64,000 nt of DNA from Pseudomonas lalkuanensis (GTDB lineage: Bacteria; Pseudomonadota; Gammaproteobacteria; Pseudomonadales; Pseudomonadaceae), in assembly GCF_008807375.1 (NCBI RefSeq), contig NZ_CP043311.1, forward strand, positions 5,250,001 through 5,314,000. The letters are read 5' to 3'. The position numbers were made by a program, and so were the translations under genes. The stretch's first letter is position 1. Each line of letters begins with the position of its first letter. The notes under the pieces are model-generated. The model was not told the DNA's origin. It saw only the letters and a program-made list of their open reading frames with translations, and made no database searches. Shown here one piece after another: positions 1 through 64,000 of this stretch.

Positions 1-14
1 CGATTTCGCAACAC

Positions 15-30
15 TGGCACGCTCGTTGCG
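15..30 (+). promoter_or_regulatory. Sigma-54 promoter of the secreted-protein/curlin operon
   Basis: TGGCACGCTCGTTGCG matches the -24/-12 sigma-54 consensus (TGGCAC-N5-TTGC), with GG and GC ten bases apart. The predicted start is near 42, giving a leader of about 60 bases to the first gene at 102. Any upstream activator sites would lie before the window begins. Confidence 0.8.
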
Positions 31-101
31 GAGGGCCGGGCAGCCAGCCTGTGGCACAGCGAATCCGCAGCAAGGCGCCCACATTGCAAGAGGGAAAGCT
101 C

Positions 102-1463
102 ATGCAACGCACACTCTCCAAGGCCACCACCTCGATCCTCCTCATCGTCGCGGCGGACCAGGCGCCCGCAGCCCTGTACGCCGTGGATCCCGGCCCCTAC
201 AACCCCGACATCGGTTCCTTCGCCGCCTGGTACCAGGACACCCACGGCCGCACCCTTGACCTCTGTCTGTCGAAGACGGTCAGTTCACGGGTAGCCGGCG
301 CTCCAGGTGCTCCCAGCTACATGTGCTCGCTGTTGCCGGAGCCGGGTGTCTACGACGACACGCAAGCGTTGGTGTTCCCCACCAACTTCCCGCCGGAAGC
401 CTTCTGGTTCACCGCCGACGCCGCCATCGCCGATGCAGCCAGTGGCATCGACCTGTCGTACGGGGCCGCCATCGAAGCGGCCTTTGCCGTTGAAGAACCC
501 GCGGAAGGCGATCAGATCAGCTTCGCGCGCATCCGTATCCGGGTGGATGTCCCCGCCATCGGCACCTACACCGTCACCCACCCCTATGGCGTGGAAGTCT
601 TCGAAGTCACTGCCGCCGAGTTCGGCGCCGACGGTGGCCGCGCCATCAACATGACCCGCGACATCGGCATTGGTGCGCCGAAGACCTATGACGGCGCCCT
701 GGGTGGCGACATCGGCCCGTTCCTGCGCAGCGTCAATGGCCCCTACATCGAGGTGAACCCGGAAACCAGCGCAACCGAACGCTTCATCGGCGACCCGAAC
801 ATCAACGAGCCGGTCACCGGCAGCCCGTTCAACACCAACTACGTGCGCATCCAGGGCCCCGCTGGCATCGACCTGCGCACCAACCTGTTCGCCATCTCCG
901 GCAAGCTCTCCGACGTGCAGCGCCCGACCCCGGTCATCGTCCAGCGCTCGACCTACTCGCGCGGCACCGGTGAAGCCGGTTCCAGCGCCCAGCAGGACGT
1001 CTTCGTGATGGCGCCGCCACCACCCGGTACGGCCCGCTATGACGACGCTGCGGGAGCCGCCGTGGCCATGACCGAGGCCAACGCCACCGGCAACTGGTAC
1101 GGCCAGTCCACGGGCAATCCTTCGACCCCGGCCAGCGTCACCATCCATGCCGACAACAGCATCGCCATCCCGGAAAACACGCCGACCGCTGTGAGCGCAC
1201 CGCTGGTGGATCTGGTTCGGATCCAGCGCGCCGAGTACAGCCTGAACTCCGGCCAACTGACCGTGGTGGCCAGCAGCAGCGACGAGACCAATCCGCCCAC
1301 GCTCACCGCCACGGCCAGCAGCGGCGCGAGCATCGGCTCGCTCACCGGCGACGGCGCGACCAGGACCCTGGTCACCGGCGTCACCCCCACCCCACCGGCA
1401 ACGGTCACCGTCACCTCGGGCAGCGGCGGCAGTGATACCGAAGAAGTGGTCATTCTTCCCTAA
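102..1463 (+). CDS. Secreted protein of unrecognised family, short form (copy 1)
   Basis: A 453-residue protein with an N-terminal signal peptide (hydrophobic stretch TTSILLIVAA, then a small-residue segment). The ATG at 102 is preferred over an in-frame GTG at 51 because AGAGGGA lies just before it. The first 280 residues or so form a module shared with the proteins at 1503, 34250 and 35588. Its landmarks are AAWYQD, LDLC and YMC (probable disulfide pair), LLPEPG, FP-N-P-E-FW, FARIRIRV, TYTVTHPYG, INMTRDIGIGAP, GDIGPFL, FIGDPN and VTGSPF. The C-terminal segment ends GGSDTEEVVILP, the point at which the long forms continue. It contains no catalytic motif I recognise. It is first in an operon with a second family member and curlins, so an extracellular, possibly T2SS-exported, structural role is an inference. 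Confidence 0.8.
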   Translation: MQRTLSKATTSILLIVAADQAPAALYAVDPGPYNPDIGSFAAWYQDTHGRTLDLCLSKTVSSRVAGAPGAPSYMCSLLPEPGVYDDTQALVFPTNFPPEAFWFTADAAIADAASGIDLSYGAAIEAAFAVEEPAEGDQISFARIRIRVDVPAIGTYTVTHPYGVEVFEVTAAEFGADGGRAINMTRDIGIGAPKTYDGALGGDIGPFLRSVNGPYIEVNPETSATERFIGDPNINEPVTGSPFNTNYVRIQGPAGIDLRTNLFAISGKLSDVQRPTPVIVQRSTYSRGTGEAGSSAQQDVFVMAPPPPGTARYDDAAGAAVAMTEANATGNWYGQSTGNPSTPASVTIHADNSIAIPENTPTAVSAPLVDLVRIQRAEYSLNSGQLTVVASSSDETNPPTLTATASSGASIGSLTGDGATRTLVTGVTPTPPATVTVTSGSGGSDTEEVVILP

Positions 1464-1502
1464 GCGAACCCGGAGCCGAGCGCTCAAGCGCCAGGAGGCA
1501 AC

Positions 1503-3731
1503 ATGAACAAGTGGCCCTGCCTGCTTCTCACAACCCTGGGTCTCGCCATCGAAGGTACTGACATGGCGGAGGCCGCCCTCGAGGCGGTCCACCCAGGCCC
1601 TTACACCGCATCTACCGGTTACTTTCCGCAGTGGTATCAGGACGGCGACGGCCTGAGCCTGGAACTCTGCCAATCCAGGGCGCTCAGCCCCACCGGCGGC
1701 TACATGTGCACCCTGCTGCCGGAACCAGGCCAGTTCGATGACCTGCAGCCGATGGTCTTCCCCAACAACTGGCCCGGCGAGCTGTTCTGGTACATGGCCG
1801 AGGCCAGCATCCCGGCCAACGCCGCCGGCTACGGACTGGAGGTCTACACCGCCGCCGTCGAAGCCGCCTTCGCCCTGGAAGTGCCCCGTGTCGGTGACCA
1901 GCAGAGCTTCGCGCGCATCCGTATCCGCGCCAACATCCCCGTGCCGGGAACCTACGTCGTCACCCACCCTTACGGCAGGGAGACCTTCACCGTGACCCCG
2001 GCCCAGGCCGCCGACGACGGAGGCCGTCGCGCCATCAACATGACCCGCGACATCGGCATCGGTGCGCCGGGTATCTTCACCGGTGCGCTCAACGGCGACG
2101 TCGGCCCCTTCCTGAAAGGCCCCGGCTATCCCTATCCGGGAACCAACCCGGAAACAGGGGAAGCTGAACAATTCATCGGCGACCCCAACGTTCCCTCGAC
2201 AGTGACGGGCAGCCCCTTCGACACCAACTACGTCGAGATCAGCGGCCCGGCGGGGACCATCCGCACCGAGTTGTTCTCGGTCTCCGGCAAGGTTTTCGAT
2301 TCCCGTGCCGCCACCCCGGTGGAAATCGAACGGGCCAGCTACCGGCGCACCAGCCAGGGCACACGCCTGGAAGTGTTCGCCAACGGTCCGGCCAACGCCG
2401 AGTTCTGCTACCGGGAAACCCTGGAGCTGGTGACAGGGGGCACCAAGCCAGCCTGCCTCGCAGACATGGACAACGACGGCAGCGGCTACTTCTTCGCGCA
2501 CAACCCGTCGCCGTCCGTACTGCCGCCGTTCGTGGTGGTCACCGGCACCGACCCGGCCAACGTCACCAAACCGACCTCGGTTTCCCGGGAAGTCACGGAC
2601 GTGGTGAAGGTCAGCACCGCTCGCTTCAACTGGGCCGATCACTCGCTGACCATCGAAGCCAGTTCCAGCGATGAGACGCAGATTCCCGACCTCGCGGCCC
2701 AGGGCTTCGGCCGCATGACCAAGGCGGGTGTCCTGCAGACTCTGCGGGTGACCGACCTGTCCCAGCCGCCAGCCGCAGTCACGGTGAAGTCCGCCGCAGG
2801 CGGTGCCGATACCGAGCCGGTGGTCGTGGTCGGCAGTGCGCCGGCGGAAGTGCCCAACCAGCCGCCCGTGGCGGTGAACGACAGTATCAGCACCGGCTTC
2901 GGCGTACCGGTGACCATCAATGTGCTGGCCAACGACAGTGATGCCGACGGCGACGTCCCACTCAGCATCACCGGCCTGGACCAGCCCGCCCCCGGCCTCG
3001 GCAGCGTGGCCTTGAACGGCAGCACCAGCGTGGTCTACACACCGCCGCCGGTGGTCAACAGCCCGCTGGTCGCGACCTTCACCTACCGCGCAATGGACGT
3101 GCGCGGCCAGGCCTCGCTGCCGGCCACCGTCAGCGTCAGCGTCAGCCCGAACCAGCCGCCGGTGGCCATCGCCGACACCGGTACGACCCTCAACGTACCG
3201 CTGACCCTGAACGTGCTGGCCAACGACAGCGATCCGGAAGGCAACGTGCCGCTCACCGTGGTCAACCTCACCCAGCCGGCCACGGGCCAGGGCACGGCAA
3301 GCACCAACGGCACCAGCGTCACCTACACGCCGCCGGCCACCGTCACCGCTGCCTTCGCCGCCACCTTCACCTACCAGGCCCGGGACGCCTTCGGCGCCCT
3401 CTCCGCCCCGGTCACGGTGACCGTGCAGGTGACGCCGCCCCCGGCTGCCGCGGAGAACTTCGCCGTCACCACCAGCGAGTTCACCCTGCGCTCCAACAAC
3501 CGGGTGACCTGGAGCCTGGACGGGACCAGCTCGGTAACCGTCGGCAACAGCGTGCGGGTCCAGGTGACCACCACCACCGGCCTGGTGGACCTGGGCAGCG
3601 TAGCGGTGCCGCTCAGCGGACGCTGGCGGATGGCGGTCACCACCACCAACCTGGTCCCGACCGCCGCCCCGACAGCCACCCTCACCACCTCCACGGGCAC
3701 GGTGCGCACCGTAGCCCTGACACCCCGCTAG
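1503..3731 (+). CDS. Secreted protein of unrecognised family, long form with Ig/cadherin-like repeats (copy 1)
   Basis: A 742-residue protein with a signal peptide and a strong AGGAGG site before ATG 1503. Residues 25-440 correspond to the module of the preceding gene, with an extra Cys-containing insert (EFCYRETLEL to PACLADMDNDGSG). Two tandem repeats of about 90 residues follow, each opening with NQPPVA and containing VLANDSD-x-(D/E)G and VTYTPP-type strands; these resemble bacterial Ig/cadherin-like adhesin repeats. A final beta-rich domain of about 90 residues ends the protein (NNRVTWSLDG, GRWRMAVTTT). The Asp-rich LANDSDADGD turns may bind calcium. It is 39 bp downstream of its short paralogue and 10 bp upstream of csgB, so an extracellular matrix or adhesion role is likely. 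A close paralogue lies at 35588. Confidence 0.8.
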   Translation: MNKWPCLLLTTLGLAIEGTDMAEAALEAVHPGPYTASTGYFPQWYQDGDGLSLELCQSRALSPTGGYMCTLLPEPGQFDDLQPMVFPNNWPGELFWYMAEASIPANAAGYGLEVYTAAVEAAFALEVPRVGDQQSFARIRIRANIPVPGTYVVTHPYGRETFTVTPAQAADDGGRRAINMTRDIGIGAPGIFTGALNGDVGPFLKGPGYPYPGTNPETGEAEQFIGDPNVPSTVTGSPFDTNYVEISGPAGTIRTELFSVSGKVFDSRAATPVEIERASYRRTSQGTRLEVFANGPANAEFCYRETLELVTGGTKPACLADMDNDGSGYFFAHNPSPSVLPPFVVVTGTDPANVTKPTSVSREVTDVVKVSTARFNWADHSLTIEASSSDETQIPDLAAQGFGRMTKAGVLQTLRVTDLSQPPAAVTVKSAAGGADTEPVVVVGSAPAEVPNQPPVAVNDSISTGFGVPVTINVLANDSDADGDVPLSITGLDQPAPGLGSVALNGSTSVVYTPPPVVNSPLVATFTYRAMDVRGQASLPATVSVSVSPNQPPVAIADTGTTLNVPLTLNVLANDSDPEGNVPLTVVNLTQPATGQGTASTNGTSVTYTPPATVTAAFAATFTYQARDAFGALSAPVTVTVQVTPPPAAAENFAVTTSEFTLRSNNRVTWSLDGTSSVTVGNSVRVQVTTTTGLVDLGSVAVPLSGRWRMAVTTTNLVPTAAPTATLTTSTGTVRTVALTPR

Positions 3732-3741
3732 GAGCCTGGCC

Positions 3742-4212
3742 ATGAACACCGCCACCGTGCTGCGCCTCGCCACCCTGTTCGCCCTCGGGCTGGGCAGCGG
3801 CGCGCTGCCGGCGGCGGACCTGATGGAGAACTTCGACCTGGCCGGCGGCAACGCCGACCTCGCCAGCCCGCAAGGCGCCCCCCTGGATCAACAGGCCCTG
3901 GTGCGCCAACTGGGCGAGGCGAACGTCGCGCTGCTGACGCAGTACGGCCAATCGCTGCTGGGGCAGATCATCCAGAACGGCAGCGACCAGGAGGCCTACA
4001 TCCTCCAGGAGGGCGTGCAGAACCTGGCGTCCATCTCCCAGCAGGGCACAGGGAACCAGGCCTACATCTCCCAGAGCGGCGCCAACAACCGGGCCGGAAT
4101 CGACCAGGTCGGCGCCAACAACAGCGCAACCATCGTGCAGTCCGGGGAAGGACTGAACGGCAGCATCACCCAGTACGGAAACGGCCTGAGCGTGCAGGTG
4201 ATCCAGCACTGA
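3742..4212 (+). CDS. csgB: CsgB-like minor curlin (nucleator)
   Basis: A 156-residue protein: signal peptide (to about residue 24), a spacer, then five or six curlin repeats of roughly 22 residues with the S-x5-Q-x-G-x2-N-x-A-x-I-x-Q pattern (for example ASISQQGTGNQAYISQSG). CsgB nucleates CsgA polymerisation at the cell surface in the family. Length and repeat number match CsgB, and it lies immediately before the larger curlin gene, as in csgBA operons. AGGAG lies 8 bases before ATG 3742, overlapping the stop region of the previous gene, so coupled expression is likely. Confidence 0.85.
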   Translation: MNTATVLRLATLFALGLGSGALPAADLMENFDLAGGNADLASPQGAPLDQQALVRQLGEANVALLTQYGQSLLGQIIQNGSDQEAYILQEGVQNLASISQQGTGNQAYISQSGANNRAGIDQVGANNSATIVQSGEGLNGSITQYGNGLSVQVIQH

Positions 4213-4267
4213 CGGCGCACTCACGACCCGAATGACTCGCAGGGAGCCATCCCCAGGAGGCAATACC

Positions 4268-5644
4268 ATGTTCCAGTACAAACCGCTTGCCGCTGCAATC
4301 CTGGCCCTGGTCAGTATCCAGGCCTTGGCTGACGACAGCCTCTCGAACCAGACCCAGAACGGCTTCGAGAACGTCGCCGAAGTCCAGCAGGACGCCGCCC
4401 CGAGCGCTGCAACCCAGGACCAGACCGGGGAGGGCAACAACGCATACGCCGACCAGTCGAACGGCAGCGGTACCCTGACCCAGGCCCAGAACGGCCTGTT
4501 CAACGCTTCCACCGGCGTGCAGAGCACCGAGGCCGGAAGCCACATCACCCATACCCAGGCGGGCGAGTGGAACGGTGCCCATAGCGAGCAGTGGTTCAAC
4601 AACAACAGCCACGCCACGGTGACCCAGGACGGCGACTACAACTCCGCCTTCAGCTTCCAGGACAGCCAGATCGCCAGCCATGTCGAGATCAACCAGGGCG
4701 ACTCGGAGAACATCGCCAACGCCGAACAGATCGCCGGCACGGACAACCGGACCACGATCGACCAGAGCGGCATCGCCAACGAGTCAGGTACCTGGCAGAT
4801 CGACCAGACCGGCAGCCGCATCGGCATCCAGCAGGGCGGCGAGCTGAACACTGCCTATGTCGACCAGAGCCAGGGCAACAGCAACCAGGTGGACGTGTTC
4901 CAGACCGGCGAAAGCGGCTACCTCGAGGTCTGGCAGACCGAGCAGGAAAACAGCCAGGTCAGCATCGACCAGGGCGGCGGCGCGCTCAACGAACTGGTGG
5001 TCGACCAGAGCTTCGGCTCCGGGAACCTGGCCGCAATGATCCAGAGCGGCGACACCAACGCCGCCTGGGCCGACCAGTACGAGTCCATCGATTCCACCAC
5101 CACCGTCACCCAGGGCGGCAGCGGCAACCTCGCCCTGACCTACCAGGAAGGCGACCGCCTGGGCCTGACCGTCAGCCAGACCGGCAACGACAACAACGTC
5201 TACGCCAGCAACTGGCAGGGCGCCCAGGAAGGCGGCCAGTTCGGCGCTGACCAGGCCGTGGTGCTGAGCCAGGACGGCAATCGCAACACCGCCAACTTCA
5301 CCCAGGAAGGCAACTTCAACGAGCTGTACTTCGACCAGGTGGGCGACGACAACACCCTGGCGGTCAGCCAGCGCGACAGCAACAACCTGGCCGAGGGCTC
5401 CAGCGACGGCACCGGCAACAGCGTCGAGGTCGACCAGTCCGGCAGCGAAAACCTCAGCCAGACCTTCCAGAGCGCCGGCGGCGGCAACCTGGCCAGCATC
5501 ACCCAGACCGACATGAACAACCTCTCCGTCGTCAGCCAGGCGGGCTGGGACAACCAGGCCACCGTCACCCAGAGCAACTTCAACATGACCGCCAACGTCG
5601 ACCAGACCGGCACCGGCAACACCGCCATCGTCGTCCAGCAGTAA
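4268..5644 (+). CDS. csgA: CsgA-like major curlin, unusually long
   Basis: A 458-residue protein with a cleavable signal peptide (ATG 4268, AGGAGG seven bases upstream; the in-frame ATG at 4232 lacks a site). The rest is a continuous run of about 18-20 curlin-type repeats rich in Q, N, G and S, such as NTANFTQEGNFNELYFDQVG and NQATVTQSNFNMTANVDQTG. Enterobacterial CsgA has about 150 residues and five repeats, so this subunit is three times longer. Acidic residues are frequent within the repeats (DQ, EGD). The expected role is an extracellular functional amyloid exported through CsgG. An intrinsic terminator follows the stop codon by about 10 bases. Confidence 0.88.
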   Translation: MFQYKPLAAAILALVSIQALADDSLSNQTQNGFENVAEVQQDAAPSAATQDQTGEGNNAYADQSNGSGTLTQAQNGLFNASTGVQSTEAGSHITHTQAGEWNGAHSEQWFNNNSHATVTQDGDYNSAFSFQDSQIASHVEINQGDSENIANAEQIAGTDNRTTIDQSGIANESGTWQIDQTGSRIGIQQGGELNTAYVDQSQGNSNQVDVFQTGESGYLEVWQTEQENSQVSIDQGGGALNELVVDQSFGSGNLAAMIQSGDTNAAWADQYESIDSTTTVTQGGSGNLALTYQEGDRLGLTVSQTGNDNNVYASNWQGAQEGGQFGADQAVVLSQDGNRNTANFTQEGNFNELYFDQVGDDNTLAVSQRDSNNLAEGSSDGTGNSVEVDQSGSENLSQTFQSAGGGNLASITQTDMNNLSVVSQAGWDNQATVTQSNFNMTANVDQTGTGNTAIVVQQ

Positions 5645-5653
5645 CGCCCCTCC

Positions 5654-5686
5654 GCCGCCGCCCTTCATGGGCGGCGGCCTTTTTTT
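5654..5686 (+). terminator. Intrinsic terminator after csgA
   Basis: GCCGCCGCCC and GGGCGGCGGC arms close a TTCAT loop and are followed by seven T residues. The downstream small gene begins five bases after the T tract, so it is either expressed by read-through or mostly silenced. Confidence 0.85.
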
Positions 5687-5690
5687 CCCC

Positions 5691-5987
5691 ATGCTCCTCG
5701 CCGCCCTGCTGGCCAGCGCCAGCCTCCAGTTGCAGCCCCAGGCGCCCGGCCAGGCCAGCGTGAGTCTGTGCTTCGAACCGGCAAGCTCCGCCATCCGCTA
5801 TGAACTTCTGGTCACCACGCAGGGCCCCGCAGGCAGCAGCCAGTCGCGCCAGAAAGGCGCAGCCGAGCGCAACTGCCCGGTGCGCAACACCCTCAGGCTG
5901 GCGCCGGGTACGCGGCTGGAAGCGCGGCTGAGATGGTGGGTGGAGGGGGTGGAGCAGGTGGCTGTGGTGAGGGCGATTGGTTTGTGA
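5691..5987 (+). CDS. CsgC/CsgH-like periplasmic curli assembly inhibitor
   Basis: A 98-residue protein with an N-terminal signal peptide (MLLAALLASASL) and a predicted small beta-sandwich. The run GSSQSRQKGAAERNCPV resembles the SGQSQTKQEK region of E. coli CsgC, and ARLRWWVEGVEQ resembles its C-terminal strand. CsgC/CsgH proteins prevent premature amyloid formation in the periplasm. Two cysteines remain but not as CXC. No ribosome site is visible because the csgA terminator abuts the start; an alternative in-frame ATG lies at 5667 inside the terminator loop. Family assignment rests on short similarities plus position after csgBA. Confidence 0.6.
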   Translation: MLLAALLASASLQLQPQAPGQASVSLCFEPASSAIRYELLVTTQGPAGSSQSRQKGAAERNCPVRNTLRLAPGTRLEARLRWWVEGVEQVAVVRAIGL

Positions 5988-6010
5988 ATCGTCTTGCGAT
6001 GGGGCCGCAC

Positions 6011-6131
6011 CTTGTGGGGGCGAATTCATTCGCCACGCAGAACGCAGTTCTGCCTCCCTGGCACCTCGGCCCGGCTGGGCACAACGCCCTGCGGGAGCGA
6101 ATTCATTCGCGAAGCAGGGCGCAGCCCTGCC
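6011..6131. repeat. REP-type palindromic elements between convergent operons
   Basis: Two copies of the GGG(A/G)GCGAATTCATTCGC element sit between csgC/H and csgG, the second followed by a GCAGGGCGCAGCCCTGC hairpin. They lie between two converging transcription units and may act as a bidirectional end structure. Confidence 0.7.
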
Positions 6132-6977
6132 CTACTCGATCGACGCCTGCGCGCCCAGGTATTTCTTCAGCGAGGTCTGTTCCAGCGGCTGGTCGCCGGC
6201 GGCCTGCCACAGGTGGCGTTCCACGCCCTGGGCGATCAGGTGGGCCACGGCGGATTCGATGGCCGAGAGCACGCAGAGCTGCGCCGGCTCGTTGGTGGTG
6301 TAGCCGGCTTCGGCCTCCAGCAGTTCCTTGAACTCGATGAACTTGAACACGCTGGCGCTCTGCCCCACCGAGTAGATGGTCTTGGAGGTCATCACGTTGG
6401 CCAGGACCATGCCGCTGCGCACATCCACCGCGCGCAGGTTCACCGAGACCTGGTCCACGCGGTACTCGTGGGAGGCGCCGATGCCCAGGTAGCGGGCACC
6501 TTCGCCGCCGCTGCGGACGTTGGTGTCGTAGGCGATGATGCCGCCTTCCAGCAGCAGGTTGGCCGCCTGCAGTGGCGGCAGCTGGCTCTGGATGTTCGCC
6601 GGGGTGTTGGGCTTGTTCTGCGAGGCGCGGATGATCTTGCGTTCGGTCAGCACGTTCTGCAGGCCTTCGCGCTCCAGCACCATGAACCAGCCGCTGGCCT
6701 GCAGCGCGTCCACCAGCATGCTGGCGGCGCCCTGGGTAACGCTGGTGGAGAAGGAACTGGCCGGGGTCGGCTTGTACTGGCCGGTCTGGTCGCGGAACCC
6801 GTAAACCGCCGCCACCAGGCGCCCCTTGGGCCGGGGCAGGTTGAGCAGGTCGTAGTAGGTCGAGGCTCGCGGGGTCAGGGTCGGGATCTGGTCCTTGGTA
6901 TCCGCCGGCATCGGCTGGCGCAGACCGCAGCCTTGCAGGGTGGCGAGCAGCAGGACCAGCATCAGCACTCTGTTCAT
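6132..6977 (-). CDS. csgG: CsgG, outer-membrane curli export channel lipoprotein
   Basis: A 281-residue protein with a lipoprotein signal (LLATLQGCGLRQ, acylated Cys 17) and the conserved CsgG body: TYYDLLNLPRPKGRLVAAVYGFRDQTGQYKP, FSTSVTQGAASMLVDALQ, FMVLEREGLQNVLTERKIIRA, GGIIAYDTNVRSGGEGARYLGIG and VFKFIEFKELLEAEAGYT (quoted in parts across the protein). CsgG forms a nine-subunit channel that exports curlins. It is the last gene of the operon beginning with gspE, 27 bp after csgF. Confidence 0.95.
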   Translation of the reverse strand: MNRVLMLVLLLATLQGCGLRQPMPADTKDQIPTLTPRASTYYDLLNLPRPKGRLVAAVYGFRDQTGQYKPTPASSFSTSVTQGAASMLVDALQASGWFMVLEREGLQNVLTERKIIRASQNKPNTPANIQSQLPPLQAANLLLEGGIIAYDTNVRSGGEGARYLGIGASHEYRVDQVSVNLRAVDVRSGMVLANVMTSKTIYSVGQSASVFKFIEFKELLEAEAGYTTNEPAQLCVLSAIESAVAHLIAQGVERHLWQAAGDQPLEQTSLKKYLGAQASIE

Positions 6978-7004
6978 GGTCGTGGCTTCCTGTCGATGCC
7001 TGGA

Positions 7005-7409
7005 TTAGGGGAGCAGGCCGTTGACGACGACTTCCGAGACTTCGCCGGTGGCGCGATCGGTGATCTGGATGGTCAGTTCACCACCGTCGTCGATCATGTT
7101 GATGATGAAGGAGTCGGTGGTGAGGCTGCCGGTGTTGCCGTCCTCGATATTGGTCAGCAACTGCGACAGCAGGCGCGACTCCAGCGAGCTGGTGAAGCGC
7201 TGGAGGGCGGACTGCCGGCTGGCGGCGGACGAGCTGGAATCCGGGTCGTCGTGATCGTTCTGCGCCTGGGCGTTGTTCAGCAGCCAGGTGCCGTTCAGCG
7301 GGTTGCCGCCGAAGGCGGGGTTGACCGGGGTGTACACCAGTTCGGTGGCCTGGACCGATCCGACCAGGCCGAACCCGAGCAGCCACAGGGCAAGTCTGTT
7401 CTTGTTCAT
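7005..7409 (-). CDS. csgF: CsgF, curli nucleation/anchoring factor
   Basis: A 134-residue periplasmic or surface protein: signal peptide, then TELVYTPVNPAFGGNPLNG, the conserved CsgF N-terminal plug that binds CsgG. A flexible Asp/Ser-rich linker and a C-terminal domain (FIINMIDDGGELTIQITD) follow. Start ATG 7409 overlaps the csgE stop (ATGA), indicating translational coupling. In the family CsgF secures CsgB at the CsgG pore. Confidence 0.93.
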   Translation of the reverse strand: MNKNRLALWLLGFGLVGSVQATELVYTPVNPAFGGNPLNGTWLLNNAQAQNDHDDPDSSSSAASRQSALQRFTSSLESRLLSQLLTNIEDGNTGSLTTDSFIINMIDDGGELTIQITDRATGEVSEVVVNGLLP

Positions 7410-7798
7410 AGCTCGTCCCTCTCCATGTCGTGCGTGTCTTGCAGGAGGCGCTGCAGCTTCTGCTGGGCGATGGCCTCCAGCACCAGGTCGGCCGCCGCGT
7501 AGGCGGTGGGTTTGAGTTCCGCGGTGTTCGGCGGGAGAAACTGGCGGTAGAGCACGCGCTGCTCGTACTCCACCCAGATCAGGCTGCCCCAGCGGGCATC
7601 GGGGCGTTCGCGCACCACCAGGTTGAAATCCAGCTTGCTGGTGTCGCGCAGGCGCTCGCTGAAGGAGCGGTAGAAGTCGTGGCCGATGTGGGAAATCGTG
7701 TAGTCGATGACGAAGCCCATGATCTCGTCGTCTTCGGCGCGTGCCGTACCCAGCGCGCAGCACAGCACGAGCGCGGCCAGCCAGGGTGCGCGGCTCAT
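7406..7798 (-). CDS. csgE: CsgE, curli secretion specificity factor
   Basis: A 130-residue periplasmic protein with a signal peptide (to about residue 20) and the CsgE core: DEIMGFVIDYTISHIGHDFY, LNFxLVVRERP-type strand, GSLIWVEYEQRVLYRQFLPP and a C-terminal helix. CsgE caps the CsgG channel and delivers curlins. Its ATG at 7798 overlaps the stop of the preceding pseudopilin gene by ATGA. This fuses the curli secretion genes to the T2SS-like genes within one message. Confidence 0.92.
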   Translation of the reverse strand: MSRAPWLAALVLCCALGTARAEDDEIMGFVIDYTISHIGHDFYRSFSERLRDTSKLDFNLVVRERPDARWGSLIWVEYEQRVLYRQFLPPNTAELKPTAYAAADLVLEAIAQQKLQRLLQDTHDMERDEL

Positions 7799-8283
7799 GG
7801 CGTCCCCCCTTTCGGCGTGCCTTCCATGAAGGCCTTCTCGGCGACGAAGCGCCACTCGGCATAGCTGCCCATGCCCTCGAACTCCACCCACTGCGCGGGG
7901 AAGTGCGCCTGCTTCAGCGGCCTCTGGTGGGACTGGCTGTAGACGCCGGCGATGCGCCCGTCGAAGGAGTGGATCAGGCCCCAGTCGAGGCTGCCTGTCA
8001 CGGGGTCGGGATAGAGCCGGCGCAGGTGGCGCATGGCCTGGGGAAAGCGGTTGTCTTCCAGCAGATCCTCCAGGGCGGCGGGGTACTGGGACACGCCGTT
8101 CGACGCCCGGTAGTAGCTGCGCAGGGCCTGCGCATACTGGCTGCCGACCCAGAGCAGGTCGCGCTCGCGGGCACGCTGGCTGGCGGTGGACCAGAGCTGC
8201 CCCGCACCGGCCAGCGCCATCCCCATCAGCATGACGAGCAAGAGCACGCCGAGGTAGGTGAAACCCTGCTCACCAGTCCGCAT
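7795..8283 (-). CDS. Type II secretion/type IV pilus-like pseudopilin (third of three)
   Basis: A 162-residue protein with a prepilin leader (MRTGEQG then FTYLGVLLLVMLMGMAL), cleavable after Gly 7, followed by a hydrophobic helix. The body carries RERDLLWVGSQYAQALRSYY, typical of minor pseudopilins annotated as type II secretion proteins. Position +5 after cleavage is not Glu (FTYLG), a feature of GspK-like tip pseudopilins. Its start overlaps the preceding gene by 14 bp and its stop overlaps csgE. Confidence 0.75.
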   Translation of the reverse strand: MRTGEQGFTYLGVLLLVMLMGMALAGAGQLWSTASQRARERDLLWVGSQYAQALRSYYRASNGVSQYPAALEDLLEDNRFPQAMRHLRRLYPDPVTGSLDWGLIHSFDGRIAGVYSQSHQRPLKQAHFPAQWVEFEGMGSYAEWRFVAEKAFMEGTPKGGTP

Positions 8284-8644
8284 AGAGGCTCCCGTCCCGC
8301 GCGCGCCCGGGGGCGCCGCTCTTGACGTCGTAGACGCTGCCCGGCGCGCCGTCCGGTGGCGGCAGTGCCACCCACAGGTCAGTGCGCTCGGTCATCGGGT
8401 CCAGCGGCAGGGCACGCAGGTAGCGCTGGGCAACCAGCTCCTCGATCGAATCCGGATAGCGCCCGGTGTCGCCGTAGAACTGGTCCAGGGCCTCGCGCAT
8501 GACGGAAAGGCTCTGGCGCAGGGTGGTCTCCCTGGAGTTCTCCAGGCTGGAGAAATAGCGCGGCACGGCGATGGTCATCAGCGTGGCGATGATGGCCATG
8601 ACCACCAGCAGTTCGATGAGGGTGAAACCCTTCTGCCGAACCAT
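8270..8644 (-). CDS. GspG-like pseudopilin (second of three)
   Basis: A 124-residue prepilin-like protein: short leader MVRQKG, then FTLIELLVVMAIIATLMTIA with the conserved Glu 5 after the cleavage site. The globular part has GRYPDSIEELVAQRYLRALPLDPMT, like GspG/PulG. ATG 8644 is chosen (GGGAG upstream); an in-frame GTG lies at 8653. It is translationally coupled on both sides. Confidence 0.78.
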   Translation of the reverse strand: MVRQKGFTLIELLVVMAIIATLMTIAVPRYFSSLENSRETTLRQSLSVMREALDQFYGDTGRYPDSIEELVAQRYLRALPLDPMTERTDLWVALPPPDGAPGSVYDVKSGAPGRARDGSLYADW

Positions 8645-8646
8645 CT

Positions 8647-9117
8647 TCACCACTCCCGATACGCTGTGCCGTTGAGGCCGTCGCCCTTGGCCAGGGAATA
8701 GACGTCGAACACGTCCACGCCGGGGCGCGGGTCGTCCGCCGGGCTGGTATAGGCACGCAGGCCCCAGCTTTGCGCCGGCTCCTGGCGTGCATCGGCGAAG
8801 GGGTCGCGGGGGATGCGGCGCAGGAAGTAGATGCGCTCGCCCTTGATGCTGCGCAGGTCGCGCACGCCATCCACCAGCACCTGCAGCGACGGCGGGTAGC
8901 CGGAGCTGGCGGCGGACTTCTCGATATGCCCGGCGTCGGCTGCCAGCTTGTAGGCGTCGATGGCGTCGCGGATTTCGTAGAGGGCGACCTTGAGTTCCTG
9001 CTCCTTGCCCCGGCGGATCACCGTCTCGGCCAGCGGCGCGGCCATGCTGGCGAGCAGGCCGAGGATGGCCATGGCAATCACCAGTTCGATCAGCGAGAAA
9101 GCGGCCTGGCGTTGCAT
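8647..9117 (-). CDS. GspG/H-like pseudopilin (first of three)
   Basis: A 156-residue prepilin-like protein. The N terminus is MQRQAA then FSLIELVIAMAILGLLASMA, with Ala rather than Gly before the cleavage site; Glu 5 is present. Downstream is a GspG-type core (IRDAIDAYKLAADAG, SGYPPSLQVLVDGV, RIPRDPF, SWGLRAYTSPADD). It follows the secretin gene by three bases. A prepilin peptidase is needed but not encoded in the window, so the general PilD/XcpA enzyme is presumably shared. Confidence 0.75.
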   Translation of the reverse strand: MQRQAAFSLIELVIAMAILGLLASMAAPLAETVIRRGKEQELKVALYEIRDAIDAYKLAADAGHIEKSAASSGYPPSLQVLVDGVRDLRSIKGERIYFLRRIPRDPFADARQEPAQSWGLRAYTSPADDPRPGVDVFDVYSLAKGDGLNGTAYREW

Positions 9118-9120
9118 GGT

Positions 9121-10941
9121 TCAGGGCCTCCCGCTGGCGGGGGTGGGCGTGACCACCACGGCCGCTGCGTCGGGCAGTTCCACGCCGAGGGCCTCCACCG
9201 GGCCACGCACGGTCGGCACGCGCATGCTGCTCTCGGTGCCGGACGGGAACTCCATGTCGTAGGGGCTCTGGTACGGCAGGTTGCGCACGATGCGTGGGGT
9301 GATCGACAGCACCAGCTCCGACTTGGCGACCTGGTCGTTGTTGCTGCCGAACAGCCGGCCCACGCCGGGGATGTCGCCGAGGCCGGGAATCTTGTTGCCG
9401 CTGTTGGCCTGGTCGTTGCGCACCAGGCCGGCCAGCACCTGGGTCTCGCCGTCACGCAGGCGCAGGGTGGTCTGGGCGTTTCGGGTATCCACCTGGACCG
9501 GGATGGTGCCCTGCTGGGTCGGCGGCAGCGAGGTGGCGTTGCTCACCTCCAGGGCGATCTTGATGGCCACCTCGTTGTTCAGGTGCACCGTGGGCTGCAC
9601 CTCCAGCTTCAGGCCGACGTCGAGGTAGGTGATGCTCTCGGTGATCACCGGCCCCTGGGTGGACGGCACGGCGGTGGCGCTGACGATGGGCACCCGCTGG
9701 CCGATGTGGATGCGCGCCTGTTCGCGGTTGCTGACCCGCAGCACCGGGCTGGCCAGGGTGTTCACGTCGTTGTCCTGGGCGTTGATCTTCAGTTGCGGCG
9801 ACGGCGAGATGCTGATGCGGCCCGAATCGATGCCCTTGAGCTGGTCGAGGATGGTCACCGGCGAGCCATCATCGTTGATCACGCCGAAGGTGTTGGGCCA
9901 TTGCAGGCCGAGGTCGACGATGCGCTTGCGCGACACCTCCATCACTTCCACTTCCAGCACCACCTCGGGGTTGGACTGGTCCTGGGCCTGGAACAGCTTC
10001 TCGGCCATGCGCACCGCGTCGGGCGTGTCGCGCATGGTCAGGGTGTTGAGGCGTTCGTCGATGAACACGTCGCGGGTTTTCAGCAGCGTCTTGACCAGGT
10101 TCATCGCCGTCGCCGCATCGGTGTTGGTGAGGTAGAAGGTACGCATCACCAGGTCCTGGTAATCCTTCAGCTTCTGCGGCGAGTCCGGGTAGACGACGAT
10201 GGTGTTGTCGTTCACCACCCGCTGGTGCAGCTGGTTCTGCTGCAGCAGCAGTTCCACCGCATCCTCGATGGGCACCTCGCGGACGAAGATGGTGGCCTTG
10301 AGGTCCGGACGCACATCCTTGTCGAAGATGAAGTTCAGCCCCGAGGTCTGCGCCAGCACTTCGAAGATCACCTTCAGGTTGGCATCGCGGAATTCCAGGG
10401 TGACCGGACGATCCAGGCGCGAACGCAGCTGCGGATAGGGCGCGACGGAGCGTGCCTGGACCACCTCGATGCTGCGCTGCAGCTCGCGGGCGCCCTCGTG
10501 TTCCGGGTCCAGGGCGAGGATGCCGCGCACCTGGCGCCCGGCCCCCACCACATCGCCCCGGCGCAGGTCGGTCTGGCCCTGGCGCAGCATGTCCTGGATG
10601 TTGCGCTGCTGCTCGATCACGTGCAGGCCGTCGAGCGCCCGCTGGTTGTGCTTCTCGATGCGCAGCACCCGTTCGTAGTTCAGCCGCGCGGTGGCGAAAT
10701 CGCGCTGGGTGCGGGCCAGGTCGCCATCGCTCAGCAGCGCCTTCACTGCGCGGGCGCGCTGGGTGGTCACGGCCATCTGCGCGCCGACGTCGTTGGGCGA
10801 CTCGCGGGCTTCCTGCTCCAGCCGGGCCAGGCCCTCTTCGAACTGGCCGGCGTCGATCAGGTCCAGCCCTTCGCGCTGGGCCAGGTTGGTGGTGCAGCCG
10901 CAGAGCAGCACCAGGGCCAGGTGATACGCCAGGCGTTTCAT
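9121..10941 (-). CDS. gspD: Secretin (GspD/MshL-like outer-membrane lipoprotein) with N-terminal TPR-like region
   Basis: A 606-residue protein with a lipoprotein signal (LVLLCGCTTN, Cys 16). Residues about 20-165 form a helical TPR-like region; an N0/STN-like domain follows (VTLEFRDANLKVIFEVLAQT), then an N1-type domain (TFYLTNTDAATAMNLVKTLL). The secretin barrel begins about residue 330 (EVVLEVEVMEVSRKRIVDLG) and holds the signature VPIVSATAVPST, YLDVGLKLEVQPTV and VLAGLVRNDQ. The N-terminal repeats set it apart from XcpQ-type GspD and resemble secretins of MSHA-like systems. It would form the outer-membrane gate of the machine encoded around it. Confidence 0.88.
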   Translation of the reverse strand: MKRLAYHLALVLLCGCTTNLAQREGLDLIDAGQFEEGLARLEQEARESPNDVGAQMAVTTQRARAVKALLSDGDLARTQRDFATARLNYERVLRIEKHNQRALDGLHVIEQQRNIQDMLRQGQTDLRRGDVVGAGRQVRGILALDPEHEGARELQRSIEVVQARSVAPYPQLRSRLDRPVTLEFRDANLKVIFEVLAQTSGLNFIFDKDVRPDLKATIFVREVPIEDAVELLLQQNQLHQRVVNDNTIVVYPDSPQKLKDYQDLVMRTFYLTNTDAATAMNLVKTLLKTRDVFIDERLNTLTMRDTPDAVRMAEKLFQAQDQSNPEVVLEVEVMEVSRKRIVDLGLQWPNTFGVINDDGSPVTILDQLKGIDSGRISISPSPQLKINAQDNDVNTLASPVLRVSNREQARIHIGQRVPIVSATAVPSTQGPVITESITYLDVGLKLEVQPTVHLNNEVAIKIALEVSNATSLPPTQQGTIPVQVDTRNAQTTLRLRDGETQVLAGLVRNDQANSGNKIPGLGDIPGVGRLFGSNNDQVAKSELVLSITPRIVRNLPYQSPYDMEFPSGTESSMRVPTVRGPVEALGVELPDAAAVVVTPTPASGRP

Positions 10942-11441
10942 AGCGCACTCCCCACGTCCAGGGACTGGGCAACGTCCAGCGGCAGATAGACCAGGGTCAT
11001 GCGCTCGGCGTCGATGCGCTGGACCTTGTAGGTCTTGTCGATCAGGTCGCCTTCGCGCACCACCAGCACCTGCTCGCCGCGCAGCAGGAAGACCTGCAGG
11101 TGCTGGCGATCATCCAGCTTGCCGATGAACTTGAACGGCAGCGGCGGCGCCGTGGGCTTCGGCGGCGGGGGTGGCGGCGCGGAGGCCATCGCCGTGGGCG
11201 GCGGAGGTGCCACGTACCAGCTCTGCACGGCGAACAGGTCGGCCGCCGGTACCAGGACTTCCGCCACCGCCGGCGCGACCGCAGCGGAGACCGGCGCGGC
11301 GGCCTCGGGCAAGGCCGCCAGCCGTTGCGGGCGCGGCATGGCCATGGGTTCGGCCTGCTCGCCGAAGAACTCAGGAAGCGCCGCCAGCACGGCGGCCGAG
11401 CCGAGGAAAGCCAACCAGAACAGACGGCGTGCCATGGTCAC
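10938..11441 (-). CDS. GspC/PilP-like periplasmic linker (secretion system X type)
   Basis: A 167-residue protein with an N-terminal transmembrane anchor (residues 5-23), a long Ala/Pro-rich linker with a PPPPPPKP run, and a C-terminal PilP/GspC homology-region fold (PLPFKFIGKLDDRQHLQVFLL, EQVLVVREGDLID, YKVQRIDAERMTLVYLPL). Proteins of this shape link the inner-membrane PilMNO-like platform to the secretin. Start and stop both overlap neighbours by four bases. Confidence 0.7.
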   Translation of the reverse strand: MTMARRLFWLAFLGSAAVLAALPEFFGEQAEPMAMPRPQRLAALPEAAAPVSAAVAPAVAEVLVPAADLFAVQSWYVAPPPPTAMASAPPPPPPKPTAPPLPFKFIGKLDDRQHLQVFLLRGEQVLVVREGDLIDKTYKVQRIDAERMTLVYLPLDVAQSLDVGSAL

Positions 11442-11989
11442 CTCGCCAGATACAGGGTCATGCGGATACGCCCTTCGAGTGCCGAATCGGCGATCTGCTT
11501 GCGTTGCAGTTCCACCTCTTCCAGGGCCAGGGCCGGCAATTGCGTCTGCAGGCCATGGAGGAAGCGGCGCAGTTGCGGATAGCTGCCGCGCACCGGCAGC
11601 AGTACCTGGTAGCGCGCCAAGCGGGTCTTGGGGTCGAGCCCGAGGGCGTATTCGCCACGGGCCAGGGAAATGCCCTCCTCGCCGGCCAGCGCGTAGATGC
11701 GGTCGATGGCGCCGGTGGCGTCCAGTTGTGCCGGCAGGTTGCGGCGGAAATCCTCCAGCTGCGCCGACGACGCGCCGCTGGCTGGCCGGCTGGCAGCCGG
11801 AGTGGCAGCCGCCGCGAGTTGTCCGCGATCCGCCACCAGCTGGCGCTCCAGGCTGGCCAGGGCCTGGCGCGCCGGCAGCAGACCCAGCACGGCGTAGCCC
11901 AGGGCTGCGAGCAGCAGCGCGCCACCGACCAGGCCCGGCCAGCCGAGACGGAGGGTCTGCTCGATGAGGATCAGCCTAGGGACGCGCAT
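11438..11989 (-). CDS. PilO/GspM-like inner-membrane platform protein
   Basis: A 183-residue protein: one transmembrane helix (about residues 17-36), a coiled-coil stretch (ARQALASLERQLVADRGQLAAAA) and a ferredoxin-like periplasmic domain (GISLARGEYALG, RYQVLLPVRGSYPQLRRFLHGL, LALEEVELQRKQ) typical of PilO/GspM. It overlaps the upstream PilN-like gene by 14 bp. Confidence 0.75.
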   Translation of the reverse strand: MRVPRLILIEQTLRLGWPGLVGGALLLAALGYAVLGLLPARQALASLERQLVADRGQLAAAATPAASRPASGASSAQLEDFRRNLPAQLDATGAIDRIYALAGEEGISLARGEYALGLDPKTRLARYQVLLPVRGSYPQLRRFLHGLQTQLPALALEEVELQRKQIADSALEGRIRMTLYLAR

Positions 11990-12521
11990 CCTTCACCCCC
12001 CAGCTCGCCAGCAGGTTGAATCGGATGGGCCGCTCGGCCTGCTCGGCGACCATTTCATGGTTGAGCAGCGAGACGTCGCTCAGGGCGTCGCTGGCTTCCA
12101 GTTCACGGTGGAAGGCCAGCATGGCCGGCAGGTCGCGTGCTTCGGCGGCGATGCGCAACTGGCCCTTGCGGGCATCCGGGGCCAGGGACAGCAGGGCGAT
12201 GTCCTTGCGCGGCTGGGCTTCGAGCATGGCGAACAGGCCGTCCCAGGGCAGGTTCATCTGTGCGGTGATGCGGCGCATCTCCGCCACGCCGGCAGCACGG
12301 GCCTTCTCCTCGCTGGCGGACATGGGCGCCTGGCGCAGGCCGCGCTTTTGCAGTTGCTGCTCGACGCGCTCCAGTTCGGCGCTGCGGGCTTCGTGCTCGT
12401 CGCAGGTGTGCAGGTGAAGGCCGAGCATGAAGGCCGCCATCAGCATCCCGCCGCCCAGGAGAATCCAGCCGGGGACGGTGGAGAGGGTCTTGCGCTGGAA
12501 GTCGAGATCGATCGGGCGCAT
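11976..12521 (-). CDS. PilN-like inner-membrane platform protein
   Basis: A 181-residue protein with a short cytoplasmic N terminus (MRPIDLDFQ), a transmembrane helix (about residues 18-36), a coiled coil and a periplasmic ferredoxin-like domain. PilN's N-terminal motif binds PilM, matching the upstream gene product. Together with the PilO-like protein it corresponds to the C-terminal half of GspL plus GspM. Confidence 0.72.
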   Translation of the reverse strand: MRPIDLDFQRKTLSTVPGWILLGGGMLMAAFMLGLHLHTCDEHEARSAELERVEQQLQKRGLRQAPMSASEEKARAAGVAEMRRITAQMNLPWDGLFAMLEAQPRKDIALLSLAPDARKGQLRIAAEARDLPAMLAFHRELEASDALSDVSLLNHEMVAEQAERPIRFNLLASWGVKDARP

Positions 12522-12522
12522 G

Positions 12523-13314
12523 TCAGTCCACCGTCATGGCCATGGCGAAGAGTGGGTCGCTGTCGGCAGCGGCCGGCAGTCCAAGTTCCAGGCGGGCGAT
12601 ACCGTCGGGGATCGATCCGGCACGGCCGGGGGCGTGCAGGAAGCAATTGACCGGCCGGTCCTGCTCCAGGCTGTGGCGCTCGCCTTCGCGGGCGATCAGG
12701 TCATTCAGCGCGGCGTCACTGTCATCCAGGGCCACCGAGCGCACCGCCGCCCAGCGGCCGCCACGGGCCAGCAGCAGGCTGCCGCGGTCGGGCTCGGCCA
12801 CCAGGAAGAGAAAGTCGTCCAGCGCCAGGGCGGCGCGGTGGCGGTTGAACGCCGCCATCAGGTAAGGCTGCACCGAAGCGAGCCGCAGGCCGCTGGCCTT
12901 GGCCAGGCTGCGCAACCGCGCCAGCAGCTCCTCCGGCATGGCGGCGGCCAGGCGCGGATGGCCAGCGGCTTCGGGCGACAATTTCAGGCTCCAGCTGTCG
13001 CCGAGGGCGCCGTAGATGTCCTCGAAGCACAGGCGCGCGTATCCGGCGAGTTCCTCGGGGCTGTTGATGGCCTCGCTCCAGGGCACCAGGCAGAAGCGCG
13101 TGTAGTGGCTGGACAGCACCACCCGCAGCGCCGCGCGGCCAGGTTCGCGTCCTGCCAGCAGGGATTCCAGCGCTGCCACGGCGCCCGGCCAGGCCAGGCC
13201 GCCGATGGAGTCAAAGCCGGCGTGGCCGAGCCGGCGCTGGTCGCGGCTGCGGTACAGGCCCACGCTGTGGGGGCCGAGCACGGCGGTGTAAGCCTCAGGC
13301 CACAAAGGTGACAC
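12523..13314 (-). CDS. PilM/GspL-N-like cytoplasmic actin-fold protein
   Basis: A 263-residue protein without signal or membrane segment. It has an actin-like/GspL N-terminal arrangement: HSVGLYRSRDQR, LRVVLSSHYTRFCLVPWSEAI, ELAGYARLCFEDIYG and RLASVQPYLMAAFNRHR. PilM and the GspL cytoplasmic domain recruit the secretion ATPase to the membrane. It sits between the ATPase gene (20-bp overlap) and pilN-like, the order of pilMNOPQ. Nucleotide-binding residues are not obviously conserved. Confidence 0.7.
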   Translation of the reverse strand: MSPLWPEAYTAVLGPHSVGLYRSRDQRRLGHAGFDSIGGLAWPGAVAALESLLAGREPGRAALRVVLSSHYTRFCLVPWSEAINSPEELAGYARLCFEDIYGALGDSWSLKLSPEAAGHPRLAAAMPEELLARLRSLAKASGLRLASVQPYLMAAFNRHRAALALDDFLFLVAEPDRGSLLLARGGRWAAVRSVALDDSDAALNDLIAREGERHSLEQDRPVNCFLHAPGRAGSIPDGIARLELGLPAAADSDPLFAMAMTVD

Positions 13315-14983
13315 GGTTGATCTCCTCCAGCGTGGTGCGGCCTTCGCGGACCAGGCCCAGGGCCGAGGTGCGCAGCAGGCGTAGTCCGCGCTTCACCGCC
13401 AGGTCCCGGATGCGGCTGATGGGCTGGCGCTCGATGATGAGTTGCCGCAGGTCGTCGTCCAGGCGCAGCAGCTCGGCAATGGCAGTGCGCCCGCGATAGC
13501 CGGTGCCCCGGCAGCGGCCACAGCCGGGGCAGCTGACGAAGCGGTACTGATGAGCGCTGGCCGGGTCGATGCCGGAGAGCAGCAGCTCTTCCTCGCCCGG
13601 CTGCACCGCCTCGGCGCAGCTCGGGCAGGCCAGGCGGATCAGGCGCTGGGCCAGCACGGCATTGAGGGCGGAGACGAAGCTGTAGGGGTCCACCTGCATC
13701 TGGGCGAAACGGCCGATCACGTCGAAGACGTTGTTGGCGTGGATGGTGGTGAACACCAGGTGGCCGGTGAGCGCCGACTGCACGGCGATCTGCGCGGTGT
13801 CGGGGTCGCGGATCTCGCCGACCATGATCTTGTCCGGGTCGTGGCGCAGGATGGAGCGCAGGCCACGGGCGAAGGTCAGGCCCTTCTTCTCGTTCACCGG
13901 GATCTGCAGCACGCCGGGGAGCTGGTACTCCACCGGGTCTTCGATGGTGATGATCTTGTCCACGCCGTGGTTGATCTCGGTGATCATCGCGTAGAGCGTG
14001 GTGGTCTTGCCGCTGCCGGTGGGGCCGGTGACCAGCACCATGCCGTAGGGCTCGGCGGCCAGCCGGCGCAGGCTGCGCAGGGTGCCGTCCTCGAAGCCCA
14101 GGGACTCCAGGCGCACGCCGTGGACCTGGTCGGCCAGGTCCTGCTTGTCGAGCACCCGCAGCACCGCGTCCTCGCCGAAGATGCTCGGCATGATGGAGAC
14201 GCGGAAGTCGATCTGCCGGCCATTGATGCCGATCTTGAAGCGGCCGTCCTGGGGCACGCGCTTCTCGCCGATATCCAGCTCGGCCATCACCTTTACCCGC
14301 GAGATCACCTGCTCGGCCAGCTCCACGCCGGGCACCCGGCTGGAACCGCCGAGCACGCCGTCGATGCGGTACTTGATGGACAGGCCGTTGCCCGTCATGC
14401 CCAGGTGGATATCGCTGGCATGCAGCTTGAGGGCGTCGTAGAGGGTGGAGTTGACCAGCTTGACCACCACGCTGGCGTCTTCGCTGATGCGCGCCAGGGA
14501 GAGGCTTTCCAGGGCCTCGCTTTCCTGCACCGAACCGGCTTCGGCCTGCACGGATTCGACGGCGTGGAAGCCCTCTTCATGGCGTTCCAGGAAGGCCGCC
14601 AGCTCGCGCGGGTGGACCAGATGGAGCGGCGCGCCCTGGCGCTGCTCCTCGATCCAGGCCAGGCGAGCCTCGTCGAAGGGATCGGCGAATACGCCGAGGG
14701 TCTGCCCGTCCAGCTCCAGCAGGACGAACTCGCGCTTCAAGGCCAGCGCCAGGGAAATCCGCTCGAAACCGGGAGCGCCCCGGCTGAGGTCCTCGAAGGC
14801 CAGCACCGGGTAATGCAGGGTGCTGCCCAGGCGCCGGGCGAACAGGTCGGGCGGCAGGTCGGCCAACTCGTCCAGGGCATCCACCAGGCGATGGCCCAGC
14901 TCGGCCGAACGTTTGCGCGCAGCGCGCATCAGTTCGGTATCGAAGCGCTCCGCTACAGGCTGCGCGAGGAGTTGGCTGTCCAT
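13295..14983 (-). CDS. gspE: GspE-family secretion ATPase
   Basis: A 562-residue ATPase. The ATG at 14983 has GGAGG eight bases upstream; in-frame codons further upstream are not supported. It contains the N1E/MshEN-like N-terminal domain, the N2E domain (SDIHLGMTGNGLSIKYRIDG), Walker A GPTGSGKTT near residue 320, the Asp and His boxes (IITIEDPVEYQLPG, TGHLVFTTIHAN), and a GspE-type zinc site of two CxxC pairs (CPSC, CPGC) near residues 450 and 485. It powers pseudopilus assembly at the inner membrane. It is the first gene of the T2SS-curli operon, downstream of a sigma-54 promoter. Confidence 0.93.
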   Translation of the reverse strand: MDSQLLAQPVAERFDTELMRAARKRSAELGHRLVDALDELADLPPDLFARRLGSTLHYPVLAFEDLSRGAPGFERISLALALKREFVLLELDGQTLGVFADPFDEARLAWIEEQRQGAPLHLVHPRELAAFLERHEEGFHAVESVQAEAGSVQESEALESLSLARISEDASVVVKLVNSTLYDALKLHASDIHLGMTGNGLSIKYRIDGVLGGSSRVPGVELAEQVISRVKVMAELDIGEKRVPQDGRFKIGINGRQIDFRVSIMPSIFGEDAVLRVLDKQDLADQVHGVRLESLGFEDGTLRSLRRLAAEPYGMVLVTGPTGSGKTTTLYAMITEINHGVDKIITIEDPVEYQLPGVLQIPVNEKKGLTFARGLRSILRHDPDKIMVGEIRDPDTAQIAVQSALTGHLVFTTIHANNVFDVIGRFAQMQVDPYSFVSALNAVLAQRLIRLACPSCAEAVQPGEEELLLSGIDPASAHQYRFVSCPGCGRCRGTGYRGRTAIAELLRLDDDLRQLIIERQPISRIRDLAVKRGLRLLRTSALGLVREGRTTLEEINRVTFVA

Positions 14984-15044
14984 GGTCTTGCCTCCAGGTG
15001 CCGTGGCGCTCCGGCTTGCCGGAATCCGCCCTCGCCTGGACATA

Positions 15045-15060
15045 CGCACGCATCGTGCCA
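15045..15060 (-). promoter_or_regulatory. Sigma-54 promoter of the T2SS-curli operon
   Basis: On the minus strand TGGCACGATGCGTGCG keeps GG at -24 and GC at -12 with the ten-base interval. The predicted start is near 15035, about 50 bases before gspE. Two CCCC-N6-GGGG sites lie about 107 and 148 bp upstream. Confidence 0.75.
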
Positions 15061-15126
15061 GCCGTTTCTCGCCTTCGAAGGGTCTCTAAGTCGCTGATTT
15101 CAAACGGGGGTGGATTACCTGCCAGC

Positions 15127-15190
15127 GGGGTTTTCCCCAAAACCGGGGGAATGGTCGAAGCGGGCCAGCGGCTGTCCCCAGAAGTGGGGG
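15127..15190. promoter_or_regulatory. Two upstream activator sites (CCCC-N6-GGGG)
   Basis: CCCCAAAACCGGGG (15135-15148) and CCCCAGAAGTGGGG (15176-15189) have centres 41 bp apart, about four helical turns, so they lie on the same DNA face. A further GGGG half-site at 15127 is also phased. This is the same inverted repeat found upstream of the other sigma-54 promoters in the window; the NtrC-type protein at 31019 is the best candidate binder. Confidence 0.65.
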
Positions 15191-15214
15191 ATGGCTTTCG
15201 GGACGTTGCTATTC

Positions 15215-15291
15215 CTGTGGGAGCGATTTCAATCGCGATTGCGGTATGGGGCCGCTGCGCGGCCCTTGGTGAACGAATTCGCCCCTACAGG
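15215..15291. repeat. REP-type palindromic pair
   Basis: GTGGGAGCGATTTCAATCGC and an inverted GAATTCGCCCCTAC flank a GGGGCCGCTGCGCGGCCC hairpin. It sits at the end of the beta-propeller/SCO operon and before the gspE control region. Confidence 0.65.
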
Positions 15292-15920
15292 GCAATCAAC
15301 ACGTCCACCCTCCCCTTCGCGCGCAGATTTTCCAGCGCCTCTTCGCGCCCCTGGGCCATGCGCTGGGCGGTGAGGTACTGGCGCACCAGGGCCTTGGCGC
15401 GGATGGCATCCATAGTCGGGTCGAGTTGGGGCTTCAGGCTTTCGTAGGCCGCGTTCACCTCGCTCTCGCCGGGCGGGGCCACTTCGGCGAGTTCGTCCAG
15501 CACACGGCGGGCGGCCAGTTCGTGGCGCAGGTAGTCGCGGTAGCCGGCCTCGTCGAAACCGGCATCGGCCAGGGCACGGTCGAAGCCCTGGGTATCGGCG
15601 AAGGCAGCCTTCATCCCGGCCAGGCTGGCGCTGATCTCCGCATCCGACACGGTCACCCCGAGTCGCCCGGCTTCCTGCCACAGCAGCTCCTTGTCGATCA
15701 GCTGCTGCAACGCCTCGCGCTTGAGACGCTTGTAGACCACCGGGCTGCGGATGGCGCCCACCTGGCGGCCCTGGATCTTCAGGTAGTCGGCAAAATGCCG
15801 CTCCAGCCGGAAGTTGCTGATGTCGGTGCCGTTGACCCGCGCGGCGATGCCGGTTTCCCCGGCCAGCACCAGGGGCGTGAGCAGGCCGATGACCAGACCG
15901 AGCCATGGATTCCCGTTCAT
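15285..15920 (-). CDS. SurA-N-like periplasmic chaperone (lacking a recognisable PPIase domain)
   Basis: A 211-residue protein with a signal peptide (to about residue 20) and a SurA/PpiD-type N-terminal chaperone fold (ARVNGTDISNFRLERHFADY, LKREALQQLIDKELLWQEAG, DAEISASLAGMKAAF). A C-terminal helix region follows, but there is no parvulin catalytic sequence. Start 15920 has a GGGAGGG site. It closes the operon that begins at 20720. A peptidyl-prolyl isomerase-like gene (mofB) is also reported next to Leptothrix mofA, so a folding role for the large oxidase or its partners is a reasonable inference. Confidence 0.7.
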   Translation of the reverse strand: MNGNPWLGLVIGLLTPLVLAGETGIAARVNGTDISNFRLERHFADYLKIQGRQVGAIRSPVVYKRLKREALQQLIDKELLWQEAGRLGVTVSDAEISASLAGMKAAFADTQGFDRALADAGFDEAGYRDYLRHELAARRVLDELAEVAPPGESEVNAAYESLKPQLDPTMDAIRAKALVRQYLTAQRMAQGREEALENLRAKGRVDVLIAL

Positions 15921-15933
15921 GCGCTGCCCTCCC

Positions 15934-17493
15934 CTAGAATCGCTTGTCCACCTTGATGAACCGGCCCAGGGGCCGAAAGCTCCGGTCGTGCAGGTCCACT
16001 GTGACGATGTAGGCGCCGGCCAGGCCCGTGCGCTGCCCCGGACCGAAACTCAGCGCCGGGGTCAGGCCGGTGCGGAAGCCGTGCAGGCCTTCCAGCGAGC
16101 TGACCAGCTTGTCGCGGCTGACCTCGCGTCCCGCCCGCTTGAGCCCCTCGCTGAGCAGTACCGTGGCGCAATAGGCACCGACCTGCAGCACCGCGTGCTG
16201 GCTGCCGAGCCCCTGGCTGCGCCGGATCGCCAGCAGGGCCGCCTCGCCCCCCGGGGTCCAGTCGGCGGGCATGAAGGGATAGGCGAGGAACAGCCGCCGG
16301 GAGAAGCTCGACGGAATGCGCAGCGCACTGCTGGCCACCTGGGACGAGGCGGCGAACAGGTAGGGCGACAGGTTCGCCGCCTGGAGCTGGTCGGCGAGCC
16401 GGGCGAAGGCTTCCGACTGGCCGAGGAAGAACACGCCCTGGGCACCCTTGGCGGCATGCCGCAGGACACTGTCGGTGTCGTTGGCGTCGTAGCCCAGCAG
16501 GCGTACCCGCGACCAGCCCTGGTCCATCAGGCGCAGCGCCAGGTCTTCGGCCAGCACCTGCTGGCGAACATCGCCGGGATAGGCCACCAGGGCTTCCGCC
16601 TGCTTCAGCCCCAGGTCGCTGCTGGCATAGCCGGCCAGGGCGAAGAGTTGCTCGCGCAGGCCCGGCAGGGCGTTGAATACCAGGGGGTTGGCGCTGGCTT
16701 CGTCGAACCGCGCCACGGGGCCCACCAGCGGTACTCCCGCCGTGCCGATCCGCTCGGAGAGTTCACCATCCAGCACCGGCACCATGGGCGCCAGCAAGGC
16801 GAAAACCCGGTCCTCGTCCAGCAACTGATCGAGCGCCCGCTCCGTCGCCTGCGGACTCGTGCCGGGGTCGCGCACCACCAGCTTCAGCTGCCGGCCGTGG
16901 ATGCCACCGGCATCGTTCACCTGGGCCAGGGCGCCACGTAGCACCGCCGCCACCGTATGGCCTGGTTCCGCCAGCGGTCCACGGGTCGGCAGCAGGGTGC
17001 CGAGGCGCAGTTCGCCCTCCTCCACGCCGGGGTCGCGATCGTCTTCCAGCCGCTTGAGGTAGGCCGAGAGACTGGCCATGTCCCGCAGGGACATGACGAA
17101 GCGCGGCATGGCCGGATCGAGACGGTTACCGGCGGGGTCGACGCCTTCGCTCACGGCGCGGGCCAATGCGCCGTCATCGTAGGGACCGTGGCTGCGGCCA
17201 TTGGCCTGCGTCTGGCCATAGGGCAAGGAGAGCCGCCGCCAGGTGATGTCCGGCGGACGCACACCACCCTCCGGCCGCCCTCGGCCATCGGCGCCGTGGC
17301 AGTTGGCGCAAGGCATCAGTGCCGCTGGAACCAGGGTGTCGGCGGCACCGACCCGCGCGCTGATCTCGCCATTGGCCGAGCCCACGCCTTCCAGGTAGAT
17401 GCGCCGGCCAGCCGCCTCTTCGGGGCTCAGTTCCAGCGCCAGGGCTCCGCTCGCCTGGGCGAGGTACGCAGCCAGCAACAGGACCCGCCACAT
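15934..17493 (-). CDS. Cytochrome c / type-1 periplasmic binding protein fusion
   Basis: A 519-residue protein with a signal peptide (MWRVLLLAAYLAQASGALA). ATG 17493 has GAAGG eight bases upstream; a GTG at 17502 is the alternative. Residues about 22-150 form a cytochrome c domain with CANCH at 62-66 and a candidate distal Met in AMPRFVMSL. Residues about 160-510 are a LivJ-like type-1 periplasmic binding domain (RLGTLLPTRGPLAEPG, ALAQVNDAGGIHGRQLKLVVRD, GVFFLGQSEAFARLADQL). No ABC transporter partner is nearby, so transport is unlikely. A periplasmic electron carrier that also senses or binds a small ligand is an inference. A c-type cytochrome (MofC) accompanies MofA in Leptothrix. Confidence 0.8.
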   Translation of the reverse strand: MWRVLLLAAYLAQASGALALELSPEEAAGRRIYLEGVGSANGEISARVGAADTLVPAALMPCANCHGADGRGRPEGGVRPPDITWRRLSLPYGQTQANGRSHGPYDDGALARAVSEGVDPAGNRLDPAMPRFVMSLRDMASLSAYLKRLEDDRDPGVEEGELRLGTLLPTRGPLAEPGHTVAAVLRGALAQVNDAGGIHGRQLKLVVRDPGTSPQATERALDQLLDEDRVFALLAPMVPVLDGELSERIGTAGVPLVGPVARFDEASANPLVFNALPGLREQLFALAGYASSDLGLKQAEALVAYPGDVRQQVLAEDLALRLMDQGWSRVRLLGYDANDTDSVLRHAAKGAQGVFFLGQSEAFARLADQLQAANLSPYLFAASSQVASSALRIPSSFSRRLFLAYPFMPADWTPGGEAALLAIRRSQGLGSQHAVLQVGAYCATVLLSEGLKRAGREVSRDKLVSSLEGLHGFRTGLTPALSFGPGQRTGLAGAYIVTVDLHDRSFRPLGRFIKVDKRF

Positions 17494-17504
17494 GGCCGCC
17501 ACCT

Positions 17505-18134
17505 TCAGCGCCCGGCCACGGGCATGGCCATCAACTGCAGGCGCTGGGCGATGGCGTTCACCGGCGCGTCGGGGCGGATCCTGCTCCAGCGTTTGTTCGG
17601 CACATCGCCGGCGATCAGCAAGGTGGAATGGGCTTCGGGGCTTTCCCCCAACTGCCCCAGGCGCGCCAGCACCAGGTCCATCCCCGCCTTGTCGCCGGTG
17701 AGGAAGATCCAGTTGGGCGAATCCACCCCGTGCTTGGCAGCGAAGGCCTTGAGCACTTCCGGCGTGTCGTTCTCGGCGTCGCTGGACAGGGAGATGAAAT
17801 AGACCTGCTTCGACAGGTCCTCGCCCATGGCCTTGCGCACGTCCTTGAGCTTGCGGGTGATCAGCGGGCAGGCGTCGTCGCAGTGGGTGAAGATCACGTT
17901 GAGCACCACCAGCCGGCCCTTGAGCACGTCGCTGTAGAAGCGCACCTCACGGCCGTTCTGGTCACGCAGCAGGGTATCGCTGAACCAGGTCTGCGCGTCC
18001 GTGGTGCCCCCCGCTTTCAGGGGTTGGGCCGCCGGCGCATTGGCCGGTGCGGCCGGTTGGCGTTCATGGCCTTCGTGGGCACTGGCGCCGCTGGCCATTG
18101 CCAGGGCCAGGGCGAGCGGGAGCAGGCGCTTCAT
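17505..18134 (-). CDS. SCO1/SenC copper chaperone (second copy)
   Basis: A 209-residue protein: signal peptide, His-containing N-terminal segment (AHEGHERQ), thioredoxin-like SCO fold with the copper ligands CDDAC in VIFTHCDDACPLITRKL, and the distal His in EAHSTLLIAG. SCO proteins deliver copper or act as thiol reductants during assembly of copper sites. ATG 18134 overlaps the stop of the upstream SCO gene (ATGA). It differs in sequence from its neighbour, so the two may serve different copper sites. Confidence 0.88.
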   Translation of the reverse strand: MKRLLPLALALAMASGASAHEGHERQPAAPANAPAAQPLKAGGTTDAQTWFSDTLLRDQNGREVRFYSDVLKGRLVVLNVIFTHCDDACPLITRKLKDVRKAMGEDLSKQVYFISLSSDAENDTPEVLKAFAAKHGVDSPNWIFLTGDKAGMDLVLARLGQLGESPEAHSTLLIAGDVPNKRWSRIRPDAPVNAIAQRLQLMAMPVAGR

Positions 18135-18814
18135 GGGTGGGTCTCCTGGGCAAGGGCCTCGTGGCCGCTGTGTTCGCGGGCGGCACTGAGTTCGTCGACC
18201 CGCGCCATCAGCACGGCGGGATCGGTGAAGCCATAGAAGCGGGTCCACTGCCCGGTGCGGCCATCGCCCACCATGATCAGCGACGGATGGTCCTGGTAGT
18301 TCGCGGTCCAGGTGCCGAGGCCCTTGAGGGTGTCGGCCACCGCTTCGCCGCTGCCGGTCAGCCAGCGCCAGCCGGGACCGGCGTCGAAGCGCCCGGCGTA
18401 CTCGTGAAGGCGCTCGGGGGTGTCGCGCAGCGGGTCGATGCTCAGCGAAATCAGTTGCACGTCGCCGCCAGCACGCTCGCCCAGCTGCTTCTGCAACTTC
18501 TGCAGGATCGCCGAGATCACCGGGCAGACCGTGGTGCAGCTGGTGTAGACGAAGCCCATGACGACGATGCGGTCACCCACCAGGTCGTCCTTCAGGCGCA
18601 GCTCGCGACCGTCCTGGTCCAGCAGCGGGACATCGGCGAAAGCCACCTGGGCCCCCGGCTGCGCGCTGGCGGGTCCCTGATGACCGGCATGGGGGTCGGC
18701 GGCCTGGGCGGCCAGGTGCGCGGCGTGCTCTTCCGAGCTGTGGTCCGCCAGTGCCGGCCCGGCCATCAGGCCCAGGACGAGCAGTGCGGCGATGCCTGAT
18801 TTCAGGGGTTCCAT
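18131..18814 (-). CDS. SCO1/SenC copper chaperone (first copy)
   Basis: A 227-residue protein with signal peptide and a His-rich linker (DHSSEEHAAHLAAQAADPHAGHQG) likely to bind metal. The SCO/thioredoxin domain carries CTTVC in GFVYTSCTTVCPVISAIL and the His ligand in YQDHPSLIMVGD. AAGGAG precedes ATG 18814. It lies between the beta-propeller gene and the second SCO gene. Tandem copper chaperones next to a giant multicopper oxidase suggest metallation of that enzyme. Confidence 0.9.
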   Translation of the reverse strand: MEPLKSGIAALLVLGLMAGPALADHSSEEHAAHLAAQAADPHAGHQGPASAQPGAQVAFADVPLLDQDGRELRLKDDLVGDRIVVMGFVYTSCTTVCPVISAILQKLQKQLGERAGGDVQLISLSIDPLRDTPERLHEYAGRFDAGPGWRWLTGSGEAVADTLKGLGTWTANYQDHPSLIMVGDGRTGQWTRFYGFTDPAVLMARVDELSAAREHSGHEALAQETHP

Positions 18815-18824
18815 GGCGTGCTCC

Positions 18825-20720
18825 TTACGGGCTGGTCCGCGCCTGGGCCGCAACGGCGCGCAGGCTGGCGTAGGGTTGCGAGCCGAAGCGCATGCCCAGG
18901 GAGGCTGAGCCCACGTGCAGGTAGTAGGCGCCGGCCTGGGACAGCTCGATCGGCGCTTCATAGACGCCCTCGCCCACTTCCACCGCCGCCACCTCACGGG
19001 GGCGCGAAGCCGGCGCCTGGAAGTAGCGCACGCGCAGATCGGCGACACCGGCCTTCGGCTGGTCGGCGCTGCCCTGGAGGATGCGGAAGCGCAACTGGGC
19101 GGTGGCGCCCGCGGTCACCTGCATCGGGTCGATGAGGAACTCCACCCGTGGCTTGCTGCGCTGGGCGGCCAGGGCCTGGTTGGGCTGGACCTCGGCGCTG
19201 AAGCAATGGGCGATCTTCGGCTGGTTGAGCATCACCGCCAGGTCGAACCTGCCCGGCGCCGGCAGCTTGACCCGGCTGCTGAACAGCCCCGGCTCCACCT
19301 CGCGCATGCTGCGGTCGATGACCCGTGCGGCGCGGGAGGCATGACCCCGGTTGAGGTAGCCGGTCATGGGGGCGTTCATGCCTTCCATGTAGAAGTAGGT
19401 GGTGTTGTCCACCGGGTTGACCACGAACACCGCGCCCTCGTCGCGGGCCTGGCTGAGGCTGTCGGCCAGCGGCAGGTCGCCGGCCAGCTTGGGCGCAGCC
19501 GGGCCGGCCTCGAAGGCCTGGACGATGAGCTGCATGCCTTTGCCGAGGGATTCCAGATTGATCATGCTCACCTTCGGCGATGCCAGGCCGCGCACATAGG
19601 CGTAGTTGCGGGTGAACACCAGTTGGTAGGGCTCGGCGGTAATTTCGGCGCGCTGGACGATCTCGTCGCTCCCGACATCCAGCACCAGTACCTCGTCATC
19701 CAGGCTGTTCAGCGCCAGTCCGAAACGGCCGTCCTGGGTGAAGCGCAGCGGTCCCAGGCCCCGGCCGGCCTCGATGACCTTGCGCACCTTGAGGCTGCGG
19801 GCGTCGATGACGGTGATGCTGCCCGCCTTGCCGTCGCTCACGTAGAGCGCGCCGGAGAGCGGTGAGACGGCCAGCGACAGCGGGCTCGGGCCGGTTTCGA
19901 TGTCCTGCACCCTTTTCAGGCTGGCGGCATCCACCACCGTCACCCGGCCGGCCTCACGGCTGCTGACGAAGGCGTGGCGGGAGTCGGCGCTGAAGGCGAT
20001 TTCGTGATGGCCGCCGCCGGTGGCGAAGGTCGCCACGGTCTTGCGGGTCTGGGTATCGATCACGGTGACGCCACCTTCTTCGCCACGCCGGGCATTGTTG
20101 CCGACCCACAGGTAGCGGCCGTCGGGCTGCAGCACCACGCGCACCGGCTCGGGTCCGGCGGGCAGGTTACCCAGCACCTTGAACTCGCTGGTGTCCACCA
20201 CCGCCACCTCGCCGGCGCTGGGCATGGAGACGTAGAGCAGGCGGTCGTCGGCGCTGGCGGCCCAGTCCATCGGCGGACGCTTCAGCGCGATGCGGGTGAG
20301 GGTGCTGGTGATGCCGCCGACCGAGGTCACCGGGTCGATCACGGTGAGGGCGGAATCCTTGTTCATCACCACCAGGTAATAGCTGTTCAGGTCCACCAGC
20401 GGACGGGCACTGAGCACGCCCTTGAGGTAGGTGCCGATGCGTACCTTGCACTGGTCCGCCCGGCCCTCCGGCAGCGCCTGGTCGAGCCAGGCACCCGGCA
20501 CCTGCCCGGGCAGGGGCTGCCCGCTGGTGGCATCGGTGATGCGCAGGCGGACGTCGGCGAACATCCCCTCAGTGAGCACACCGTCGCTGCCCAGTGGCCG
20601 GGCCTCGAACTCGATGGCCACGCCGTCGCGCACCAGACGGTTGGGCGAGTCAGCGGACTTGTCGGCGGCGTTGGCCGCTGCGGCCAGCATGGCGATCGAC
20701 AACAGACTGGAAACTCTCAC
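18825..20720 (-). CDS. YVTN/YncE-like beta-propeller protein with C-terminal beta-sandwich
   Basis: A 631-residue protein. The start is GTG 20720 (AGAGGGG eight bases upstream), giving the signal peptide MRVSSLLSIAMLAAAANA. An N-terminal domain of about 110 residues is followed by seven blade-like repeats (GGVTVIDTQTRKTVATFATG, GRVTVVDAASLKRVQDIETG, GSITVIDARSLKVRKVIEAG), a YVTN/YncE-type propeller. The last 100 residues form an Ig-like sandwich ending LSQAGAYYLHVGSASLGMRF. It contains no heme or copper motif. It is first in the operon with the SCO and cytochrome genes, and its promoter is identical over 16 bases to that of the giant oxidase, so the two are very probably co-expressed. Confidence 0.82.
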   Translation of the reverse strand: MRVSSLLSIAMLAAAANAADKSADSPNRLVRDGVAIEFEARPLGSDGVLTEGMFADVRLRITDATSGQPLPGQVPGAWLDQALPEGRADQCKVRIGTYLKGVLSARPLVDLNSYYLVVMNKDSALTVIDPVTSVGGITSTLTRIALKRPPMDWAASADDRLLYVSMPSAGEVAVVDTSEFKVLGNLPAGPEPVRVVLQPDGRYLWVGNNARRGEEGGVTVIDTQTRKTVATFATGGGHHEIAFSADSRHAFVSSREAGRVTVVDAASLKRVQDIETGPSPLSLAVSPLSGALYVSDGKAGSITVIDARSLKVRKVIEAGRGLGPLRFTQDGRFGLALNSLDDEVLVLDVGSDEIVQRAEITAEPYQLVFTRNYAYVRGLASPKVSMINLESLGKGMQLIVQAFEAGPAAPKLAGDLPLADSLSQARDEGAVFVVNPVDNTTYFYMEGMNAPMTGYLNRGHASRAARVIDRSMREVEPGLFSSRVKLPAPGRFDLAVMLNQPKIAHCFSAEVQPNQALAAQRSKPRVEFLIDPMQVTAGATAQLRFRILQGSADQPKAGVADLRVRYFQAPASRPREVAAVEVGEGVYEAPIELSQAGAYYLHVGSASLGMRFGSQPYASLRAVAAQARTSP

Positions 20721-20757
20721 CTGGCATCCCCTCTTCCGGATCTCGCCCTGACCTGTC

Positions 20758-20773
20758 AGCAATGCCTGTGCCA
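20758..20773 (-). promoter_or_regulatory. Sigma-54 promoter of the beta-propeller/SCO operon
   Basis: TGGCACAGGCATTGCT on the minus strand is a near-perfect -24/-12 element and is identical to the promoter before the multicopper oxidase gene. The predicted start is near 20746, leaving a 26-base leader to GTG 20720. Confidence 0.85.
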
Positions 20774-20847
20774 TGCAACAAATGGCCGCCAATTCAACAG
20801 GTTGTACAAAGACGCCGAGGGGAAACCGGAATATTCCCCACCGGTTT

Positions 20848-20861
20848 CCCCTCTTCTGGGG
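20848..20861. promoter_or_regulatory. Upstream activator site CCCC-N6-GGGG
   Basis: CCCCTCTTCTGGGG is centred about 108 bp upstream of the predicted start, the same distance as the proximal site of the gspE operon. A CCCC half-site lies 12 bases further upstream. Confidence 0.65.
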
Positions 20862-21017
20862 GGACTCGAACGGGTGCCGAAAAGGAAATCCTCGCAGCGC
20901 TGCAAGGTGGACCACGCTTTATCGGTCCACCATCGGCGCGGCGATCGGGCGCCATTGGTGGATGCAATGCGCGACATGCACCCTACGCTGGGCGTTGTGC
21001 CTGGGATCAAACGAAGG

Positions 21018-21055
21018 GTGGGAGCGAATTCATTCGCGAATGAATTCGCTCCCAC
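21018..21055. repeat. Perfect 38-bp REP palindrome
   Basis: GTGGGAGCGAATTCATTCG followed directly by its exact reverse complement. It lies 22 bp beyond the stop codon of the oxidase gene and could form a strong hairpin or cruciform at the 3' end of its message. Confidence 0.85.
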
Positions 21056-21076
21056 AGCCATTGCCCTCGGCCGGCC

Positions 21077-24000
21077 TTACGGCTCGTTGGTCACCCGCAA
21101 CAGGCCCCAGACCCCACCGACGTTGCCGAAGGCGGCGTAGTCCCGGTACAGGTAGTCCCCTGGGACGCCGTTGGCGCCGCCGGCGCTGGGGATCGACAGG
21201 CTGAAGTGCGCTGCCGGCAGCACGCTCTCCTGGGCGCCGATGTACAGGGCCGCCGGGTTCAGGCCGAAGCGCAGCGAGCCGATGCCGGCGTTCTTCTGCG
21301 GGTAGCCCCACTGGTCGATCCTCTCCGAAAGGAAGGGGTTGAACGCCCACACGTGGCCGTCGAGCTGGAAGGTCATGCCGCGGCTGCCACCCGAGGGCAT
21401 GGTCACGTGGGTACGGAACGGCTGGCCGGGCCTGACCTTCATGATCGGGGTCACCGGATCGCCGCCCACCCGCTCGTTGCTGTAGGCCATGTGCGCGTCA
21501 GGTACATCGCCCCAGCCTTGCCCCCGGGCGTGTCCGAAGGGCGCATCCGGCGCCTTGGCGAAGCGATACCACAAGGGTTCGCTCCGGTAGTTCACCGCCA
21601 TGCCGGAGTTGTCCTTGGGATCGGCCGGGACGCCGAAACCTTCGGAGGCCATGTTTTCCACCGGCCGGCCACTGGCCCAGCGCATGTTCAGCGACTTGTG
21701 CAGCACCAGCGAGAAATCGCGGTACGGCGTGCCGGACAACGGGGTCACGGTGGCGGCGGCGCGCGAGCTGGCGTCTTCGCTCCAGGTGGCCCCCAGGGGG
21801 GCGATGCTCATGGCGCCGGACAGGCCTTTCTGGCCCTGTTTGACCGGGTCGGCCGGCAGCAGGTTGAAGCCGCCGAATTCCACCGGGGTCGCGGTGATGT
21901 TGTCGACGCTGCGGCCGAGCTGGGTCACCGGCTTGCCTTCACGCTCCAGGTGGCCGACGTAGAACTTGTAGGTCTTCGACGGCCAGGCCCCGCCCGCCGC
22001 GCCGCGCGGTTCGACGGTCTGCACCGGGTTGATGCCGACGTTGAAGCCGTCCGACCTGGTGATGTCGTAGGCCAGCAACTGGGTATGCAGGCCCACATGG
22101 CTGGAGGGCCGCATCATGTTGTTGTTGAAGGTGGTGGAGCCCTTGGCACTGTTGCGGTCGCGCTTTACCAGGCCCTGCATCACGGCGTAGGTGGGCAGGT
22201 CGGGCATGACCAGCGGCAGGCGGTTTTCCAGGGTGATGTTCACGCAGTCGCCGGCGGCGGCGCGCAGCACCAGGGGTTCCACCGGGACGCCGGGCTTCAG
22301 CTTGCCGGTGGACGGGTCCAGGTCCGCCTTGCGCACGTAGAGGATGGCGGTGGGGTCGTGCAGCGGGCCGGACTGGCCGCCGATGGTGAACACTTCGCCG
22401 TCTTCCTCGTCCACCACCGTGACCTGCGGGATGGTCACCTGCCGCGGGTTGAACACCAGGGTGCCACCCTGCGGGTTGAGCGGGCCACCGGCATGCTGGC
22501 GGTCGCCGGCCGGGTCGCCGATGGTCAGGCCCAGCGTGTTGGGCAGCACGTCGTTGGCGAGTACCGCGGCCACCTCGTAGTTGCGCTGTACCGTGGTACG
22601 GGTACCGATGCCGCTGGGGTTGGGGCTGGTGCGCGGACACACGCCGTCGAACTGGGTGGTATTGCGCGAGGACACCGGGCGCGGGTTGTTGGGCAGGGCG
22701 AAGAGGTCGTTGCGCGGCTGGGTGTAGTTGCGCATCACGCCCCAGATGCCGTTCCAGTAGCCCTCGATGGAAGCGTCCAGGTTGTACAGGTAATCGGCGG
22801 CTTCCATGGCCGTGTTGCCGGACATCATGGCCACCGGGGCGACGAAGCCCATCTGCTCGGAAATGCCGACCATCTGCGAGGCCTTCCAGCCCGAGTTGCC
22901 GCTGTTGCCGAAGCCGGTGCCCGAATGCAGCCACTTCACGCCGTGCAGGGTGACGTTGTGCTCCTCCTCATGGCCGCCGGCATGCATGCGCAGGCGTACG
23001 TTGTCGCCGGAATAGGCTCGCAGCATCGGGGTGAAGGGGTCACCCGGCAGGTCGCCGGCACGATTGATGTGCGGTGGGAAGACAGTGCTGGCACCGGTGG
23101 GGCCGGAGGCCGAACTGATGGCGCTCGGCGCCAGGTTCAGCGCCGGGATGGCGCGGTCGGTACGGGTCTGCAGGGCATAGGCGAGGTCGCCCGCCAGGCC
23201 GTCGGCCTGCATGCCGGGCTTGCCGTCCGGGGCCACTTTGTTGGGGTCGAAGACGCGCAGGGCCAAGGGCTCGTTGCGGTAGTTCACGACGAACATGCCG
23301 GGGTCATCCACTGAGATGGCCTGCGGGCAGGGCCGGCTCGGGCAGCCGGGAAGCTCGCCACCGGCCGCCTCGCGTACCGACTCGAAGAGGTTCGAGCCGG
23401 ACTGCCGCACGGGCGGATTGATGGCGTAGCGGAAGCTGTCCATGGAGGTCGGGTAGGCGCCCGCATCCGGGACGCCATCGGGACCGGCACCGACGTAGAC
23501 ACCCGCCTCGTAGGCATGCTGGAAGTCGCTGTACTCCATGAAGAACTCACGGAAGCTGTCGTTCTTGCCGTCACCGTCCAGGTCGCCGGTGGCGATCACC
23601 GCCTGCCAGGAGGTCGGGCCGCCGTCCTGCCGACCGCTGCCGAGCGGCTGGCCGGTTTCGGCGTGGTACCAGCTGGAGCCGGCCGGCTCGGTGAGCACGG
23701 TGGCGTAGAGGCCGAGCTGCTGGTGGGTGGAGGGGCCGAAGTGGTCATGGGTGAAGATGTTCCCCAGGCCGCGGTCGACGTTGTAGGTGTTGATCAGCGG
23801 GTCGGCGAACCAGCGTTGCAGGGTCGTGCGGGCCCCCAGCCAGTCGGTGCGGCCGAACTGGCCGAAGTACGGGTGCTGCCTGGCCACCGGGCACTCCGCG
23901 CTGCCATCGCGGGCATCCGCCCCTGTGCAGTGGTTGTACTCGCGGATGGCGTGGATGCGCTCCACCACGCTGGCCGGCGAGAGGGTGCCGTCCTCGTAGT

Positions 24001-26878
24001 TCCAACCATTGGCCGAGCCGTCGGAGGCGGTCAGGTCCCACTTCGGCAGGTGGATGTGCTGGCCGATGATGTCGGTGGGCGTGCGCACCTGGTAGTCATC
24101 CAGCTCATACACCGCCGGGATCAGGTTGGTGTGCTGGTACATGGTGCAGTCGAAGGTGTTCATCCGCATCACCAGCGGCTCCGGCGGCTGCTGCTTGGTG
24201 ATCACCGGCCAGGCGTCTTCCCAGAGCGCGAGGATGCGGGTCTGCGGGAAGTGGTAGCCGACCTTGTTGAACACCGCATCGAACTGGATGTTGGCGCCCT
24301 TGTAGACGCGGGGGCGGTCGGCGGTGAACGCCGAGCTGCCGGTGAAGGACTGGCCGTCGAGGGTGTCGCCGCTGTTGAAGCGCCCCAGGGACGAAGCCTG
24401 GGTCAGGCGCTTGCTGGTGTCGTCCATGCAGGGCTCGTAGTAGGGCGCGCCGGGAACCGGCAAGGCGCCGTTGGTGCGGAAATCCCTGGCATGCACCGCG
24501 CCGCCGGGCAGCACGGCGAAACTCGGGTGGCTGGCCTTGGCGTGAAAGGCCATTACCGACTGCTCGACGTCTGTGCCCTCCTCCGGCAGGAACACCGCCT
24601 TGGCGCGGTGGACCACCTTGGAGAAGTCCAGGGCGCTGGTGACCACTTCGGCCTCGCCACCGGCAGACAGACCGTCGAGGGTGTGGCGCGGCAGGCCGCC
24701 GTCCCAGCCGCCGGCCTGGGCCGGGTCGATGTTGGCCCACAGGGCCTTGCCCGAATCACGCAGGCTCTGGGCCTTGCCGCTGTCGAGCATGTCCAGTGGC
24801 GGGGTGCTGGGGCGCTGGCCAACGGTGTTTTCGATCCCACCGATCCAGAACGGGAAGCCGGGGTTCTTCAGCGTGCCATCGGCGTTGCGGTTGGCTTCAC
24901 TGCGGTCCACCAGGGCGACAGAACCCACAGCCCGGCGTTCAGCTTCGTGAGCGGAATCGTCGCCGCCTTCTTCGTGTTCGCCATCATCGTCGGCCACAGG
25001 TGCTTCGCTGTACTTGGGCACCACGGCCACCTTGCCCGGCATGGGCGGCATCGCCTTGCCCGGCAGCGGGACGATGGCGGGAATCGGCGTACCGGCAATG
25101 ATTTCGCCGTCCGGCAGGGCGCGGGCGCCGGGCGCCGGCAGGCCGCTGCGCAGCTCGAAGGGCTTCTTGTGGAAGCCGTCGTCGCCCTCTTCCGACACGG
25201 CCAGGCGGGTGCCTTCCTCGAACACGTCGTGGATGCGCCACATGGCCCACATGCCCTGGGCGAAGTGCGGGTAGAAGTGGCAGTGGTAGATGGCATCGCC
25301 CGAGGTGCGGTTGCGGTTGCCGGAACCGCCGTTGGCGATCTCGTAGGTGTAGCCCGAGCCCGGCCCTATGCCCTGGGCGTCGATGTAGTCGGAGTTGTCG
25401 TCATTGGGGTTGAACAGCCACTGGTGGCCGTGCAGGTGAAACACGTGCTGCTCGTAGCCGTTGTGGGTGTTGCGGAAGCGCACCGCATCGCCGATGTAGC
25501 TGTGGGCGACGTTGGACGGCTCGGCGGGGAACAGCGCCATGGTCGCCTTGACCCCGGTGGTGCCCTCCGGCGGCGCTTCGCCGGGGCGGATGTTTTCCAG
25601 GCCGACGTTGGCCGGGACGTCCACCTGCATGGCGATGTCGCCGACGGTGTGGGCGCTGAGGAAAAACTCTTCGTAGGCGCAGGACAGGCAGTCGTGCATG
25701 GGGCCGACGCCGAGTCGGTTGGCCACCACTTCGGCGCCGATGCCACCAGCGCCGTAGTTGATCATGAAGGCGTCACGGGTGGGCTCCAGCACGTGGCCGA
25801 ACACCGGGTCGGCCCAGTAGCCGGGGAAGGCCTGGGCCACGGCGTTCTCGTCATGGAAGACCGAGGAGAAATCGCGGAATGGCTCCAGCCGGTTGGGCAG
25901 CGCCGGATTGCGCTTGCCGTAGCTTTCCAGCGGGTAGGTGTACTGCGCGAAGGTGCCGTCGGGGTTGGGCCCCATGACCACGGCGTCGGTGTCGCTGGCG
26001 ATGATCTCGCCGTTGTCCATCATGGCGATCACCGGCAGGCCGGCCTTGCCTTCCTCGATCCAGGGCGAGGCCTGTGGATAACGCGCCTCGTAGTCGATGA
26101 TCGGCTGTCCGGCCGGCGTGCGGCCGGTGCTGGCCAGGCGCATCTCTTCTTCGGTCACCACGTTGCGGTAGGTGCGCGCGCCCTTGGGCAGCACCACCAC
26201 CTGGGCGAACAGGCCATTGGCAGTGTTGCCGCCGGTGCCCTCACCGCCGAAGGTGGCGCCGTAGCTGCTGGCGGCAAAGGCGCCCTCGCGCTCGGCATAC
26301 AGGGTGTAGCTGCGGCTGCCGCCGGGCGGGATCAGGCTGTTGGGGTTGCGGCCAGCATTGGTGGCGATATCGCCGATGTCGTTCACCGCCTGCAAGCCGT
26401 TGACCTGGAAGCCGACATGGCGGTCGGCGACCTGCTCGTCCTTCTTGAACAGCGGGCCTTGCGGGTTGTGCGGGTTGGCCTGGTAGGCCAGCAGGTTCTG
26501 CAGGTTGATGGTCAGGCAATCCCCCGCGGCCACCCGCAGCACCAGCGGGCGTGGGCGCTTGTCCGGACGCAGCGCCACTTCGCCTGGCACCGCCGCACCG
26601 CCCTGGGTGAGCGGTACTTCATTGCGGTCCACCACGTCGCGGCGCAGGGCGAACATCATGCCGTTGATGTTCTGCGCACCCAGGCGGTTGAACATCAGTG
26701 GCTGGTCCAGGGCCACCACATTGGCCACCAGGTTGCGTTCGCAGCGCACGGCCGCCTGCGCGTCCCCGGTGGAGAAGAGCGCGCCCAGCAACAGCAGGGC
26801 ACCGCCCAGGTGAAGGGATGCCCCCTGGGCACCAAGGGATTTGGGGGTTGCACTGTTCGAAGGGTTAGTCCGGTTCAT
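21077..26878 (-). CDS. Giant multicopper oxidase, McoA/MofA-type candidate Mn(II) oxidase
   Basis: A 1933-residue secreted protein. ATG 26878 has GAGGT nine bases upstream. The signal peptide includes LHLGGALLLLGALFSTGDAQA. Copper motifs are spread over several cupredoxin domains: HVFHLHGHQW near residue 480, the type-1/trinuclear block YHCHFYPHFAQGMWAMW near 533, FTHDHFGPSTHQQLG near 1045, and HAGGHEEEHNVTLHGVKW near 1308. Two LRxAAGDC(L/V)(T/N)I-type cupredoxin starts (near residues 117 and 1540) suggest a duplicated layout. Size, domain spread and neighbours (SCO chaperones, cytochrome c, chaperone) fit McoA of P. putida GB-1 and MofA of Leptothrix, which are implicated in Mn(II) oxidation. 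The MnxG type is the alternative. Substrate is inferred, not shown. Confidence 0.85.
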   Translation of the reverse strand: MNRTNPSNSATPKSLGAQGASLHLGGALLLLGALFSTGDAQAAVRCERNLVANVVALDQPLMFNRLGAQNINGMMFALRRDVVDRNEVPLTQGGAAVPGEVALRPDKRPRPLVLRVAAGDCLTINLQNLLAYQANPHNPQGPLFKKDEQVADRHVGFQVNGLQAVNDIGDIATNAGRNPNSLIPPGGSRSYTLYAEREGAFAASSYGATFGGEGTGGNTANGLFAQVVVLPKGARTYRNVVTEEEMRLASTGRTPAGQPIIDYEARYPQASPWIEEGKAGLPVIAMMDNGEIIASDTDAVVMGPNPDGTFAQYTYPLESYGKRNPALPNRLEPFRDFSSVFHDENAVAQAFPGYWADPVFGHVLEPTRDAFMINYGAGGIGAEVVANRLGVGPMHDCLSCAYEEFFLSAHTVGDIAMQVDVPANVGLENIRPGEAPPEGTTGVKATMALFPAEPSNVAHSYIGDAVRFRNTHNGYEQHVFHLHGHQWLFNPNDDNSDYIDAQGIGPGSGYTYEIANGGSGNRNRTSGDAIYHCHFYPHFAQGMWAMWRIHDVFEEGTRLAVSEEGDDGFHKKPFELRSGLPAPGARALPDGEIIAGTPIPAIVPLPGKAMPPMPGKVAVVPKYSEAPVADDDGEHEEGGDDSAHEAERRAVGSVALVDRSEANRNADGTLKNPGFPFWIGGIENTVGQRPSTPPLDMLDSGKAQSLRDSGKALWANIDPAQAGGWDGGLPRHTLDGLSAGGEAEVVTSALDFSKVVHRAKAVFLPEEGTDVEQSVMAFHAKASHPSFAVLPGGAVHARDFRTNGALPVPGAPYYEPCMDDTSKRLTQASSLGRFNSGDTLDGQSFTGSSAFTADRPRVYKGANIQFDAVFNKVGYHFPQTRILALWEDAWPVITKQQPPEPLVMRMNTFDCTMYQHTNLIPAVYELDDYQVRTPTDIIGQHIHLPKWDLTASDGSANGWNYEDGTLSPASVVERIHAIREYNHCTGADARDGSAECPVARQHPYFGQFGRTDWLGARTTLQRWFADPLINTYNVDRGLGNIFTHDHFGPSTHQQLGLYATVLTEPAGSSWYHAETGQPLGSGRQDGGPTSWQAVIATGDLDGDGKNDSFREFFMEYSDFQHAYEAGVYVGAGPDGVPDAGAYPTSMDSFRYAINPPVRQSGSNLFESVREAAGGELPGCPSRPCPQAISVDDPGMFVVNYRNEPLALRVFDPNKVAPDGKPGMQADGLAGDLAYALQTRTDRAIPALNLAPSAISSASGPTGASTVFPPHINRAGDLPGDPFTPMLRAYSGDNVRLRMHAGGHEEEHNVTLHGVKWLHSGTGFGNSGNSGWKASQMVGISEQMGFVAPVAMMSGNTAMEAADYLYNLDASIEGYWNGIWGVMRNYTQPRNDLFALPNNPRPVSSRNTTQFDGVCPRTSPNPSGIGTRTTVQRNYEVAAVLANDVLPNTLGLTIGDPAGDRQHAGGPLNPQGGTLVFNPRQVTIPQVTVVDEEDGEVFTIGGQSGPLHDPTAILYVRKADLDPSTGKLKPGVPVEPLVLRAAAGDCVNITLENRLPLVMPDLPTYAVMQGLVKRDRNSAKGSTTFNNNMMRPSSHVGLHTQLLAYDITRSDGFNVGINPVQTVEPRGAAGGAWPSKTYKFYVGHLEREGKPVTQLGRSVDNITATPVEFGGFNLLPADPVKQGQKGLSGAMSIAPLGATWSEDASSRAAATVTPLSGTPYRDFSLVLHKSLNMRWASGRPVENMASEGFGVPADPKDNSGMAVNYRSEPLWYRFAKAPDAPFGHARGQGWGDVPDAHMAYSNERVGGDPVTPIMKVRPGQPFRTHVTMPSGGSRGMTFQLDGHVWAFNPFLSERIDQWGYPQKNAGIGSLRFGLNPAALYIGAQESVLPAAHFSLSIPSAGGANGVPGDYLYRDYAAFGNVGGVWGLLRVTNEP

Positions 26879-26932
26879 CTTGGCTGACCTCGGTATCAGG
26901 TGCACGGATGCCAAAGAGGGCAGGACTGCCCG

Positions 26933-26948
26933 AGCAATGCCTGTGCCA
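26933..26948 (-). promoter_or_regulatory. Sigma-54 promoter of the multicopper oxidase gene
   Basis: TGGCACAGGCATTGCT on the minus strand, identical over all 16 bases to the promoter at 20758-20773. The predicted start is near 26922, giving a leader of about 44 bases. A GGGCAGGACTGCCC palindrome overlaps the predicted start region. Confidence 0.85.
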
Positions 26949-27010
26949 CCACAGGAAAGCCAATGGATTCAGATAGTTATGCCAGACAACAGGGGAATGA
27001 CCAGTCGTTT

Positions 27011-27049
27011 CCCCACCCGATTCCCACCCAGTTCCCCGGTTTTCCGGGG
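27011..27049. promoter_or_regulatory. Upstream activator region with phased C-tracts
   Basis: CCCC/CCC tracts begin at 27011, 27023 and 27034, followed by GGGG at 27046. The last pair forms CCCC-GGTTTTCC-GGGG, a variant of the 6-base-spaced repeat, centred about 119 bp upstream of the predicted oxidase start. Confidence 0.55.
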
Positions 27050-27052
27050 GGC

Positions 27053-27159
27053 CTGTGGGAGCGAATTCAGTTGCGATGGGGGGCGATCAGGTGCGGCACC
27101 GAGGGTGGAGGACGACTATGGGAGCGATTCCAATCGCGAACAAATTCGCTCCCACAGGC
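27053..27159. repeat. REP-type palindromic elements
   Basis: TGTGGGAGCGAATTC at 27053 and a GGGAGCGATTCCAATCGCGA element ending in inverted AAATTCGCTCCCACAGG at 27119-27159. They lie between the oxidase activator region and the two distal activator-like sites. Confidence 0.65.
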
Positions 27160-27213
27160 CGGTGCGTCATTTGGGGCGATGATCGTGGAGGCGCCTTCAG
27201 GCACAGAAAACGC

Positions 27214-27246
27214 CCCCGCATCTGGGGAATTTCCCCACTAGCGGGG
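27214..27246. promoter_or_regulatory. Two distal CCCC-N6-GGGG sites
   Basis: CCCCGCATCTGGGG (27214-27227) and CCCCACTAGCGGGG (27233-27246) have centres 19 bp apart. The second overlaps the 3' end of the transglycosylase gene, whose stop codon is at 27238-27240. They lie about 300 bp upstream of the oxidase start and may act as distal enhancers. Confidence 0.55.
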
Positions 27247-27873
27247 TCGTTTCGCGTCGGCCTGGAGGCGTTGGTAGTGCCCCAGGACACTGGGCACGTA
27301 ACGCTGGGTTTCCGGGTAGGGAGGAATGACGCTGCCATAGGCGAGGACCGCCCCGGGGCCCGCGTTGTAGGCGGCCAGGGCCAGGGAAAGGTTGTTGTCG
27401 AACATCTTCATCATGCGCTTGAGGTAGCGCGCGCCGCCACGAACATTGGCGGCCGGGTCGAACACGTCGTGCACGCCCAGGTCCTTCGCGGTATCTGGCA
27501 TGAGCTGCATCAGGCCGGCGGCGCCCTTGGGCGAGAGGGCCAAGGGGTCGTAGTTGGATTCGGTGGTGATCACGGCATGCAGCAGTTCCGCCGGCAGGTC
27601 GTACTCGAAAGCCGCCTGGGCCACGATCAGGGCGTAGCGCGGCGCCTTTCTCGGCGCCCTGCGCGGGAGCTTGCGCGTTGGCTGGATGAAGTTCGGGGCC
27701 CTGGCCAGCACCGGTCTCTCGCGGGCCACGCGCACCAGATTCCGGTCCGTTCGGTGAATGTTGGTGAGGATGATGCTGCCGTTGGTGGAGACCACCTGAT
27801 AGATGTCGGAGCGGGCTTCGAACGCGGTAGTCGCAAGGATGCTGAACAGCACCAGGGTGGGCACTTTCATCAT
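27238..27873 (-). CDS. Lytic transglycosylase (SLT domain)
   Basis: A 211-residue secreted protein: signal peptide (to about residue 22), a short beta segment (SDIYQVVSTNGSIILTNIHR, DUF4124-like), a basic linker, and an SLT domain with catalytic Glu in HAVITTESNYDP, GAAGLMQLMPDTAKDLGV and LALAAYNAGPGAV. These enzymes cleave peptidoglycan and commonly accompany envelope-spanning secretion machines to make room for them. It is transcribed away from gspG-gspF from a shared intergenic region and has its own sigma-54-like promoter. Confidence 0.88.
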   Translation of the reverse strand: MMKVPTLVLFSILATTAFEARSDIYQVVSTNGSIILTNIHRTDRNLVRVARERPVLARAPNFIQPTRKLPRRAPRKAPRYALIVAQAAFEYDLPAELLHAVITTESNYDPLALSPKGAAGLMQLMPDTAKDLGVHDVFDPAANVRGGARYLKRMMKMFDNNLSLALAAYNAGPGAVLAYGSVIPPYPETQRYVPSVLGHYQRLQADAKRPR

Positions 27874-27926
27874 TGTTCTCCCCTGTCAGGGTCAACGCCT
27901 TTCGGGTTTCCGAGTGCTGTACCGTC

Positions 27927-27942
27927 AGCAAAGCACGTGCCG
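27927..27942 (-). promoter_or_regulatory. Sigma-54 promoter of the transglycosylase gene
   Basis: CGGCACGTGCTTTGCT on the minus strand keeps GG/GC with ten-base spacing; only the first base departs from TGGCAC-N5-TTGCT. The predicted start near 27916 leaves a 43-base leader. I see no perfect CCCC-N6-GGGG site at the expected distance. Confidence 0.6.
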
Positions 27943-27950
27943 AGTGATGC

Positions 27951-27972
27951 GGCGGGCGATGTGTCGCCCGCC
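27951..27972. repeat. Inverted repeat in the divergent gspG/transglycosylase region
   Basis: GGCGGGCGA-TGTG-TCGCCCGCC, nine-base perfect arms with a four-base loop and no T tract. It sits between the two divergent promoters, so an operator or insulating hairpin is possible. Confidence 0.5.
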
Positions 27973-27986
27973 CTCGCCCGCTCGTC

Positions 27987-28002
27987 GTGCACAGCTCTTG
28001 CA
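27987..28002 (+). promoter_or_regulatory. Possible sigma-54 promoter of gspG-gspF
   Basis: GTGCACAGCTCTTGCA resembles TGGCAC-N5-TTGCA but has TG in place of the usually invariant GG at -24. An imperfect CCC-N6-GGG site lies about 127 bp upstream (27880-27891). Weak on its own; context supports it. Confidence 0.35.
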
Positions 28003-28036
28003 TAGCCCCCTGTGCCGAACCGCACTGGAGGCTCCC

Positions 28037-28459
28037 ATGAAGACGTTTCGCCGACCCGAACAGGGATTTACCCTCCTCGAGCTCCTGGTTGTGCTGGTGG
28101 TGCTCGGCCTGTTGGCCGGAATTGTGGCGCCAAAATATTTCAATCAACTGGGCAAGTCCGAGACCAAAGTGGCCCGCGCGCAGATCGAGGGACTGGTGAA
28201 GGCGCTGGATATCTACCGCCTGGAAGTGGGCCGCTACCCCAGCACCGAGCAGGGTCTTGCGGCACTGGTGGCCGCGCCGTCAGACGAGCCTCGCTGGGGC
28301 GGTCCCTATCTGCAGAAGGATGTGCCCCAGGACCCCTGGGGACGCGCCTATGTCTATCGCTCCCCCGGTGAGAACGGCGACTTCGACCTGCTCACCCTGG
28401 GCAAGGATGGCCAGCCCGGCGGCGATGGCGATAACGCCGAAGTCACCAGTTGGCAGTGA
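28037..28459 (+). CDS. gspG: GspG-like major pseudopilin
   Basis: A 140-residue protein: leader MKTFRRPEQG cleaved before FTLLELLVVLVVLGLLAGIVA with Glu 5, then the GspG core KYFNQLGKSETKVARAQIEG, LDIYRLEVGRYPSTEQGLAAL, GPYLQKDVPQDPWGRAYVY and the C-terminal LLTLGKDGQPGGDGDNAEV that binds calcium in GspG. It fits the major pseudopilin better than the three proteins in the main operon. ATG 28037 has CTGGAGG upstream. gspF follows with coupled translation. Confidence 0.9.
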   Translation: MKTFRRPEQGFTLLELLVVLVVLGLLAGIVAPKYFNQLGKSETKVARAQIEGLVKALDIYRLEVGRYPSTEQGLAALVAAPSDEPRWGGPYLQKDVPQDPWGRAYVYRSPGENGDFDLLTLGKDGQPGGDGDNAEVTSWQ

Positions 28460-28464
28460 CCGTC

Positions 28465-29655
28465 ATGCGCTTCCAGGTGAAGGCGGTGCGCGCCCAGGCC
28501 GGGGTGGTGGCGCTGGTGGTGGAAGCGGCCAACCCGGACGACGCCCGCCGCCAGGCTGAAGCCCAGGGCCTGCGAGTGCTGGCCATGCGCGCCGAGCACG
28601 GCTGGTCGCTGCGCGGCTGGCGGCGCCGGGAGGCATTCCCGCTACTGCTGTTCAGCCAGGAGCTGACCACCCTGCTGAATGCCGGACTGGCGCTGATCGA
28701 CGCGCTGGAGAGCCTCGCCGAAAAAGAGGCCGACCCGCTGGCGCGCAAGGTGCTGGCCGGGCTGGTGCGCCTGCTCTATGAGGGCAAGTCGCTGTCCCAG
28801 GCACTGGCGCAGTTCCCTCTGCTGTTCCCCTCGCTCTATGTGGCCCTGGTGCAGTCCAGCGAGAAGACCGGCGCGCTGGGTGACGCCCTTGGCCGCTACG
28901 TGGCCTACCGCACGCGGATGGACGAAGTGCGGCAGAAAATCATCAGCGCCTCGGTGTACCCGGTGCTGTTGTTCCTGGTGGGCTGCGGCGTGCTGCTGTT
29001 CCTGGTGGGTTATGTGGTGCCGCGCTTCAGCCTGGTGTTCGAGGGGCTGGGCTCGAACCTGCCCTGGCTGTCCCAGGTGCTGCTGCACAGTGGTCTGTTC
29101 CTGCACTCGCACCAGGCCGAGGTGTTCGGCGGCGCGGCCCTGGCGTTGCTGACGCTGATCTTCCTGCTGCGCCAGGAATGCGTCCGCCGCGCGCTGGCTC
29201 GCCAGGTGGAACGCCTGCCGGCGATCCGCGAGCGCCTCCAGGTCTACGAATTGGCGCGCTTCTATCGCTCGCTGGGCATCCTCCTGCAAGGCGGGATTCC
29301 CATCCTCACCGCCATCGGCATGGTCCGTGGCCTGCTCGGCGCCGCCTCCCGCCCGCGCCTGGACCAGGCCGCCGCGCGGATCCGCGAAGGTCAGGCGCTG
29401 TCCCGCGCGCTGGAGGAACATGGCCTGGCGACGCCAGTGTCCCTGCGCATGCTCCGGGCGGGCGAACAGTCCGGCAACCTGGGCGAGATGATGGAACGCA
29501 CAGCGGACTTCCATGACGAAGAAACCAGCCGCTGGATCGAATGGTTCGTGCGCCTTTTCGAGCCGCTGCTGATGACCTTCATCGGCCTGATCATCGGGGT
29601 GATCGTGATCCTGATGTACATCCCGATCTTCGAGTTGGCGTCGAGCATTCAGTGA
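28465..29655 (+). CDS. gspF: GspF-like inner-membrane platform protein
   Basis: A 396-residue polytopic protein with two T2SSF domains (FSQELTTLLNAGLALIDALE and FYRSLGILLQGGIPILTAIG) and three transmembrane segments (about 165-190, 215-240, 370-393). ATG 28465 begins the usual GspF N terminus; GTG 28456, overlapping the gspG stop as GTGA, is an alternative. GspF is the only core inner-membrane component missing from the operon at 6-15 kb, so this satellite pair completes that machine. Confidence 0.9.
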   Translation: MRFQVKAVRAQAGVVALVVEAANPDDARRQAEAQGLRVLAMRAEHGWSLRGWRRREAFPLLLFSQELTTLLNAGLALIDALESLAEKEADPLARKVLAGLVRLLYEGKSLSQALAQFPLLFPSLYVALVQSSEKTGALGDALGRYVAYRTRMDEVRQKIISASVYPVLLFLVGCGVLLFLVGYVVPRFSLVFEGLGSNLPWLSQVLLHSGLFLHSHQAEVFGGAALALLTLIFLLRQECVRRALARQVERLPAIRERLQVYELARFYRSLGILLQGGIPILTAIGMVRGLLGAASRPRLDQAAARIREGQALSRALEEHGLATPVSLRMLRAGEQSGNLGEMMERTADFHDEETSRWIEWFVRLFEPLLMTFIGLIIGVIVILMYIPIFELASSIQ

Positions 29656-29960
29656 GGCTTTTTCTGGGGCTCGATCTCGGTGGGGCACAAACCCGGTGGG
29701 AGCGAATTCATTCGCGAAAAGCGCCGCGGCCCGGCCCGACAGGTAGGGTGGATAAAAGCGCGTTATCCACCCTAAGCGCTGGTTGGCAATCCATTGGCCT
29801 GCAACTACCCTCAACCCCGGCCCCTCTCCCGCAAGCGGGAGAGGGGTGACGCCCGGTCCCCCTCGGCGCAGGCCCTGTGGGGGCGATTTCAATCGCCATG
29901 CAGGACGCAGTCCTGCCCTTCAGGCAATCGGGAAGATCCAGGTCTAGTCTTGAGCCTGCC
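29656..29960. other. Non-coding repeat-rich region before tRNA-Ala
   Basis: These 305 bases hold a REP element (29697-29723), an 11-bp inverted repeat AGGGTGGATAA...TTATCCACCCT (29745-29773), a CCCCTCTCCCGCAAGCGGGAGAGGGG hairpin (29820-29846), and a REP variant with a GCAGGACGCAGTCCTGC hairpin (29874-29918). I see no gene. Confidence 0.65.
29745..29773. repeat. Dispersed inverted repeat AGGGTGGATAA
   Basis: Perfect 11-base arms around a seven-base loop (AAGCGCG). It is surrounded by other palindromic elements between gspF and the tRNA. Confidence 0.6.
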
Positions 29961-30036
29961 GGGGACGTAGCTCAGCTGGGAGAGCGCGGCGTTCGCAACG
30001 CCGAGGTCGGGAGTTCGATCCTCCTCGTCTCCACCA
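29961..30036 (+). tRNA. tRNA-Ala (anticodon CGC)
   Basis: A 76-nucleotide cloverleaf ending in an encoded CCA. The acceptor stem GGGGACG/CGTCTCC contains the G3:U70 alanine identity pair. The D arm is GCTCAGCTGGGAGAGC and the anticodon loop TTCGCAA gives CGC, reading GCG, between CGGCG/CGCCG stems. The T arm contains GTTCGATC. Confidence 0.95.
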
Positions 30037-30043
30037 GGAAAAG

Positions 30044-30076
30044 GCCCCCGAAGGTGAAGGACCTTCGGGGGCTTGT
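30044..30076. terminator. Bidirectional intrinsic terminator
   Basis: GCCCCCGAAGGT and ACCTTCGGGGGC arms around GAAGG. The plus-strand tail is short (TTGT). The minus-strand tail CCTTTTCC is better, so it ends both the tRNA and the small minus-strand gene at 30081. Confidence 0.75.
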
Positions 30077-30080
30077 CGTG

Positions 30081-30179
30081 TCAGGCGTGGCCATAGGCGA
30101 GCCAGGCAAGGCCACTCAGGGCAGTGGCGATGGCCAGGCTGAGAAGTTGGTGTTCCAGCATGAGTTCGAGCGAAAGCAT
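30081..30179 (-). CDS. Small hydrophobic protein, 32 residues
   Basis: A short open frame with a good ribosome site (GAGGA eight bases before ATG 30179). Its product has an acidic N terminus followed by a hydrophobic segment (LLSLAIATALSGLAWLAYGHA) that could span the membrane once. A terminator follows its stop directly. Function unknown; I do not recognise a family. Expression is an inference from the start and end signals. Confidence 0.5.
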   Translation of the reverse strand: MLSLELMLEHQLLSLAIATALSGLAWLAYGHA

Positions 30180-30317
30180 GGGGCAGTCCTCGTGTCCGGT
30201 TGGGAATCCAGTCGCCACGATCTTGATCCGCCCTGTCGCGTCGGTCGATCTGTCAACTTTTCGCCCTGTAAAGAAAAAGCGCAGGTCGATGCCTGCGCCT
30301 GTTTCATTCCGGCGAGA

Positions 30318-30830
30318 TCAGGAGCTCTTCTTGACCTGTTTAAAAGGCTCATCGGAGCTGGCCAGGGGACGGCGGCGGTCGGAGAGCACCCAGGCGCCAT
30401 CGTAGAGCCTCAGCGGGAAGCTCACTTCGCCGCCACGGCGCCTTTCCACCGGCTCCTGTTCGTGCATTGCCGCGCTGGGCAGGCCGTGGAGGACCACGCT
30501 CCCCAGTTCGTGCAGCGGGAAGGGCTTGAGGAGGATGATGTCGATGTTGCGCTCGATGGCACGGTTGCACACTTCGATGCTGGGGTGCGCGGTCATCAGT
30601 ACCGCTTCGCAGCTGTGCAGCCCGCGAATGGCATCGAAGACATCGAAGCCGGTCATGTCCGGCAAGCGATAGTCGAGCACCAGCAGGTCGGGCCTGAACT
30701 CCACCGCCAGCTGCTGAGCAATGGCGCCGCTGGCTGCGGTGCGGACTTCACAGCCGAGCATCTCCAGGTAGGTCTGGAAGTTTCCGGCGAGGATTTCTTC
30801 ATCGTCGACTATCAGTACTTTCTTCGACAC
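30318..30830 (-). CDS. Single-receiver response regulator lacking a DNA-binding domain
   Basis: A 170-residue protein. GTG 30830 has GGGGAG nine bases upstream. The receiver domain spans residues 4-120: acidic pocket D9/D10, phospho-acceptor D53 in LLVLDYRLPDMTG, and Lys in LLKPFPLHEL. The segment EEILAGNFQTYLEMLGCEV closely resembles EILADNFCTYLQRRQFDV of the NtrC-type protein at 31019, suggesting duplication and perhaps a shared kinase. The last 50 residues (RGGEVSFPLRLYDGAWVLSD) are not a known output domain. A sigma-54-like promoter and a CCCC/GGGG repeat lie upstream, so it is probably regulated by its neighbour. It could act as a phosphate sink or adaptor. Confidence 0.8.
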   Translation of the reverse strand: MSKKVLIVDDEEILAGNFQTYLEMLGCEVRTAASGAIAQQLAVEFRPDLLVLDYRLPDMTGFDVFDAIRGLHSCEAVLMTAHPSIEVCNRAIERNIDIILLKPFPLHELGSVVLHGLPSAAMHEQEPVERRRGGEVSFPLRLYDGAWVLSDRRRPLASSDEPFKQVKKSS

Positions 30831-30890
30831 TGCGGCTGCTCCCCTGTCAGGAGATCGGACGACGGCCAGGCTGACCACGACGTGCATCCC

Positions 30891-30906
30891 TGCACGTTCC
30901 GAGCCA
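30891..30906 (-). promoter_or_regulatory. Probable sigma-54 promoter of the receiver gene
   Basis: TGGCTCGGAACGTGCA on the minus strand has GG and GC at the right spacing but CTC in place of CAC. The predicted start is near 30880. The inverted repeat at 31001-31015 lies about 127 bp upstream. Confidence 0.5.
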
Positions 30907-31000
30907 AGGCTACATCGGCCTCCAGGGCCGATGACTCCTGGAGTCTAGTTCGGAGGAAGCGTTTCACCAGACGAAAACCCCCGCCCTTGGTCGGGGAATA

Positions 31001-31015
31001 CCCCGTAAAACGGGG
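31001..31015. promoter_or_regulatory. Upstream activator-like site CCCC-N7-GGGG
   Basis: CCCCGTAAAACGGGG, a variant with a seven-base spacer. A further pair CCCC...GGGG (30979-30996) lies next to it on the promoter side. It sits just beyond the 3' end of the NtrC-type gene. Confidence 0.5.
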
Positions 31016-31018
31016 CAT

Positions 31019-32449
31019 TCAGTGCTGGTGACGATCGGGGCGCTCCAGGCCCAGCTTGTCGATGCGATAACGCAGCATGTCGCGGGTGAGGCCGAGCATG
31101 CGGGCGGATTTCGAGATGTTCCAGTCGGTCTTGCCCAGCACCTTCACCACCAGGTCGCGTTCGGCGTCGGACAGGCTCATGTTCTCGTCTTCCAGCCCCA
31201 GCGGGCCGCCGGTCACCATGGACGCGGCGGCCTCGGTGACGCCCGCGCCCGCCAGCAGGTCTCGGCAGATAGTGAGCTGCTCGGGGCCGATGACAGTGCC
31301 CGGCGCCAGCAGCACGGTCTGTTCCAGCATGTTGCGCAGTTCACGCACGTTGCCCGGCCAGCTGTAGCCCCTGAGCACGGCCTTGGCTTCCGGGCTGAAA
31401 CGCAGCCCCGGCTTGCCGTAGCGCTTGCCGTGCTGGGCGGCGAAGTGCTCGGCCAGGGTCAGGACGTCATCGCTGCGGGCGCGCAGCGGCGGCACCTTGA
31501 TGGTGATGATGCGCAGGCGGAAGAACAGGTCGCGGCGGAACTTGCCCTCCTGGACCATCTGTTCGAGGTTGCAGTTGGTGGCGCTGATGATGCGCAGGTT
31601 GACCTTGCGCTCGCGCACCGAACCCAGGCGGCGGATGGTGCGGTCTTCCAGCAGCTTGAGCAGCTTGGCCTGGAGCAGCAGGTCGATCTCGCCCACCTCG
31701 TCGAGGAACAGGGTGCCGCCGTCCGCGGCTTCCACCAGGCCGACGCGACGGTCCTTGGCGTCGGTGAAGGCACCCTTCTCGTGGCCGAAGAGTTCGGCCT
31801 CCAGCAGGTGCGACGGAATCGACGCGCAGTTGAACTCGACGAAGGGGCCCTTTCTGCGCGCGCCGTCGAAGTGCAGGGCACGGGCCACCAGTTCCTTGCC
31901 GGTGCCGGTCTCGCCTTCGATCAGCACCACCGGCAGGTCTTCGCCGGCCATGCGCTCTTCGGCGGCCAGCACCTGGCGCACCATGTCCTTCATGGTGCGC
32001 ATCGGCTCGGAGTCGCCGATCAGCCCGGTGAGCCCGGAGTCCTGGGCTTCACGCCGCTGGTAGAACGACAGCCGTTGTTCCTGTCGGCGCGCCTCCAGCA
32101 CCTTGTCCACCACCAGCTTGAGCTCGGCCAGGGCCACCGGTTTGGTCAGGTAGTCGCTGGCGCCGGCCTTCATGGCCTCCACCGCGCCCTGCACGTTACC
32201 GTGGCCGGTGATCATGATGACCTTGAGCTGCTCGTCCATGGCCCGGGCACGACTGATCAGGTCGCAACCGCTCATACCCGGCAAGCAATAGTCGGTGAGG
32301 ACCAGGTCCGGGTGCTGCGCCTCGATGATCGGCAGGGCATCCTCGGCCGAACTGCAGACCATGACATCGAACTGGCGCCGTTGCAGGTAGGTGCAGAAGT
32401 TGTCGGCCAGGATCTCGTCGTCTTCGACGATCAGAATGCTGTTAGCCAT
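31019..32449 (-). CDS. NtrC-family sigma-54 response regulator (MnxR-like)
   Basis: A 476-residue protein. The receiver domain has E9/D10/D11 and D53 (LVLTDYCLPGMSG). The AAA+ domain has Walker A GETGTGKE (179-186), Walker B GGTLFLDE (244-251) and the arginine-finger region LRNMLEQ. The C-terminal Fis-type helix-turn-helix includes NISKSARMLGLTRDMLRYRI. The sigma-54 contact loop reads GAFTDA (226-231) instead of the usual GAFTGA. It lies 6 bp after the kinase gene as a two-component operon. In P. putida GB-1 the comparable MnxR is required for Mn(II) oxidation. Sigma-54 promoters with shared upstream sites around it make it the likely master activator of this region. Confidence 0.88.
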   Translation of the reverse strand: MANSILIVEDDEILADNFCTYLQRRQFDVMVCSSAEDALPIIEAQHPDLVLTDYCLPGMSGCDLISRARAMDEQLKVIMITGHGNVQGAVEAMKAGASDYLTKPVALAELKLVVDKVLEARRQEQRLSFYQRREAQDSGLTGLIGDSEPMRTMKDMVRQVLAAEERMAGEDLPVVLIEGETGTGKELVARALHFDGARRKGPFVEFNCASIPSHLLEAELFGHEKGAFTDAKDRRVGLVEAADGGTLFLDEVGEIDLLLQAKLLKLLEDRTIRRLGSVRERKVNLRIISATNCNLEQMVQEGKFRRDLFFRLRIITIKVPPLRARSDDVLTLAEHFAAQHGKRYGKPGLRFSPEAKAVLRGYSWPGNVRELRNMLEQTVLLAPGTVIGPEQLTICRDLLAGAGVTEAAASMVTGGPLGLEDENMSLSDAERDLVVKVLGKTDWNISKSARMLGLTRDMLRYRIDKLGLERPDRHQH

Positions 32450-32455
32450 ATCTTG

Positions 32456-33865
32456 TCATCCCCCTGCCGTGGCCCTGAAAGTCAGGTGCACGTTGGTGCC
32501 GGCGTTCTCCCGGCTGTCGATGCTGACGTCGCCACCGAAGCGCTCGATGATCTTGCGCACCAGCACCAGGCCGACGCCCAGGCCGCCACGCTTGGTGGTG
32601 TGGAAGGGTTTGAAAGCCATCTCCAGCATGGCCGGCGACATGCCGCTGCCGGTGTCGCTGATGGTCAGGGTGAGTAGCCGGCGGCGCGCATCCGACTCCA
32701 GGCAGATGGCCAGGCGGCCGCCGCGCGGCATGGCTTCGATGGCGTTGGAAAGCACGCTGCCCAGCAGTTGCTGCAGCAGCACCGGGTGGCTGACCACCTT
32801 GGGCGCCTGGCAGGTCTGCCATTCCAGTTCGATGCCGGCATGGCGGATCTGCGGTTCGTAGGCGGAGAGGGTCTCTTCCAGGGCGACCGTGAGGTCCACC
32901 GGCTCCTGGTCGCCGGAGAGCGGGCGGGCCGACATCAGCAGCTCGCGCACCCACTTCGACATGCGGTCGACCTGGGTGATGATGTCGCCCAGGTTCTTGT
33001 GCAGCGGCCCCGGGTCCACCTCCAGCGCCAGCTCGGCACTGGAGCGAATGGAAGCCAGCGGGTTGCGCAGGCTGTGGGCGACGGCGGTGGACATTTCGCC
33101 GAGCAGGGCCAGGGTTTCGTTTTCCACCAGTTGCCGCTGCTGGTCGTCCACCAGGCGCGAGGCGTGGCGGACGAACCAGAACAGGCTGAGGTAGATGACC
33201 GCGCCACCCAGCGCGGTGGCGGTCCAGAGCAGGACGAGGCCGCGATTCATGCGGGCGATCAGGTCCACCGGTTCCTTGTAGATCTCGATGACCGAGAGCA
33301 CTTCGCCCCGGCTGTCCTGCAGCGGAATGAAGCTCTCCAGGTAGAGCCCCTTGGGCGCCTGCAGGAAGTAGCGCTCCACCGGGCGCTCGCCGCCGTGACG
33401 GTCGACGGTGACGGTGCTGCGGGACTGGATGGCTTCCTTGAGGCGGCTGTCGCTGGACGCGTGGCGGCCCACCAGTTCCGGGCGGGTGGACCAGATCACC
33501 ATGCCGTCGGGCGCGTAGACGCTGGCCAGCAGCACATCAGGCAAGCGCACGATGTGGTCGAAGAATTCCTCGTGGGACTTCACCAATTGCTCGTGGGATA
33601 CGCCGAGGCGCGCGCCGTCGACGCGCTTGTCGAGGAACTCGCTGAGGCTCAAGCCCGGCGAGAAGTTGCCGTGGATGACTTCGACGTCAGCAATGGATTT
33701 GATGAACTGGGCGCTGAGCATGGCATCGCGGTCGATGCTCTCGCGCATGAGAAAACGGGTTGCCGCCGAGCCGAGCAGAATGGCCACCGCGAGGATGATC
33801 ACCAGGCTCACCAGGGAAAACCAGCGGAACAGATTGAAGGGCTTGGCAGCCATCGCCATCTTCAT
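32456..33865 (-). CDS. Sensor histidine kinase (MnxS-like) with periplasmic sensing domain
   Basis: A 469-residue membrane kinase. Transmembrane helices lie at about 14-36 and 209-231, flanking a periplasmic domain of about 170 residues (VYAPDGMVIWSTRPELVGRH, a PDC/CACHE-like feature). The H-box AVAHSLRNPL has His 264; the N, G1 and G2 boxes are LSNAIEAMP, DTGSGMS and GGLGVGLVLV. GGGAGG precedes ATG 33865. It forms an operon with the NtrC-type regulator. The signal is unknown; by analogy with MnxS1/MnxS2 it may respond to manganese or redox state. Confidence 0.87.
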   Translation of the reverse strand: MKMAMAAKPFNLFRWFSLVSLVIILAVAILLGSAATRFLMRESIDRDAMLSAQFIKSIADVEVIHGNFSPGLSLSEFLDKRVDGARLGVSHEQLVKSHEEFFDHIVRLPDVLLASVYAPDGMVIWSTRPELVGRHASSDSRLKEAIQSRSTVTVDRHGGERPVERYFLQAPKGLYLESFIPLQDSRGEVLSVIEIYKEPVDLIARMNRGLVLLWTATALGGAVIYLSLFWFVRHASRLVDDQQRQLVENETLALLGEMSTAVAHSLRNPLASIRSSAELALEVDPGPLHKNLGDIITQVDRMSKWVRELLMSARPLSGDQEPVDLTVALEETLSAYEPQIRHAGIELEWQTCQAPKVVSHPVLLQQLLGSVLSNAIEAMPRGGRLAICLESDARRRLLTLTISDTGSGMSPAMLEMAFKPFHTTKRGGLGVGLVLVRKIIERFGGDVSIDSRENAGTNVHLTFRATAGG

Positions 33866-34050
33866 CGAGACCTCCCCGTGGGTGACCGTCGGTTCGCTCG
33901 CAAGGCGAGTGTCAGAAGGGCCGCCGGCCGGTCCGGCAACTCCTGCGCCGGCCCGGTAGTTATAGCGCAGGCCCCGTCGCCCGCTGCCCTACCGCTGGGT
34001 GGCGGGAGAACGGAAGCTCCGGAAATTCCCCATTTTCCCACCCACTTTCC

Positions 34051-34064
34051 CCCCAGATCTGGGG
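34051..34064. promoter_or_regulatory. Upstream activator site CCCC-N6-GGGG
   Basis: CCCCAGATCTGGGG is a fully palindromic 14-mer and probably the best single match to the consensus. It is centred about 122 bp upstream of the predicted start. C-tracts at 34028, 34037 and 34041 precede it. Confidence 0.7.
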
Positions 34065-34153
34065 AGCCAGTCCCCAGCGGCCATCGAGCACGCTCGTGCC
34101 GTCGAACGCGCGATTTTTCGCCCTCCCCGCGAAACAGAGCGGGCGGAACCGAA

Positions 34154-34169
34154 TGGCATGGGAGTTGCG
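34154..34169 (+). promoter_or_regulatory. Sigma-54 promoter of the second secreted-protein pair
   Basis: TGGCATGGGAGTTGCG matches the -24/-12 consensus with correct spacing. The predicted start is near 34180, about 70 bases before ATG 34250. Confidence 0.78.
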
Positions 34170-34249
34170 CCCTTACCCTGTCAACGACGGGCCTCCCGCC
34201 CATCGAAGCCGGACAAACGGCGAAGTTCATCGACTGGAAGGGCGACAAC

Positions 34250-35545
34250 ATGCACAACGCACTGCCGAAACTCGCGCTCCCACTGCTTCTGGGACTCACG
34301 CTAGTCCCGGCCAAGGCTGGCCTCCATGCGGTCGACCAGACGACCTTTACCGAGGCCAATGGATTCTTCGCCGCCTGGTACCAGGACACCCACGGCCGCG
34401 CCCTCGACCTGTGCCTGTCCAAGGCACTGAGCACGCGCGTCCCCGGCTCGTTCATGTGCAACCTGCTGCCGACCCCCGGGGTATTCGATGAAACCCGGCC
34501 CATCGTCTTCCCCGGCAACTTTCCGGACGAGGCCTTCTGGTTCACCGGGGACGCGGCCATCACCGACCCCGCCACCGGCGTCGACCTCATCTATGTCTCC
34601 GCGCTGGAAGCCGCCTTCAGTGGCGATGCGCCGGCGGCGGGCGACCAGATCAGCTTCGCGCGCATCCGCATCCGGGTGACGGTGCCGGCGGCCGGTACCT
34701 ACACCGTCACCCACCCCTACGGCGTGGAAGTGTTCGATGTGGATGCCCCCGGCACCCGCGCGATCAACCTGACCCGCGACATCGGCATCGGTGCACCGGG
34801 GGACTTCACCGGCGCGCTGAAGGGCGACATCGGCCCCTTCCTGCGCTCGCTCAATGGCCCCTATGTGGAGACCGACCCGGCGACCGGGCTGCCGGCAACT
34901 TTCATCGGCGACCCGAACATACTCGAGGAAGTCACCGGCAGCCCCTTCGGTACCAACTTCGTACGCCTCGAAGGCCCCAACGGACTGCGCGCCGAAACCC
35001 GGCTGTTCGCCATCTCCGGCAAGCTCTCACAGGTGCAGCTGCCAACCCCGCTGATCGTCGAGCGCGCCACCTATTCCCGTGGCGGCGCCAACGGGGTGGC
35101 CCAGCAGGACTACTTCACCCAGGCGCCACCGGCCCCCGCCACCGTGACCTGGACCGATACGGCCGGCATCAGCGGCGCCATGCAGGGCAACGCCAACGGC
35201 GCCTGGTACGGCCAATCCGCCAGCAGCCCCACCGGTAGCGGCAGCGTGTCCTTCATCGCCGACAACGCCGCAGCCGTTCCCGGCAGCACGGCCACCACCC
35301 AGTCCGCCCCCCTGGTGGACCTGGTGACCATCAGCCGCGCCGAGTACAGCCTGGGCACCGGCCAACTGACCGTGGACGCCAGCTCCAGCGACGAGAGTGG
35401 CCAGCCCGTGCTGACCCTCGAAGGCCTGGGCACGCTGGTCGCCGGTCACCTGCAGCTACCGCTCAACGGCATTCCTCCGGCGACCGTCCACGTCCTCTCG
35501 GCCAACGGCGGCTCCGATACCGAAGAAGTCCGGATTCTCCCCTGA
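34250..35545 (+). CDS. Secreted protein of unrecognised family, short form (copy 2)
   Basis: A 431-residue protein with a clear signal peptide (LALPLLLGLTLVPAKAG). It is a close paralogue of the protein at 102, sharing FFAAWYQDTHGRALDLCLSK, FMCNLLPTPGVFDE, FARIRIRV, TRDIGIGAPGDF, GDIGPFLRSLNGPYVE, FIGDPN, SGKLSQVQ and the C-terminal end NGGSDTEEVRILP. Two conserved cysteines suggest a disulfide. It shows no catalytic motif. Larger in-frame openings upstream are not supported; ATG 34250 follows GGAAGGG. It forms an operon with the long form at 35588 and lies next to the kinase genes. Confidence 0.8.
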   Translation: MHNALPKLALPLLLGLTLVPAKAGLHAVDQTTFTEANGFFAAWYQDTHGRALDLCLSKALSTRVPGSFMCNLLPTPGVFDETRPIVFPGNFPDEAFWFTGDAAITDPATGVDLIYVSALEAAFSGDAPAAGDQISFARIRIRVTVPAAGTYTVTHPYGVEVFDVDAPGTRAINLTRDIGIGAPGDFTGALKGDIGPFLRSLNGPYVETDPATGLPATFIGDPNILEEVTGSPFGTNFVRLEGPNGLRAETRLFAISGKLSQVQLPTPLIVERATYSRGGANGVAQQDYFTQAPPAPATVTWTDTAGISGAMQGNANGAWYGQSASSPTGSGSVSFIADNAAAVPGSTATTQSAPLVDLVTISRAEYSLGTGQLTVDASSSDESGQPVLTLEGLGTLVAGHLQLPLNGIPPATVHVLSANGGSDTEEVRILP

Positions 35546-35587
35546 GAACAACACTCACCCGCCGCTGGCGGGTGAACGGAGGCAGTC

Positions 35588-37792
35588 ATGTTCAAATGGC
35601 CAGGAATACTCACCGTGGCGCTGGGCCTGCTCATCGGCCTGCCGGTCGCCGAGGCGCAACTGGCAGCGGTGGACCTTGGCCCCTATACCGCCGCCAGCGG
35701 CTACTTTCCGCGCTGGTACCAGGACGACCTGGGCGTGCCCCTGGAGCTGTGCCTGTCCAAGGCGCGCAGCTCGCGGGTGCCGGGCAGCTTCATGTGCACG
35801 CTGCTGCCGACCCCCGGTGTCTTCGACGGCGCCAAGCCAATCGCCTTCCCCGCCAACTTCCCCGATGAAAGCTTCTGGATGCTCGCGGAAACCGCCATCG
35901 ACGACCCCGGCAACGGGCTGCAGCTGGATACCTACGTGGCCGGTGTCGAGGCGGCCTTCGCCGCCGAGGTGCCGCGCCAGGGCGACCAGCAGAGCTTCGC
36001 GCGCATCCGCATCCGCGCCACGGTTCCGGTGGCCGGGACCTACACCGTCACCCACCCCTATGGCGTGGACACCTTCACGGTCACCGCGCCCGGCCGGCGC
36101 GCGATCAACCTGACCCGCGACATCGGCATCGGCGCACCCGGCGACTTCACTGGCGCCCTGGCCGGCGACATCGGCCCCTTCCTCCATCGTGACGGCCCGC
36201 TGTACACGGAAACCAACCCGGAAACCGGCGAGACGGAAACTTTCATCGGCGACCCGAACCTGGCCGAGCGAGTGACCGGCAGCCCCTTCGGCACCAACTT
36301 CATACGCATCGACGGGCCCAACGGGCTGTCCATCGAAACCGACCTGTTCAACCTGTCCGGCAAGGTGTTCACCGGCGGCATCGCCAGCCAGATCGGCGTC
36401 GACCGCGCGACCTACAGCCGCGATGCCCAGCGCACCTGGATATCGGTGTTCGCCAACTCCGGCGCCAATGCCACCCTGTGCTTCCGCGAGAGCCTCGAGC
36501 TGGTGGGCGACCCGCCGTCACCCTGCCAGTTCCAGATGACCGGCGATGGCAGCGGCCACTTCTTCGGCCAGGACATCGCCCCGGCCAGCCTGCCGCCCTT
36601 CGTGCTGGTCACCGCCAATGACACCAACGCCTCGGCGACCACCCAGACCCAGCCGCTGGTCGACGTCGTCAACATCACCCAGGCCCGCTACTCCTGGCCG
36701 GACAAGACGCTGACGGTAGAGGCGCGCTCCAGCGATGAAGTCGAGATTCCGACCATGGTGACCGAGGGCTTCGGACGCTTGCTGCCGGTCAGTGGCGCGA
36801 CCCAGCGCCTGGTGGCCGTGGGCATCGAGCAGCCGCCGGCGAAGATCACGGTGAAGTCCGCCGCAGGCGGCAGGGACACCGAGTTCGTGGTCATCGAAGG
36901 CAGCCCCTTCCCCCGTCCGGCCAACCAGCCGCCCGTGGCCAATCCGGACAGCGCCAGCACCACCGCCGGCGTGCCGTTGACCCTGGCCCTGACCGCCAAC
37001 GACAGCGACCCGGACGGCAACCTGCCGCTGATCATCGACAACGTTGGCAGCGTCGCCATTGGCAACCTGGTGCAGAGCGGCAACGGCTCGGTGATCTACA
37101 ACCCGCCAGCGCAGGTCGCCACGACACAGACGCTGACCTTCACCTATCAGGTCCGAGACAATCTCGGTGCCCTCTCCGTCCCGGCCCTGGTGACCCTCAC
37201 CGTGCGGCCGAACCTGGCGCCGGTGGTCGCCAACGACACCGCCACCACCAGCGCCGGCGCGCCGGTGACGATCAATGTCCTGGCCAATGACGCGGACCCG
37301 GAAGGCAACGCCATGACCGTGGTGAACCTGACCCAGCCGGCGGCCGGGAGCGGAACCGCCAGCACCAATGGCACGACGGTGACCTACGCCCCGCCGGCAA
37401 GCCTGAACGCCCCCTTGACCGTCACCTTCACCTACCAGGTGCAGGACGCCATCGGCGCCGCCTCGACCACCGCAACGGTGACCGTGACGGTGAACCCGGC
37501 GACGGCCGCCGATACCCTGGCGATCACCACTGCGAACGCGAAGACAGGCAACAACGGGCGCGCTTCCTGGGACATCCAGGGCACCACGTCGCGGCCCCAG
37601 GGCAACCAGATCCGCATCGAGGTCACCACGACGCGGGGCGTGGTGCAGCTGGGCACCGCCACCCCGGCCGGCAATGGCCGCTGGAGACTGTCGGTGAACA
37701 ACTCCACCACCTTCATCCCCAGTGCCACCCCCAGCGCTACGGTCCGTTCCACCTTCGGCGGCGTGAGTACCGCACCGATCAGCCTGCGCTGA
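35588..37792 (+). CDS. Secreted protein of unrecognised family, long form with Ig/cadherin-like repeats (copy 2)
   Basis: A 734-residue protein with signal peptide and GGAGG before ATG 35588. The layout matches the protein at 1503: the shared module (YFPRWYQDDLGVPLELCLSK, FMCTLLPTPGVFD, RDIGIGAPGDFTGALAGDIG), a Cys-containing segment (LCFRESLELVGDPPSPCQFQ), two tandem repeats starting NQPPVANPDS and NLAPVVANDT with LTANDSDPDG and VLANDADPEG turns, and a terminal beta domain (NNGRASWDIQG, GRWRLSVNN). It is the only other member of the long type in the window. Function unknown; probably exported and extracellular. Confidence 0.8.
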   Translation: MFKWPGILTVALGLLIGLPVAEAQLAAVDLGPYTAASGYFPRWYQDDLGVPLELCLSKARSSRVPGSFMCTLLPTPGVFDGAKPIAFPANFPDESFWMLAETAIDDPGNGLQLDTYVAGVEAAFAAEVPRQGDQQSFARIRIRATVPVAGTYTVTHPYGVDTFTVTAPGRRAINLTRDIGIGAPGDFTGALAGDIGPFLHRDGPLYTETNPETGETETFIGDPNLAERVTGSPFGTNFIRIDGPNGLSIETDLFNLSGKVFTGGIASQIGVDRATYSRDAQRTWISVFANSGANATLCFRESLELVGDPPSPCQFQMTGDGSGHFFGQDIAPASLPPFVLVTANDTNASATTQTQPLVDVVNITQARYSWPDKTLTVEARSSDEVEIPTMVTEGFGRLLPVSGATQRLVAVGIEQPPAKITVKSAAGGRDTEFVVIEGSPFPRPANQPPVANPDSASTTAGVPLTLALTANDSDPDGNLPLIIDNVGSVAIGNLVQSGNGSVIYNPPAQVATTQTLTFTYQVRDNLGALSVPALVTLTVRPNLAPVVANDTATTSAGAPVTINVLANDADPEGNAMTVVNLTQPAAGSGTASTNGTTVTYAPPASLNAPLTVTFTYQVQDAIGAASTTATVTVTVNPATAADTLAITTANAKTGNNGRASWDIQGTTSRPQGNQIRIEVTTTRGVVQLGTATPAGNGRWRLSVNNSTTFIPSATPSATVRSTFGGVSTAPISLR

Positions 37793-37809
37793 GGGTCCGC
37801 CTCCAGTTA

Positions 37810-37846
37810 CCCCCGGCCGCGCGATGCGCGCCGGGGGATTCTCTTG
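37810..37846 (+). terminator. Intrinsic terminator after the second secreted pair
   Basis: CCCCCGG-C-CGCGC and GCGCG-CCGGGGG arms around GAT, followed by ATTCTCTTG. The tail is T-rich but interrupted. Confidence 0.65.
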
Positions 37847-38061
37847 TCCGGGGTTGCTGGGACGCAAACACTGTGGGAACGGATTCTTTCGCGCGTCTCC
37901 CCGGTGGTCGGCGACTGCACAGGAAATGCACATCAGTGCTTGAAAAACCGCGATATCCCCCGATAATCGCGCCCCCTGCCCTCCCTGCCTCGCAGGCGGC
38001 CATGACCAACCAGTCAAGTTTCCACACAGATGGAAACGCTAAAGAACCATTGGAACCCGTG

Positions 38062-38880
38062 ATGAATCGCGCTCTTTCTTCCCTGATGCTCGCCGGCGGC
38101 CTGCTGGCGGCCGGCAACGCCCTGGCCGACGGCCCCCTGCTGTGGCAGGACAACAGCCTGACCTACCTGTACGGCCAGAATTTCCAGATCAACCCGGAAA
38201 CCCAGCAGACCTTCACCTTCGAGCACGCCAGCGGCTGGACCTTCGGCGACCTGTTCATCTTCGTCGACCAGATCAACTACAACGGCGAGGAAGACGCGAA
38301 CCTGGGCAAGAACACCTACTACGGTGAAATCTCCCCGCGCCTGTCCTTCGGCAAGATGTTCGACCAGCAGCTGGAATTCGGCCCCATCAGCGACGTGCTG
38401 CTGGCCGCCACCTACGAGCGTGGCGAGAACCGTAACCAGAACTACCTGCTCGGCCCGGGCTTCGACCTCAAGGTCCCCGGCTTCGACTACTTCCAGTTGA
38501 ACTTCTACTACCGCAAGCCCGACGGCATCACCAACAACCCGTCCGGCCAGTGGCAGGTCACCCCGGTGTGGTCCTACACCATTCCGGTGGGTAACTCCGA
38601 CGTCGTCATCGACGGTTTCATGGACTGGGTGTGGAACAACAAGGACGCCACCTCCGACCGTCCGAACGACCTGCACGCCAACCTGCACTTCAACCCGCAG
38701 ATCAAGTACGACCTGGGCAAGGCCATGGGCTGGAGCGCGGTTAAGCACTTCTACGTCGGCATCGAGTACGACTACTGGAAGAACAAGTACGCCATCGACG
38801 ACAACAGCTTCCTCGGCGACGAGATCCTCGGCGGCACCGACCAGAACACCTTCAGCCTGCTGGCCAAGGTGCACTTCTGA
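38062..38880 (+). CDS. Outer-membrane channel, Tsx/OmpK-like
   Basis: A 272-residue protein with signal peptide (SSLMLAGGLLAAGNALA) and the 12-strand nucleoside-channel family pattern: GPLLWQDNSLTYLYGQNF, FEHASGWTFGDLFIFVDQIN, YYGEISPRLSFGKM, FDYFQLNFYYRKPDG, WVWNN and the C-terminal aromatic ending LLAKVHF for barrel insertion. Family members transport nucleosides or related solutes. ATG 38062 is chosen for the signal peptide; an adjacent GTG is possible. Confidence 0.85.
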   Translation: MNRALSSLMLAGGLLAAGNALADGPLLWQDNSLTYLYGQNFQINPETQQTFTFEHASGWTFGDLFIFVDQINYNGEEDANLGKNTYYGEISPRLSFGKMFDQQLEFGPISDVLLAATYERGENRNQNYLLGPGFDLKVPGFDYFQLNFYYRKPDGITNNPSGQWQVTPVWSYTIPVGNSDVVIDGFMDWVWNNKDATSDRPNDLHANLHFNPQIKYDLGKAMGWSAVKHFYVGIEYDYWKNKYAIDDNSFLGDEILGGTDQNTFSLLAKVHF

Positions 38881-38885
38881 TATCC

Positions 38886-38912
38886 GTGGGGCCCGTCGCA
38901 ATGGCGGGCCCC
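38886..38912 (+). terminator. Probable terminator hairpin after the channel gene
   Basis: GGGGCCCG and CGGGCCCC arms with a nine-base loop, followed by a poor TCTGGCTT tail. Confidence 0.45.
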
Positions 38913-38989
38913 TCTGGCTTGCGCCACTGGGGAAGGCGGGTGGAGAATGCGCGACAGTCTCAGCCTGCAGTCAGACAAGGAATCCATCG

Positions 38990-39301
38990 ATGGCCAGCGA
39001 CAGCACCCAAGCCTCTCCTCGCACCCGGGGTGAGAACCTGGTTACTTGCGGCTGGATAGCCCTGGCGACTGCCATCCCCGTCAGCTGCATCTTCTCCAGC
39101 GAACCCTTCGACTTCTCCGCCGGCCTCGCCGCGCTTTCCCTGATCAGCCTCTGCGCCGCCTTTGCCTGCTGGCCGAAGCTCTTCATCACACCGATCAACT
39201 ACCGCAAGCTCTGTGACGAAGTGCCCCGTAGCAGCTCCATCGCCATGGCCGTATTCGTGGCGCTGACCGTGCTGCGTGGTTTTGTCGAACTGGTGGCCTG
39301 A
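38990..39301 (+). CDS. Small inner-membrane protein of unknown function
   Basis: A 103-residue protein with AAGGA before ATG 38990 and three hydrophobic segments (about 19-35, 45-62, 83-101). I recognise no domain. A strong bidirectional terminator follows it. It is flanked by a channel gene and a convergent symporter. Confidence 0.6.
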   Translation: MASDSTQASPRTRGENLVTCGWIALATAIPVSCIFSSEPFDFSAGLAALSLISLCAAFACWPKLFITPINYRKLCDEVPRSSSIAMAVFVALTVLRGFVELVA

Positions 39302-39362
39302 TTTCTACGGACGCGGTATCCCCCTAGGCCCTGGTGCATCGTTTCCCGTTCCAGTGCCCATG

Positions 39363-39391
39363 AAAAAGCCCCGCACTTGGCGGGGCTTTTT
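39363..39391. terminator. Bidirectional intrinsic terminator
   Basis: AAAAAGCCCCGC and GCGGGGCTTTTT arms around ACTTG, between convergent genes. Confidence 0.9.
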
Positions 39392-39405
39392 CATGCTTGG
39401 GTCGA

Positions 39406-40851
39406 TCAGGCGTTAGCCGGAGTCGCACCGATGATCTCGGCACGGCTGCGCACGAACTGCGGCAGCAACGAGCCCACGACCATGCCCAGGACACTGAACA
39501 GCAGGCCGGCCAGTTGCGGCGGCCAGAAGTCGGTTTCGGCATAGGTCGCTTCCAGGAAGATCCAGGACACCAGACCGAGGGTGATGGCGACCAGGGCGCC
39601 CTGGGTGGTGGCGCGCTTCCAGAACAGGCCGGCGAACAGCGGTACCACGGCAGCGACCAGAGTCACCTTGTAGGCGTTGCCCACCATCTCGTAGATGCTC
39701 GCATCCGAGTACAGGGCGAACAGCGAGGTCGCGATGGTCATCGCGATCACGCTCAGGCGCATGGCCAGCAGGAACTGACGGTCGTTCATGTTGGGGATGA
39801 AGCGCTTGAGCACGTTCTCGGTGAAGGTCACCGACGGTGCCAGCAGGGTGCCGGAGGCAGTGGACATGATGGCCGACAGCAGCGCACCGAAGAACATGAT
39901 CTGCGCGAACAGCGGCGTGCGCTCCATGATCAGGTGCGGCAGGATCATCTGCGAGTCTTCGGCCAGCCACTTCTGCACCATGGCCGGGTCGATCAGCGAA
40001 GCGGCGTAGGTCAGGAAAATCGGCAACATGCAGAAGGACAGGTAGAACACGGCGCCGGTCATGGAAGCGCGGGCGGCGATGTTCTCGGTCTTGGCCGACA
40101 TCACGCGGGCGTACACGTCCTGCTGCGGGATGGAACCGAACATCATGGTCACGGCCGCGCCGATGAAGGCGACGATATCCCGCGGCTCGAAACCGTGCAT
40201 GAATGTGAACTTGCCTTCGCTGGCGGCATGGCTGATCACCACGTCGGCGCCACCGGCCATGTCACCGATCAGCCAGGTCAGGTACACCAGGCCGACGACG
40301 ATGATGATCATCTGCATGAAGTCGGTCAGGGCCACGGACCACATACCCCCGAACAGGGTGTAGAGCAGCACGATGCCGGTGCCGATCAGCATGCCCTGGG
40401 TGGTGGTGATGGAGCCATCGGACAGCACGTTGAACACCAGGCCCAGTGCGGTGAGCTGTGCAGCCACCCAGCCCAGATAGGAACCGATGATGACCAGGCT
40501 GGTGATCATCTCGACGTTCGGACCGAAGCGCTTCCTGAAGAAGTCGCCGATGGTCAGCAGGTTCATGCGGTACAGCGGACGGGCGAACACCAGGCCCACC
40601 AGCATCAGGCAACCGAAGGAACCGAAGGGATCCTCGATGATTCCGGCGAATCCTTCCTCGATGAAGCTCGCGGGAATACCCAGCACGGCTTCCGAGCCGA
40701 ACCAGGTGGCGAACACCATCGCCGCGACCAGGGGGAAGGACATGCTCCGGCCGCCGGCCGCGAAGTCCTTGGAGTTTTTCACACGGGTGGACGCGTAGAA
40801 ACCGACACCAACGGTGACCAGCAGGTATACCGCAACAAACCAGATCAGCAT
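39406..40851 (-). CDS. Sodium:solute symporter (SSS family)
   Basis: A 481-residue polytopic protein with about 13 membrane segments. Family signatures include STRVKNSKDFAAGGRSMSFP, WFGSEAVLGIPASFIEEGFAG, GMWSVALTDFMQMIIIVVGL, FGSIPQQDVYARVMSAKTE and ALLSAIMSTASGTLLAPSVT (sodium-site Ser/Thr). Such proteins take up organic solutes with Na+; the substrate cannot be told. ATG 40851 starts the first helix; codons further upstream would give a non-membrane, unconvincing extension. Confidence 0.88.
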   Translation of the reverse strand: MLIWFVAVYLLVTVGVGFYASTRVKNSKDFAAGGRSMSFPLVAAMVFATWFGSEAVLGIPASFIEEGFAGIIEDPFGSFGCLMLVGLVFARPLYRMNLLTIGDFFRKRFGPNVEMITSLVIIGSYLGWVAAQLTALGLVFNVLSDGSITTTQGMLIGTGIVLLYTLFGGMWSVALTDFMQMIIIVVGLVYLTWLIGDMAGGADVVISHAASEGKFTFMHGFEPRDIVAFIGAAVTMMFGSIPQQDVYARVMSAKTENIAARASMTGAVFYLSFCMLPIFLTYAASLIDPAMVQKWLAEDSQMILPHLIMERTPLFAQIMFFGALLSAIMSTASGTLLAPSVTFTENVLKRFIPNMNDRQFLLAMRLSVIAMTIATSLFALYSDASIYEMVGNAYKVTLVAAVVPLFAGLFWKRATTQGALVAITLGLVSWIFLEATYAETDFWPPQLAGLLFSVLGMVVGSLLPQFVRSRAEIIGATPANA

Positions 40852-41235
40852 TTGTTCTTGTTCCAGAGGCACGCCCGTCGGGCCGGACCCTGGGAGGCAG
40901 GTGTCGCGGCTGACGGAGTTTTTGTTATTGACGGCGAAGCCCGGCACGGAGCGAACCGGGCGGTTACCACGGAGGCGCAGTCTGCCAAAGACGTAAAATA
41001 TGTCAAACAATTACGACGTCCATGAGCAGAAAAATCGACAGAATGCCTGTGCGAACATGCCGTAGCGATAAACTCAATACATTGATTTAAAAGACAAATT
41101 AACGTCAGCTTGTGACCCATCAGTTTTTTATTTTTTACAGGCGCCGTTGATTAACAAAGACACCACGCTACCGTTCGTCGCCGTACAGGAAGCATCTGCT
41201 AGCATCCACGCGTCACTCTCATGGAGCCGCTCCGC
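40852..41235. other. AT-rich divergent intergenic region
   Basis: These 384 bases between the symporter and nat genes include a notably AT-rich stretch (about 41000-41160, with TTTTTTATTTTTTACAG). This probably contains the symporter promoter. I see no gene, RNA or repeat. Confidence 0.5.
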
Positions 41236-42072
41236 ATGTACGCGCTGACCCCGCAGCAGACCGAGGCCTATCTGCGCCACCTGGACACCCCCGCTCCGCA
41301 GCGTCCCGACCTCGCCAGCCTGAATCGGCTGATCGCCGCCCACCAGCAACGGGTGGCTTTCGAGAACGTCGATGTCCTGCTCGACCGCCCCATACGCATC
41401 GACGCCGATGCTGTGTTCGCCAAGGTGGTGGAGCGTGGCCGCGGCGGTTACTGCTACGAGCTGAACAACCTCTTCGCGCGCCTGCTGCTCGCCCTCGGTT
41501 TCGAGGTCGAACTACTGGGTGGCCGGGTGCGCTGGGGCCTGCCACTGGACGCCCCGCAGACCATGCTCTCCCACCTGATGCTGCGCGTGCTGCTGCCGGA
41601 AGGTCCGCACCTGGCGGATGTCGGTTTCGGCTCCGCCACCCCCTGGCGCGCCGTCCCCCTCGACGGGCCGATGCCCGATGACCTGCCTTATCGGCTGAGC
41701 CCCCAGGGCGACGGCACGGGCGAAGTGCAATTGGAGAACTTCCGCGCCGAGACGGGCTGGGCGGCCTGCTACCGCTTCGGCGCAGAGGTGAACGCCTGGG
41801 TCGATTGCATCCCGCGCAACTGGTACACCGCCACCCACCCCGACAGCGTTTTCCGCAAGATGCTGATGACCGCCCGCAGCGAGGGCGAATGGCGCCTGAC
41901 CCTGGCCAATGGCAGCCTCAACAGGCGCCACCGCGACGGTCGCCTGGAAAGCCGCAAGATCGAAGATGCCGCCGAGTTGGTCGGCGTGCTGCAGAACGAC
42001 TTCCTGCTGAATCTCACCGATGACGAGATCGAGCCGCTGCGACTGCGCCTGGCCGGCCTGCTGGAAGGCTGA
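41236..42072 (+). CDS. nat: Arylamine N-acetyltransferase
   Basis: A 278-residue enzyme of the usual length. The catalytic triad is visible as Cys 73 in GRGGYCYELN, His 113 in LSHLMLRV and Asp 128 in LADVGFG. It transfers acetyl from acetyl-CoA to arylamines and hydrazines. ATG 41236 has GGAG nine bases upstream; ATG 41221 in frame is less well supported. Confidence 0.93.
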   Translation: MYALTPQQTEAYLRHLDTPAPQRPDLASLNRLIAAHQQRVAFENVDVLLDRPIRIDADAVFAKVVERGRGGYCYELNNLFARLLLALGFEVELLGGRVRWGLPLDAPQTMLSHLMLRVLLPEGPHLADVGFGSATPWRAVPLDGPMPDDLPYRLSPQGDGTGEVQLENFRAETGWAACYRFGAEVNAWVDCIPRNWYTATHPDSVFRKMLMTARSEGEWRLTLANGSLNRRHRDGRLESRKIEDAAELVGVLQNDFLLNLTDDEIEPLRLRLAGLLEG

Positions 42073-42220
42073 CGGCATGCGCTGTGCGCATCGCAGTTCC
42101 GTGCCGAACGGCCTGGTGCGCGCCGCGCCCCCCTACGATGGAGTCCCGGGTTCGAGTGGTGGACCGGTGGAGCGTGGTCCACCCTTGTAGGTAAATCCCG
42201 CCGCGCAGGAGGACATGCCC

Positions 42221-42970
42221 ATGTCCACCGCCGCCCGCCTCGATGCCCTGCACGAGCAGGGCTTCACCCTCCTCCCCGGCGTGCTCGACGCCACCTCCGT
42301 CGCCACCCTGCGCCAGCTGATGGACCAACTCCAGCCCGTCCACTGGGACTATCTCGGGCTGCTGGACGATCACTTCAAGTGTGTGTTCAACCGGGGGCCG
42401 GAATGGCTGCCCTGGCTCGACCTGCCCGGCGTGATCGACCTGGCCGAAGCGGCACTGGGTGAGGATTGCCATGTGATTGGGCAGACCGCCTGGCGCTGCC
42501 ATCCGGGCTTCATTGGCGCCGAGTTGCACCTGGATCACCTGGCGATGGAGCTGCCGGAAAGCCTGCTGGCCGATCCGTCATTCAAGCTGCCGATTCAGGT
42601 CTGCACCGCGCACCTGTACCTCGACGATATCGACGCCGACCTCTGCCCTACCCTGGTGATCCCCGGCAGCCACCGCGCCGGCCGCAAACCCCGGTCCGGA
42701 GAACCCCATTGGCACGGCAAAGCGGCCGAGCCCGTGCTGTGCCAGGCGGGCGATGTGCTGATGTTCCGCAGCGAGCTCTGGCACGCCGGCAGCCGCAATC
42801 GCACCCACGACCGCAGCCGCTACCTGCTGCAGGTGCACTACGGACGGCGCATGGTGGCGCAGAAGTTCTCGCCCTACCTGGACTTCCGTTTCAACCCGCA
42901 GGTGCTCGCGGCCTGCACGCCGCGCCAGCGCCGGCTGCTGGGCGACCACGAAGCTGCCGAGTACGACTGA
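42221..42970 (+). CDS. Phytanoyl-CoA dioxygenase-like Fe(II)/2-oxoglutarate enzyme
   Basis: A 249-residue protein of the PhyH superfamily. The metal-binding HxD is in GAELHLDHLAMEL, and the distal His is in ELWHAGSRNRTHDRSRYLLQ, where an Arg for 2-oxoglutarate follows. AGGAGGA is correctly spaced for ATG 42221 rather than 42215. The substrate is unknown. Confidence 0.8.
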   Translation: MSTAARLDALHEQGFTLLPGVLDATSVATLRQLMDQLQPVHWDYLGLLDDHFKCVFNRGPEWLPWLDLPGVIDLAEAALGEDCHVIGQTAWRCHPGFIGAELHLDHLAMELPESLLADPSFKLPIQVCTAHLYLDDIDADLCPTLVIPGSHRAGRKPRSGEPHWHGKAAEPVLCQAGDVLMFRSELWHAGSRNRTHDRSRYLLQVHYGRRMVAQKFSPYLDFRFNPQVLAACTPRQRRLLGDHEAAEYD

Positions 42971-43037
42971 CGCCGAAAAACCGAGCAAGCGCTCCCAACC
43001 CAGCCCCCATGGGCGACCCAGGCACTTATCCCGAAGA

Positions 43038-43068
43038 TATCCACAGGAACGCCCACAGTTTTTGTGGG
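43038..43068 (+). repeat. TATCCACAG hairpin repeat, copy 1
   Basis: TATCCACAG, seven bases, then CCACAGTTTTTGTGGG, which forms a CCCACA/TGTGGG hairpin with the preceding C. Other copies are at 43240, 43380 and, inverted, 52455. Confidence 0.7.
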
Positions 43069-43105
43069 CAGTACACTTTCTTGCGCGACGCGCTACCCGC
43101 CCCTT

Positions 43106-43128
43106 GTGGGAGCGAATTCATTCGCGAA
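43106..43128 (+). repeat. REP-type element
   Basis: GTGGGAGCGAATTCATTCGCGAA, one half of the 38-bp palindrome seen whole at 21018. Confidence 0.7.
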
Positions 43129-43239
43129 TCTCCCCGGCATCGCAACCTGCCCCGCAAACCGCCGCAGGCACCTGGACAAAATACGTCCACCTCACTGAAA
43201 GCCACGCAACTCAAGCCCTCCAGCCATTCACCCCAAAGC

Positions 43240-43270
43240 TATCCACAGCTTGCCCCACAGAATCCGTGGG
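43240..43270 (+). repeat. TATCCACAG hairpin repeat, copy 2
   Basis: TATCCACAGCTTGC then CCCACAGAATCCGTGGG, with compatible CCAC/GTGG hairpin arms. Confidence 0.7.
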
Positions 43271-43379
43271 TATCCGCACCGGACTGCAGACGCGGCAGGG
43301 TTGCACCCCCTTCGCCCAGGAAACGAGCAACCCGGACCAGCCCCTGTAGCACGGGCGCTGGCGCAATCCATCCAGACGA

Positions 43380-43410
43380 TATCCACAGCTCGCTCCACAG
43401 AAAATGTGGG
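43380..43410 (+). repeat. TATCCACAG hairpin repeat, copy 3
   Basis: TATCCACAGCTCGC then TCCACAGAAAATGTGGG; nearly identical to the inverted copy at 52455-52485. Confidence 0.7.
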
Positions 43411-43467
43411 CACGTCGATGCCGGGCTGTTCTTTACTCAAGGCAAGTCTTCACGCAGGAATCCATCC

Positions 43468-43938
43468 ATGCGCGCAGTCAGCCCCGTCGCCCTGCTGCTG
43501 GCCTTGCTGCTCCTGACCGGATGCGCCGGTTTTGGCCAGCGCGACCCCTTGCAGGTGGACCTGGTGGGCATGGAGCCGATCCACGGCGAGGGCATGGAAA
43601 TGCGCTTCAACCTCAAGTTGCGGGTGCAGAACCCCAATGAAAGCGCGATCCATTACAGCGGCATCGCCCTGGAACTGGACCTCAACGACCTGCCGCTAGC
43701 CAGCGGCGTCAGCAGCCAGGACGGCACGGTAGAGGGTTTCGGGGAAAAGCTGATCGAAGTGCCCGTGACCATTTCCGCCTTCTCGGTGCTGCGCCAGACC
43801 TGGAACCTTGCCGGCGGAAGCCCGATCCAGAACGTCCCCTATGCCTTGCGCGGCAAACTGGGTGGCGGTTTCTGGGGAACCCGGCGCTTTTCCGATGCCG
43901 GCGTGTTGAGCATCCCCGAGCCCATCGACACGCCCTGA
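43468..43938 (+). CDS. LEA2/WHy-domain lipoprotein
   Basis: A 156-residue lipoprotein: signal LLALLLLTGCAGFG with acylated Cys 19, then a WHy/LEA type 2 beta-sandwich (EMRFNLKLRVQNPNESAIHY, GIALELDLNDLPLASGVS, LIEVPVTISAF). Such domains are linked to desiccation or envelope stress; the exact role is unknown. AGGAA precedes ATG 43468. Confidence 0.8.
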   Translation: MRAVSPVALLLALLLLTGCAGFGQRDPLQVDLVGMEPIHGEGMEMRFNLKLRVQNPNESAIHYSGIALELDLNDLPLASGVSSQDGTVEGFGEKLIEVPVTISAFSVLRQTWNLAGGSPIQNVPYALRGKLGGGFWGTRRFSDAGVLSIPEPIDTP

Positions 43939-43941
43939 GCC

Positions 43942-44523
43942 TCAGTTGCTCAGGATGAACCCGAGCAGTTCGTGGATCGCCAGTGGCAGCGCGGTCGCCT
44001 CGGTGTCCACTTCCCAGTCCGCATCGAGTGGCGGCTCGTAGGGGCTGTCCAGGCCGGTGAAGTTACGAATGCGCCCTTCCAGCGCCGCCTGGTACAGCCC
44101 TTTGGGGTCGCGGCGGGCGCAAGCGTCGAACGAGGTGCTGACGTAGACAGTGGAGAACTCCCCCGGCGCGAACATCTGCCGCGCCGCCTCGCGATCGGCG
44201 CGAAACGGCGAGATGGCGGAGACGATCACCACCAGCCCCGCATCCACCATCAGCCGCGCCACCTCGGCGATGCGCCGGACGTTCTCGCGGCGATCCTCTG
44301 CCGACATGCCGAGATCCCGGCACAGGCCGCCGCGCAGGTTGTCGCCATCCAGCACATAGGTGTGCAGGCCACGGGCGTTGAGTTCCACTTCCAGCGCATT
44401 GGCCAAGGTGGACTTGCCCGAGCCGGACAGGCCGGTCAGCCAGATGCAGCGCGGTCGCTGATGCTTGATCGACGCCCTGGCCCGTGCCGAAAGAGCCAGC
44501 GCATAGGGCGTTGCCTTACTCAT
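43942..44523 (-). CDS. cysC: Adenylylsulfate (APS) kinase
   Basis: A 193-residue kinase with P-loop GLSGSGKST (31-39), LDGDNLRGGLCRDLGMSAEDR and the FISPFR-like segment SAISPFRADREAAR. It phosphorylates APS to PAPS. No cysD/cysN sulfurylase gene is adjacent; a stand-alone cysC may feed sulfation rather than assimilation. ATG 44523 is preferred; ATG 44538 is an alternative. Confidence 0.92.
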   Translation of the reverse strand: MSKATPYALALSARARASIKHQRPRCIWLTGLSGSGKSTLANALEVELNARGLHTYVLDGDNLRGGLCRDLGMSAEDRRENVRRIAEVARLMVDAGLVVIVSAISPFRADREAARQMFAPGEFSTVYVSTSFDACARRDPKGLYQAALEGRIRNFTGLDSPYEPPLDADWEVDTEATALPLAIHELLGFILSN

Positions 44524-44719
44524 AACCCAACCACTCATAGTCACGTTCATGGGCCCGCAGCATTGCACCCTCGTTGCGGGCACGACCCTCGATTTCTCCG
44601 AGCAGGGAGACTAGCAGCCGTTTTTCCCGAGAAGATCTGGATAGGGTCAAGTCGGAAAAGCATCCGATACATCTGACATACGAAATCGCAGAAACGGGCA
44701 AGGCAGTGGCAAAACCCTA

Positions 44720-44725
44720 TATAAT
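44720..44725 (+). promoter_or_regulatory. Probable -10 element of the yjdM gene
   Basis: TATAAT lies 36 bases before ATG 44761 within an otherwise GC-rich sequence. A convincing -35 box is not visible. Confidence 0.4.
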
Positions 44726-44760
44726 TCGTGGTTTTTCGTGACACCGAAGTCGAGGTCCCC

Positions 44761-45102
44761 ATGAGCACCCTGCCGCCCTGCCCCAAATGCAACTCCGAAT
44801 ACACCTACGAAGACGGCGCGATGCTGATCTGCCCCGAGTGCGCCCACGAGTGGTCCGCTGACGCCAGCGCCGAGACCGCCGGTGATGACAAGGTGATCAA
44901 GGACTCCGTCGGCAACGTCCTGCAGGACGGCGACACCGTCACCGTGATCAAGGACCTCAAGGTCAAGGGCTCGTCCCTGGTGGTGAAGGTCGGCACCAAG
45001 GTGAAGAACATCCGCCTGGTGGACGGCGACCACGACATCGATTGCAAGATCGATGGCATCGGCGCGATGAAGCTGAAGTCGGAATTCGTGCGCAAGGTCT
45101 GA
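44761..45102 (+). CDS. yjdM: YjdM/PhnA zinc-ribbon family protein
   Basis: A 113-residue protein with an N-terminal zinc ribbon (CPKC and CPEC, residues 8-28) and the PhnA C-terminal domain ([39 protein letters not shown]). Named for the phosphonate operon of E. coli, but its function is unsettled. A strong terminator follows. Confidence 0.93.
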
Positions 45103-45120
45103 GTCGCGAATCCACCCCGA

Positions 45121-45148
45121 AAAAGCCCGGCCTGTGCCGGGCTTTTTT
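45121..45148. terminator. Intrinsic terminator after yjdM
   Basis: AAAAGCCCGGC and GCCGGGCTTTT arms around CTGT with a six-T tail. Confidence 0.9.
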
Positions 45149-45292
45149 GTGGGCCGGGCAGCGCCTTGCCTCCTCTCCCGCTGTCATTCCGTCCTGGACT
45201 GACATGCGGAGGATTTTTCGGTTGTCCTCCATCGCCCCACCAAGCTAAACAGTCGTTCAACGAGCAGCAGGACGCCAGCGCAGGAACGACTG

Positions 45293-46582
45293 ATGAGCCC
45301 CCAATTCCCCAAGACCTACTACGAAGCCACGGTCGATCGGACCGCCTACCCTGCCCATTCGGGCCGCACCGACGCCAGGGTATGCATCCTCGGTGGTGGG
45401 CTGGCTGGGCTGTCCACCGCCCTGGGGCTGGCCGAGCGCGGCGTCACCGACGTGGTGGTGCTGGAATCCCATGACGTCGGCCACGGCGCCTCGGGACGCA
45501 ATGGCGGCTTCGTCTTCGGCGGCTACAGCCTGGGCAACGCCGATCTGCTGGCCACCCTGGGCGCCGAGGAGGCGCGTCGCCTGTATCAACTCACCCTCGA
45601 TGCGGTCGAACTGATCCGCCACCGCAGCCGCCACTACGGCATCGACTGCGACCTGGTGGACAAGGGCGTGATCCTCGCCAACTGGTTCAACGACCCCGCA
45701 CGCCTGGAAACCCCGCGCCAGCTGATGAAGCAGGCCTACGGGGTGAACTGGGAATACATCCCGCCCGGTGAGCTGAAGGAAAAGCTCCGGACCGGGCGCT
45801 ACTTCGGCGGCCTGCTGGAACGCAACGCCTTCCACTTCCATCCGCTCAAGTACGTCTGTGGCATCGCCCGGACGCTGGCCGGCCTGGGTGTCCGCCTCCA
45901 CGAACGATCCCCCGCCCTGGCCATCGAGAAGCGCGCCGGCAAGTTCGTGGTCAGAACGGCGGGCGGCGAGGTGCACGCCGAGCATGTGGTGTTCTCCGGC
46001 GGCGGCTATGCACGCGGCCTCCATCGCCCCGTCGAGCGCGCGGTGCTGCCCATCGCCACCTACGTGGTCGCCACCGAGCCGCTGGGCGCGCGTCTTGCTG
46101 AAGCCATCGATTGCGAGTCGGCGGTCTACGACACCCGCTTCGCCTTCGACTACTACCGACCGCTGCAGGACAGCCGGATTCTCTGGGGCGGCCGCATCTC
46201 CATCCTCGACCGCAACCCTGACGCCATCGCCAGGCTGTTGAAGGCCGACCTCGTATCGGTCTATCCACAGCTGGAAGAGGCTGAAATCGAGTACTCCTGG
46301 GGCGGTCTGATGAGTTATGGCCGCCATCAGATGGCGCAGATCGGCCAGGACGCCGACGGCATCTGGCACGCGGTGGGCTTCGGGGGCCACGGCATGGCGC
46401 CGACCACAGTGGCGGGCGAGGTGCTGGCCGATGCCATCGCCAACGCCGCGCCGATTCCCGCCGGATTCAACCGATTCGGCCTGACCCGCACCTTCGGCCT
46501 CGCCGGACTGCTGGCCGCGCAGATGACCTACACCGCCTTCCAGGCTCGCGATGCGTTCGATGCGCGACGGTTGAATCGGTAA
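45293..46582 (+). CDS. FAD-dependent amine/amino-acid oxidoreductase (PuuB/PauB-like)
   Basis: A 429-residue DAO-family flavoprotein. The dinucleotide-binding motif is GGGLAGLSTALGLAERG (34-50), followed by SHDVGHGASGRNGGFVFGG, the typical gamma-glutamylputrescine oxidase-like pattern, and the C-terminal FAD contact VGFGGHGMAPTTVAGEVL. Members oxidise gamma-glutamyl-polyamines or related amines. Its position next to bau genes suggests polyamine/beta-alanine catabolism (inference). AGGAA precedes ATG 45293. Confidence 0.85.
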   Translation: MSPQFPKTYYEATVDRTAYPAHSGRTDARVCILGGGLAGLSTALGLAERGVTDVVVLESHDVGHGASGRNGGFVFGGYSLGNADLLATLGAEEARRLYQLTLDAVELIRHRSRHYGIDCDLVDKGVILANWFNDPARLETPRQLMKQAYGVNWEYIPPGELKEKLRTGRYFGGLLERNAFHFHPLKYVCGIARTLAGLGVRLHERSPALAIEKRAGKFVVRTAGGEVHAEHVVFSGGGYARGLHRPVERAVLPIATYVVATEPLGARLAEAIDCESAVYDTRFAFDYYRPLQDSRILWGGRISILDRNPDAIARLLKADLVSVYPQLEEAEIEYSWGGLMSYGRHQMAQIGQDADGIWHAVGFGGHGMAPTTVAGEVLADAIANAAPIPAGFNRFGLTRTFGLAGLLAAQMTYTAFQARDAFDARRLNR

Positions 46583-46675
46583 TCGCGCGCGGTTGGACTG
46601 GCGTGATGGGTATCGCGGAGCTCACCCCATCCTACGAGGCGGTGCTTCGTACTGCGAAACCCATCAAATGAAAAA

Positions 46676-46698
46676 GCCCGGCATTAGCCGGGCCTTTT
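46676..46698. terminator. Intrinsic terminator between convergent genes
   Basis: GCCCGGC and GCCGGGC arms around ATTA, preceded by AAAAA and followed by CTTTT, so it can serve both strands. Confidence 0.85.
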
Positions 46699-46713
46699 CA
46701 TTCAACACATCAC

Positions 46714-48210
46714 TCAGCCGTTGCTGGGGAACGCGAACTGCGCGGCCTCGTGGCTGGCGCGCTGCGGCCAGCGCTGGGTGATGGCCTTGCGGCGGGTGTA
46801 GAAGCGCACGCCGTCCGGGCCGTAGGCGTGCAGGTCGCCGAACAGCGAGCGCTTCCAGCCGCCGAAGCTGTGGTAGGCCACCGGCACCGGCAGCGGCACG
46901 TTGACGCCGACCATCCCCACTTCGATCTCGTCGCAGAACAGGCGGGCGGCTTCACCGTCGCGGGTGAAGATGCAGGTGCCGTTGCCGTATTCGTGGTCGT
47001 TGATCAGCTGCATGGCCTCTTCCAGGCTGCCGACGCGGACGATGCAGAGCACCGGGCCGAAGATTTCTTCCTGGTAGATGCGCATGTCGGCTTTGACGTT
47101 GTCGAACAGGGTGCCGCCAACGAAGTAACCGTCTTCATGGCCGGCCACGCGGTAGCCGCGGCCATCCACCACCAGCTTGGCGCCAGCGGCCACGCCGTCG
47201 TCGATGTAGCCGACCACCTTGTCGCGGGCAGCGGCGGTGACCAGAGGCCCCATGTCCAGGCCGCAGTTGGTGCCGGCGCCGATCTTCAGGCCCTTGATCT
47301 GCGGAACGATCTTGTCCACCAGGGCATCGGCGATCTGGTCGCCCACGCACACGGCCACGGAGATGGCCATGCAGCGCTCGCCACAGGAGCCGTAGGCGGC
47401 GCCCATCAGTGCGCTGACGGCGTTGTCGAGGTCAGCGTCAGGCATCAGCACGGCGTGGTTCTTGGCCCCGCCCAGGGCCTGCACACGCTTGCCGCGCTTG
47501 GTGCCTTCGGCATAGATGTACTCGGCGATCGGGGTCGAGCCAACGAAGCTCAGCGCCTTCACTTCGGGGGCCTCGATCAGCGCGTCCACGGCTTCCTTGT
47601 CGCCGTTGACCACGTTCAGCACGCCCTTGGGCAGGCCGGCCTGGTGGAACAGCTCGGCGATCAGCAGGGTGGAGCTGGGGTCACGCTCGGAGGGCTTCAA
47701 GATGAAGGTGTTGCCGCAGGCGATGGCCAGCGGGTACATCCACAGCGGCACCATGGCCGGGAAGTTGAACGGGGTGATGCCGGCGACCACGCCCAGCGGC
47801 TGGAAGTCGCTCCAGGCGTCGATGTTCGGGCCGACGTTGCGGGTGTATTCGCCCTTGAGGATTTCCGGGGCGGCGCAGGCGTACTCGACGTTCTCGATAC
47901 CGCGCTTGAGCTCACCGGCGGCGTCTTCCAGGGTCTTGCCGTGTTCTTCGGCGATCAGTCTGGAGATCACCGCTTCGTTGGCTTCCAGCAGTTGCTTGAA
48001 GCGGAACAGCACCTGGGCACGCTTGGCCGGCGGGGTGTTGCGCCAGGCCGGGAAGGCCGCCTTGGCGGCATCGATGGCCTGCTGGATGGTGGCGCGGCTG
48101 GCCAGGCCGACCTTGCGGTGGGCTTCGCCGGTGGACGGGTTGAACACGTCCGCGGTGCGGCCTTGGTCGTCGATGCGTTCGCCGTTGATCAGGTGCGGGA
48201 TGAGGCTCAT
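46714..48210 (-). CDS. bauC: 3-oxopropanoate / methylmalonate-semialdehyde dehydrogenase
   Basis: A 498-residue CoA-dependent aldehyde dehydrogenase of MmsA type: [39 protein letters not shown], the catalytic Cys in [17 protein letters not shown], and [12 protein letters not shown]. With bauA it converts beta-alanine through malonate semialdehyde to acetyl-CoA. Gene order bauR, bauA, bauB, bauC matches the P. aeruginosa beta-alanine locus. A general MmsA role in valine breakdown is the alternative. Confidence 0.88.
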
Positions 48211-48317
48211 GGGTGGGGTCTCTTGTAGGGCTTTTGTCTTTGCGGCGCCGGAAGCTCGGAGTGGGGAATTTCCCTCGCCCCAGCCCTCTCCCAGAGGGAG
48301 AGGGGGCTGTCCGTGCG

Positions 48318-48605
48318 CTATTTCAATTCGGTTTCCACGAAGACCACTTCGTGGTCGCTGGCGTTGATCACGTTGTGTTCGACGCCTGCCTTGCGGAAGT
48401 AGCTCTGGCCGGCCACCAGGGGGGCGTGCTTGTCGCCCTCCGGGGTTTCCAGCAGCAGGGTGCCGTTGGTCATCGGCACCACCACGTAGTCGTAGCCGTG
48501 GCAGTGGCGACCGGTTTCGGCACCGGGGGCGAAGCGCCACTCGGTGACGATCACCTCGTCGTTATCCACCTGCACGGTGGGCACGGCCTGCGGGCGCTGG
48601 CTCAT
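48318..48605 (-). CDS. bauB: Small cupin protein of the beta-alanine operon
   Basis: A 95-residue single-domain cupin with motif 1 ([21 protein letters not shown]) and motif 2 ([16 protein letters not shown], His present). ATG 48605 overlaps the bauA stop as TGATG. The enzymatic role is unclear; it is conserved between bauA and bauC. Confidence 0.85.
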
Positions 48606-49951
48606 CAATTCACGCCCTGCAGGGCCTGGCCGACGGCATCGAACAGGCGGTCGAGCTCTTCCGGCTTGGCGTTGAAGGTCGGGCCGAACTGCAGGGTGTC
48701 GCCACCGAAGCGCACGTAGAAGCCGGCCTTCCACAGGGCCATGCCGGCCTCGAACGGACGGACGATGGCGTCGCCGTCACGCGGGGCGATCTGCAGGGCA
48801 CCGGCCAGGCCGCAGTTGCGGATGTCGATGACGTGCTTGGCGCCCTTCAGGCCGTGGATGGCCTTCTCGAAGTGCGGGGCCAGTTCGGCGGATTGCTGCA
48901 CCAGGTTTTCCTTCTCCAGCAGGTCCAGGGCAGCGAGGCCAGCGGCGCAGGCGACCGGGTGCGCGGAGTAGGTGTAGCCGTGGGTGAACTCGACGGCGTA
49001 CTCGGGCGTCGCCTGGTTCATGAAGGTCTGGTAGATCTCGCGGCTGGCGATCACCGCGCCCATGGGGATGGCACCGTTGGTGACTTGCTTGGCCACGTTC
49101 ATCAGGTCCGGGGTCACGCCGAAGTATTCAGCGCCGGTCATCTTGCCCATGCGGCCGAAGGCAGTGATCACTTCGTCGAAGATCAGCAGGATGTTGTGCT
49201 GGTCGCAGATTTCGCGCAGACGCTGCAGGTAGCCCACCGGCGGCACGATCACGCCAGCGGAGCCGGACATCGGCTCGACGATCACGGCGGCGATGTTGGA
49301 CGCGTCGTGCAGTTCAATCAGTTTCAGCAATTCGTTGGCCAGTTCCACGCCGCCGGTTTCGGCCGCGCCCCGGGTGAAGGCCAGGCCCGGCTGCAGGGTG
49401 TGCGGCAGGTGGTCGACGTCCATCAGCTGGCCGAACATCTTGCGGTTACCGCCGATACCGCCCAGCGCGGTGCCGGCGACGTTCACGCCGTGGTAGCCAC
49501 GGGCGCGGCCGATCAGCTTGGTCTTCTGCGGCTGGCCTTTCAGGCGCCAGTAGGCGCGGGCCATCTTGATGGAGGTGTCGGCGCACTCGGAGCCGGAACC
49601 GGTGAAGAACACGTGGTTCAGTTCGCCGGGAGTCAGGTTGGCGATCTTCTCGGCCAGCTGGAAGGACAGCGGGTGGCCGTACTGGAAGCCAGGAGAGTAG
49701 TCGAGGGTGCCGAGCTGCCTGGCCACGGCTTCCTGGATTTCCTTGCGCGAGTGACCGGCGCCGCAGGTCCACAGACCGGAGAGGCTGTCGTACACGCGAC
49801 GGCCCTGATCGTCGATCAGCCAGCTACCTTCGGCGGCGACGATAAGACGCGGGTCGCGCTGGAAGTTGCGGTTGGCGGAAAACGGCATCCAGTGAGCGTC
49901 CAGCTTGAGTTGGCTGGCGAGAGGAAGCTGGGCGGTCTGCGGCATGTTCAT
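48605..49951 (-). CDS. bauA: Beta-alanine (omega-amino acid):pyruvate aminotransferase
   Basis: A 448-residue class III PLP aminotransferase. It has GLWTCGAGHSRKEIQEAV, the PLP-binding Asp in LLIFDEVITAFGRMG, the Schiff-base Lys in DLMNVAKQVTNGAIPMGAV, and HGYTYSAHPVACAAGLAAL. The sequence resembles the Pseudomonas omega-amino acid transaminase. First gene of the minus-strand bau operon; GAGG precedes ATG 49951. Confidence 0.92.
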   Translation of the reverse strand: MNMPQTAQLPLASQLKLDAHWMPFSANRNFQRDPRLIVAAEGSWLIDDQGRRVYDSLSGLWTCGAGHSRKEIQEAVARQLGTLDYSPGFQYGHPLSFQLAEKIANLTPGELNHVFFTGSGSECADTSIKMARAYWRLKGQPQKTKLIGRARGYHGVNVAGTALGGIGGNRKMFGQLMDVDHLPHTLQPGLAFTRGAAETGGVELANELLKLIELHDASNIAAVIVEPMSGSAGVIVPPVGYLQRLREICDQHNILLIFDEVITAFGRMGKMTGAEYFGVTPDLMNVAKQVTNGAIPMGAVIASREIYQTFMNQATPEYAVEFTHGYTYSAHPVACAAGLAALDLLEKENLVQQSAELAPHFEKAIHGLKGAKHVIDIRNCGLAGALQIAPRDGDAIVRPFEAGMALWKAGFYVRFGGDTLQFGPTFNAKPEELDRLFDAVGQALQGVN

Positions 49952-50071
49952 GTATGGCCTCGAAAGTGTCTTGTTCTGAGGAACGACGCGCTACTTGCTG
50001 CCGACATTGCCACGGGCATAAAGTCACGAAAATCCAACTTTTCAAATCTTTAGGTTAGAGGTTGCTAAACC

Positions 50072-50992
50072 ATGAGTAGCCGCCGTTCCGAGCCACTGGC
50101 GCAGGTGAGCGATTTCGATATCCGCCTGTTGCGCATCTTTCGCAGCGTGGTGGAATGCGGTGGATTCTCCGCTGCCGAGAGCGTGCTGGGCATCGGTCGT
50201 TCGGCCATCAGCCAACAGATGAGCGATCTGGAACAACGCCTCGGCCTGCGTCTGTGCCAGCGCGGACGTGCCGGTTTCGCCCTGACCGAGGAAGGCCGCG
50301 AGGTGTACCAGTCGTCCTTGCAGCTGCTGGCGTCGCTGGAAACCTTCCGGACGGAGGTCAACGGCCTGCACCAGCACCTGCGCGGCGAGCTGAACATCGG
50401 CCTCACCGACAACCTGGTGACATTGCCGCACATGCGCATCACCCATGCGCTGTCGCGCCTGAAGGAGCGCGGACCGGACGTGCAGATCAACATCCGCATG
50501 ACGCCGCCCAGCGAGGTGGAACAGGGGGTGCTCGACGGCCGCCTGCACGTCGGCGTGGTGCCGCAGACCGCCGCCCTCTCCGGTCTGGAATACCAGCCCC
50601 TGTACAGCGAGCGCTCGCTGCTCTACTGCGCCGTGGGCCATCCACTGTTCTATGTGGACGATGCGCAACTTCGCGACGACCGCCTGAACCAGCAGGACGC
50701 CATCGCCCCCACCTTCCGCCTGCCGGCGGATATCCAGGCGCACTACCAGGTGCTCAACAGCACGGCCAGCGCCTCGGACCGCGAGGGCATGGCCTTCCTC
50801 ATCCTCACCGGCCGCTACATCGGCTACCTGCCGGACCACTACGCGAGCTTCTGGGTACAACAAGGGCGGCTGCGGGCGCTGAAACCGGCGACGCGCTTCT
50901 ACGACCTGTCGCTGTCTTCGGTGACCCGCAAGGGCCGCCGGCCGCACCTGGTGCTGGAGAGCTTCCTGGAGGCGCTGGCAGCGACGAGCTGA
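50072..50992 (+). CDS. bauR: LysR-type activator of the bau operon
   Basis: A 306-residue LysR regulator. The N-terminal winged helix-turn-helix includes SVVECGGFSAAESVLGIGRSAISQQMSDLE, given here as the region at residues 25-54. A periplasmic-binding-like effector domain follows. It diverges from bauA with a 120-bp intergenic region, the arrangement expected for BauR, which responds to beta-alanine in P. aeruginosa. Confidence 0.88.
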   Translation: MSSRRSEPLAQVSDFDIRLLRIFRSVVECGGFSAAESVLGIGRSAISQQMSDLEQRLGLRLCQRGRAGFALTEEGREVYQSSLQLLASLETFRTEVNGLHQHLRGELNIGLTDNLVTLPHMRITHALSRLKERGPDVQINIRMTPPSEVEQGVLDGRLHVGVVPQTAALSGLEYQPLYSERSLLYCAVGHPLFYVDDAQLRDDRLNQQDAIAPTFRLPADIQAHYQVLNSTASASDREGMAFLILTGRYIGYLPDHYASFWVQQGRLRALKPATRFYDLSLSSVTRKGRRPHLVLESFLEALAATS

Positions 50993-51004
50993 CATCCAGC
51001 CGTG

Positions 51005-51036
51005 CGGATTCATTCGCGAATGAATTCGCTCCCACG
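51005..51036. repeat. REP-type palindrome
   Basis: GCGGATTCATTCGCGAATGAATTCGCTCCCAC, one arm slightly degenerate compared with the 38-bp element at 21018. It lies 13 bp after the bauR stop codon. Confidence 0.75.
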
Positions 51037-51187
51037 ACGAGAGCCTCCCGGCAGCCGCTCAAGCCCCATTCCGGTGCAGCCCGGACAATTCCGCGAATAA
51101 CCTGACCAGTGCTCCAGTTTTGCTTGTAGGCGCGGTCATCCTGGGTTATCAGTGCTGTCGCCAACCCCCTCTTGAATAAGGAAGCCT

Positions 51188-51856
51188 ATGACTTCACTGG
51201 TGCCCGCCCACAGCCCGAATCCTCCCGCCAAGCCCGCCGGCCGCATTCGTCAGAAGAACGAAGAGCTGATCCTCGCCGCCGCGGAGGAGGAGTTCGCCCG
51301 CCACGGCTTCAAGGGCACCAGCATGAACACCATCGCCCTGCGCGCCGGGCTGCCCAAGGCCAACCTGCACTACTACTTCAGCAACAAGCTGGGCCTGTAC
51401 ATCGCCGTACTGAGCAACCACCTGGAACTCTGGGACAGCACCTTCAACACCCTCACCGCCGAAGACGACCCGGCCGAGGCGCTGGCCCGCTACATCCGCG
51501 CCAAGATGGAGTTCTCCCGTCGCCACCCGCTGGCTTCGAAGATCTTCGCCATGGAAATCATCAGTGGCGGCAGCTGCCTGGAAGCCCACTTCGATCAGGA
51601 CTACCGCACCTGGTTCAAGGGGCGCGCCGGGGTATTCGAAGCCTGGATCGCCGCCGGCAAGATGGACCCGGTGGACCCGGTGAACCTGATCTTCCTGCTC
51701 TGGGGCAGCACCCAGCACTACGCCGACTTCAACACCCAGATCTGCCGCGTCACTGGCCGCAAGCGCCTGACCAGGGACGACTTCGAAGCGGCCACGCAGA
51801 ACCTCATCCAGATCATCCTCAAGGGTTGCGGCCTGACTCCGCCCGCGACTGCCTGA
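51188..51856 (+). CDS. TetR-family regulator, RutR-like
   Basis: A 222-residue repressor with an N-terminal helix-turn-helix (EEFARHGFKGTSMNTIALRA, GLPKANLHYYFSNKLGLYIA) and a C-terminal domain like that of RutR (FAMEIISGG, WGSTQHYADF). RutR controls pyrimidine and purine breakdown in E. coli. The target here is unknown. AAGGAA precedes ATG 51188; yigZ follows with TGATG overlap. Confidence 0.85.
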   Translation: MTSLVPAHSPNPPAKPAGRIRQKNEELILAAAEEEFARHGFKGTSMNTIALRAGLPKANLHYYFSNKLGLYIAVLSNHLELWDSTFNTLTAEDDPAEALARYIRAKMEFSRRHPLASKIFAMEIISGGSCLEAHFDQDYRTWFKGRAGVFEAWIAAGKMDPVDPVNLIFLLWGSTQHYADFNTQICRVTGRKRLTRDDFEAATQNLIQIILKGCGLTPPATA

Positions 51857-52440
51857 TGCCGTTCACCCTGTCCGCTCCCGCCGAGTACCGCGAGGAGATC
51901 AAGAAGAGCCGCTTCATCGCCCATGCCGCGCAGGTGGCCAGCGTCGAGGAAGCGCAGGCGTTCATCGCGCGCCTGTCAGAGCCTGGCGCCTCGCACAACT
52001 GCTGGGCCTGGAAGCTGGGCAACCTGTACCGTTTCAGTGACGACGGCGAACCCGGCGGCACCGCCGGACGCCCGATCCTCGCCGCTATCGAAGGCCAGGA
52101 CTGCGACCAGGTGGCGGTGCTGGTGATCCGTTACTACGGCGGTATCCAGCTCGGCACCGGCGGCCTCGCCCGCGCCTACGGCGGCAGCGCCGCGAAATGC
52201 CTGCAAGGTGGCGAGCGCGTGGAGCTGGTGGCGCGCAGCCGCATCAGGTGCCATCCCGGTTTTGCCGAACTGCCGTTATTGAAGGCTCGCCTCGCCGACT
52301 TCGAAGCGCTGGTAGAAAGTGAACGCTTCGATGCCGAAGGCGCCGAGCTGATCATGGCCCTGCCCGAGGGCCGCATTGCCGGGTTCGAGCAGGTCCTGCG
52401 AGATATCAGCCGGGGCCGGCTGGAAGTCAAGCGGCTCTGA
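51856..52440 (+). CDS. yigZ: YigZ/IMPACT family protein
   Basis: A 194-residue protein with the UPF0029 core: EIKKSRFIAHAAQVASVEEA, HNCWAWKLGN, DDGEPGGTAGRPIL, VLVIRYYGGIQLGTGGLARAY, and a C-terminal DUF1949 domain. The family is linked to translation control in eukaryotes; its bacterial role is unclear. Coupled to the TetR gene by TGATG. Confidence 0.93.
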   Translation: MPFTLSAPAEYREEIKKSRFIAHAAQVASVEEAQAFIARLSEPGASHNCWAWKLGNLYRFSDDGEPGGTAGRPILAAIEGQDCDQVAVLVIRYYGGIQLGTGGLARAYGGSAAKCLQGGERVELVARSRIRCHPGFAELPLLKARLADFEALVESERFDAEGAELIMALPEGRIAGFEQVLRDISRGRLEVKRL

Positions 52441-53799
<1,359 letters not shown>

Positions 53800-53923
53800 G
53801 GCGGCATCCGCTGCGGACTGAATTCGCAGGGAGCGTTGTGCGCACCGACTCCGGGATCGATTCAGCACCCTGTCAATCCGCTGGTGCGCACGGCGCACCC
53901 TGGCGGATCGGCTTCGGCGTTTC

Positions 53924-54577
53924 CTACAGCGAAGGTGCCGGGCGCGGTGTCAGCAACCGCAGGACGCCGCCGAGCAGCACGCCGTAAAGCGGCACGAAGA
54001 GCACCAGGCTGATGGCCAGCTTTACGCCGTAGTCCACGGTGGCGATTTCCACCCAGTTCGCCGCCATGAAGGGATTGTCGCTGCGCCAGAAGGCCACGGA
54101 GAAGAAGGCGAAGGTGTCCAGCAGGTTGCCGGCGATGGTCGAGGCTACCGGCGCGATCCACCACTGGCGCATTTGCCGCAGGCGGTCGAAGACCTGGATA
54201 TCCAGCACCTGGCCCAGCACGTAGGCGAGGAAGCTGGCCAGGGAGATGCGGGCGACGAAGAGGTTGAATTCGCCGAGTGCAGCAAAACCCTGGAAGCTCG
54301 CTTCCTGGAACAGCACCGAGACCACATAGGACGCCAGCAATGCCGGGACCATGACCCGCGCGATGACCCGGCGCGCAGCCTGCTTGCCCATCAGTCGAAC
54401 GGTCAGGTCGGTGGCCAGGAAGATGAAGGGAAAGCTGAACGCGCCCCAGGTGGTGTGCCAGCCGAACAGGGTGATCGGCAGTTGCACCAGGTAATTGCTG
54501 GCGATGACGATCAGGATGTGAAAGGCGATCAGGCCGGCCAGTGCCGGGCGCCAGACCGTGGGAGAAATTGCAGGCAT
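53924..54577 (-). CDS. yhhQ: YhhQ, queuosine-precursor transporter
   Basis: A 217-residue membrane protein with six or so helices of the VUT/COG1738 family: IASNYLVQLPITLFGWHTTWGAFSF region, FLATDLTVRLMGKQAARRVI, LASFLAYVLGQVLDIQVFD and GNLLDTFAFFSVAFW. It imports preQ0/preQ1. ATG 54577 is chosen because the AAGGA just upstream lies inside a preQ1-like aptamer. Confidence 0.92.
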   Translation of the reverse strand: MPAISPTVWRPALAGLIAFHILIVIASNYLVQLPITLFGWHTTWGAFSFPFIFLATDLTVRLMGKQAARRVIARVMVPALLASYVVSVLFQEASFQGFAALGEFNLFVARISLASFLAYVLGQVLDIQVFDRLRQMRQWWIAPVASTIAGNLLDTFAFFSVAFWRSDNPFMAANWVEIATVDYGVKLAISLVLFVPLYGVLLGGVLRLLTPRPAPSL

Positions 54578-54587
54578 GGTGATTTGC

Positions 54588-54620
54588 ATCCTTTTTGCCG
54601 ATGGGGTGAGGGAACCCATG
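54588..54620 (-). promoter_or_regulatory. Probable preQ1-I riboswitch controlling yhhQ
   Basis: The RNA reads CATGGGTTCCCTCACCCCAT then CGGCAAAAAGGAT. P1 is ATGGG/CCCAT, the loop contains the GTTC...CACCC signature, and the A-rich tail AAAAAGGA can pair its GGA with TCC in the loop to form the family's pseudoknot. This pairing would hide the ribosome site. Confidence 0.7.
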
Positions 54621-54728
54621 CCGCGGCCCCCTGGCCGACGACGGCGCGCATTCTAACTTGACCCGTGCGTCAGGAAAAGACGGATCGTCCGGGCGCATGC
54701 ACAAGTGGCGAAAAAGACAGTGCATACG

Positions 54729-54749
54729 AAAAAGGCCGCGATGCGGCCC
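54729..54749 (-). terminator. Terminator after cytochrome b561
   Basis: GGCCGC and GCGGCC arms around a three-base loop, with TTTTT on the minus strand. Confidence 0.75.
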
Positions 54750-55283
54750 TTAGTCGTGAAGCGTCTTGCGTCGCCCCGTCACCATCGACCAGGGCAGGTT
54801 CTCGCGCGTGCGCACGCTTTCCACCAGCGCGGCACCAACGTGCAGGCAAGCCAGCCAGAACAGGCTGTCGGCCATGAAGACATGGATATCCCGGGGCAGG
54901 TCCTCGCCCCAGAAGTAGTCGACTTCTTCCATCAGAAAGCCGGTGACGCCCAGGCCCACCATCAGCACCAGCATGAGGATCATCACCAGCCCGCCCAGGG
55001 GCGAGTGGCCCAGGCGGTGCATGTGACCACCTGTGAGCAGCGCCTTGGCGTGGGCCACCAGGCGCGCCGGATGCGGCCAGAAGTCCGCCCAGCGCGCCGG
55101 CTGGGGGCCGACGAAGCCCCAGGCCAGGCGCACCAGCACCACCGCCACGGCGTAATAGCCGAGCCAGCGGTGCCAGCCGTCACCCGCCTCATTGAGGAAG
55201 TAGTCGCCGATGAAGGCGGCCACCAGGGACCAGTGGCCGATCCGCACCACCGGGTCCCAGAGGCGAACGGTCTCGGCGCTCAC
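54750..55283 (-). CDS. Cytochrome b561-type membrane protein
   Basis: A 177-residue four-helix protein with heme-ligand histidines in VRLWDPVVRIGHWSLVAAF (near residue 17), WHRWLGYYAVAVVLVRLAWG, and the C-terminal FWLACLHVGAALVES. Members pass electrons between quinones and periplasmic acceptors. It follows a PepSY-domain gene by 3 bp, a common pairing. Confidence 0.88.
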   Translation of the reverse strand: MSAETVRLWDPVVRIGHWSLVAAFIGDYFLNEAGDGWHRWLGYYAVAVVLVRLAWGFVGPQPARWADFWPHPARLVAHAKALLTGGHMHRLGHSPLGGLVMILMLVLMVGLGVTGFLMEEVDYFWGEDLPRDIHVFMADSLFWLACLHVGAALVESVRTRENLPWSMVTGRRKTLHD

Positions 55284-55286
55284 GGT

Positions 55287-55553
55287 TTAGTCCTCGATCT
55301 CCTGCTTGACCACCTTGCCGTCGACCGGGTTGAAGTAGATCTCGACCTTGCGCTTGTCCTTGTCCCAGCCGTAGATCTCGTAGCAGTTGCCGGCGGTGAC
55401 CTTGAACTTCTTGATGTCGTAGCCCTGGGCCTTGAGATCGTCCTGGAACTTGGTCTGGTCTTGCCAGGTTGCCTTGTCGGCGCTGGTGCATTCGGTCTTG
55501 GCAAAGGTCAGCGGGCTGACAAGGGCCAGGGAAACGAGCAGGAGCTTACGCAT
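55287..55553 (-). CDS. PepSY-domain periplasmic protein
   Basis: An 88-residue protein with signal peptide (LLLVSLALVSPLTFA) and a PepSY fold: KFKVTAGNCYEIYGWDKDKR and KVEIYFNPVDGKVVKQE. Two Cys may form a disulfide. ATG 55553 follows GAGGT. Likely a partner of the cytochrome b561 downstream. Confidence 0.85.
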   Translation of the reverse strand: MRKLLLVSLALVSPLTFAKTECTSADKATWQDQTKFQDDLKAQGYDIKKFKVTAGNCYEIYGWDKDKRKVEIYFNPVDGKVVKQEIED

Positions 55554-55673
55554 GGTATTGACCTCGATTTTTGCGTTGTAAGGCGAAAGGCAATGCAAGG
55601 GTTTCTCATTCACTGCCAAGACGAAGGAGATTAGGCCAGGCCTTGGCGGCTGTCATATATCGGTCCGCCGATC

Positions 55674-58214
55674 TCAGCGGTGTTCGACAGCGAATTGTCC
55701 ACGACCTGCGTGTTTGGCCCGGTAGCAAGCTGTATCAGCCTGTTTCAGGAGCTCTGCAGGTTGCGCGTTGGCGCTGTGGATGCAGGCGATGCCGACGCTG
55801 GCGCCGACGCGGAATTCCTGCCCTTCCCAGGTCAGTACCAGGCCCTGGATCTGCGCGATGAGCCGCGCCGCCAGCAGTTCTGCCTGGGGCAGCGGGCAAC
55901 TGCGCAGGATCAGCGCGAACTCGTCGCCGCCCAGCCGCGCCAACTGATCGCCGGCCCGTACCTGGGCCTGCATAAGCCTGGCGAGCTGGCGCAGCAGTTC
56001 GTCCCCGGCGGCGTGGCCTGCACTGTCGTTGACTTGCTTGAAGCGGTCCAGGTCGATGAAGCAGAGCACGCTGTTGCCGTCGTTCTGGAGCACGTCGCGA
56101 CAGCTTTCGGCCAGGGCGTCCTCGAAGGCCGAACGGTTCAGCAGCCCGGTCAGGGCGTCGTGGGTGGCGGCATAGCGCAGGTGCTTCTGCATGGCCCGGG
56201 CTTCGCTGACGTCGGTGAGCACCAGCACGCTGCCCAGCAGGGTGCCGTCACCGGCGCGCATGGGCGCGGCCTGGCCACGCAGCGCGATGGCGCCACCGGC
56301 CGGATGGCGCAGCGAAGCCAGCCCCTGGAGGCTGGCGGCGCTGCCCTGTTCCAGGCAGTCGCGCACCGGGTTGGGCACCAGGCGGCCGTCTTCGCCTTCC
56401 AGCAGCAGCACCTGTTCGATGGGCAGTCCCTGGGCCTCGTCGCTGCGCCAGCCACTGAGACGCTCGGCCACCGGGTTGAGGAAGCTGACCCGGCCTTCCA
56501 GGTCGGTGGTGATGACGCCGTCGCCGATGGCATCGAGGGTCACCTGCAAGCGTTCGCGCTCGTCGCGCAAGCGCTCGGCGAGCTGGCGCAATTCACTGAC
56601 GTCCCAATTGGTGCCGACCAAGCGCAGCGGCCGGCCCTGGGCATCGCAGACCAGTCGGGCGTGGCCCTTGAGCACGCGCTGGGCGCCGTCGCCACGGCGG
56701 ATTCGGAACTCGATGTCCAGGCGCCGGCTGCCTTCCCGTGCGGCCAGCACTTCGCGCTCGGCACGGGCGGCGTCATCCGGATGCAGGTGGGCACGCCAGT
56801 CCGCGTAGGAGAGTTCGCCACCCGCCGCGCGGCCATAGAGGCGGTACATGCCTTCATCCCAGAGCAGGCGGTCGCTGGCCAGGTCCCATTCCCAGACGCC
56901 AACGCCACTGGCCTCGGTGGCCACCGAGTAGCGCCGCGCCAGCACCGCTTCACGCTCCTCGGCACGCTTGCGGCGATCGATGTCTTCGATCTGCGAGATG
57001 AAATACAGCGGCTCCCCGTCGTGGTCGCGCACCAGCGATACGGCCAGCAGGCCCCAGATCTCCCGCCCGCTCTTGTGCAGGTAGCGCTTCTCCAGGCGGT
57101 AGCTGTGGCGGCGGCCAGCGATGACTTCCCGCACCAGTTCGAGATCGCCGGCGAGATCGTCCGGGTGAGTGACGTCCTGGAAGTTCAGGGCGGAAAGTTC
57201 TGTTTCTTCGTAGCCGAGCATCTCGCAGAGTGCGTGATTGACTCGTTGCCAGCGGCCATCCAGCCCCACCAGGGCCATGCCGATGGCGGAGTGGTCCATG
57301 GCATCGCGAAAGCGCGTTTCACTGGCCGCCAGCTCGCGGCGACGCTTGCGCAGTTGTTCCACGGCCGAGGCCAGCATCAGGGCTGGCAGCAATGCCAGCA
57401 GCAGCGGCAGGTAGATCAGCAGGTCGCGCCAGCCCTTATCCAGCGCCGGCGTTTCGAGCAGCCCGAGGGCGATGATCAACCCACCGCTCACCGAAGCCAG
57501 CGCCACCAGCAGTGCGGTGCTGGCGAAGGTCAGGCGGACTGCCGCGATCATCAGCGGCAGGGCCAGGTAGACGAAGGGAAACGGCAACAGCAGCAAGGCG
57601 AAAGGGGTGCCCAGCACCACCACGCCGCCATAGAGCAACAGCTCGCGCCGGCGGCGTTCACCGAGGAATTCCCTCCAGCCCTGCTGGCGCATCCAAACGG
57701 CCAGGGGTAACACCGAGACGGCGCCGAGCATGGCGCCCTCGACCCAGTACATCCAGCCACGCTCGAAGGAGCCCACGCCCTGCCAGGCGAGGATGCTCGC
57801 CCCCAGGCTGGCACCCGCCAACGGCGGCAACAGGGCGCCGAAGAAGATGAACTGGAGGAAGGCGCCCGGACTTTCGTTCATCCGCAATGCGGCGCCGCTG
57901 ACCCGCAGCAGGGCGGCCGCGAGGATGACCTCCAGCAGATTCGGCGGGACGAAGCTGGCCGCCATGGCCAGGGGATCGCCGAAGGCGAGGTTGGCCAGCA
58001 GATCGGCCAGCATCGCCGCCACCAGCAGGGGTGGCCAGCGGCGAAGGGGCTGGTCCCACAGCAGCGCCACGGCGAAGGCATTGGCGTACCAGAGGGTGGC
58101 GATGCTGCCGGGCTGGCGCGACAGCCAGACGGCCCCCATGGCCAGCAGCAGGTAGCCGAAGAACACCAGCAGCAGCGTTGGAAGAAGGGGTCCCGGCTCG
58201 CGGATGCGCGGCAT
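55674..58214 (-). CDS. Diguanylate cyclase with MASE1 and PAS domains
   Basis: An 846-residue protein. Residues 1-290 form a MASE1 membrane sensor with eight or more helices. Three PAS/PAC units follow (starting about 300, 425 and 550; FRDAMDHSAIGMALVGLDGR, VATEASGVGVWEWDLASDR, LQVTLDAIGDGVITTDLEGR). The C-terminal GGDEF domain has the intact active site RLGGDEFALI and an inhibitory I-site RAGD. There is no EAL domain. It makes c-di-GMP, which promotes matrix production in pseudomonads. Confidence 0.93.
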   Translation of the reverse strand: MPRIREPGPLLPTLLLVFFGYLLLAMGAVWLSRQPGSIATLWYANAFAVALLWDQPLRRWPPLLVAAMLADLLANLAFGDPLAMAASFVPPNLLEVILAAALLRVSGAALRMNESPGAFLQFIFFGALLPPLAGASLGASILAWQGVGSFERGWMYWVEGAMLGAVSVLPLAVWMRQQGWREFLGERRRRELLLYGGVVVLGTPFALLLLPFPFVYLALPLMIAAVRLTFASTALLVALASVSGGLIIALGLLETPALDKGWRDLLIYLPLLLALLPALMLASAVEQLRKRRRELAASETRFRDAMDHSAIGMALVGLDGRWQRVNHALCEMLGYEETELSALNFQDVTHPDDLAGDLELVREVIAGRRHSYRLEKRYLHKSGREIWGLLAVSLVRDHDGEPLYFISQIEDIDRRKRAEEREAVLARRYSVATEASGVGVWEWDLASDRLLWDEGMYRLYGRAAGGELSYADWRAHLHPDDAARAEREVLAAREGSRRLDIEFRIRRGDGAQRVLKGHARLVCDAQGRPLRLVGTNWDVSELRQLAERLRDERERLQVTLDAIGDGVITTDLEGRVSFLNPVAERLSGWRSDEAQGLPIEQVLLLEGEDGRLVPNPVRDCLEQGSAASLQGLASLRHPAGGAIALRGQAAPMRAGDGTLLGSVLVLTDVSEARAMQKHLRYAATHDALTGLLNRSAFEDALAESCRDVLQNDGNSVLCFIDLDRFKQVNDSAGHAAGDELLRQLARLMQAQVRAGDQLARLGGDEFALILRSCPLPQAELLAARLIAQIQGLVLTWEGQEFRVGASVGIACIHSANAQPAELLKQADTACYRAKHAGRGQFAVEHR

Positions 58215-58384
58215 CAGTCGAGTCTCCAGCGGCTGGCGCCGGGCACGGGCCCGGCAGGGATCAGGCAGGTCAGGGTCGGGTCAGCCACGGGAACCTCCAT
58301 GCGGCCACGGCTTATCCAGACGATAGCGGAACCTGGGTTACGAGCAATTCGATGCTCAGACGCCGACCTCGCCACGCCCGACAC

Positions 58385-59305
58385 TCAACTCCAAGGCGCG
58401 CCGACGAGCAGCGTGGCACAGCGCGTCTGGACGAACTCGCGGAGCAGTCGCACGGGCTTGCTGAGTTGGGCGCGATGGGCGCAGATCAGGTTCAGCGGCG
58501 TAGCCTGGCCGAGGTACTGCGGCAGCACCAGCTCCAGGCGCCCGGCGCGGACGTCTTCGGCCACGTCCAGCCAGGACTTGTAGATGATCCCCAGCCCCGA
58601 CAGCGCCCAGCGCCGTACCACATCGGCATCGTCGCAGACGCGGTTGCCGGTCACCGCCACCACCTGCTCGCGCCGTCCCTCGCTGAAGGTCCAGCGGTCG
58701 TGGACACGTCCTCCCAGTTGATAGAGCAGGCAGTTGTGGTCACTCAGCTCTTCCGGTTGGCGCGGACGACCATGACGCTCCAGGTAGGCCGGCGCGGCGC
58801 AGAGCACACGACGATTGCCGGGCACCAGGGGCAGCGCCACCAGGCTGGAGTCTTCCGGCTCGCCATAGCGGATGGCGATGTCCACCGACTGGCGGAACAG
58901 GTCGGCGACCCGGTCGCTGAGGTGCAGGCGAATGGCCAGGCGCGGGTGCTCGCGTTGGAAGTCATCAAGCCAGGGCACCAGCACATTGCGGCCGAAATCC
59001 GAGGGCACCGATAGCTGCAGCACCCCGGCGATGTCTTCGCGTCCGCCCGCCAGTTGCCGCTGCCCCTCCTCCAGACTGGTCAGGGCGTTGCGCGCGTGGA
59101 CGAGGAATTGCTCGCCCTCGGGCGTCAGGCGCAGGCTGCGGGTGGACCGGGCGAACAGGCGCACCTCCAGCTGCTGCTCCAGGCGTTTGAGCGCTGCGCT
59201 GGCCACGGCAGGCGAAACATCCAGCTTGCGGGCGGCGGCCGAGAGGCTACCGTGGTCAGCGGTGCTGACGAACAGGGCGAGATCGTCGAGGCGCAGCATT
59301 TTCAA
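58385..59305 (-). CDS. LysR-family transcriptional regulator
   Basis: A 306-residue regulator with an N-terminal helix-turn-helix (FVSTADHGSLSAAARKLDVS, PAVASAALKRLEQQLEVRLF) and a CrgA-type effector domain. It diverges from the oxidoreductase gene at 59401 with 95 bp between, so it probably controls that gene. AAGGA precedes ATG 59305. Confidence 0.9.
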   Translation of the reverse strand: MKMLRLDDLALFVSTADHGSLSAAARKLDVSPAVASAALKRLEQQLEVRLFARSTRSLRLTPEGEQFLVHARNALTSLEEGQRQLAGGREDIAGVLQLSVPSDFGRNVLVPWLDDFQREHPRLAIRLHLSDRVADLFRQSVDIAIRYGEPEDSSLVALPLVPGNRRVLCAAPAYLERHGRPRQPEELSDHNCLLYQLGGRVHDRWTFSEGRREQVVAVTGNRVCDDADVVRRWALSGLGIIYKSWLDVAEDVRAGRLELVLPQYLGQATPLNLICAHRAQLSKPVRLLREFVQTRCATLLVGAPWS

Positions 59306-59400
59306 ATCCTTATTGAAAGACTGTCGTTTTCTAGCCGATTTTTCTTGTTTGCGGAATAACCGAACATGGGGCCCATCCAGCCCTCACGCGGAGAATCCCG

Positions 59401-60414
59401 ATGAAAGCCGTCGCCTACTTCCACAACCTGCCCATAGATAACCCCGAGTCCCTGCAAGACATCGTGCTGCCCGAGCCGCAACCGGGCCCCCGCGACCTGC
59501 TCGTGGAAGTCCGCGCCATTTCGGTAAATCCGGTGGATACCAAGATCCGTCGCAACGTCGCGCCGGAAGCCGGCCAGCCCAAGGTGCTGGGCTGGGATGT
59601 GGCGGGCGTGGTGAAGGCGGTGGGCAGCCAAGTGACCCTGTTCCAGCCGGGCGACCGGGTGTTCTACGCCGGAGATCTGACCCGTCCGGGCGGCAATGCC
59701 GAGCGCCATCGGGTCGACGAGCGCATCGTCGGCCACATGCCCAAAAGCCTGGACTTCGCCCAGGCCGCCGCCCTGCCGCTGACCTCAATCACCGCCTGGG
59801 AGCTGTTGTTCGATCGCCTGCAGATCGCCGAAGGCAAGGCCGACCAGGGCCAGAGCCTGCTGGTGGTGGGCGCTGCCGGTGGCGTGGGCTCGATCCTCGT
59901 GCAACTCGCCCGCCAGCTCACCGGCCTGAGGGTGATCGGCACTGCCTCGCGCCCGGAAACCCAGGCCTGGGTCCGCGAACTGGGCGCCCACCATGTGCTG
60001 GACCACAGCAAGCCGCTGGCCGAGGAACTGCGCCGCGTCGGCCTGCCGCAGGTCACCCACGTCGCCAGCCTGACCCAGACCGACCAGCACCTGGACCAGC
60101 TGGTGGACGCCCTGGCGCCCCAGGGCCGTCTCGGCCTGATCGACGACCCGGCTTCACTGGACGTGGCCAAGCTCAAGCGCAAGAGCCTGTCTCTGCACTG
60201 GGAGTTCATGTACACCCGGTCGATGTTCCAGACGCCGGACATCCTCGAGCAGCACCGCTTGCTGGAGCGGGTCAGCCAGCTGATCGATGCCGGCGTGCTG
60301 AAAACCACGGTGGGCGAGCACTTCGGCGCCATCAACGCCGCCAACCTGCGCCACGCCCACGCCCTGCTGGAGAGCGGCAAGGCCAAGGGCAAGATCGTGC
60401 TCGAAGGTTTCTGA
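59401..60414 (+). CDS. Zinc-type alcohol dehydrogenase-like (quinone) oxidoreductase
   Basis: A 337-residue MDR-superfamily enzyme: GWDVAGVVKAVGSQVTLFQPGDRVFY (residues about 62-87), nucleotide-binding VVGAAGGVGSILVQLAR, and LGAHHVLDHSKPL. The catalytic zinc cysteines are absent, so a quinone or enone reductase is more likely than an alcohol dehydrogenase. GGAGA precedes ATG 59401. Confidence 0.9.
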   Translation: MKAVAYFHNLPIDNPESLQDIVLPEPQPGPRDLLVEVRAISVNPVDTKIRRNVAPEAGQPKVLGWDVAGVVKAVGSQVTLFQPGDRVFYAGDLTRPGGNAERHRVDERIVGHMPKSLDFAQAAALPLTSITAWELLFDRLQIAEGKADQGQSLLVVGAAGGVGSILVQLARQLTGLRVIGTASRPETQAWVRELGAHHVLDHSKPLAEELRRVGLPQVTHVASLTQTDQHLDQLVDALAPQGRLGLIDDPASLDVAKLKRKSLSLHWEFMYTRSMFQTPDILEQHRLLERVSQLIDAGVLKTTVGEHFGAINAANLRHAHALLESGKAKGKIVLEGF

Positions 60415-60439
60415 GCCAGTTGCAGGGCAGGCCTGCGGC

Positions 60440-60515
60440 CTGCATTGGCGATTGAAATCGCTACTACGGCAAGAGCGCCCGCACGCTTTTGTGGGCGCGA
60501 ATTGATTCGCGAATG
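60440..60515. repeat. REP-type elements
   Basis: CATTGGCGATTGAAATCGCTAC followed by TGTGGGCGCGAATTGATTCGCGAATGGC, degenerate copies in the 253-base gap after the oxidoreductase gene. Confidence 0.55.
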
Positions 60516-60667
60516 GCTGCATAACGGCCCCGTGGACTCGACGGGGCTGACCGGCGAGCGGATGCGCTGGCGAACGGTCCGGTACGCGGGTGTGAAGAGA
60601 CTAGACTTTTCCTGGTTTCGCCTGCGGCCGGCCGCGCCGCATTGTCTCTTCTCCGCCGGGGTTCAGG

Positions 60668-61681
60668 ATGCATCCCACCCTCGCCCGGCCCGCCATTCTC
60701 GCGGGCCTCTACCTGCTGTGCGCCGCCGCCTGGCTGCTGGCCTGGGGCACGGGGCCGCTCGGCACCTTCGGACTCATCCTGCTCACCACCCTGCTGATCT
60801 TCTTCCTCGAACGCCGCCACCGCATGGGACGCGAGCGACTGCGCCAGGGCCTGCGACGCACCAGCCTGCAACTGGAGCAGGCACAGCGCGACGCTACCCT
60901 CGGCAACTGGGAATATGACCGCGGATTCTCCTGGAGCCCCGGCGCCCAACGCATCCTCGGCTGTGGTGGCGAAGACAACGTCGACGGCCTGCTGAACCGC
61001 GTCCACCCGGCCGACCGCAGCGGTGTGCAGCGTGCGCTGGAATCGCTGATTCTTCACGGTGCCGCACTGACAGTGAACGCACGCCTGAACCTGCCCAGTG
61101 ACCAGCAACCGGTCTGGCTCGCCCTGCGCGGTGAAGCGCAGCCCGACGGCCGCGCCTTCGGCACGGTGCAGGACATCAGCCACCAGAAGCGCGATGAAGA
61201 AGCCTTGCGCGCCAGCGAGCTGCGCTTTCGCCAACTGTTCGAGCAGACCCCGCGCATCGCCGTACAGGGCTACGACCGCCAGCGCCGGGTGATCTACTGG
61301 AACCGCGCCAGCGAGCAGCTCTACGGCTACTCGGTGGACCAGGCCATGGGGCGTCATCTGGAAGAGCTGATCATCCCGCCGGCCATGCGCGACCAGGTGA
61401 TCGCCGACATCAACAACTGGCTGATCGGCGGCGCGGCCATTCCTGCCAGCGAGCTGACCCTGCAACGCCGCGACGGCAGTCCGGTGACGGTATTCTCCAG
61501 CCACCTGCTGCTGCGCAACCTGCACAACCAGTTGGAGCTCTACTGCGTGGACATCGACTTCAGCGCCCTGAAGTCCGCGCGGGACGCGCTTCGCCAGAGC
61601 GAAAATCGTTACCAGGCGTTGCTGGAAAGCATCGGCCGACGTGCTCCCGAAGGCCAATCAAGCGGCGGAGAACAAGGCTAG
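60668..61681 (+). CDS. Membrane-anchored PAS protein without output domain
   Basis: A 337-residue protein with two N-terminal transmembrane helices (about 9-28 and 32-48), then two PAS/PAC units (residues about 75-175 and 185-315; FRQLFEQTPRIAVQGYDRQR, YWNRASEQLYGYS). It ends with a short linker (SENRYQALLESIG) where a third PAS, kinase or GGDEF domain would normally start. The following sequence is not an obvious remnant, so it may be a naturally short sensor or a truncated gene. Confidence 0.75.
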   Translation: MHPTLARPAILAGLYLLCAAAWLLAWGTGPLGTFGLILLTTLLIFFLERRHRMGRERLRQGLRRTSLQLEQAQRDATLGNWEYDRGFSWSPGAQRILGCGGEDNVDGLLNRVHPADRSGVQRALESLILHGAALTVNARLNLPSDQQPVWLALRGEAQPDGRAFGTVQDISHQKRDEEALRASELRFRQLFEQTPRIAVQGYDRQRRVIYWNRASEQLYGYSVDQAMGRHLEELIIPPAMRDQVIADINNWLIGGAAIPASELTLQRRDGSPVTVFSSHLLLRNLHNQLELYCVDIDFSALKSARDALRQSENRYQALLESIGRRAPEGQSSGGEQG

Positions 61682-61787
61682 TACGGGCGCCGCCGACCAC
61701 CAGTCGGCTGCTTGATCCAGGACATTTTCTGCTATCTCGGCGGGTCTACACTCACTTTCCCCGCCACTTGAAAGGGAGATGACTGAG

Positions 61788-61967
61788 GTGAAAATTCTCG
61801 TTCGTCCGACCACCACCCCAAAGGGCTCCTGCTGGCAAGTCTGCCTTGACCAGCATGCGGTGAGTTTCCGTAGCGAAGCCGAAGCACGCCGTTTCGTCAC
61901 GGTTCTCGAGGAGCGCCTGAAAGCGCCTCACGTACTGCCGGACTGGTCACGACGGATCGCGAGTTAG
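61788..61967 (+). CDS. Small conserved-looking protein of unknown function
   Basis: A 59-residue basic protein starting at GTG 61788, for which GGGAG is well spaced; ATG 61779 lies directly against that site. The sequence (VKILVRPT, WQVCLDQHAVSFRSEAEARR, FVTVLEERL) suggests a small beta-alpha fold, like DUF2188-type proteins. Its end overlaps the convergent transporter gene by four bases. I do not recognise it with certainty. Confidence 0.6.
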   Translation: MKILVRPTTTPKGSCWQVCLDQHAVSFRSEAEARRFVTVLEERLKAPHVLPDWSRRIAS

Positions 61968-63154
61968 CCCAGGGGCGCCTGGCCATTGCGGTCGAGGCGC
62001 CAGGTCACTAGCGAGCAGGCAACTGCCGCGCAGCCGCACAGGCTGATGACCAGGGCCAGGGGCATGGCGCTGCCATCGTGCAGCACCCCCACCAGGGCGG
62101 CGGCTCCCGCCGCCACTCCAAATTGCAGACTGCCCATCAACGCAGAGGCGCTACCGGCGTTCTGGCCCTGACCAGCCATGGCGCACGCCGATGCGTTAGG
62201 CAGGATGCAACCCAGGCTCGCAATGCAGCCGAACAGAGGCAGCAGCAGCGGCCACAGCGATTCGGTCTGCAGGCTGGACACCACCAGCAGCGCCGCCGCA
62301 CACGCCAGGTAGATCCAGGTCACCCGACGCATCCAGAACGACGGCCCGCGATGGCGCAACAGGAAGGCGTTCACCTGCGCGACGAGGATGAAGCCCGCCG
62401 CGTTGGAGCCGAACAGCCAGCCGTAGTGTTCCGGCGGCACGCCATAGAGCTGGATGAAGACGAAGGGCGAGCCGGCGATGTAGGCGAACATTCCGGCGAT
62501 GGCGAAGCCGCCCGTCATGCCATAGGCGAGGAACTGCCAGTCGCCGAACAATCGACGGTACTGCCCGAGGGCACCACTCAAGGGCGCACGCGGCATGACG
62601 CTGGACAGGGTTTCCGGCAGCCAGGCGGCGATGCCCAGCAGCACCAGGGCGCTGAACAGCGTCAGCCCCCAGAAGATCGATTGCCAGCCGAACAGCTCCA
62701 GCAGTAGGCCGCCCCCCAGCGGCGCCAGGATCGGAGCCAGCCCCATCACCAGCATCAGTTGCGAGAACGCCTTGGCCGACGCGATGGGGTCACAGAGGTC
62801 GCGAACCACGGCCCGCGACACCACCATCCCGGCACAACCGCCCAGGGCCTGGACGAAGCGCGCGCCAATCAGCCATTCAAGGCTGGGCGCCAGGGCACAG
62901 CCCACCGACGCCAGGGTGAAGATGGTCACGCCCACCAGCAGCGGCGGACGGCGGCCGAAACTGTCCGCCAGCGGGCCATAGATCAGCTGACCGAAGGCCA
63001 GACCGATGAAGTAGGCAGCGAGGGTCAGTTGCACATGCTCCACATCGGTGACGAACGCCTTGGCCAGGGCGGGGAAGCTGGGCAGGTAGAAATCGATGGC
63101 CATGGGGCCGAAAGCGCTGAGTGCGCCAAGGAGCAGGAGTATGCGGAAGGTCAT
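61964..63154 (-). CDS. Bcr/CflA-family drug exporter (MFS)
   Basis: A 396-residue twelve-helix MFS protein: ILLLLGALSAFGPMAIDFYL, the motif GQLIYGPLADSFGRRPPLL, and FVQALGGCAGMVVSRAVVRD, typical of Bcr/CflA. ATG 63154 is preferred because it opens the usual family N terminus; ATG 63172 is the alternative, and neither has a clear ribosome site. Confidence 0.9.
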   Translation of the reverse strand: MTFRILLLLGALSAFGPMAIDFYLPSFPALAKAFVTDVEHVQLTLAAYFIGLAFGQLIYGPLADSFGRRPPLLVGVTIFTLASVGCALAPSLEWLIGARFVQALGGCAGMVVSRAVVRDLCDPIASAKAFSQLMLVMGLAPILAPLGGGLLLELFGWQSIFWGLTLFSALVLLGIAAWLPETLSSVMPRAPLSGALGQYRRLFGDWQFLAYGMTGGFAIAGMFAYIAGSPFVFIQLYGVPPEHYGWLFGSNAAGFILVAQVNAFLLRHRGPSFWMRRVTWIYLACAAALLVVSSLQTESLWPLLLPLFGCIASLGCILPNASACAMAGQGQNAGSASALMGSLQFGVAAGAAALVGVLHDGSAMPLALVISLCGCAAVACSLVTWRLDRNGQAPLG

Positions 63155-63221
63155 GGTGATATCGGGCGCCATCCATTGCGGATAAGCGCCAGATACTAAC
63201 AGGGGATTTCACTGGCCTCTC

Positions 63222-63253
63222 GGAGCGAATTCATTCGCGAATGAATTCGCTCC
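63222..63253. repeat. REP palindrome, 32 bp perfect
   Basis: GGAGCGAATTCATTCG followed by its exact reverse complement, within the gap between the exporter and the RND pump gene. Confidence 0.85.
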
Positions 63254-63274
63254 CACAGACTCAACAGCCGGCGC

Positions 63275-64000
63275 TTAGCCCTCGTGAACCTCCTCGACCT
63301 TGGGAGTCTTGGGCGCCTTCTTGCCTTCCAGCCAGTCCGAAGCCTTCTCCACCAGCATGAAGAACATGGGAATGAGGAAGGTCGCCAGCATGGTGGCGGC
63401 GAGCATTCCGCCGATCACCCCGGTGCCGATGGAATGGCGGCTCGCGGAGCCCGCGCCCGAGCTGATGGCCAGCGGTACGCAACCGAGGATGAAGGCCAGG
63501 GAGGTCATCACGATCGGGCGGAAGCGCAGCTTGGCCGCCTCCAGCGCCGCCTGCACCGGCCCCATCCCCTGTTCGCGGCAGAGCACGGCGAACTCGACGA
63601 TGAGGATGGCGTTCTTCGCGCCCAGGCCAATCAGGGTCACCAGGCCGACCTGGAAGTACACGTCGTTCTGGATGCCCCGCAGCCACACCGCGAGGATCGC
63701 GCCGAACACCGCGAAGGGCACCGCGGTGACCACCGCCAGCGGCAGGGTCCAGCGTTCGTACTGGGCGGCGAGGATGAGGAACACCATGATCAGGCCGAAG
63801 ACGAACGCGGTGCTGCCGGAGCCGTGGGACGCGAGCTCCTGGTAGGCGGAGCCGATCCAGCCGAGGCTGTAATCCTCGCCCAGCACTTCGTTCGCCACCT
63901 CCTGCATCGCCTCCAGAGCCTGGCCCGAGCTGTAGCCCGGCGCCGGTCCGCCCAGCACCTTGGCCGCCGGGTAGACGTTGAAGCGCGCGTAGGAGTCCGG
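63275..64000 (-). CDS. RND efflux transporter (HAE1/AcrB family), C-terminal part
   Basis: A partial gene: the last 241 residues, open through the window edge at 64000. It shows the C-terminal membrane half of an HAE1 pump: [75 protein letters not shown] and [20 protein letters not shown]. It exports drugs or solvents with periplasmic and outer-membrane partners lying outside the window. The closest subfamily cannot be decided from this part. Confidence 0.93.

Follow-up and report, generated by a model that had tools for sequence, protein, structure and literature searches.

The window, a stretch of 64,000 nucleotides from Pseudomonas lalkuanensis (NZ_CP043311.1, positions 5,250,001 to 5,314,000), holds a gene for a multicopper Mn oxidase, whose name mnxG rests on its size, its Cu-oxidase domain and the operon order of strain GB-1 rather than on direct comparison with GB-1 MnxG, together with genes for a type II secretion (T2SS)-like system, curli proteins, secreted proteins and a kinase-regulator pair (Table 1). 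As in known curli (csg) and type II secretion loci, CsgE, CsgF, CsgG, curlin repeats, GspE, GspF, GspG and a secretin are present; in contrast to those loci, CsgEFG here end a T2SS-like row headed by a sigma-54 promoter and a predicted operator. In E. coli, curli are controlled by CsgD and sigma-S. For the secreted protein encoded at 34250-35545, structure prediction yielded an all-beta model (mean pLDDT 68.7, N-terminal part poor) that gave no identity. The regulator of the pair, hereafter A, comprises PF00072, PF00158, PF25601 and PF02954, the make-up of an NtrC-type sigma-54 response regulator. An earlier reading of the letters without database searches (the sequence-only reading) had taken A for the sole activator of this class; A is the only one found within the window, but a paralog, regulator B, is encoded a short distance to the left.

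Table 1. Genes and predicted control elements of the window and its left flank (negative positions lie left of the window).
Feature	Position	Strand	Remark
Regulator B	-3127..-1730		1.7 kb left of window; 71% identical to A; beside its own kinase-like gene
Operator-like near copy, promoter 15	-92..-79		Just left of window; ACCCAGTTCTGGGG, 93 bp upstream
Sigma-54 promoter, 102-5644 genes	15..30	+	Pattern match
Probable operon	102..5644	+	Secreted, Ig-domain and two curlin-repeat proteins
Secreted protein	102-1463	+	No Pfam/NCBIfam
Big_9/cadherin protein	1503-3731	+	
Curlin-repeat proteins, CsgB/CsgA-like	3742-4212; 4268-5644	+	
Gene row from 15045 promoter	6132..14983	-	Presumed operon extent
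CsgG; CsgF; CsgE	6132-6977; 7005-7409; 7406-7798	-	
Pilin-like	7795-8283; 8270-8644; 8647-9117	-	Recognised by eye
Secretin	9121-10941	-	
gspE, then four genes	13295-14983; 12523-13281; 11976-12521; 11438-11989; 10938-11435	-	
Sigma-54 promoter, gspE row	15045..15060	-	TGGCACGATGCGTGCG
IHF-like site, gspE row	15087..15099	-	AATCAGCGACTTA, 0 mismatches
Operator (predicted), gspE row	15135..15149	-	Centre -107
Second operator (predicted), gspE row	15176..15190	-	Centre -148
Downstream part of mnxG operon	15285..20690	-	
SurA-N; cytochrome c/Peripla_BP; SCO1; SCO1	15285; 15934; 17505; 18131	-	
YVTN beta-propeller	18825-20690	-	
Sigma-54 promoter between mnxG and beta-propeller gene	20758..20773	-	TGGCACAGGCATTGCT
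IHF-like site, 20758 promoter	20792..20804	-	CAACCTGTTGAAT, 1 mismatch
Operator (predicted), 20758 promoter	20848..20863	-	Centre -107
mnxG, multicopper Mn oxidase	21077..26791	-	1904 aa by coding model
mnxG sigma-54 promoter	26933..26948	-	TGGCACAGGCATTGCT
IHF-like site, mnxG	26967..26979	-	TAACTATCTGAAT, 1 mismatch; found at this position in many relatives
mnxG operator (predicted), N8	27034..27050	-	CCCCGGAAAACCGGGG, centre -119, then GGGTGGGAAT repeats
Two distal operator-like sites, mnxG	27213..27246	-	Centres -298 and -317
SLT lytic transglycosylase	27238..27873	-	
Sigma-54 promoter, transglycosylase	27927..27942	-	Pattern match
Weak sigma-54-like match before gspG	27987..28002	+	Only a 3+3 site
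gspG-like pseudopilin; gspF	28037-28459; 28456-29655	+	
Stand-alone receiver-domain protein	30318..30830	-	
Sigma-54 promoter, stand-alone receiver gene side	30891..30906	-	TGGCTCGGAACGTGCA
Operator (predicted), 30891 promoter, N7	31001..31015	-	CCCCGTTTTACGGGG, centre -127
MnxR-type regulator A	31019..32449	-	Receiver, sigma-54 AAA+, Fis-type HTH
Sensor histidine kinase	32456..33865	-	Presumed partner of A, which it adjoins
Operator (predicted), 34154 promoter	34049..34064	+	CCCCAGATCTGGGG, centre -122
Sigma-54 promoter before 34250-35545 gene	34154..34169	+	TGGCATGGGAGTTGCG
Secreted protein	34250-35545	+	61% identical to 102-1463
Big_9/cadherin protein	35615-37792	+	Like 1503-3731

With TGGCACG-N4-TTGCW as the pattern, -24/-12-like matches were present at all eight positions where sigma-54 promoters had been predicted: the seven named ones (15, 15045, 20758, 26933, 27927, 30891 and 34154) have one or two mismatches and so the TGGCAC-N5-TTGC-like form of such promoters, and the weaker one, 27987, has three. 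The 20758 and 26933 promoters are indeed identical. Each promoter had been placed before a separate transcription unit, but 20758 is better read as internal to the mnxG operon, because the GB-1 mnxG operon holds the same kinds of genes as those that follow mnxG here; the part of the source available lists a beta-propeller lactonase-family gene and SCO, ABC and SurA genes (PMC8218464). Many genomes carry elements similar to the 27927 promoter roughly 1 kb ahead of mnxG, and no CCCC-N5-9-GGGG was found within 220 bp of them in the regions scanned.

The inverted repeat CCCC-N6-8-GGGG lies ahead of five of these promoters (15045, 20758, 26933, 30891 and 34154), with centres from -107 to -127 and a second site in the gspE row, all as the sequence-only reading had described; one of the distal operator-like sites of mnxG overlaps the 3' end of the 27238-27873 gene. 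The shared circuit proposed for the whole set is supported for these five and probably takes in promoter 15. It lacks support at 27927, before which no CCCC-N5-8-GGGG was found at 60-180 bp, and the membership of 27987 is doubtful, its 3+3 match (CCCCTGTCAGGG) lying at 95 bp, where it overlaps the leader of the divergently read gene at 27238-27873. Another strict sigma-54 match, at 5328889 (L250), has a CCC-N6-GGG at a distance of 76 bp and precedes the gene of a 99-aa protein, for which no Pfam family was found; this may be another target.

The bare motif is common in this genome, with 17 matches to CCCC-N5-9-GGGG in the window against 19.3 expected, hence no enrichment, and 101 genome matches to CCCC-N6-GGGG against 60 to the reversed pattern; yet the motif coupled to a sigma-54 promoter is specific. 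The composite CCCC-N5-9-GGGG-N65-95-TGGC-N8-TGC gave 15 rows in 6.06 Mb, representing 11 distinct places, five of which are the five operator-linked promoters of the window, where 0.03 would be expected from the density elsewhere; the same composite with the spacing of its promoter part shifted by one base gave seven rows, none in the Mn locus. CCCC-N5-8-GGGG at 60-180 bp was found at 5/8 window promoters vs. 0/49 controls, being the other strict TGGCAYN5TTGC matches in the genome (Fisher p 1.3e-5). The dyad, at preferred distances and enriched over other sigma-54 promoters, has the placement expected of a sigma-54 enhancer. Loosening the motif (one mismatch, N5-9, 50-130 bp) cost this power, with 7/8 window promoters and 11/49 controls matching, and we rejected the one-mismatch palindrome as evidence for being too loose.

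Because the five window promoters had themselves suggested the motif, related genomes serve as the independent test. Among 70 of 71 mnxG places (G299:C24 was left out), a strict sigma-54 match was found in 66 upstream regions and absent in four; the 66 promoters were reduced by 8-mer overlap to 52 representatives, 43 of them outside the own genus. When all palindromic 4+4 dyads with spacings of 0-16 in the 230 bp before these 43 non-redundant promoters were ranked, CCCC-N6-GGGG came first (28/43 vs. 1.1 expected), and CCCC-N5-8-GGGG was found in 34/43 vs. 2.6 expected (maximum 6 in 200 shuffles); the exact N5-8 palindrome was absent in 13 of the 66 promoters. The element also reaches another class, as it stands before two of the three betaproteobacterial mnxG upstream regions examined: in two MAGs, whose mnxG are 58% and, for a fragment, 56% identical, CCCCAGCATTGGGG and CCCCAGCCTTGGGG are found 112 bp ahead of sigma-54-like sites, and in the third, an mnxG fragment (L341), the array was not found. 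L032, L035 and L059 have further sites close to the betaproteobacterial regulator, and relatives of the stand-alone receiver protein adjoin operators in L032 and L059; four of nine betaproteobacterial genomes gave no match, and that of G402 looks unrelated.

Across 398 Pseudomonadaceae genomes, the strict operator-plus-promoter combination occurred in 54/71 genomes with MnxR vs. 18/327 without it (Fisher p 7e-36, which, like the shuffle figures above, overstates independence because the genomes have common ancestry), and all 66 genomes with mnxG have MnxR. Among the 17 misses with MnxR, nine carry the site before mnxG at another spacing, and in eight (G009, G069, G080, G169, G279, G290, G351 and G354) no site was found by the patterns used; on a closer look, G009 has a site at a weaker promoter match, G351 a 3+3 site and G069 none. 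Some of the matches are probably background: the sole one of G014, which has MnxR, has a near-identical counterpart in G016, which lacks it, and the loose composite was found in 18/18 genomes of the genus, with or without MnxR alike. The element also led to targets not named beforehand, recognised by eye: eight P. putida-type genomes have relatives of the 102-1463 and 34250-35545 proteins after it, and one has a relative of 18825-20690 there; the target in G355 was confirmed by tblastn (64%).

In form, the operator resembles a series of GGGGAA half-sites and not one palindrome. Its consensus is close to TCCCCA-N4-YGGGGAA and is accompanied by more GGGGAA half-sites at intervals of about 12 bp; its centres fall mostly near -95, -107, -119 or -132. 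Enhancers of NtrC-type regulators (NtrC, NifA, ZraR) lie upstream of -24/-12 promoters, often with an IHF site between, and are made of palindromic half-sites separated by about one turn. The operator resembles them in having half-sites upstream of such promoters, at mnxG usually with an IHF-like site between, and differs from the GCAC-type NtrC site in its G4/C4 half-sites in an array of about 12 bp. IHF-like sites with at most one mismatch to the consensus WATCARNNNNTTR were found at the 15045, 20758 and 26933 promoters and at none of 15, 27927, 27987, 30891 and 34154 (90 bp scanned). Among the 52 representative mnxG promoters, 43 have one within 75 bp (6.9 expected), 38 of these in a single 5-bp bin. 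For GB-1 PmnxG, IHF and sigma-54 sites and Mn induction are reported (PMC11930936).

The element is conserved in distant Mn-oxidising relatives, and the MnxR family therefore very probably binds it. With the mnxG conservation, the betaproteobacterial sites and the co-occurrence with MnxR, sequence comparison supports the original suggestion of an MnxR operator, although its form as a single palindrome was not right; we hold with considerable confidence that MnxR-type sigma-54 response regulators have an enhancer of which CCCC-N6-GGGG is the most strongly conserved part. The best reading is that these activators would co-control the Mn oxidase, the T2SS/curli export system and secreted proteins through this operator. 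We postulate that an MnxS-type kinase would phosphorylate MnxR, whose Fis-type HTH dimers would bind the half-sites and oligomerise, and that DNA bending at the IHF site, where present, would bring the AAA+ hexamer into contact with sigma-54 RNA polymerase; a single signal would then turn on mnxG and its operon, the gspE-csgEFG row, the curlin subunits, the secreted proteins and the stand-alone receiver protein, with A and B both reading the same operator. In this system, as in MnxS1/MnxS2/MnxR of GB-1, an NtrC-type regulator and one or more kinase genes are linked to the mnxG operon. Dependence on rpoN and Mn-induced sigma-54/IHF promoters are reported (PMC11409713, PMC11930936), and rpoN::Tn5 abolishes Mn oxidation in strain MS-1 (PMC11409713). 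The system differs from the GB-1 pathway in that P. lalkuanensis has two kinase-regulator modules, and the copy of the P. putida type is the one outside the window. In the portions of the MnxR literature available, no DNA site for MnxR was found; the founding MnxR paper, reportedly published in AEM in 2010, may propose one.

In two trees, it is B, and not A, that falls among the MnxR proteins of genomes of the P. putida/P. fluorescens type, GB-1 itself being absent from the tree: the fork has support of 100/99 in one (with L027-L031 left out, their proteins being the same as some of L069-L080) and 96/89 in the other (a chosen subset of 20 loci and 12 named proteins). By this placement B is the P. 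putida-type MnxR and A falls outside. An unlikely, though by no means negligible, alternative is that B alone reads the operator and A controls just its neighbours or something else: the mnxG of the genomes with which B groups mostly has the same operator, and in G355 a B-type MnxR follows two kinase genes, an order like that of mnxS1, mnxS2 and mnxR in GB-1, described as one putative operon in what was available of the source. Against it, A-type regulators adjoin the operator in G009 and G012, both of which lack mnxG and retain a 34154-type site, and A and B have the same recognition-helix core, [TS]RDMLR, found in all A, B, family and betaproteobacterial proteins compared and in 0/5 outgroups, so that a common operator would be expected for the two.

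It is improbable that some other protein, an unlinked repressor or activator inherited along with the Mn cluster by chance, binds the element; so simple a motif could suit several proteins, and MnxR binding rests on sequence comparison, but the element keeps preferred distances to sigma-54 promoters, accompanies MnxR even where mnxG is missing, and lies near the regulator in some Betaproteobacteria. That the G-rich repeats act as DNA structure seems very improbable and was rejected, since the G-quadruplex pattern, seen in 10/52 representative mnxG promoters vs. 2.3 in shuffles, occurs outside the own genus in only 1/43 (1.5 expected), where the palindrome is frequent and its spacer length peaks at N6-7. 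Chance pairing of CCCC and GGGG before some promoters of a GC-rich genome, to which the unremarkable numbers of the bare motif would point, was rejected as having practically no likelihood, contradicted as it is by the control promoters, the co-occurrence and the conservation in other genera and another class.

A weaker form of the operator may serve a second oxidase. Genes that we call mcoA-like, on the basis of open frames of 1135-1206 codons that match PF07731 and not by comparison with the GB-1 sequence, were found in 6/10 P. putida-type genomes searched, G342 having two. No 4+4 palindrome lies within 260 bp in any of the seven with a strong sigma-54 promoter (0/7), but CCC-N6-GGG stands at 87-93 bp in 7/7 (1.3 expected in 200 bp; the upstream regions of three are mutually related); two further candidates with 949-codon frames (L323, L324) had no sigma-54 match. 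In GB-1, expression of mcoA starts later than that of mnxG and involves fewer cells (PMC11930936), for which a weaker operator would be a simple, testable reason.

More tentatively, and at somewhat less than an even chance, we speculate that MnxR heads an old extracellular-matrix programme, made up of curli, T2SS-like export and secreted proteins of Ig type, whose roots are common to Gamma- and Betaproteobacteria. Mn oxidases would have joined this programme when they gained its operator; duplication of the module in this lineage would have given two kinase-regulator pairs that read a single operator, and the order in which the two oxidases come on would depend on how strong the operator is (4+4 at mnxG, 3+3 at mcoA-like genes). 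With a concrete operator, the MnxS/MnxR regulon becomes searchable in any genome, and footprinting and reporter tests gain base-level targets. The operator connects the Mn oxidase with secretion, with curli and with a family of secreted proteins that is as yet uncharacterised, and bears on the control range of MnxS/MnxR and on the reason why bacteria oxidise Mn.

All eight sigma-54 (-24/-12) promoter-like sequences that the sequence-only reading had predicted (15, 15045, 20758, 26933, 27927, 27987, 30891 and 34154) were located at those positions, with 16/16 bases identical between 20758 and 26933, and the inverted repeat CCCC-N6-8-GGGG was recovered upstream of the five promoters for which it had been proposed, centred at -107 (and -148), -107, -119, -127 and -122 from the expected start, in agreement with the distances given in that reading. 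The bare motif is unspecific, as CCCC-N5-9-GGGG was not enriched in the window (17 matches vs. 19.3 expected), and CCCC-N6-GGGG occurs 101 times in the complete 6.06 Mb genome vs. 60 for the reversed-read pattern. The specific part is its coupling to a sigma-54 promoter: CCCC-N5-8-GGGG lies 60-180 bp upstream of 5/8 promoters here vs. 0/49 other strict sigma-54 matches in the genome. Allowing one mismatch and N5-9 yielded 7/8 here vs. 11/49 controls, so the exact form is required; CCC-N6-GGG at 60-180 bp gave 6/8 vs. 2/49. The composite of dyad and loose sigma-54 pattern was found at 11 distinct places genome-wide, including 5 in this locus (0.03 expected there from the density elsewhere), vs. 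7 and 0 rows, respectively, for an off-register control with promoter spacing shifted by one base; since the loose composite is present in 18/18 genomes of the genus, it is little proof on its own.

The shorter CCC-N6-GGG also marks promoter 15, whose candidate operator ACCCAGTTCTGGGG (see table) has the core CCCCAGTTCTGGGG, the latter seen at the 34154-type promoter of relatives, and 27987, a weak promoter match, via CCCCTGTCAGGG, which overlaps the leader of the divergent gene 27238-27873. Promoter 27927 is without it at 60-180 bp. The lytic transglycosylase (27238-27942) has a CGGCAC-type sigma-54 promoter without operator, and many genomes have resembling elements, likewise without operator, ~1 kb before mnxG; this promoter may be served by a different activator or a shared distal site. 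The stand-alone receiver protein at 30318-30830, with its own candidate operator and sigma-54 promoter, could be a phosphate sink or a connection to another pathway. The strict sigma-54 promoter at position 2001 of L250 (G000:C1:5328889) has a CCC-N6-GGG 76 bp away and precedes a 99-aa protein that belongs to no Pfam family; this is possibly the same place as the composite match ~49 kb from mnxR in G005 and G015.

Relatives within Pseudomonadaceae provided an independent test. MnxG is present in 66 of the 398 genomes searched, at 71 places; a strict -24/-12 match was found in 66 of the 70 upstream regions read, and 53 of these 66 carry CCCC-N5-8-GGGG no more than 230 bp away (5.2 on average in shuffles). 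With near-duplicates removed, the motif is in 34 of 43 promoters from outside the genus (shuffles: mean 2.6, maximum 6), and among all palindromic 4+4 dyads scanned in these 43, CCCC-N6-GGGG ranked top (28 vs. 1.1). CCCC/GGGG pairs repeat about one turn further out, GGGA pairs spaced 12 bp occur 42 times in 52 promoters (vs. 0.8) and, among 21 promoters read, several without a perfect palindrome kept GGGGAA repeats; these patterns suggest that the palindrome is one part of an array. Of the 52 promoters, 43 (vs. 6.9) have an IHF-like site (<=1 mismatch) no more than 75 bp away, and in 38 of the 43 it lies 30-34 bp before the promoter.

MnxR relatives (56-61% identity) were also found in nine draft betaproteobacterial genomes, with a kinase gene ahead of the regulator in 9/9 loci and, nearby, stand-alone receiver relatives (L032, L033, L034, L058, L059), pilin-like genes (L034, L035, L059) or a secretin and transglycosylase (L035). 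MnxG is encoded in 4/9, the G405 copy starting at a contig edge; in two of the three upstream regions read (L335, and L342 with its promoter chosen by eye), CCCC-N6-GGGG lies 112 bp before a sigma-54-like site inside a similar array, which is absent from the third (L341). Operator plus sigma-54 was seen in 5/9 genomes, the G402 match looking unrelated. Three secreted-looking proteins (L344, L348, L349) have a TGFIQEA motif in common, each preceded by operator and near-identical sigma-54 promoter.

At E <=1e-130, MnxR-type proteins occur in 71/398 genomes, among them all 66 with mnxG, and the strict composite in 54/71 of these vs. 18/327 others; nine of the 17 MnxR-positive genomes missed have a site at a different spacing. 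The G014 match is probably background, given a near copy in MnxR-negative G016. Among frames translated after the composite match in seven MnxR-negative genomes (L258, L259, L260, L264, L269, L279, L280), some resemble, by eye, FliF, TRAP transporter and FliL proteins, and none mnxG or the secreted protein. In eight genomes of the P. putida type the same search revealed a second target, a ~445-aa secreted protein like 102-1463 and 34250-35545; after the G355 copy (64% identity to 102-1463) come relatives of the Ig-domain gene and the two curlin genes. This family is common in Pseudomonas as hypothetical protein, repeatedly downstream of the operator, and neither window member has a Pfam or NCBIfam match. 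For mcoA, seven of nine candidate upstream regions have a strong sigma-54 promoter; all 7 lack the 4+4 palindrome and carry CCC-N6-GGG at a distance of 87-93 bp (within 200 bp, 1.3 would be expected; 2/49 control promoters at 60-180 bp), N6 being the commonest spacing. A weaker operator at mcoA would be consistent with the later and narrower expression reported for this gene in GB-1 (PMC11930936).

The 31019 protein (regulator A, 31019-32449), which the sequence-only reading had named as the regulator, is not the P. putida-type copy, since in trees its paralog B clusters with proteins of P. alloputida, P. fluorescens, P. alkylphenolica and P. citronellolis, and A falls outside. By its MnxR-type protein the genome, of which the window covers G000:C1:5250001-5314000, is close to Pseudomonas (Metapseudomonas) resinovorans and relatives. 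In the genus, 10/12 MnxR-positive genomes have both A and B. In G355 two kinase-like genes precede the B-type regulator, like the mnxS1, mnxS2, mnxR arrangement described for GB-1 in PMC11409713. The operator adjoins A in G009 and G012, which are without mnxG, and A, B and the betaproteobacterial relatives have the core [TS]RDMLR of the recognition helix in common; the simplest reading is that A and B would recognize one operator. The B-kinase pair with 102-5644 and 31019-33865 with 34250-37792 have matching divergent layouts, as if a module had been duplicated.

Features left of the window edge (negative positions are relative to that edge)
Feature	Coordinates	Location
Candidate operator ACCCAGTTCTGGGG of promoter 15 (in L067)	window -92..-79	outside window; 93 bp upstream of promoter
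Regulator B, paralog of the 31019 protein (71% identity)	G000:C1:5246879-5248270	1.7 kb left of window
Kinase gene adjoining B	window -1730..-273	B + kinase pair (L067, -3127..-273) diverges from the 102-5644 genes

The element, its spacing, the IHF-like site at mnxG, conservation and co-occurrence with MnxR are evident at the sequence level. Regulators of the NtrC family bind to dyads upstream of the promoter and, from there, activate the sigma-54 form of RNA polymerase. Mn oxidation needs rpoN in strain MS-1 and PmnxG of GB-1 is induced by Mn in stationary phase, according to PMC11409713 and PMC11930936, respectively. The accessible portions of these, PMC8218464 and PMC9765421, and a wider literature search whose scope did not extend to the founding MnxR paper, give no MnxR operator. 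We surmise that this element would be bound by MnxR, with the kinases relaying Mn or a Mn-linked signal.
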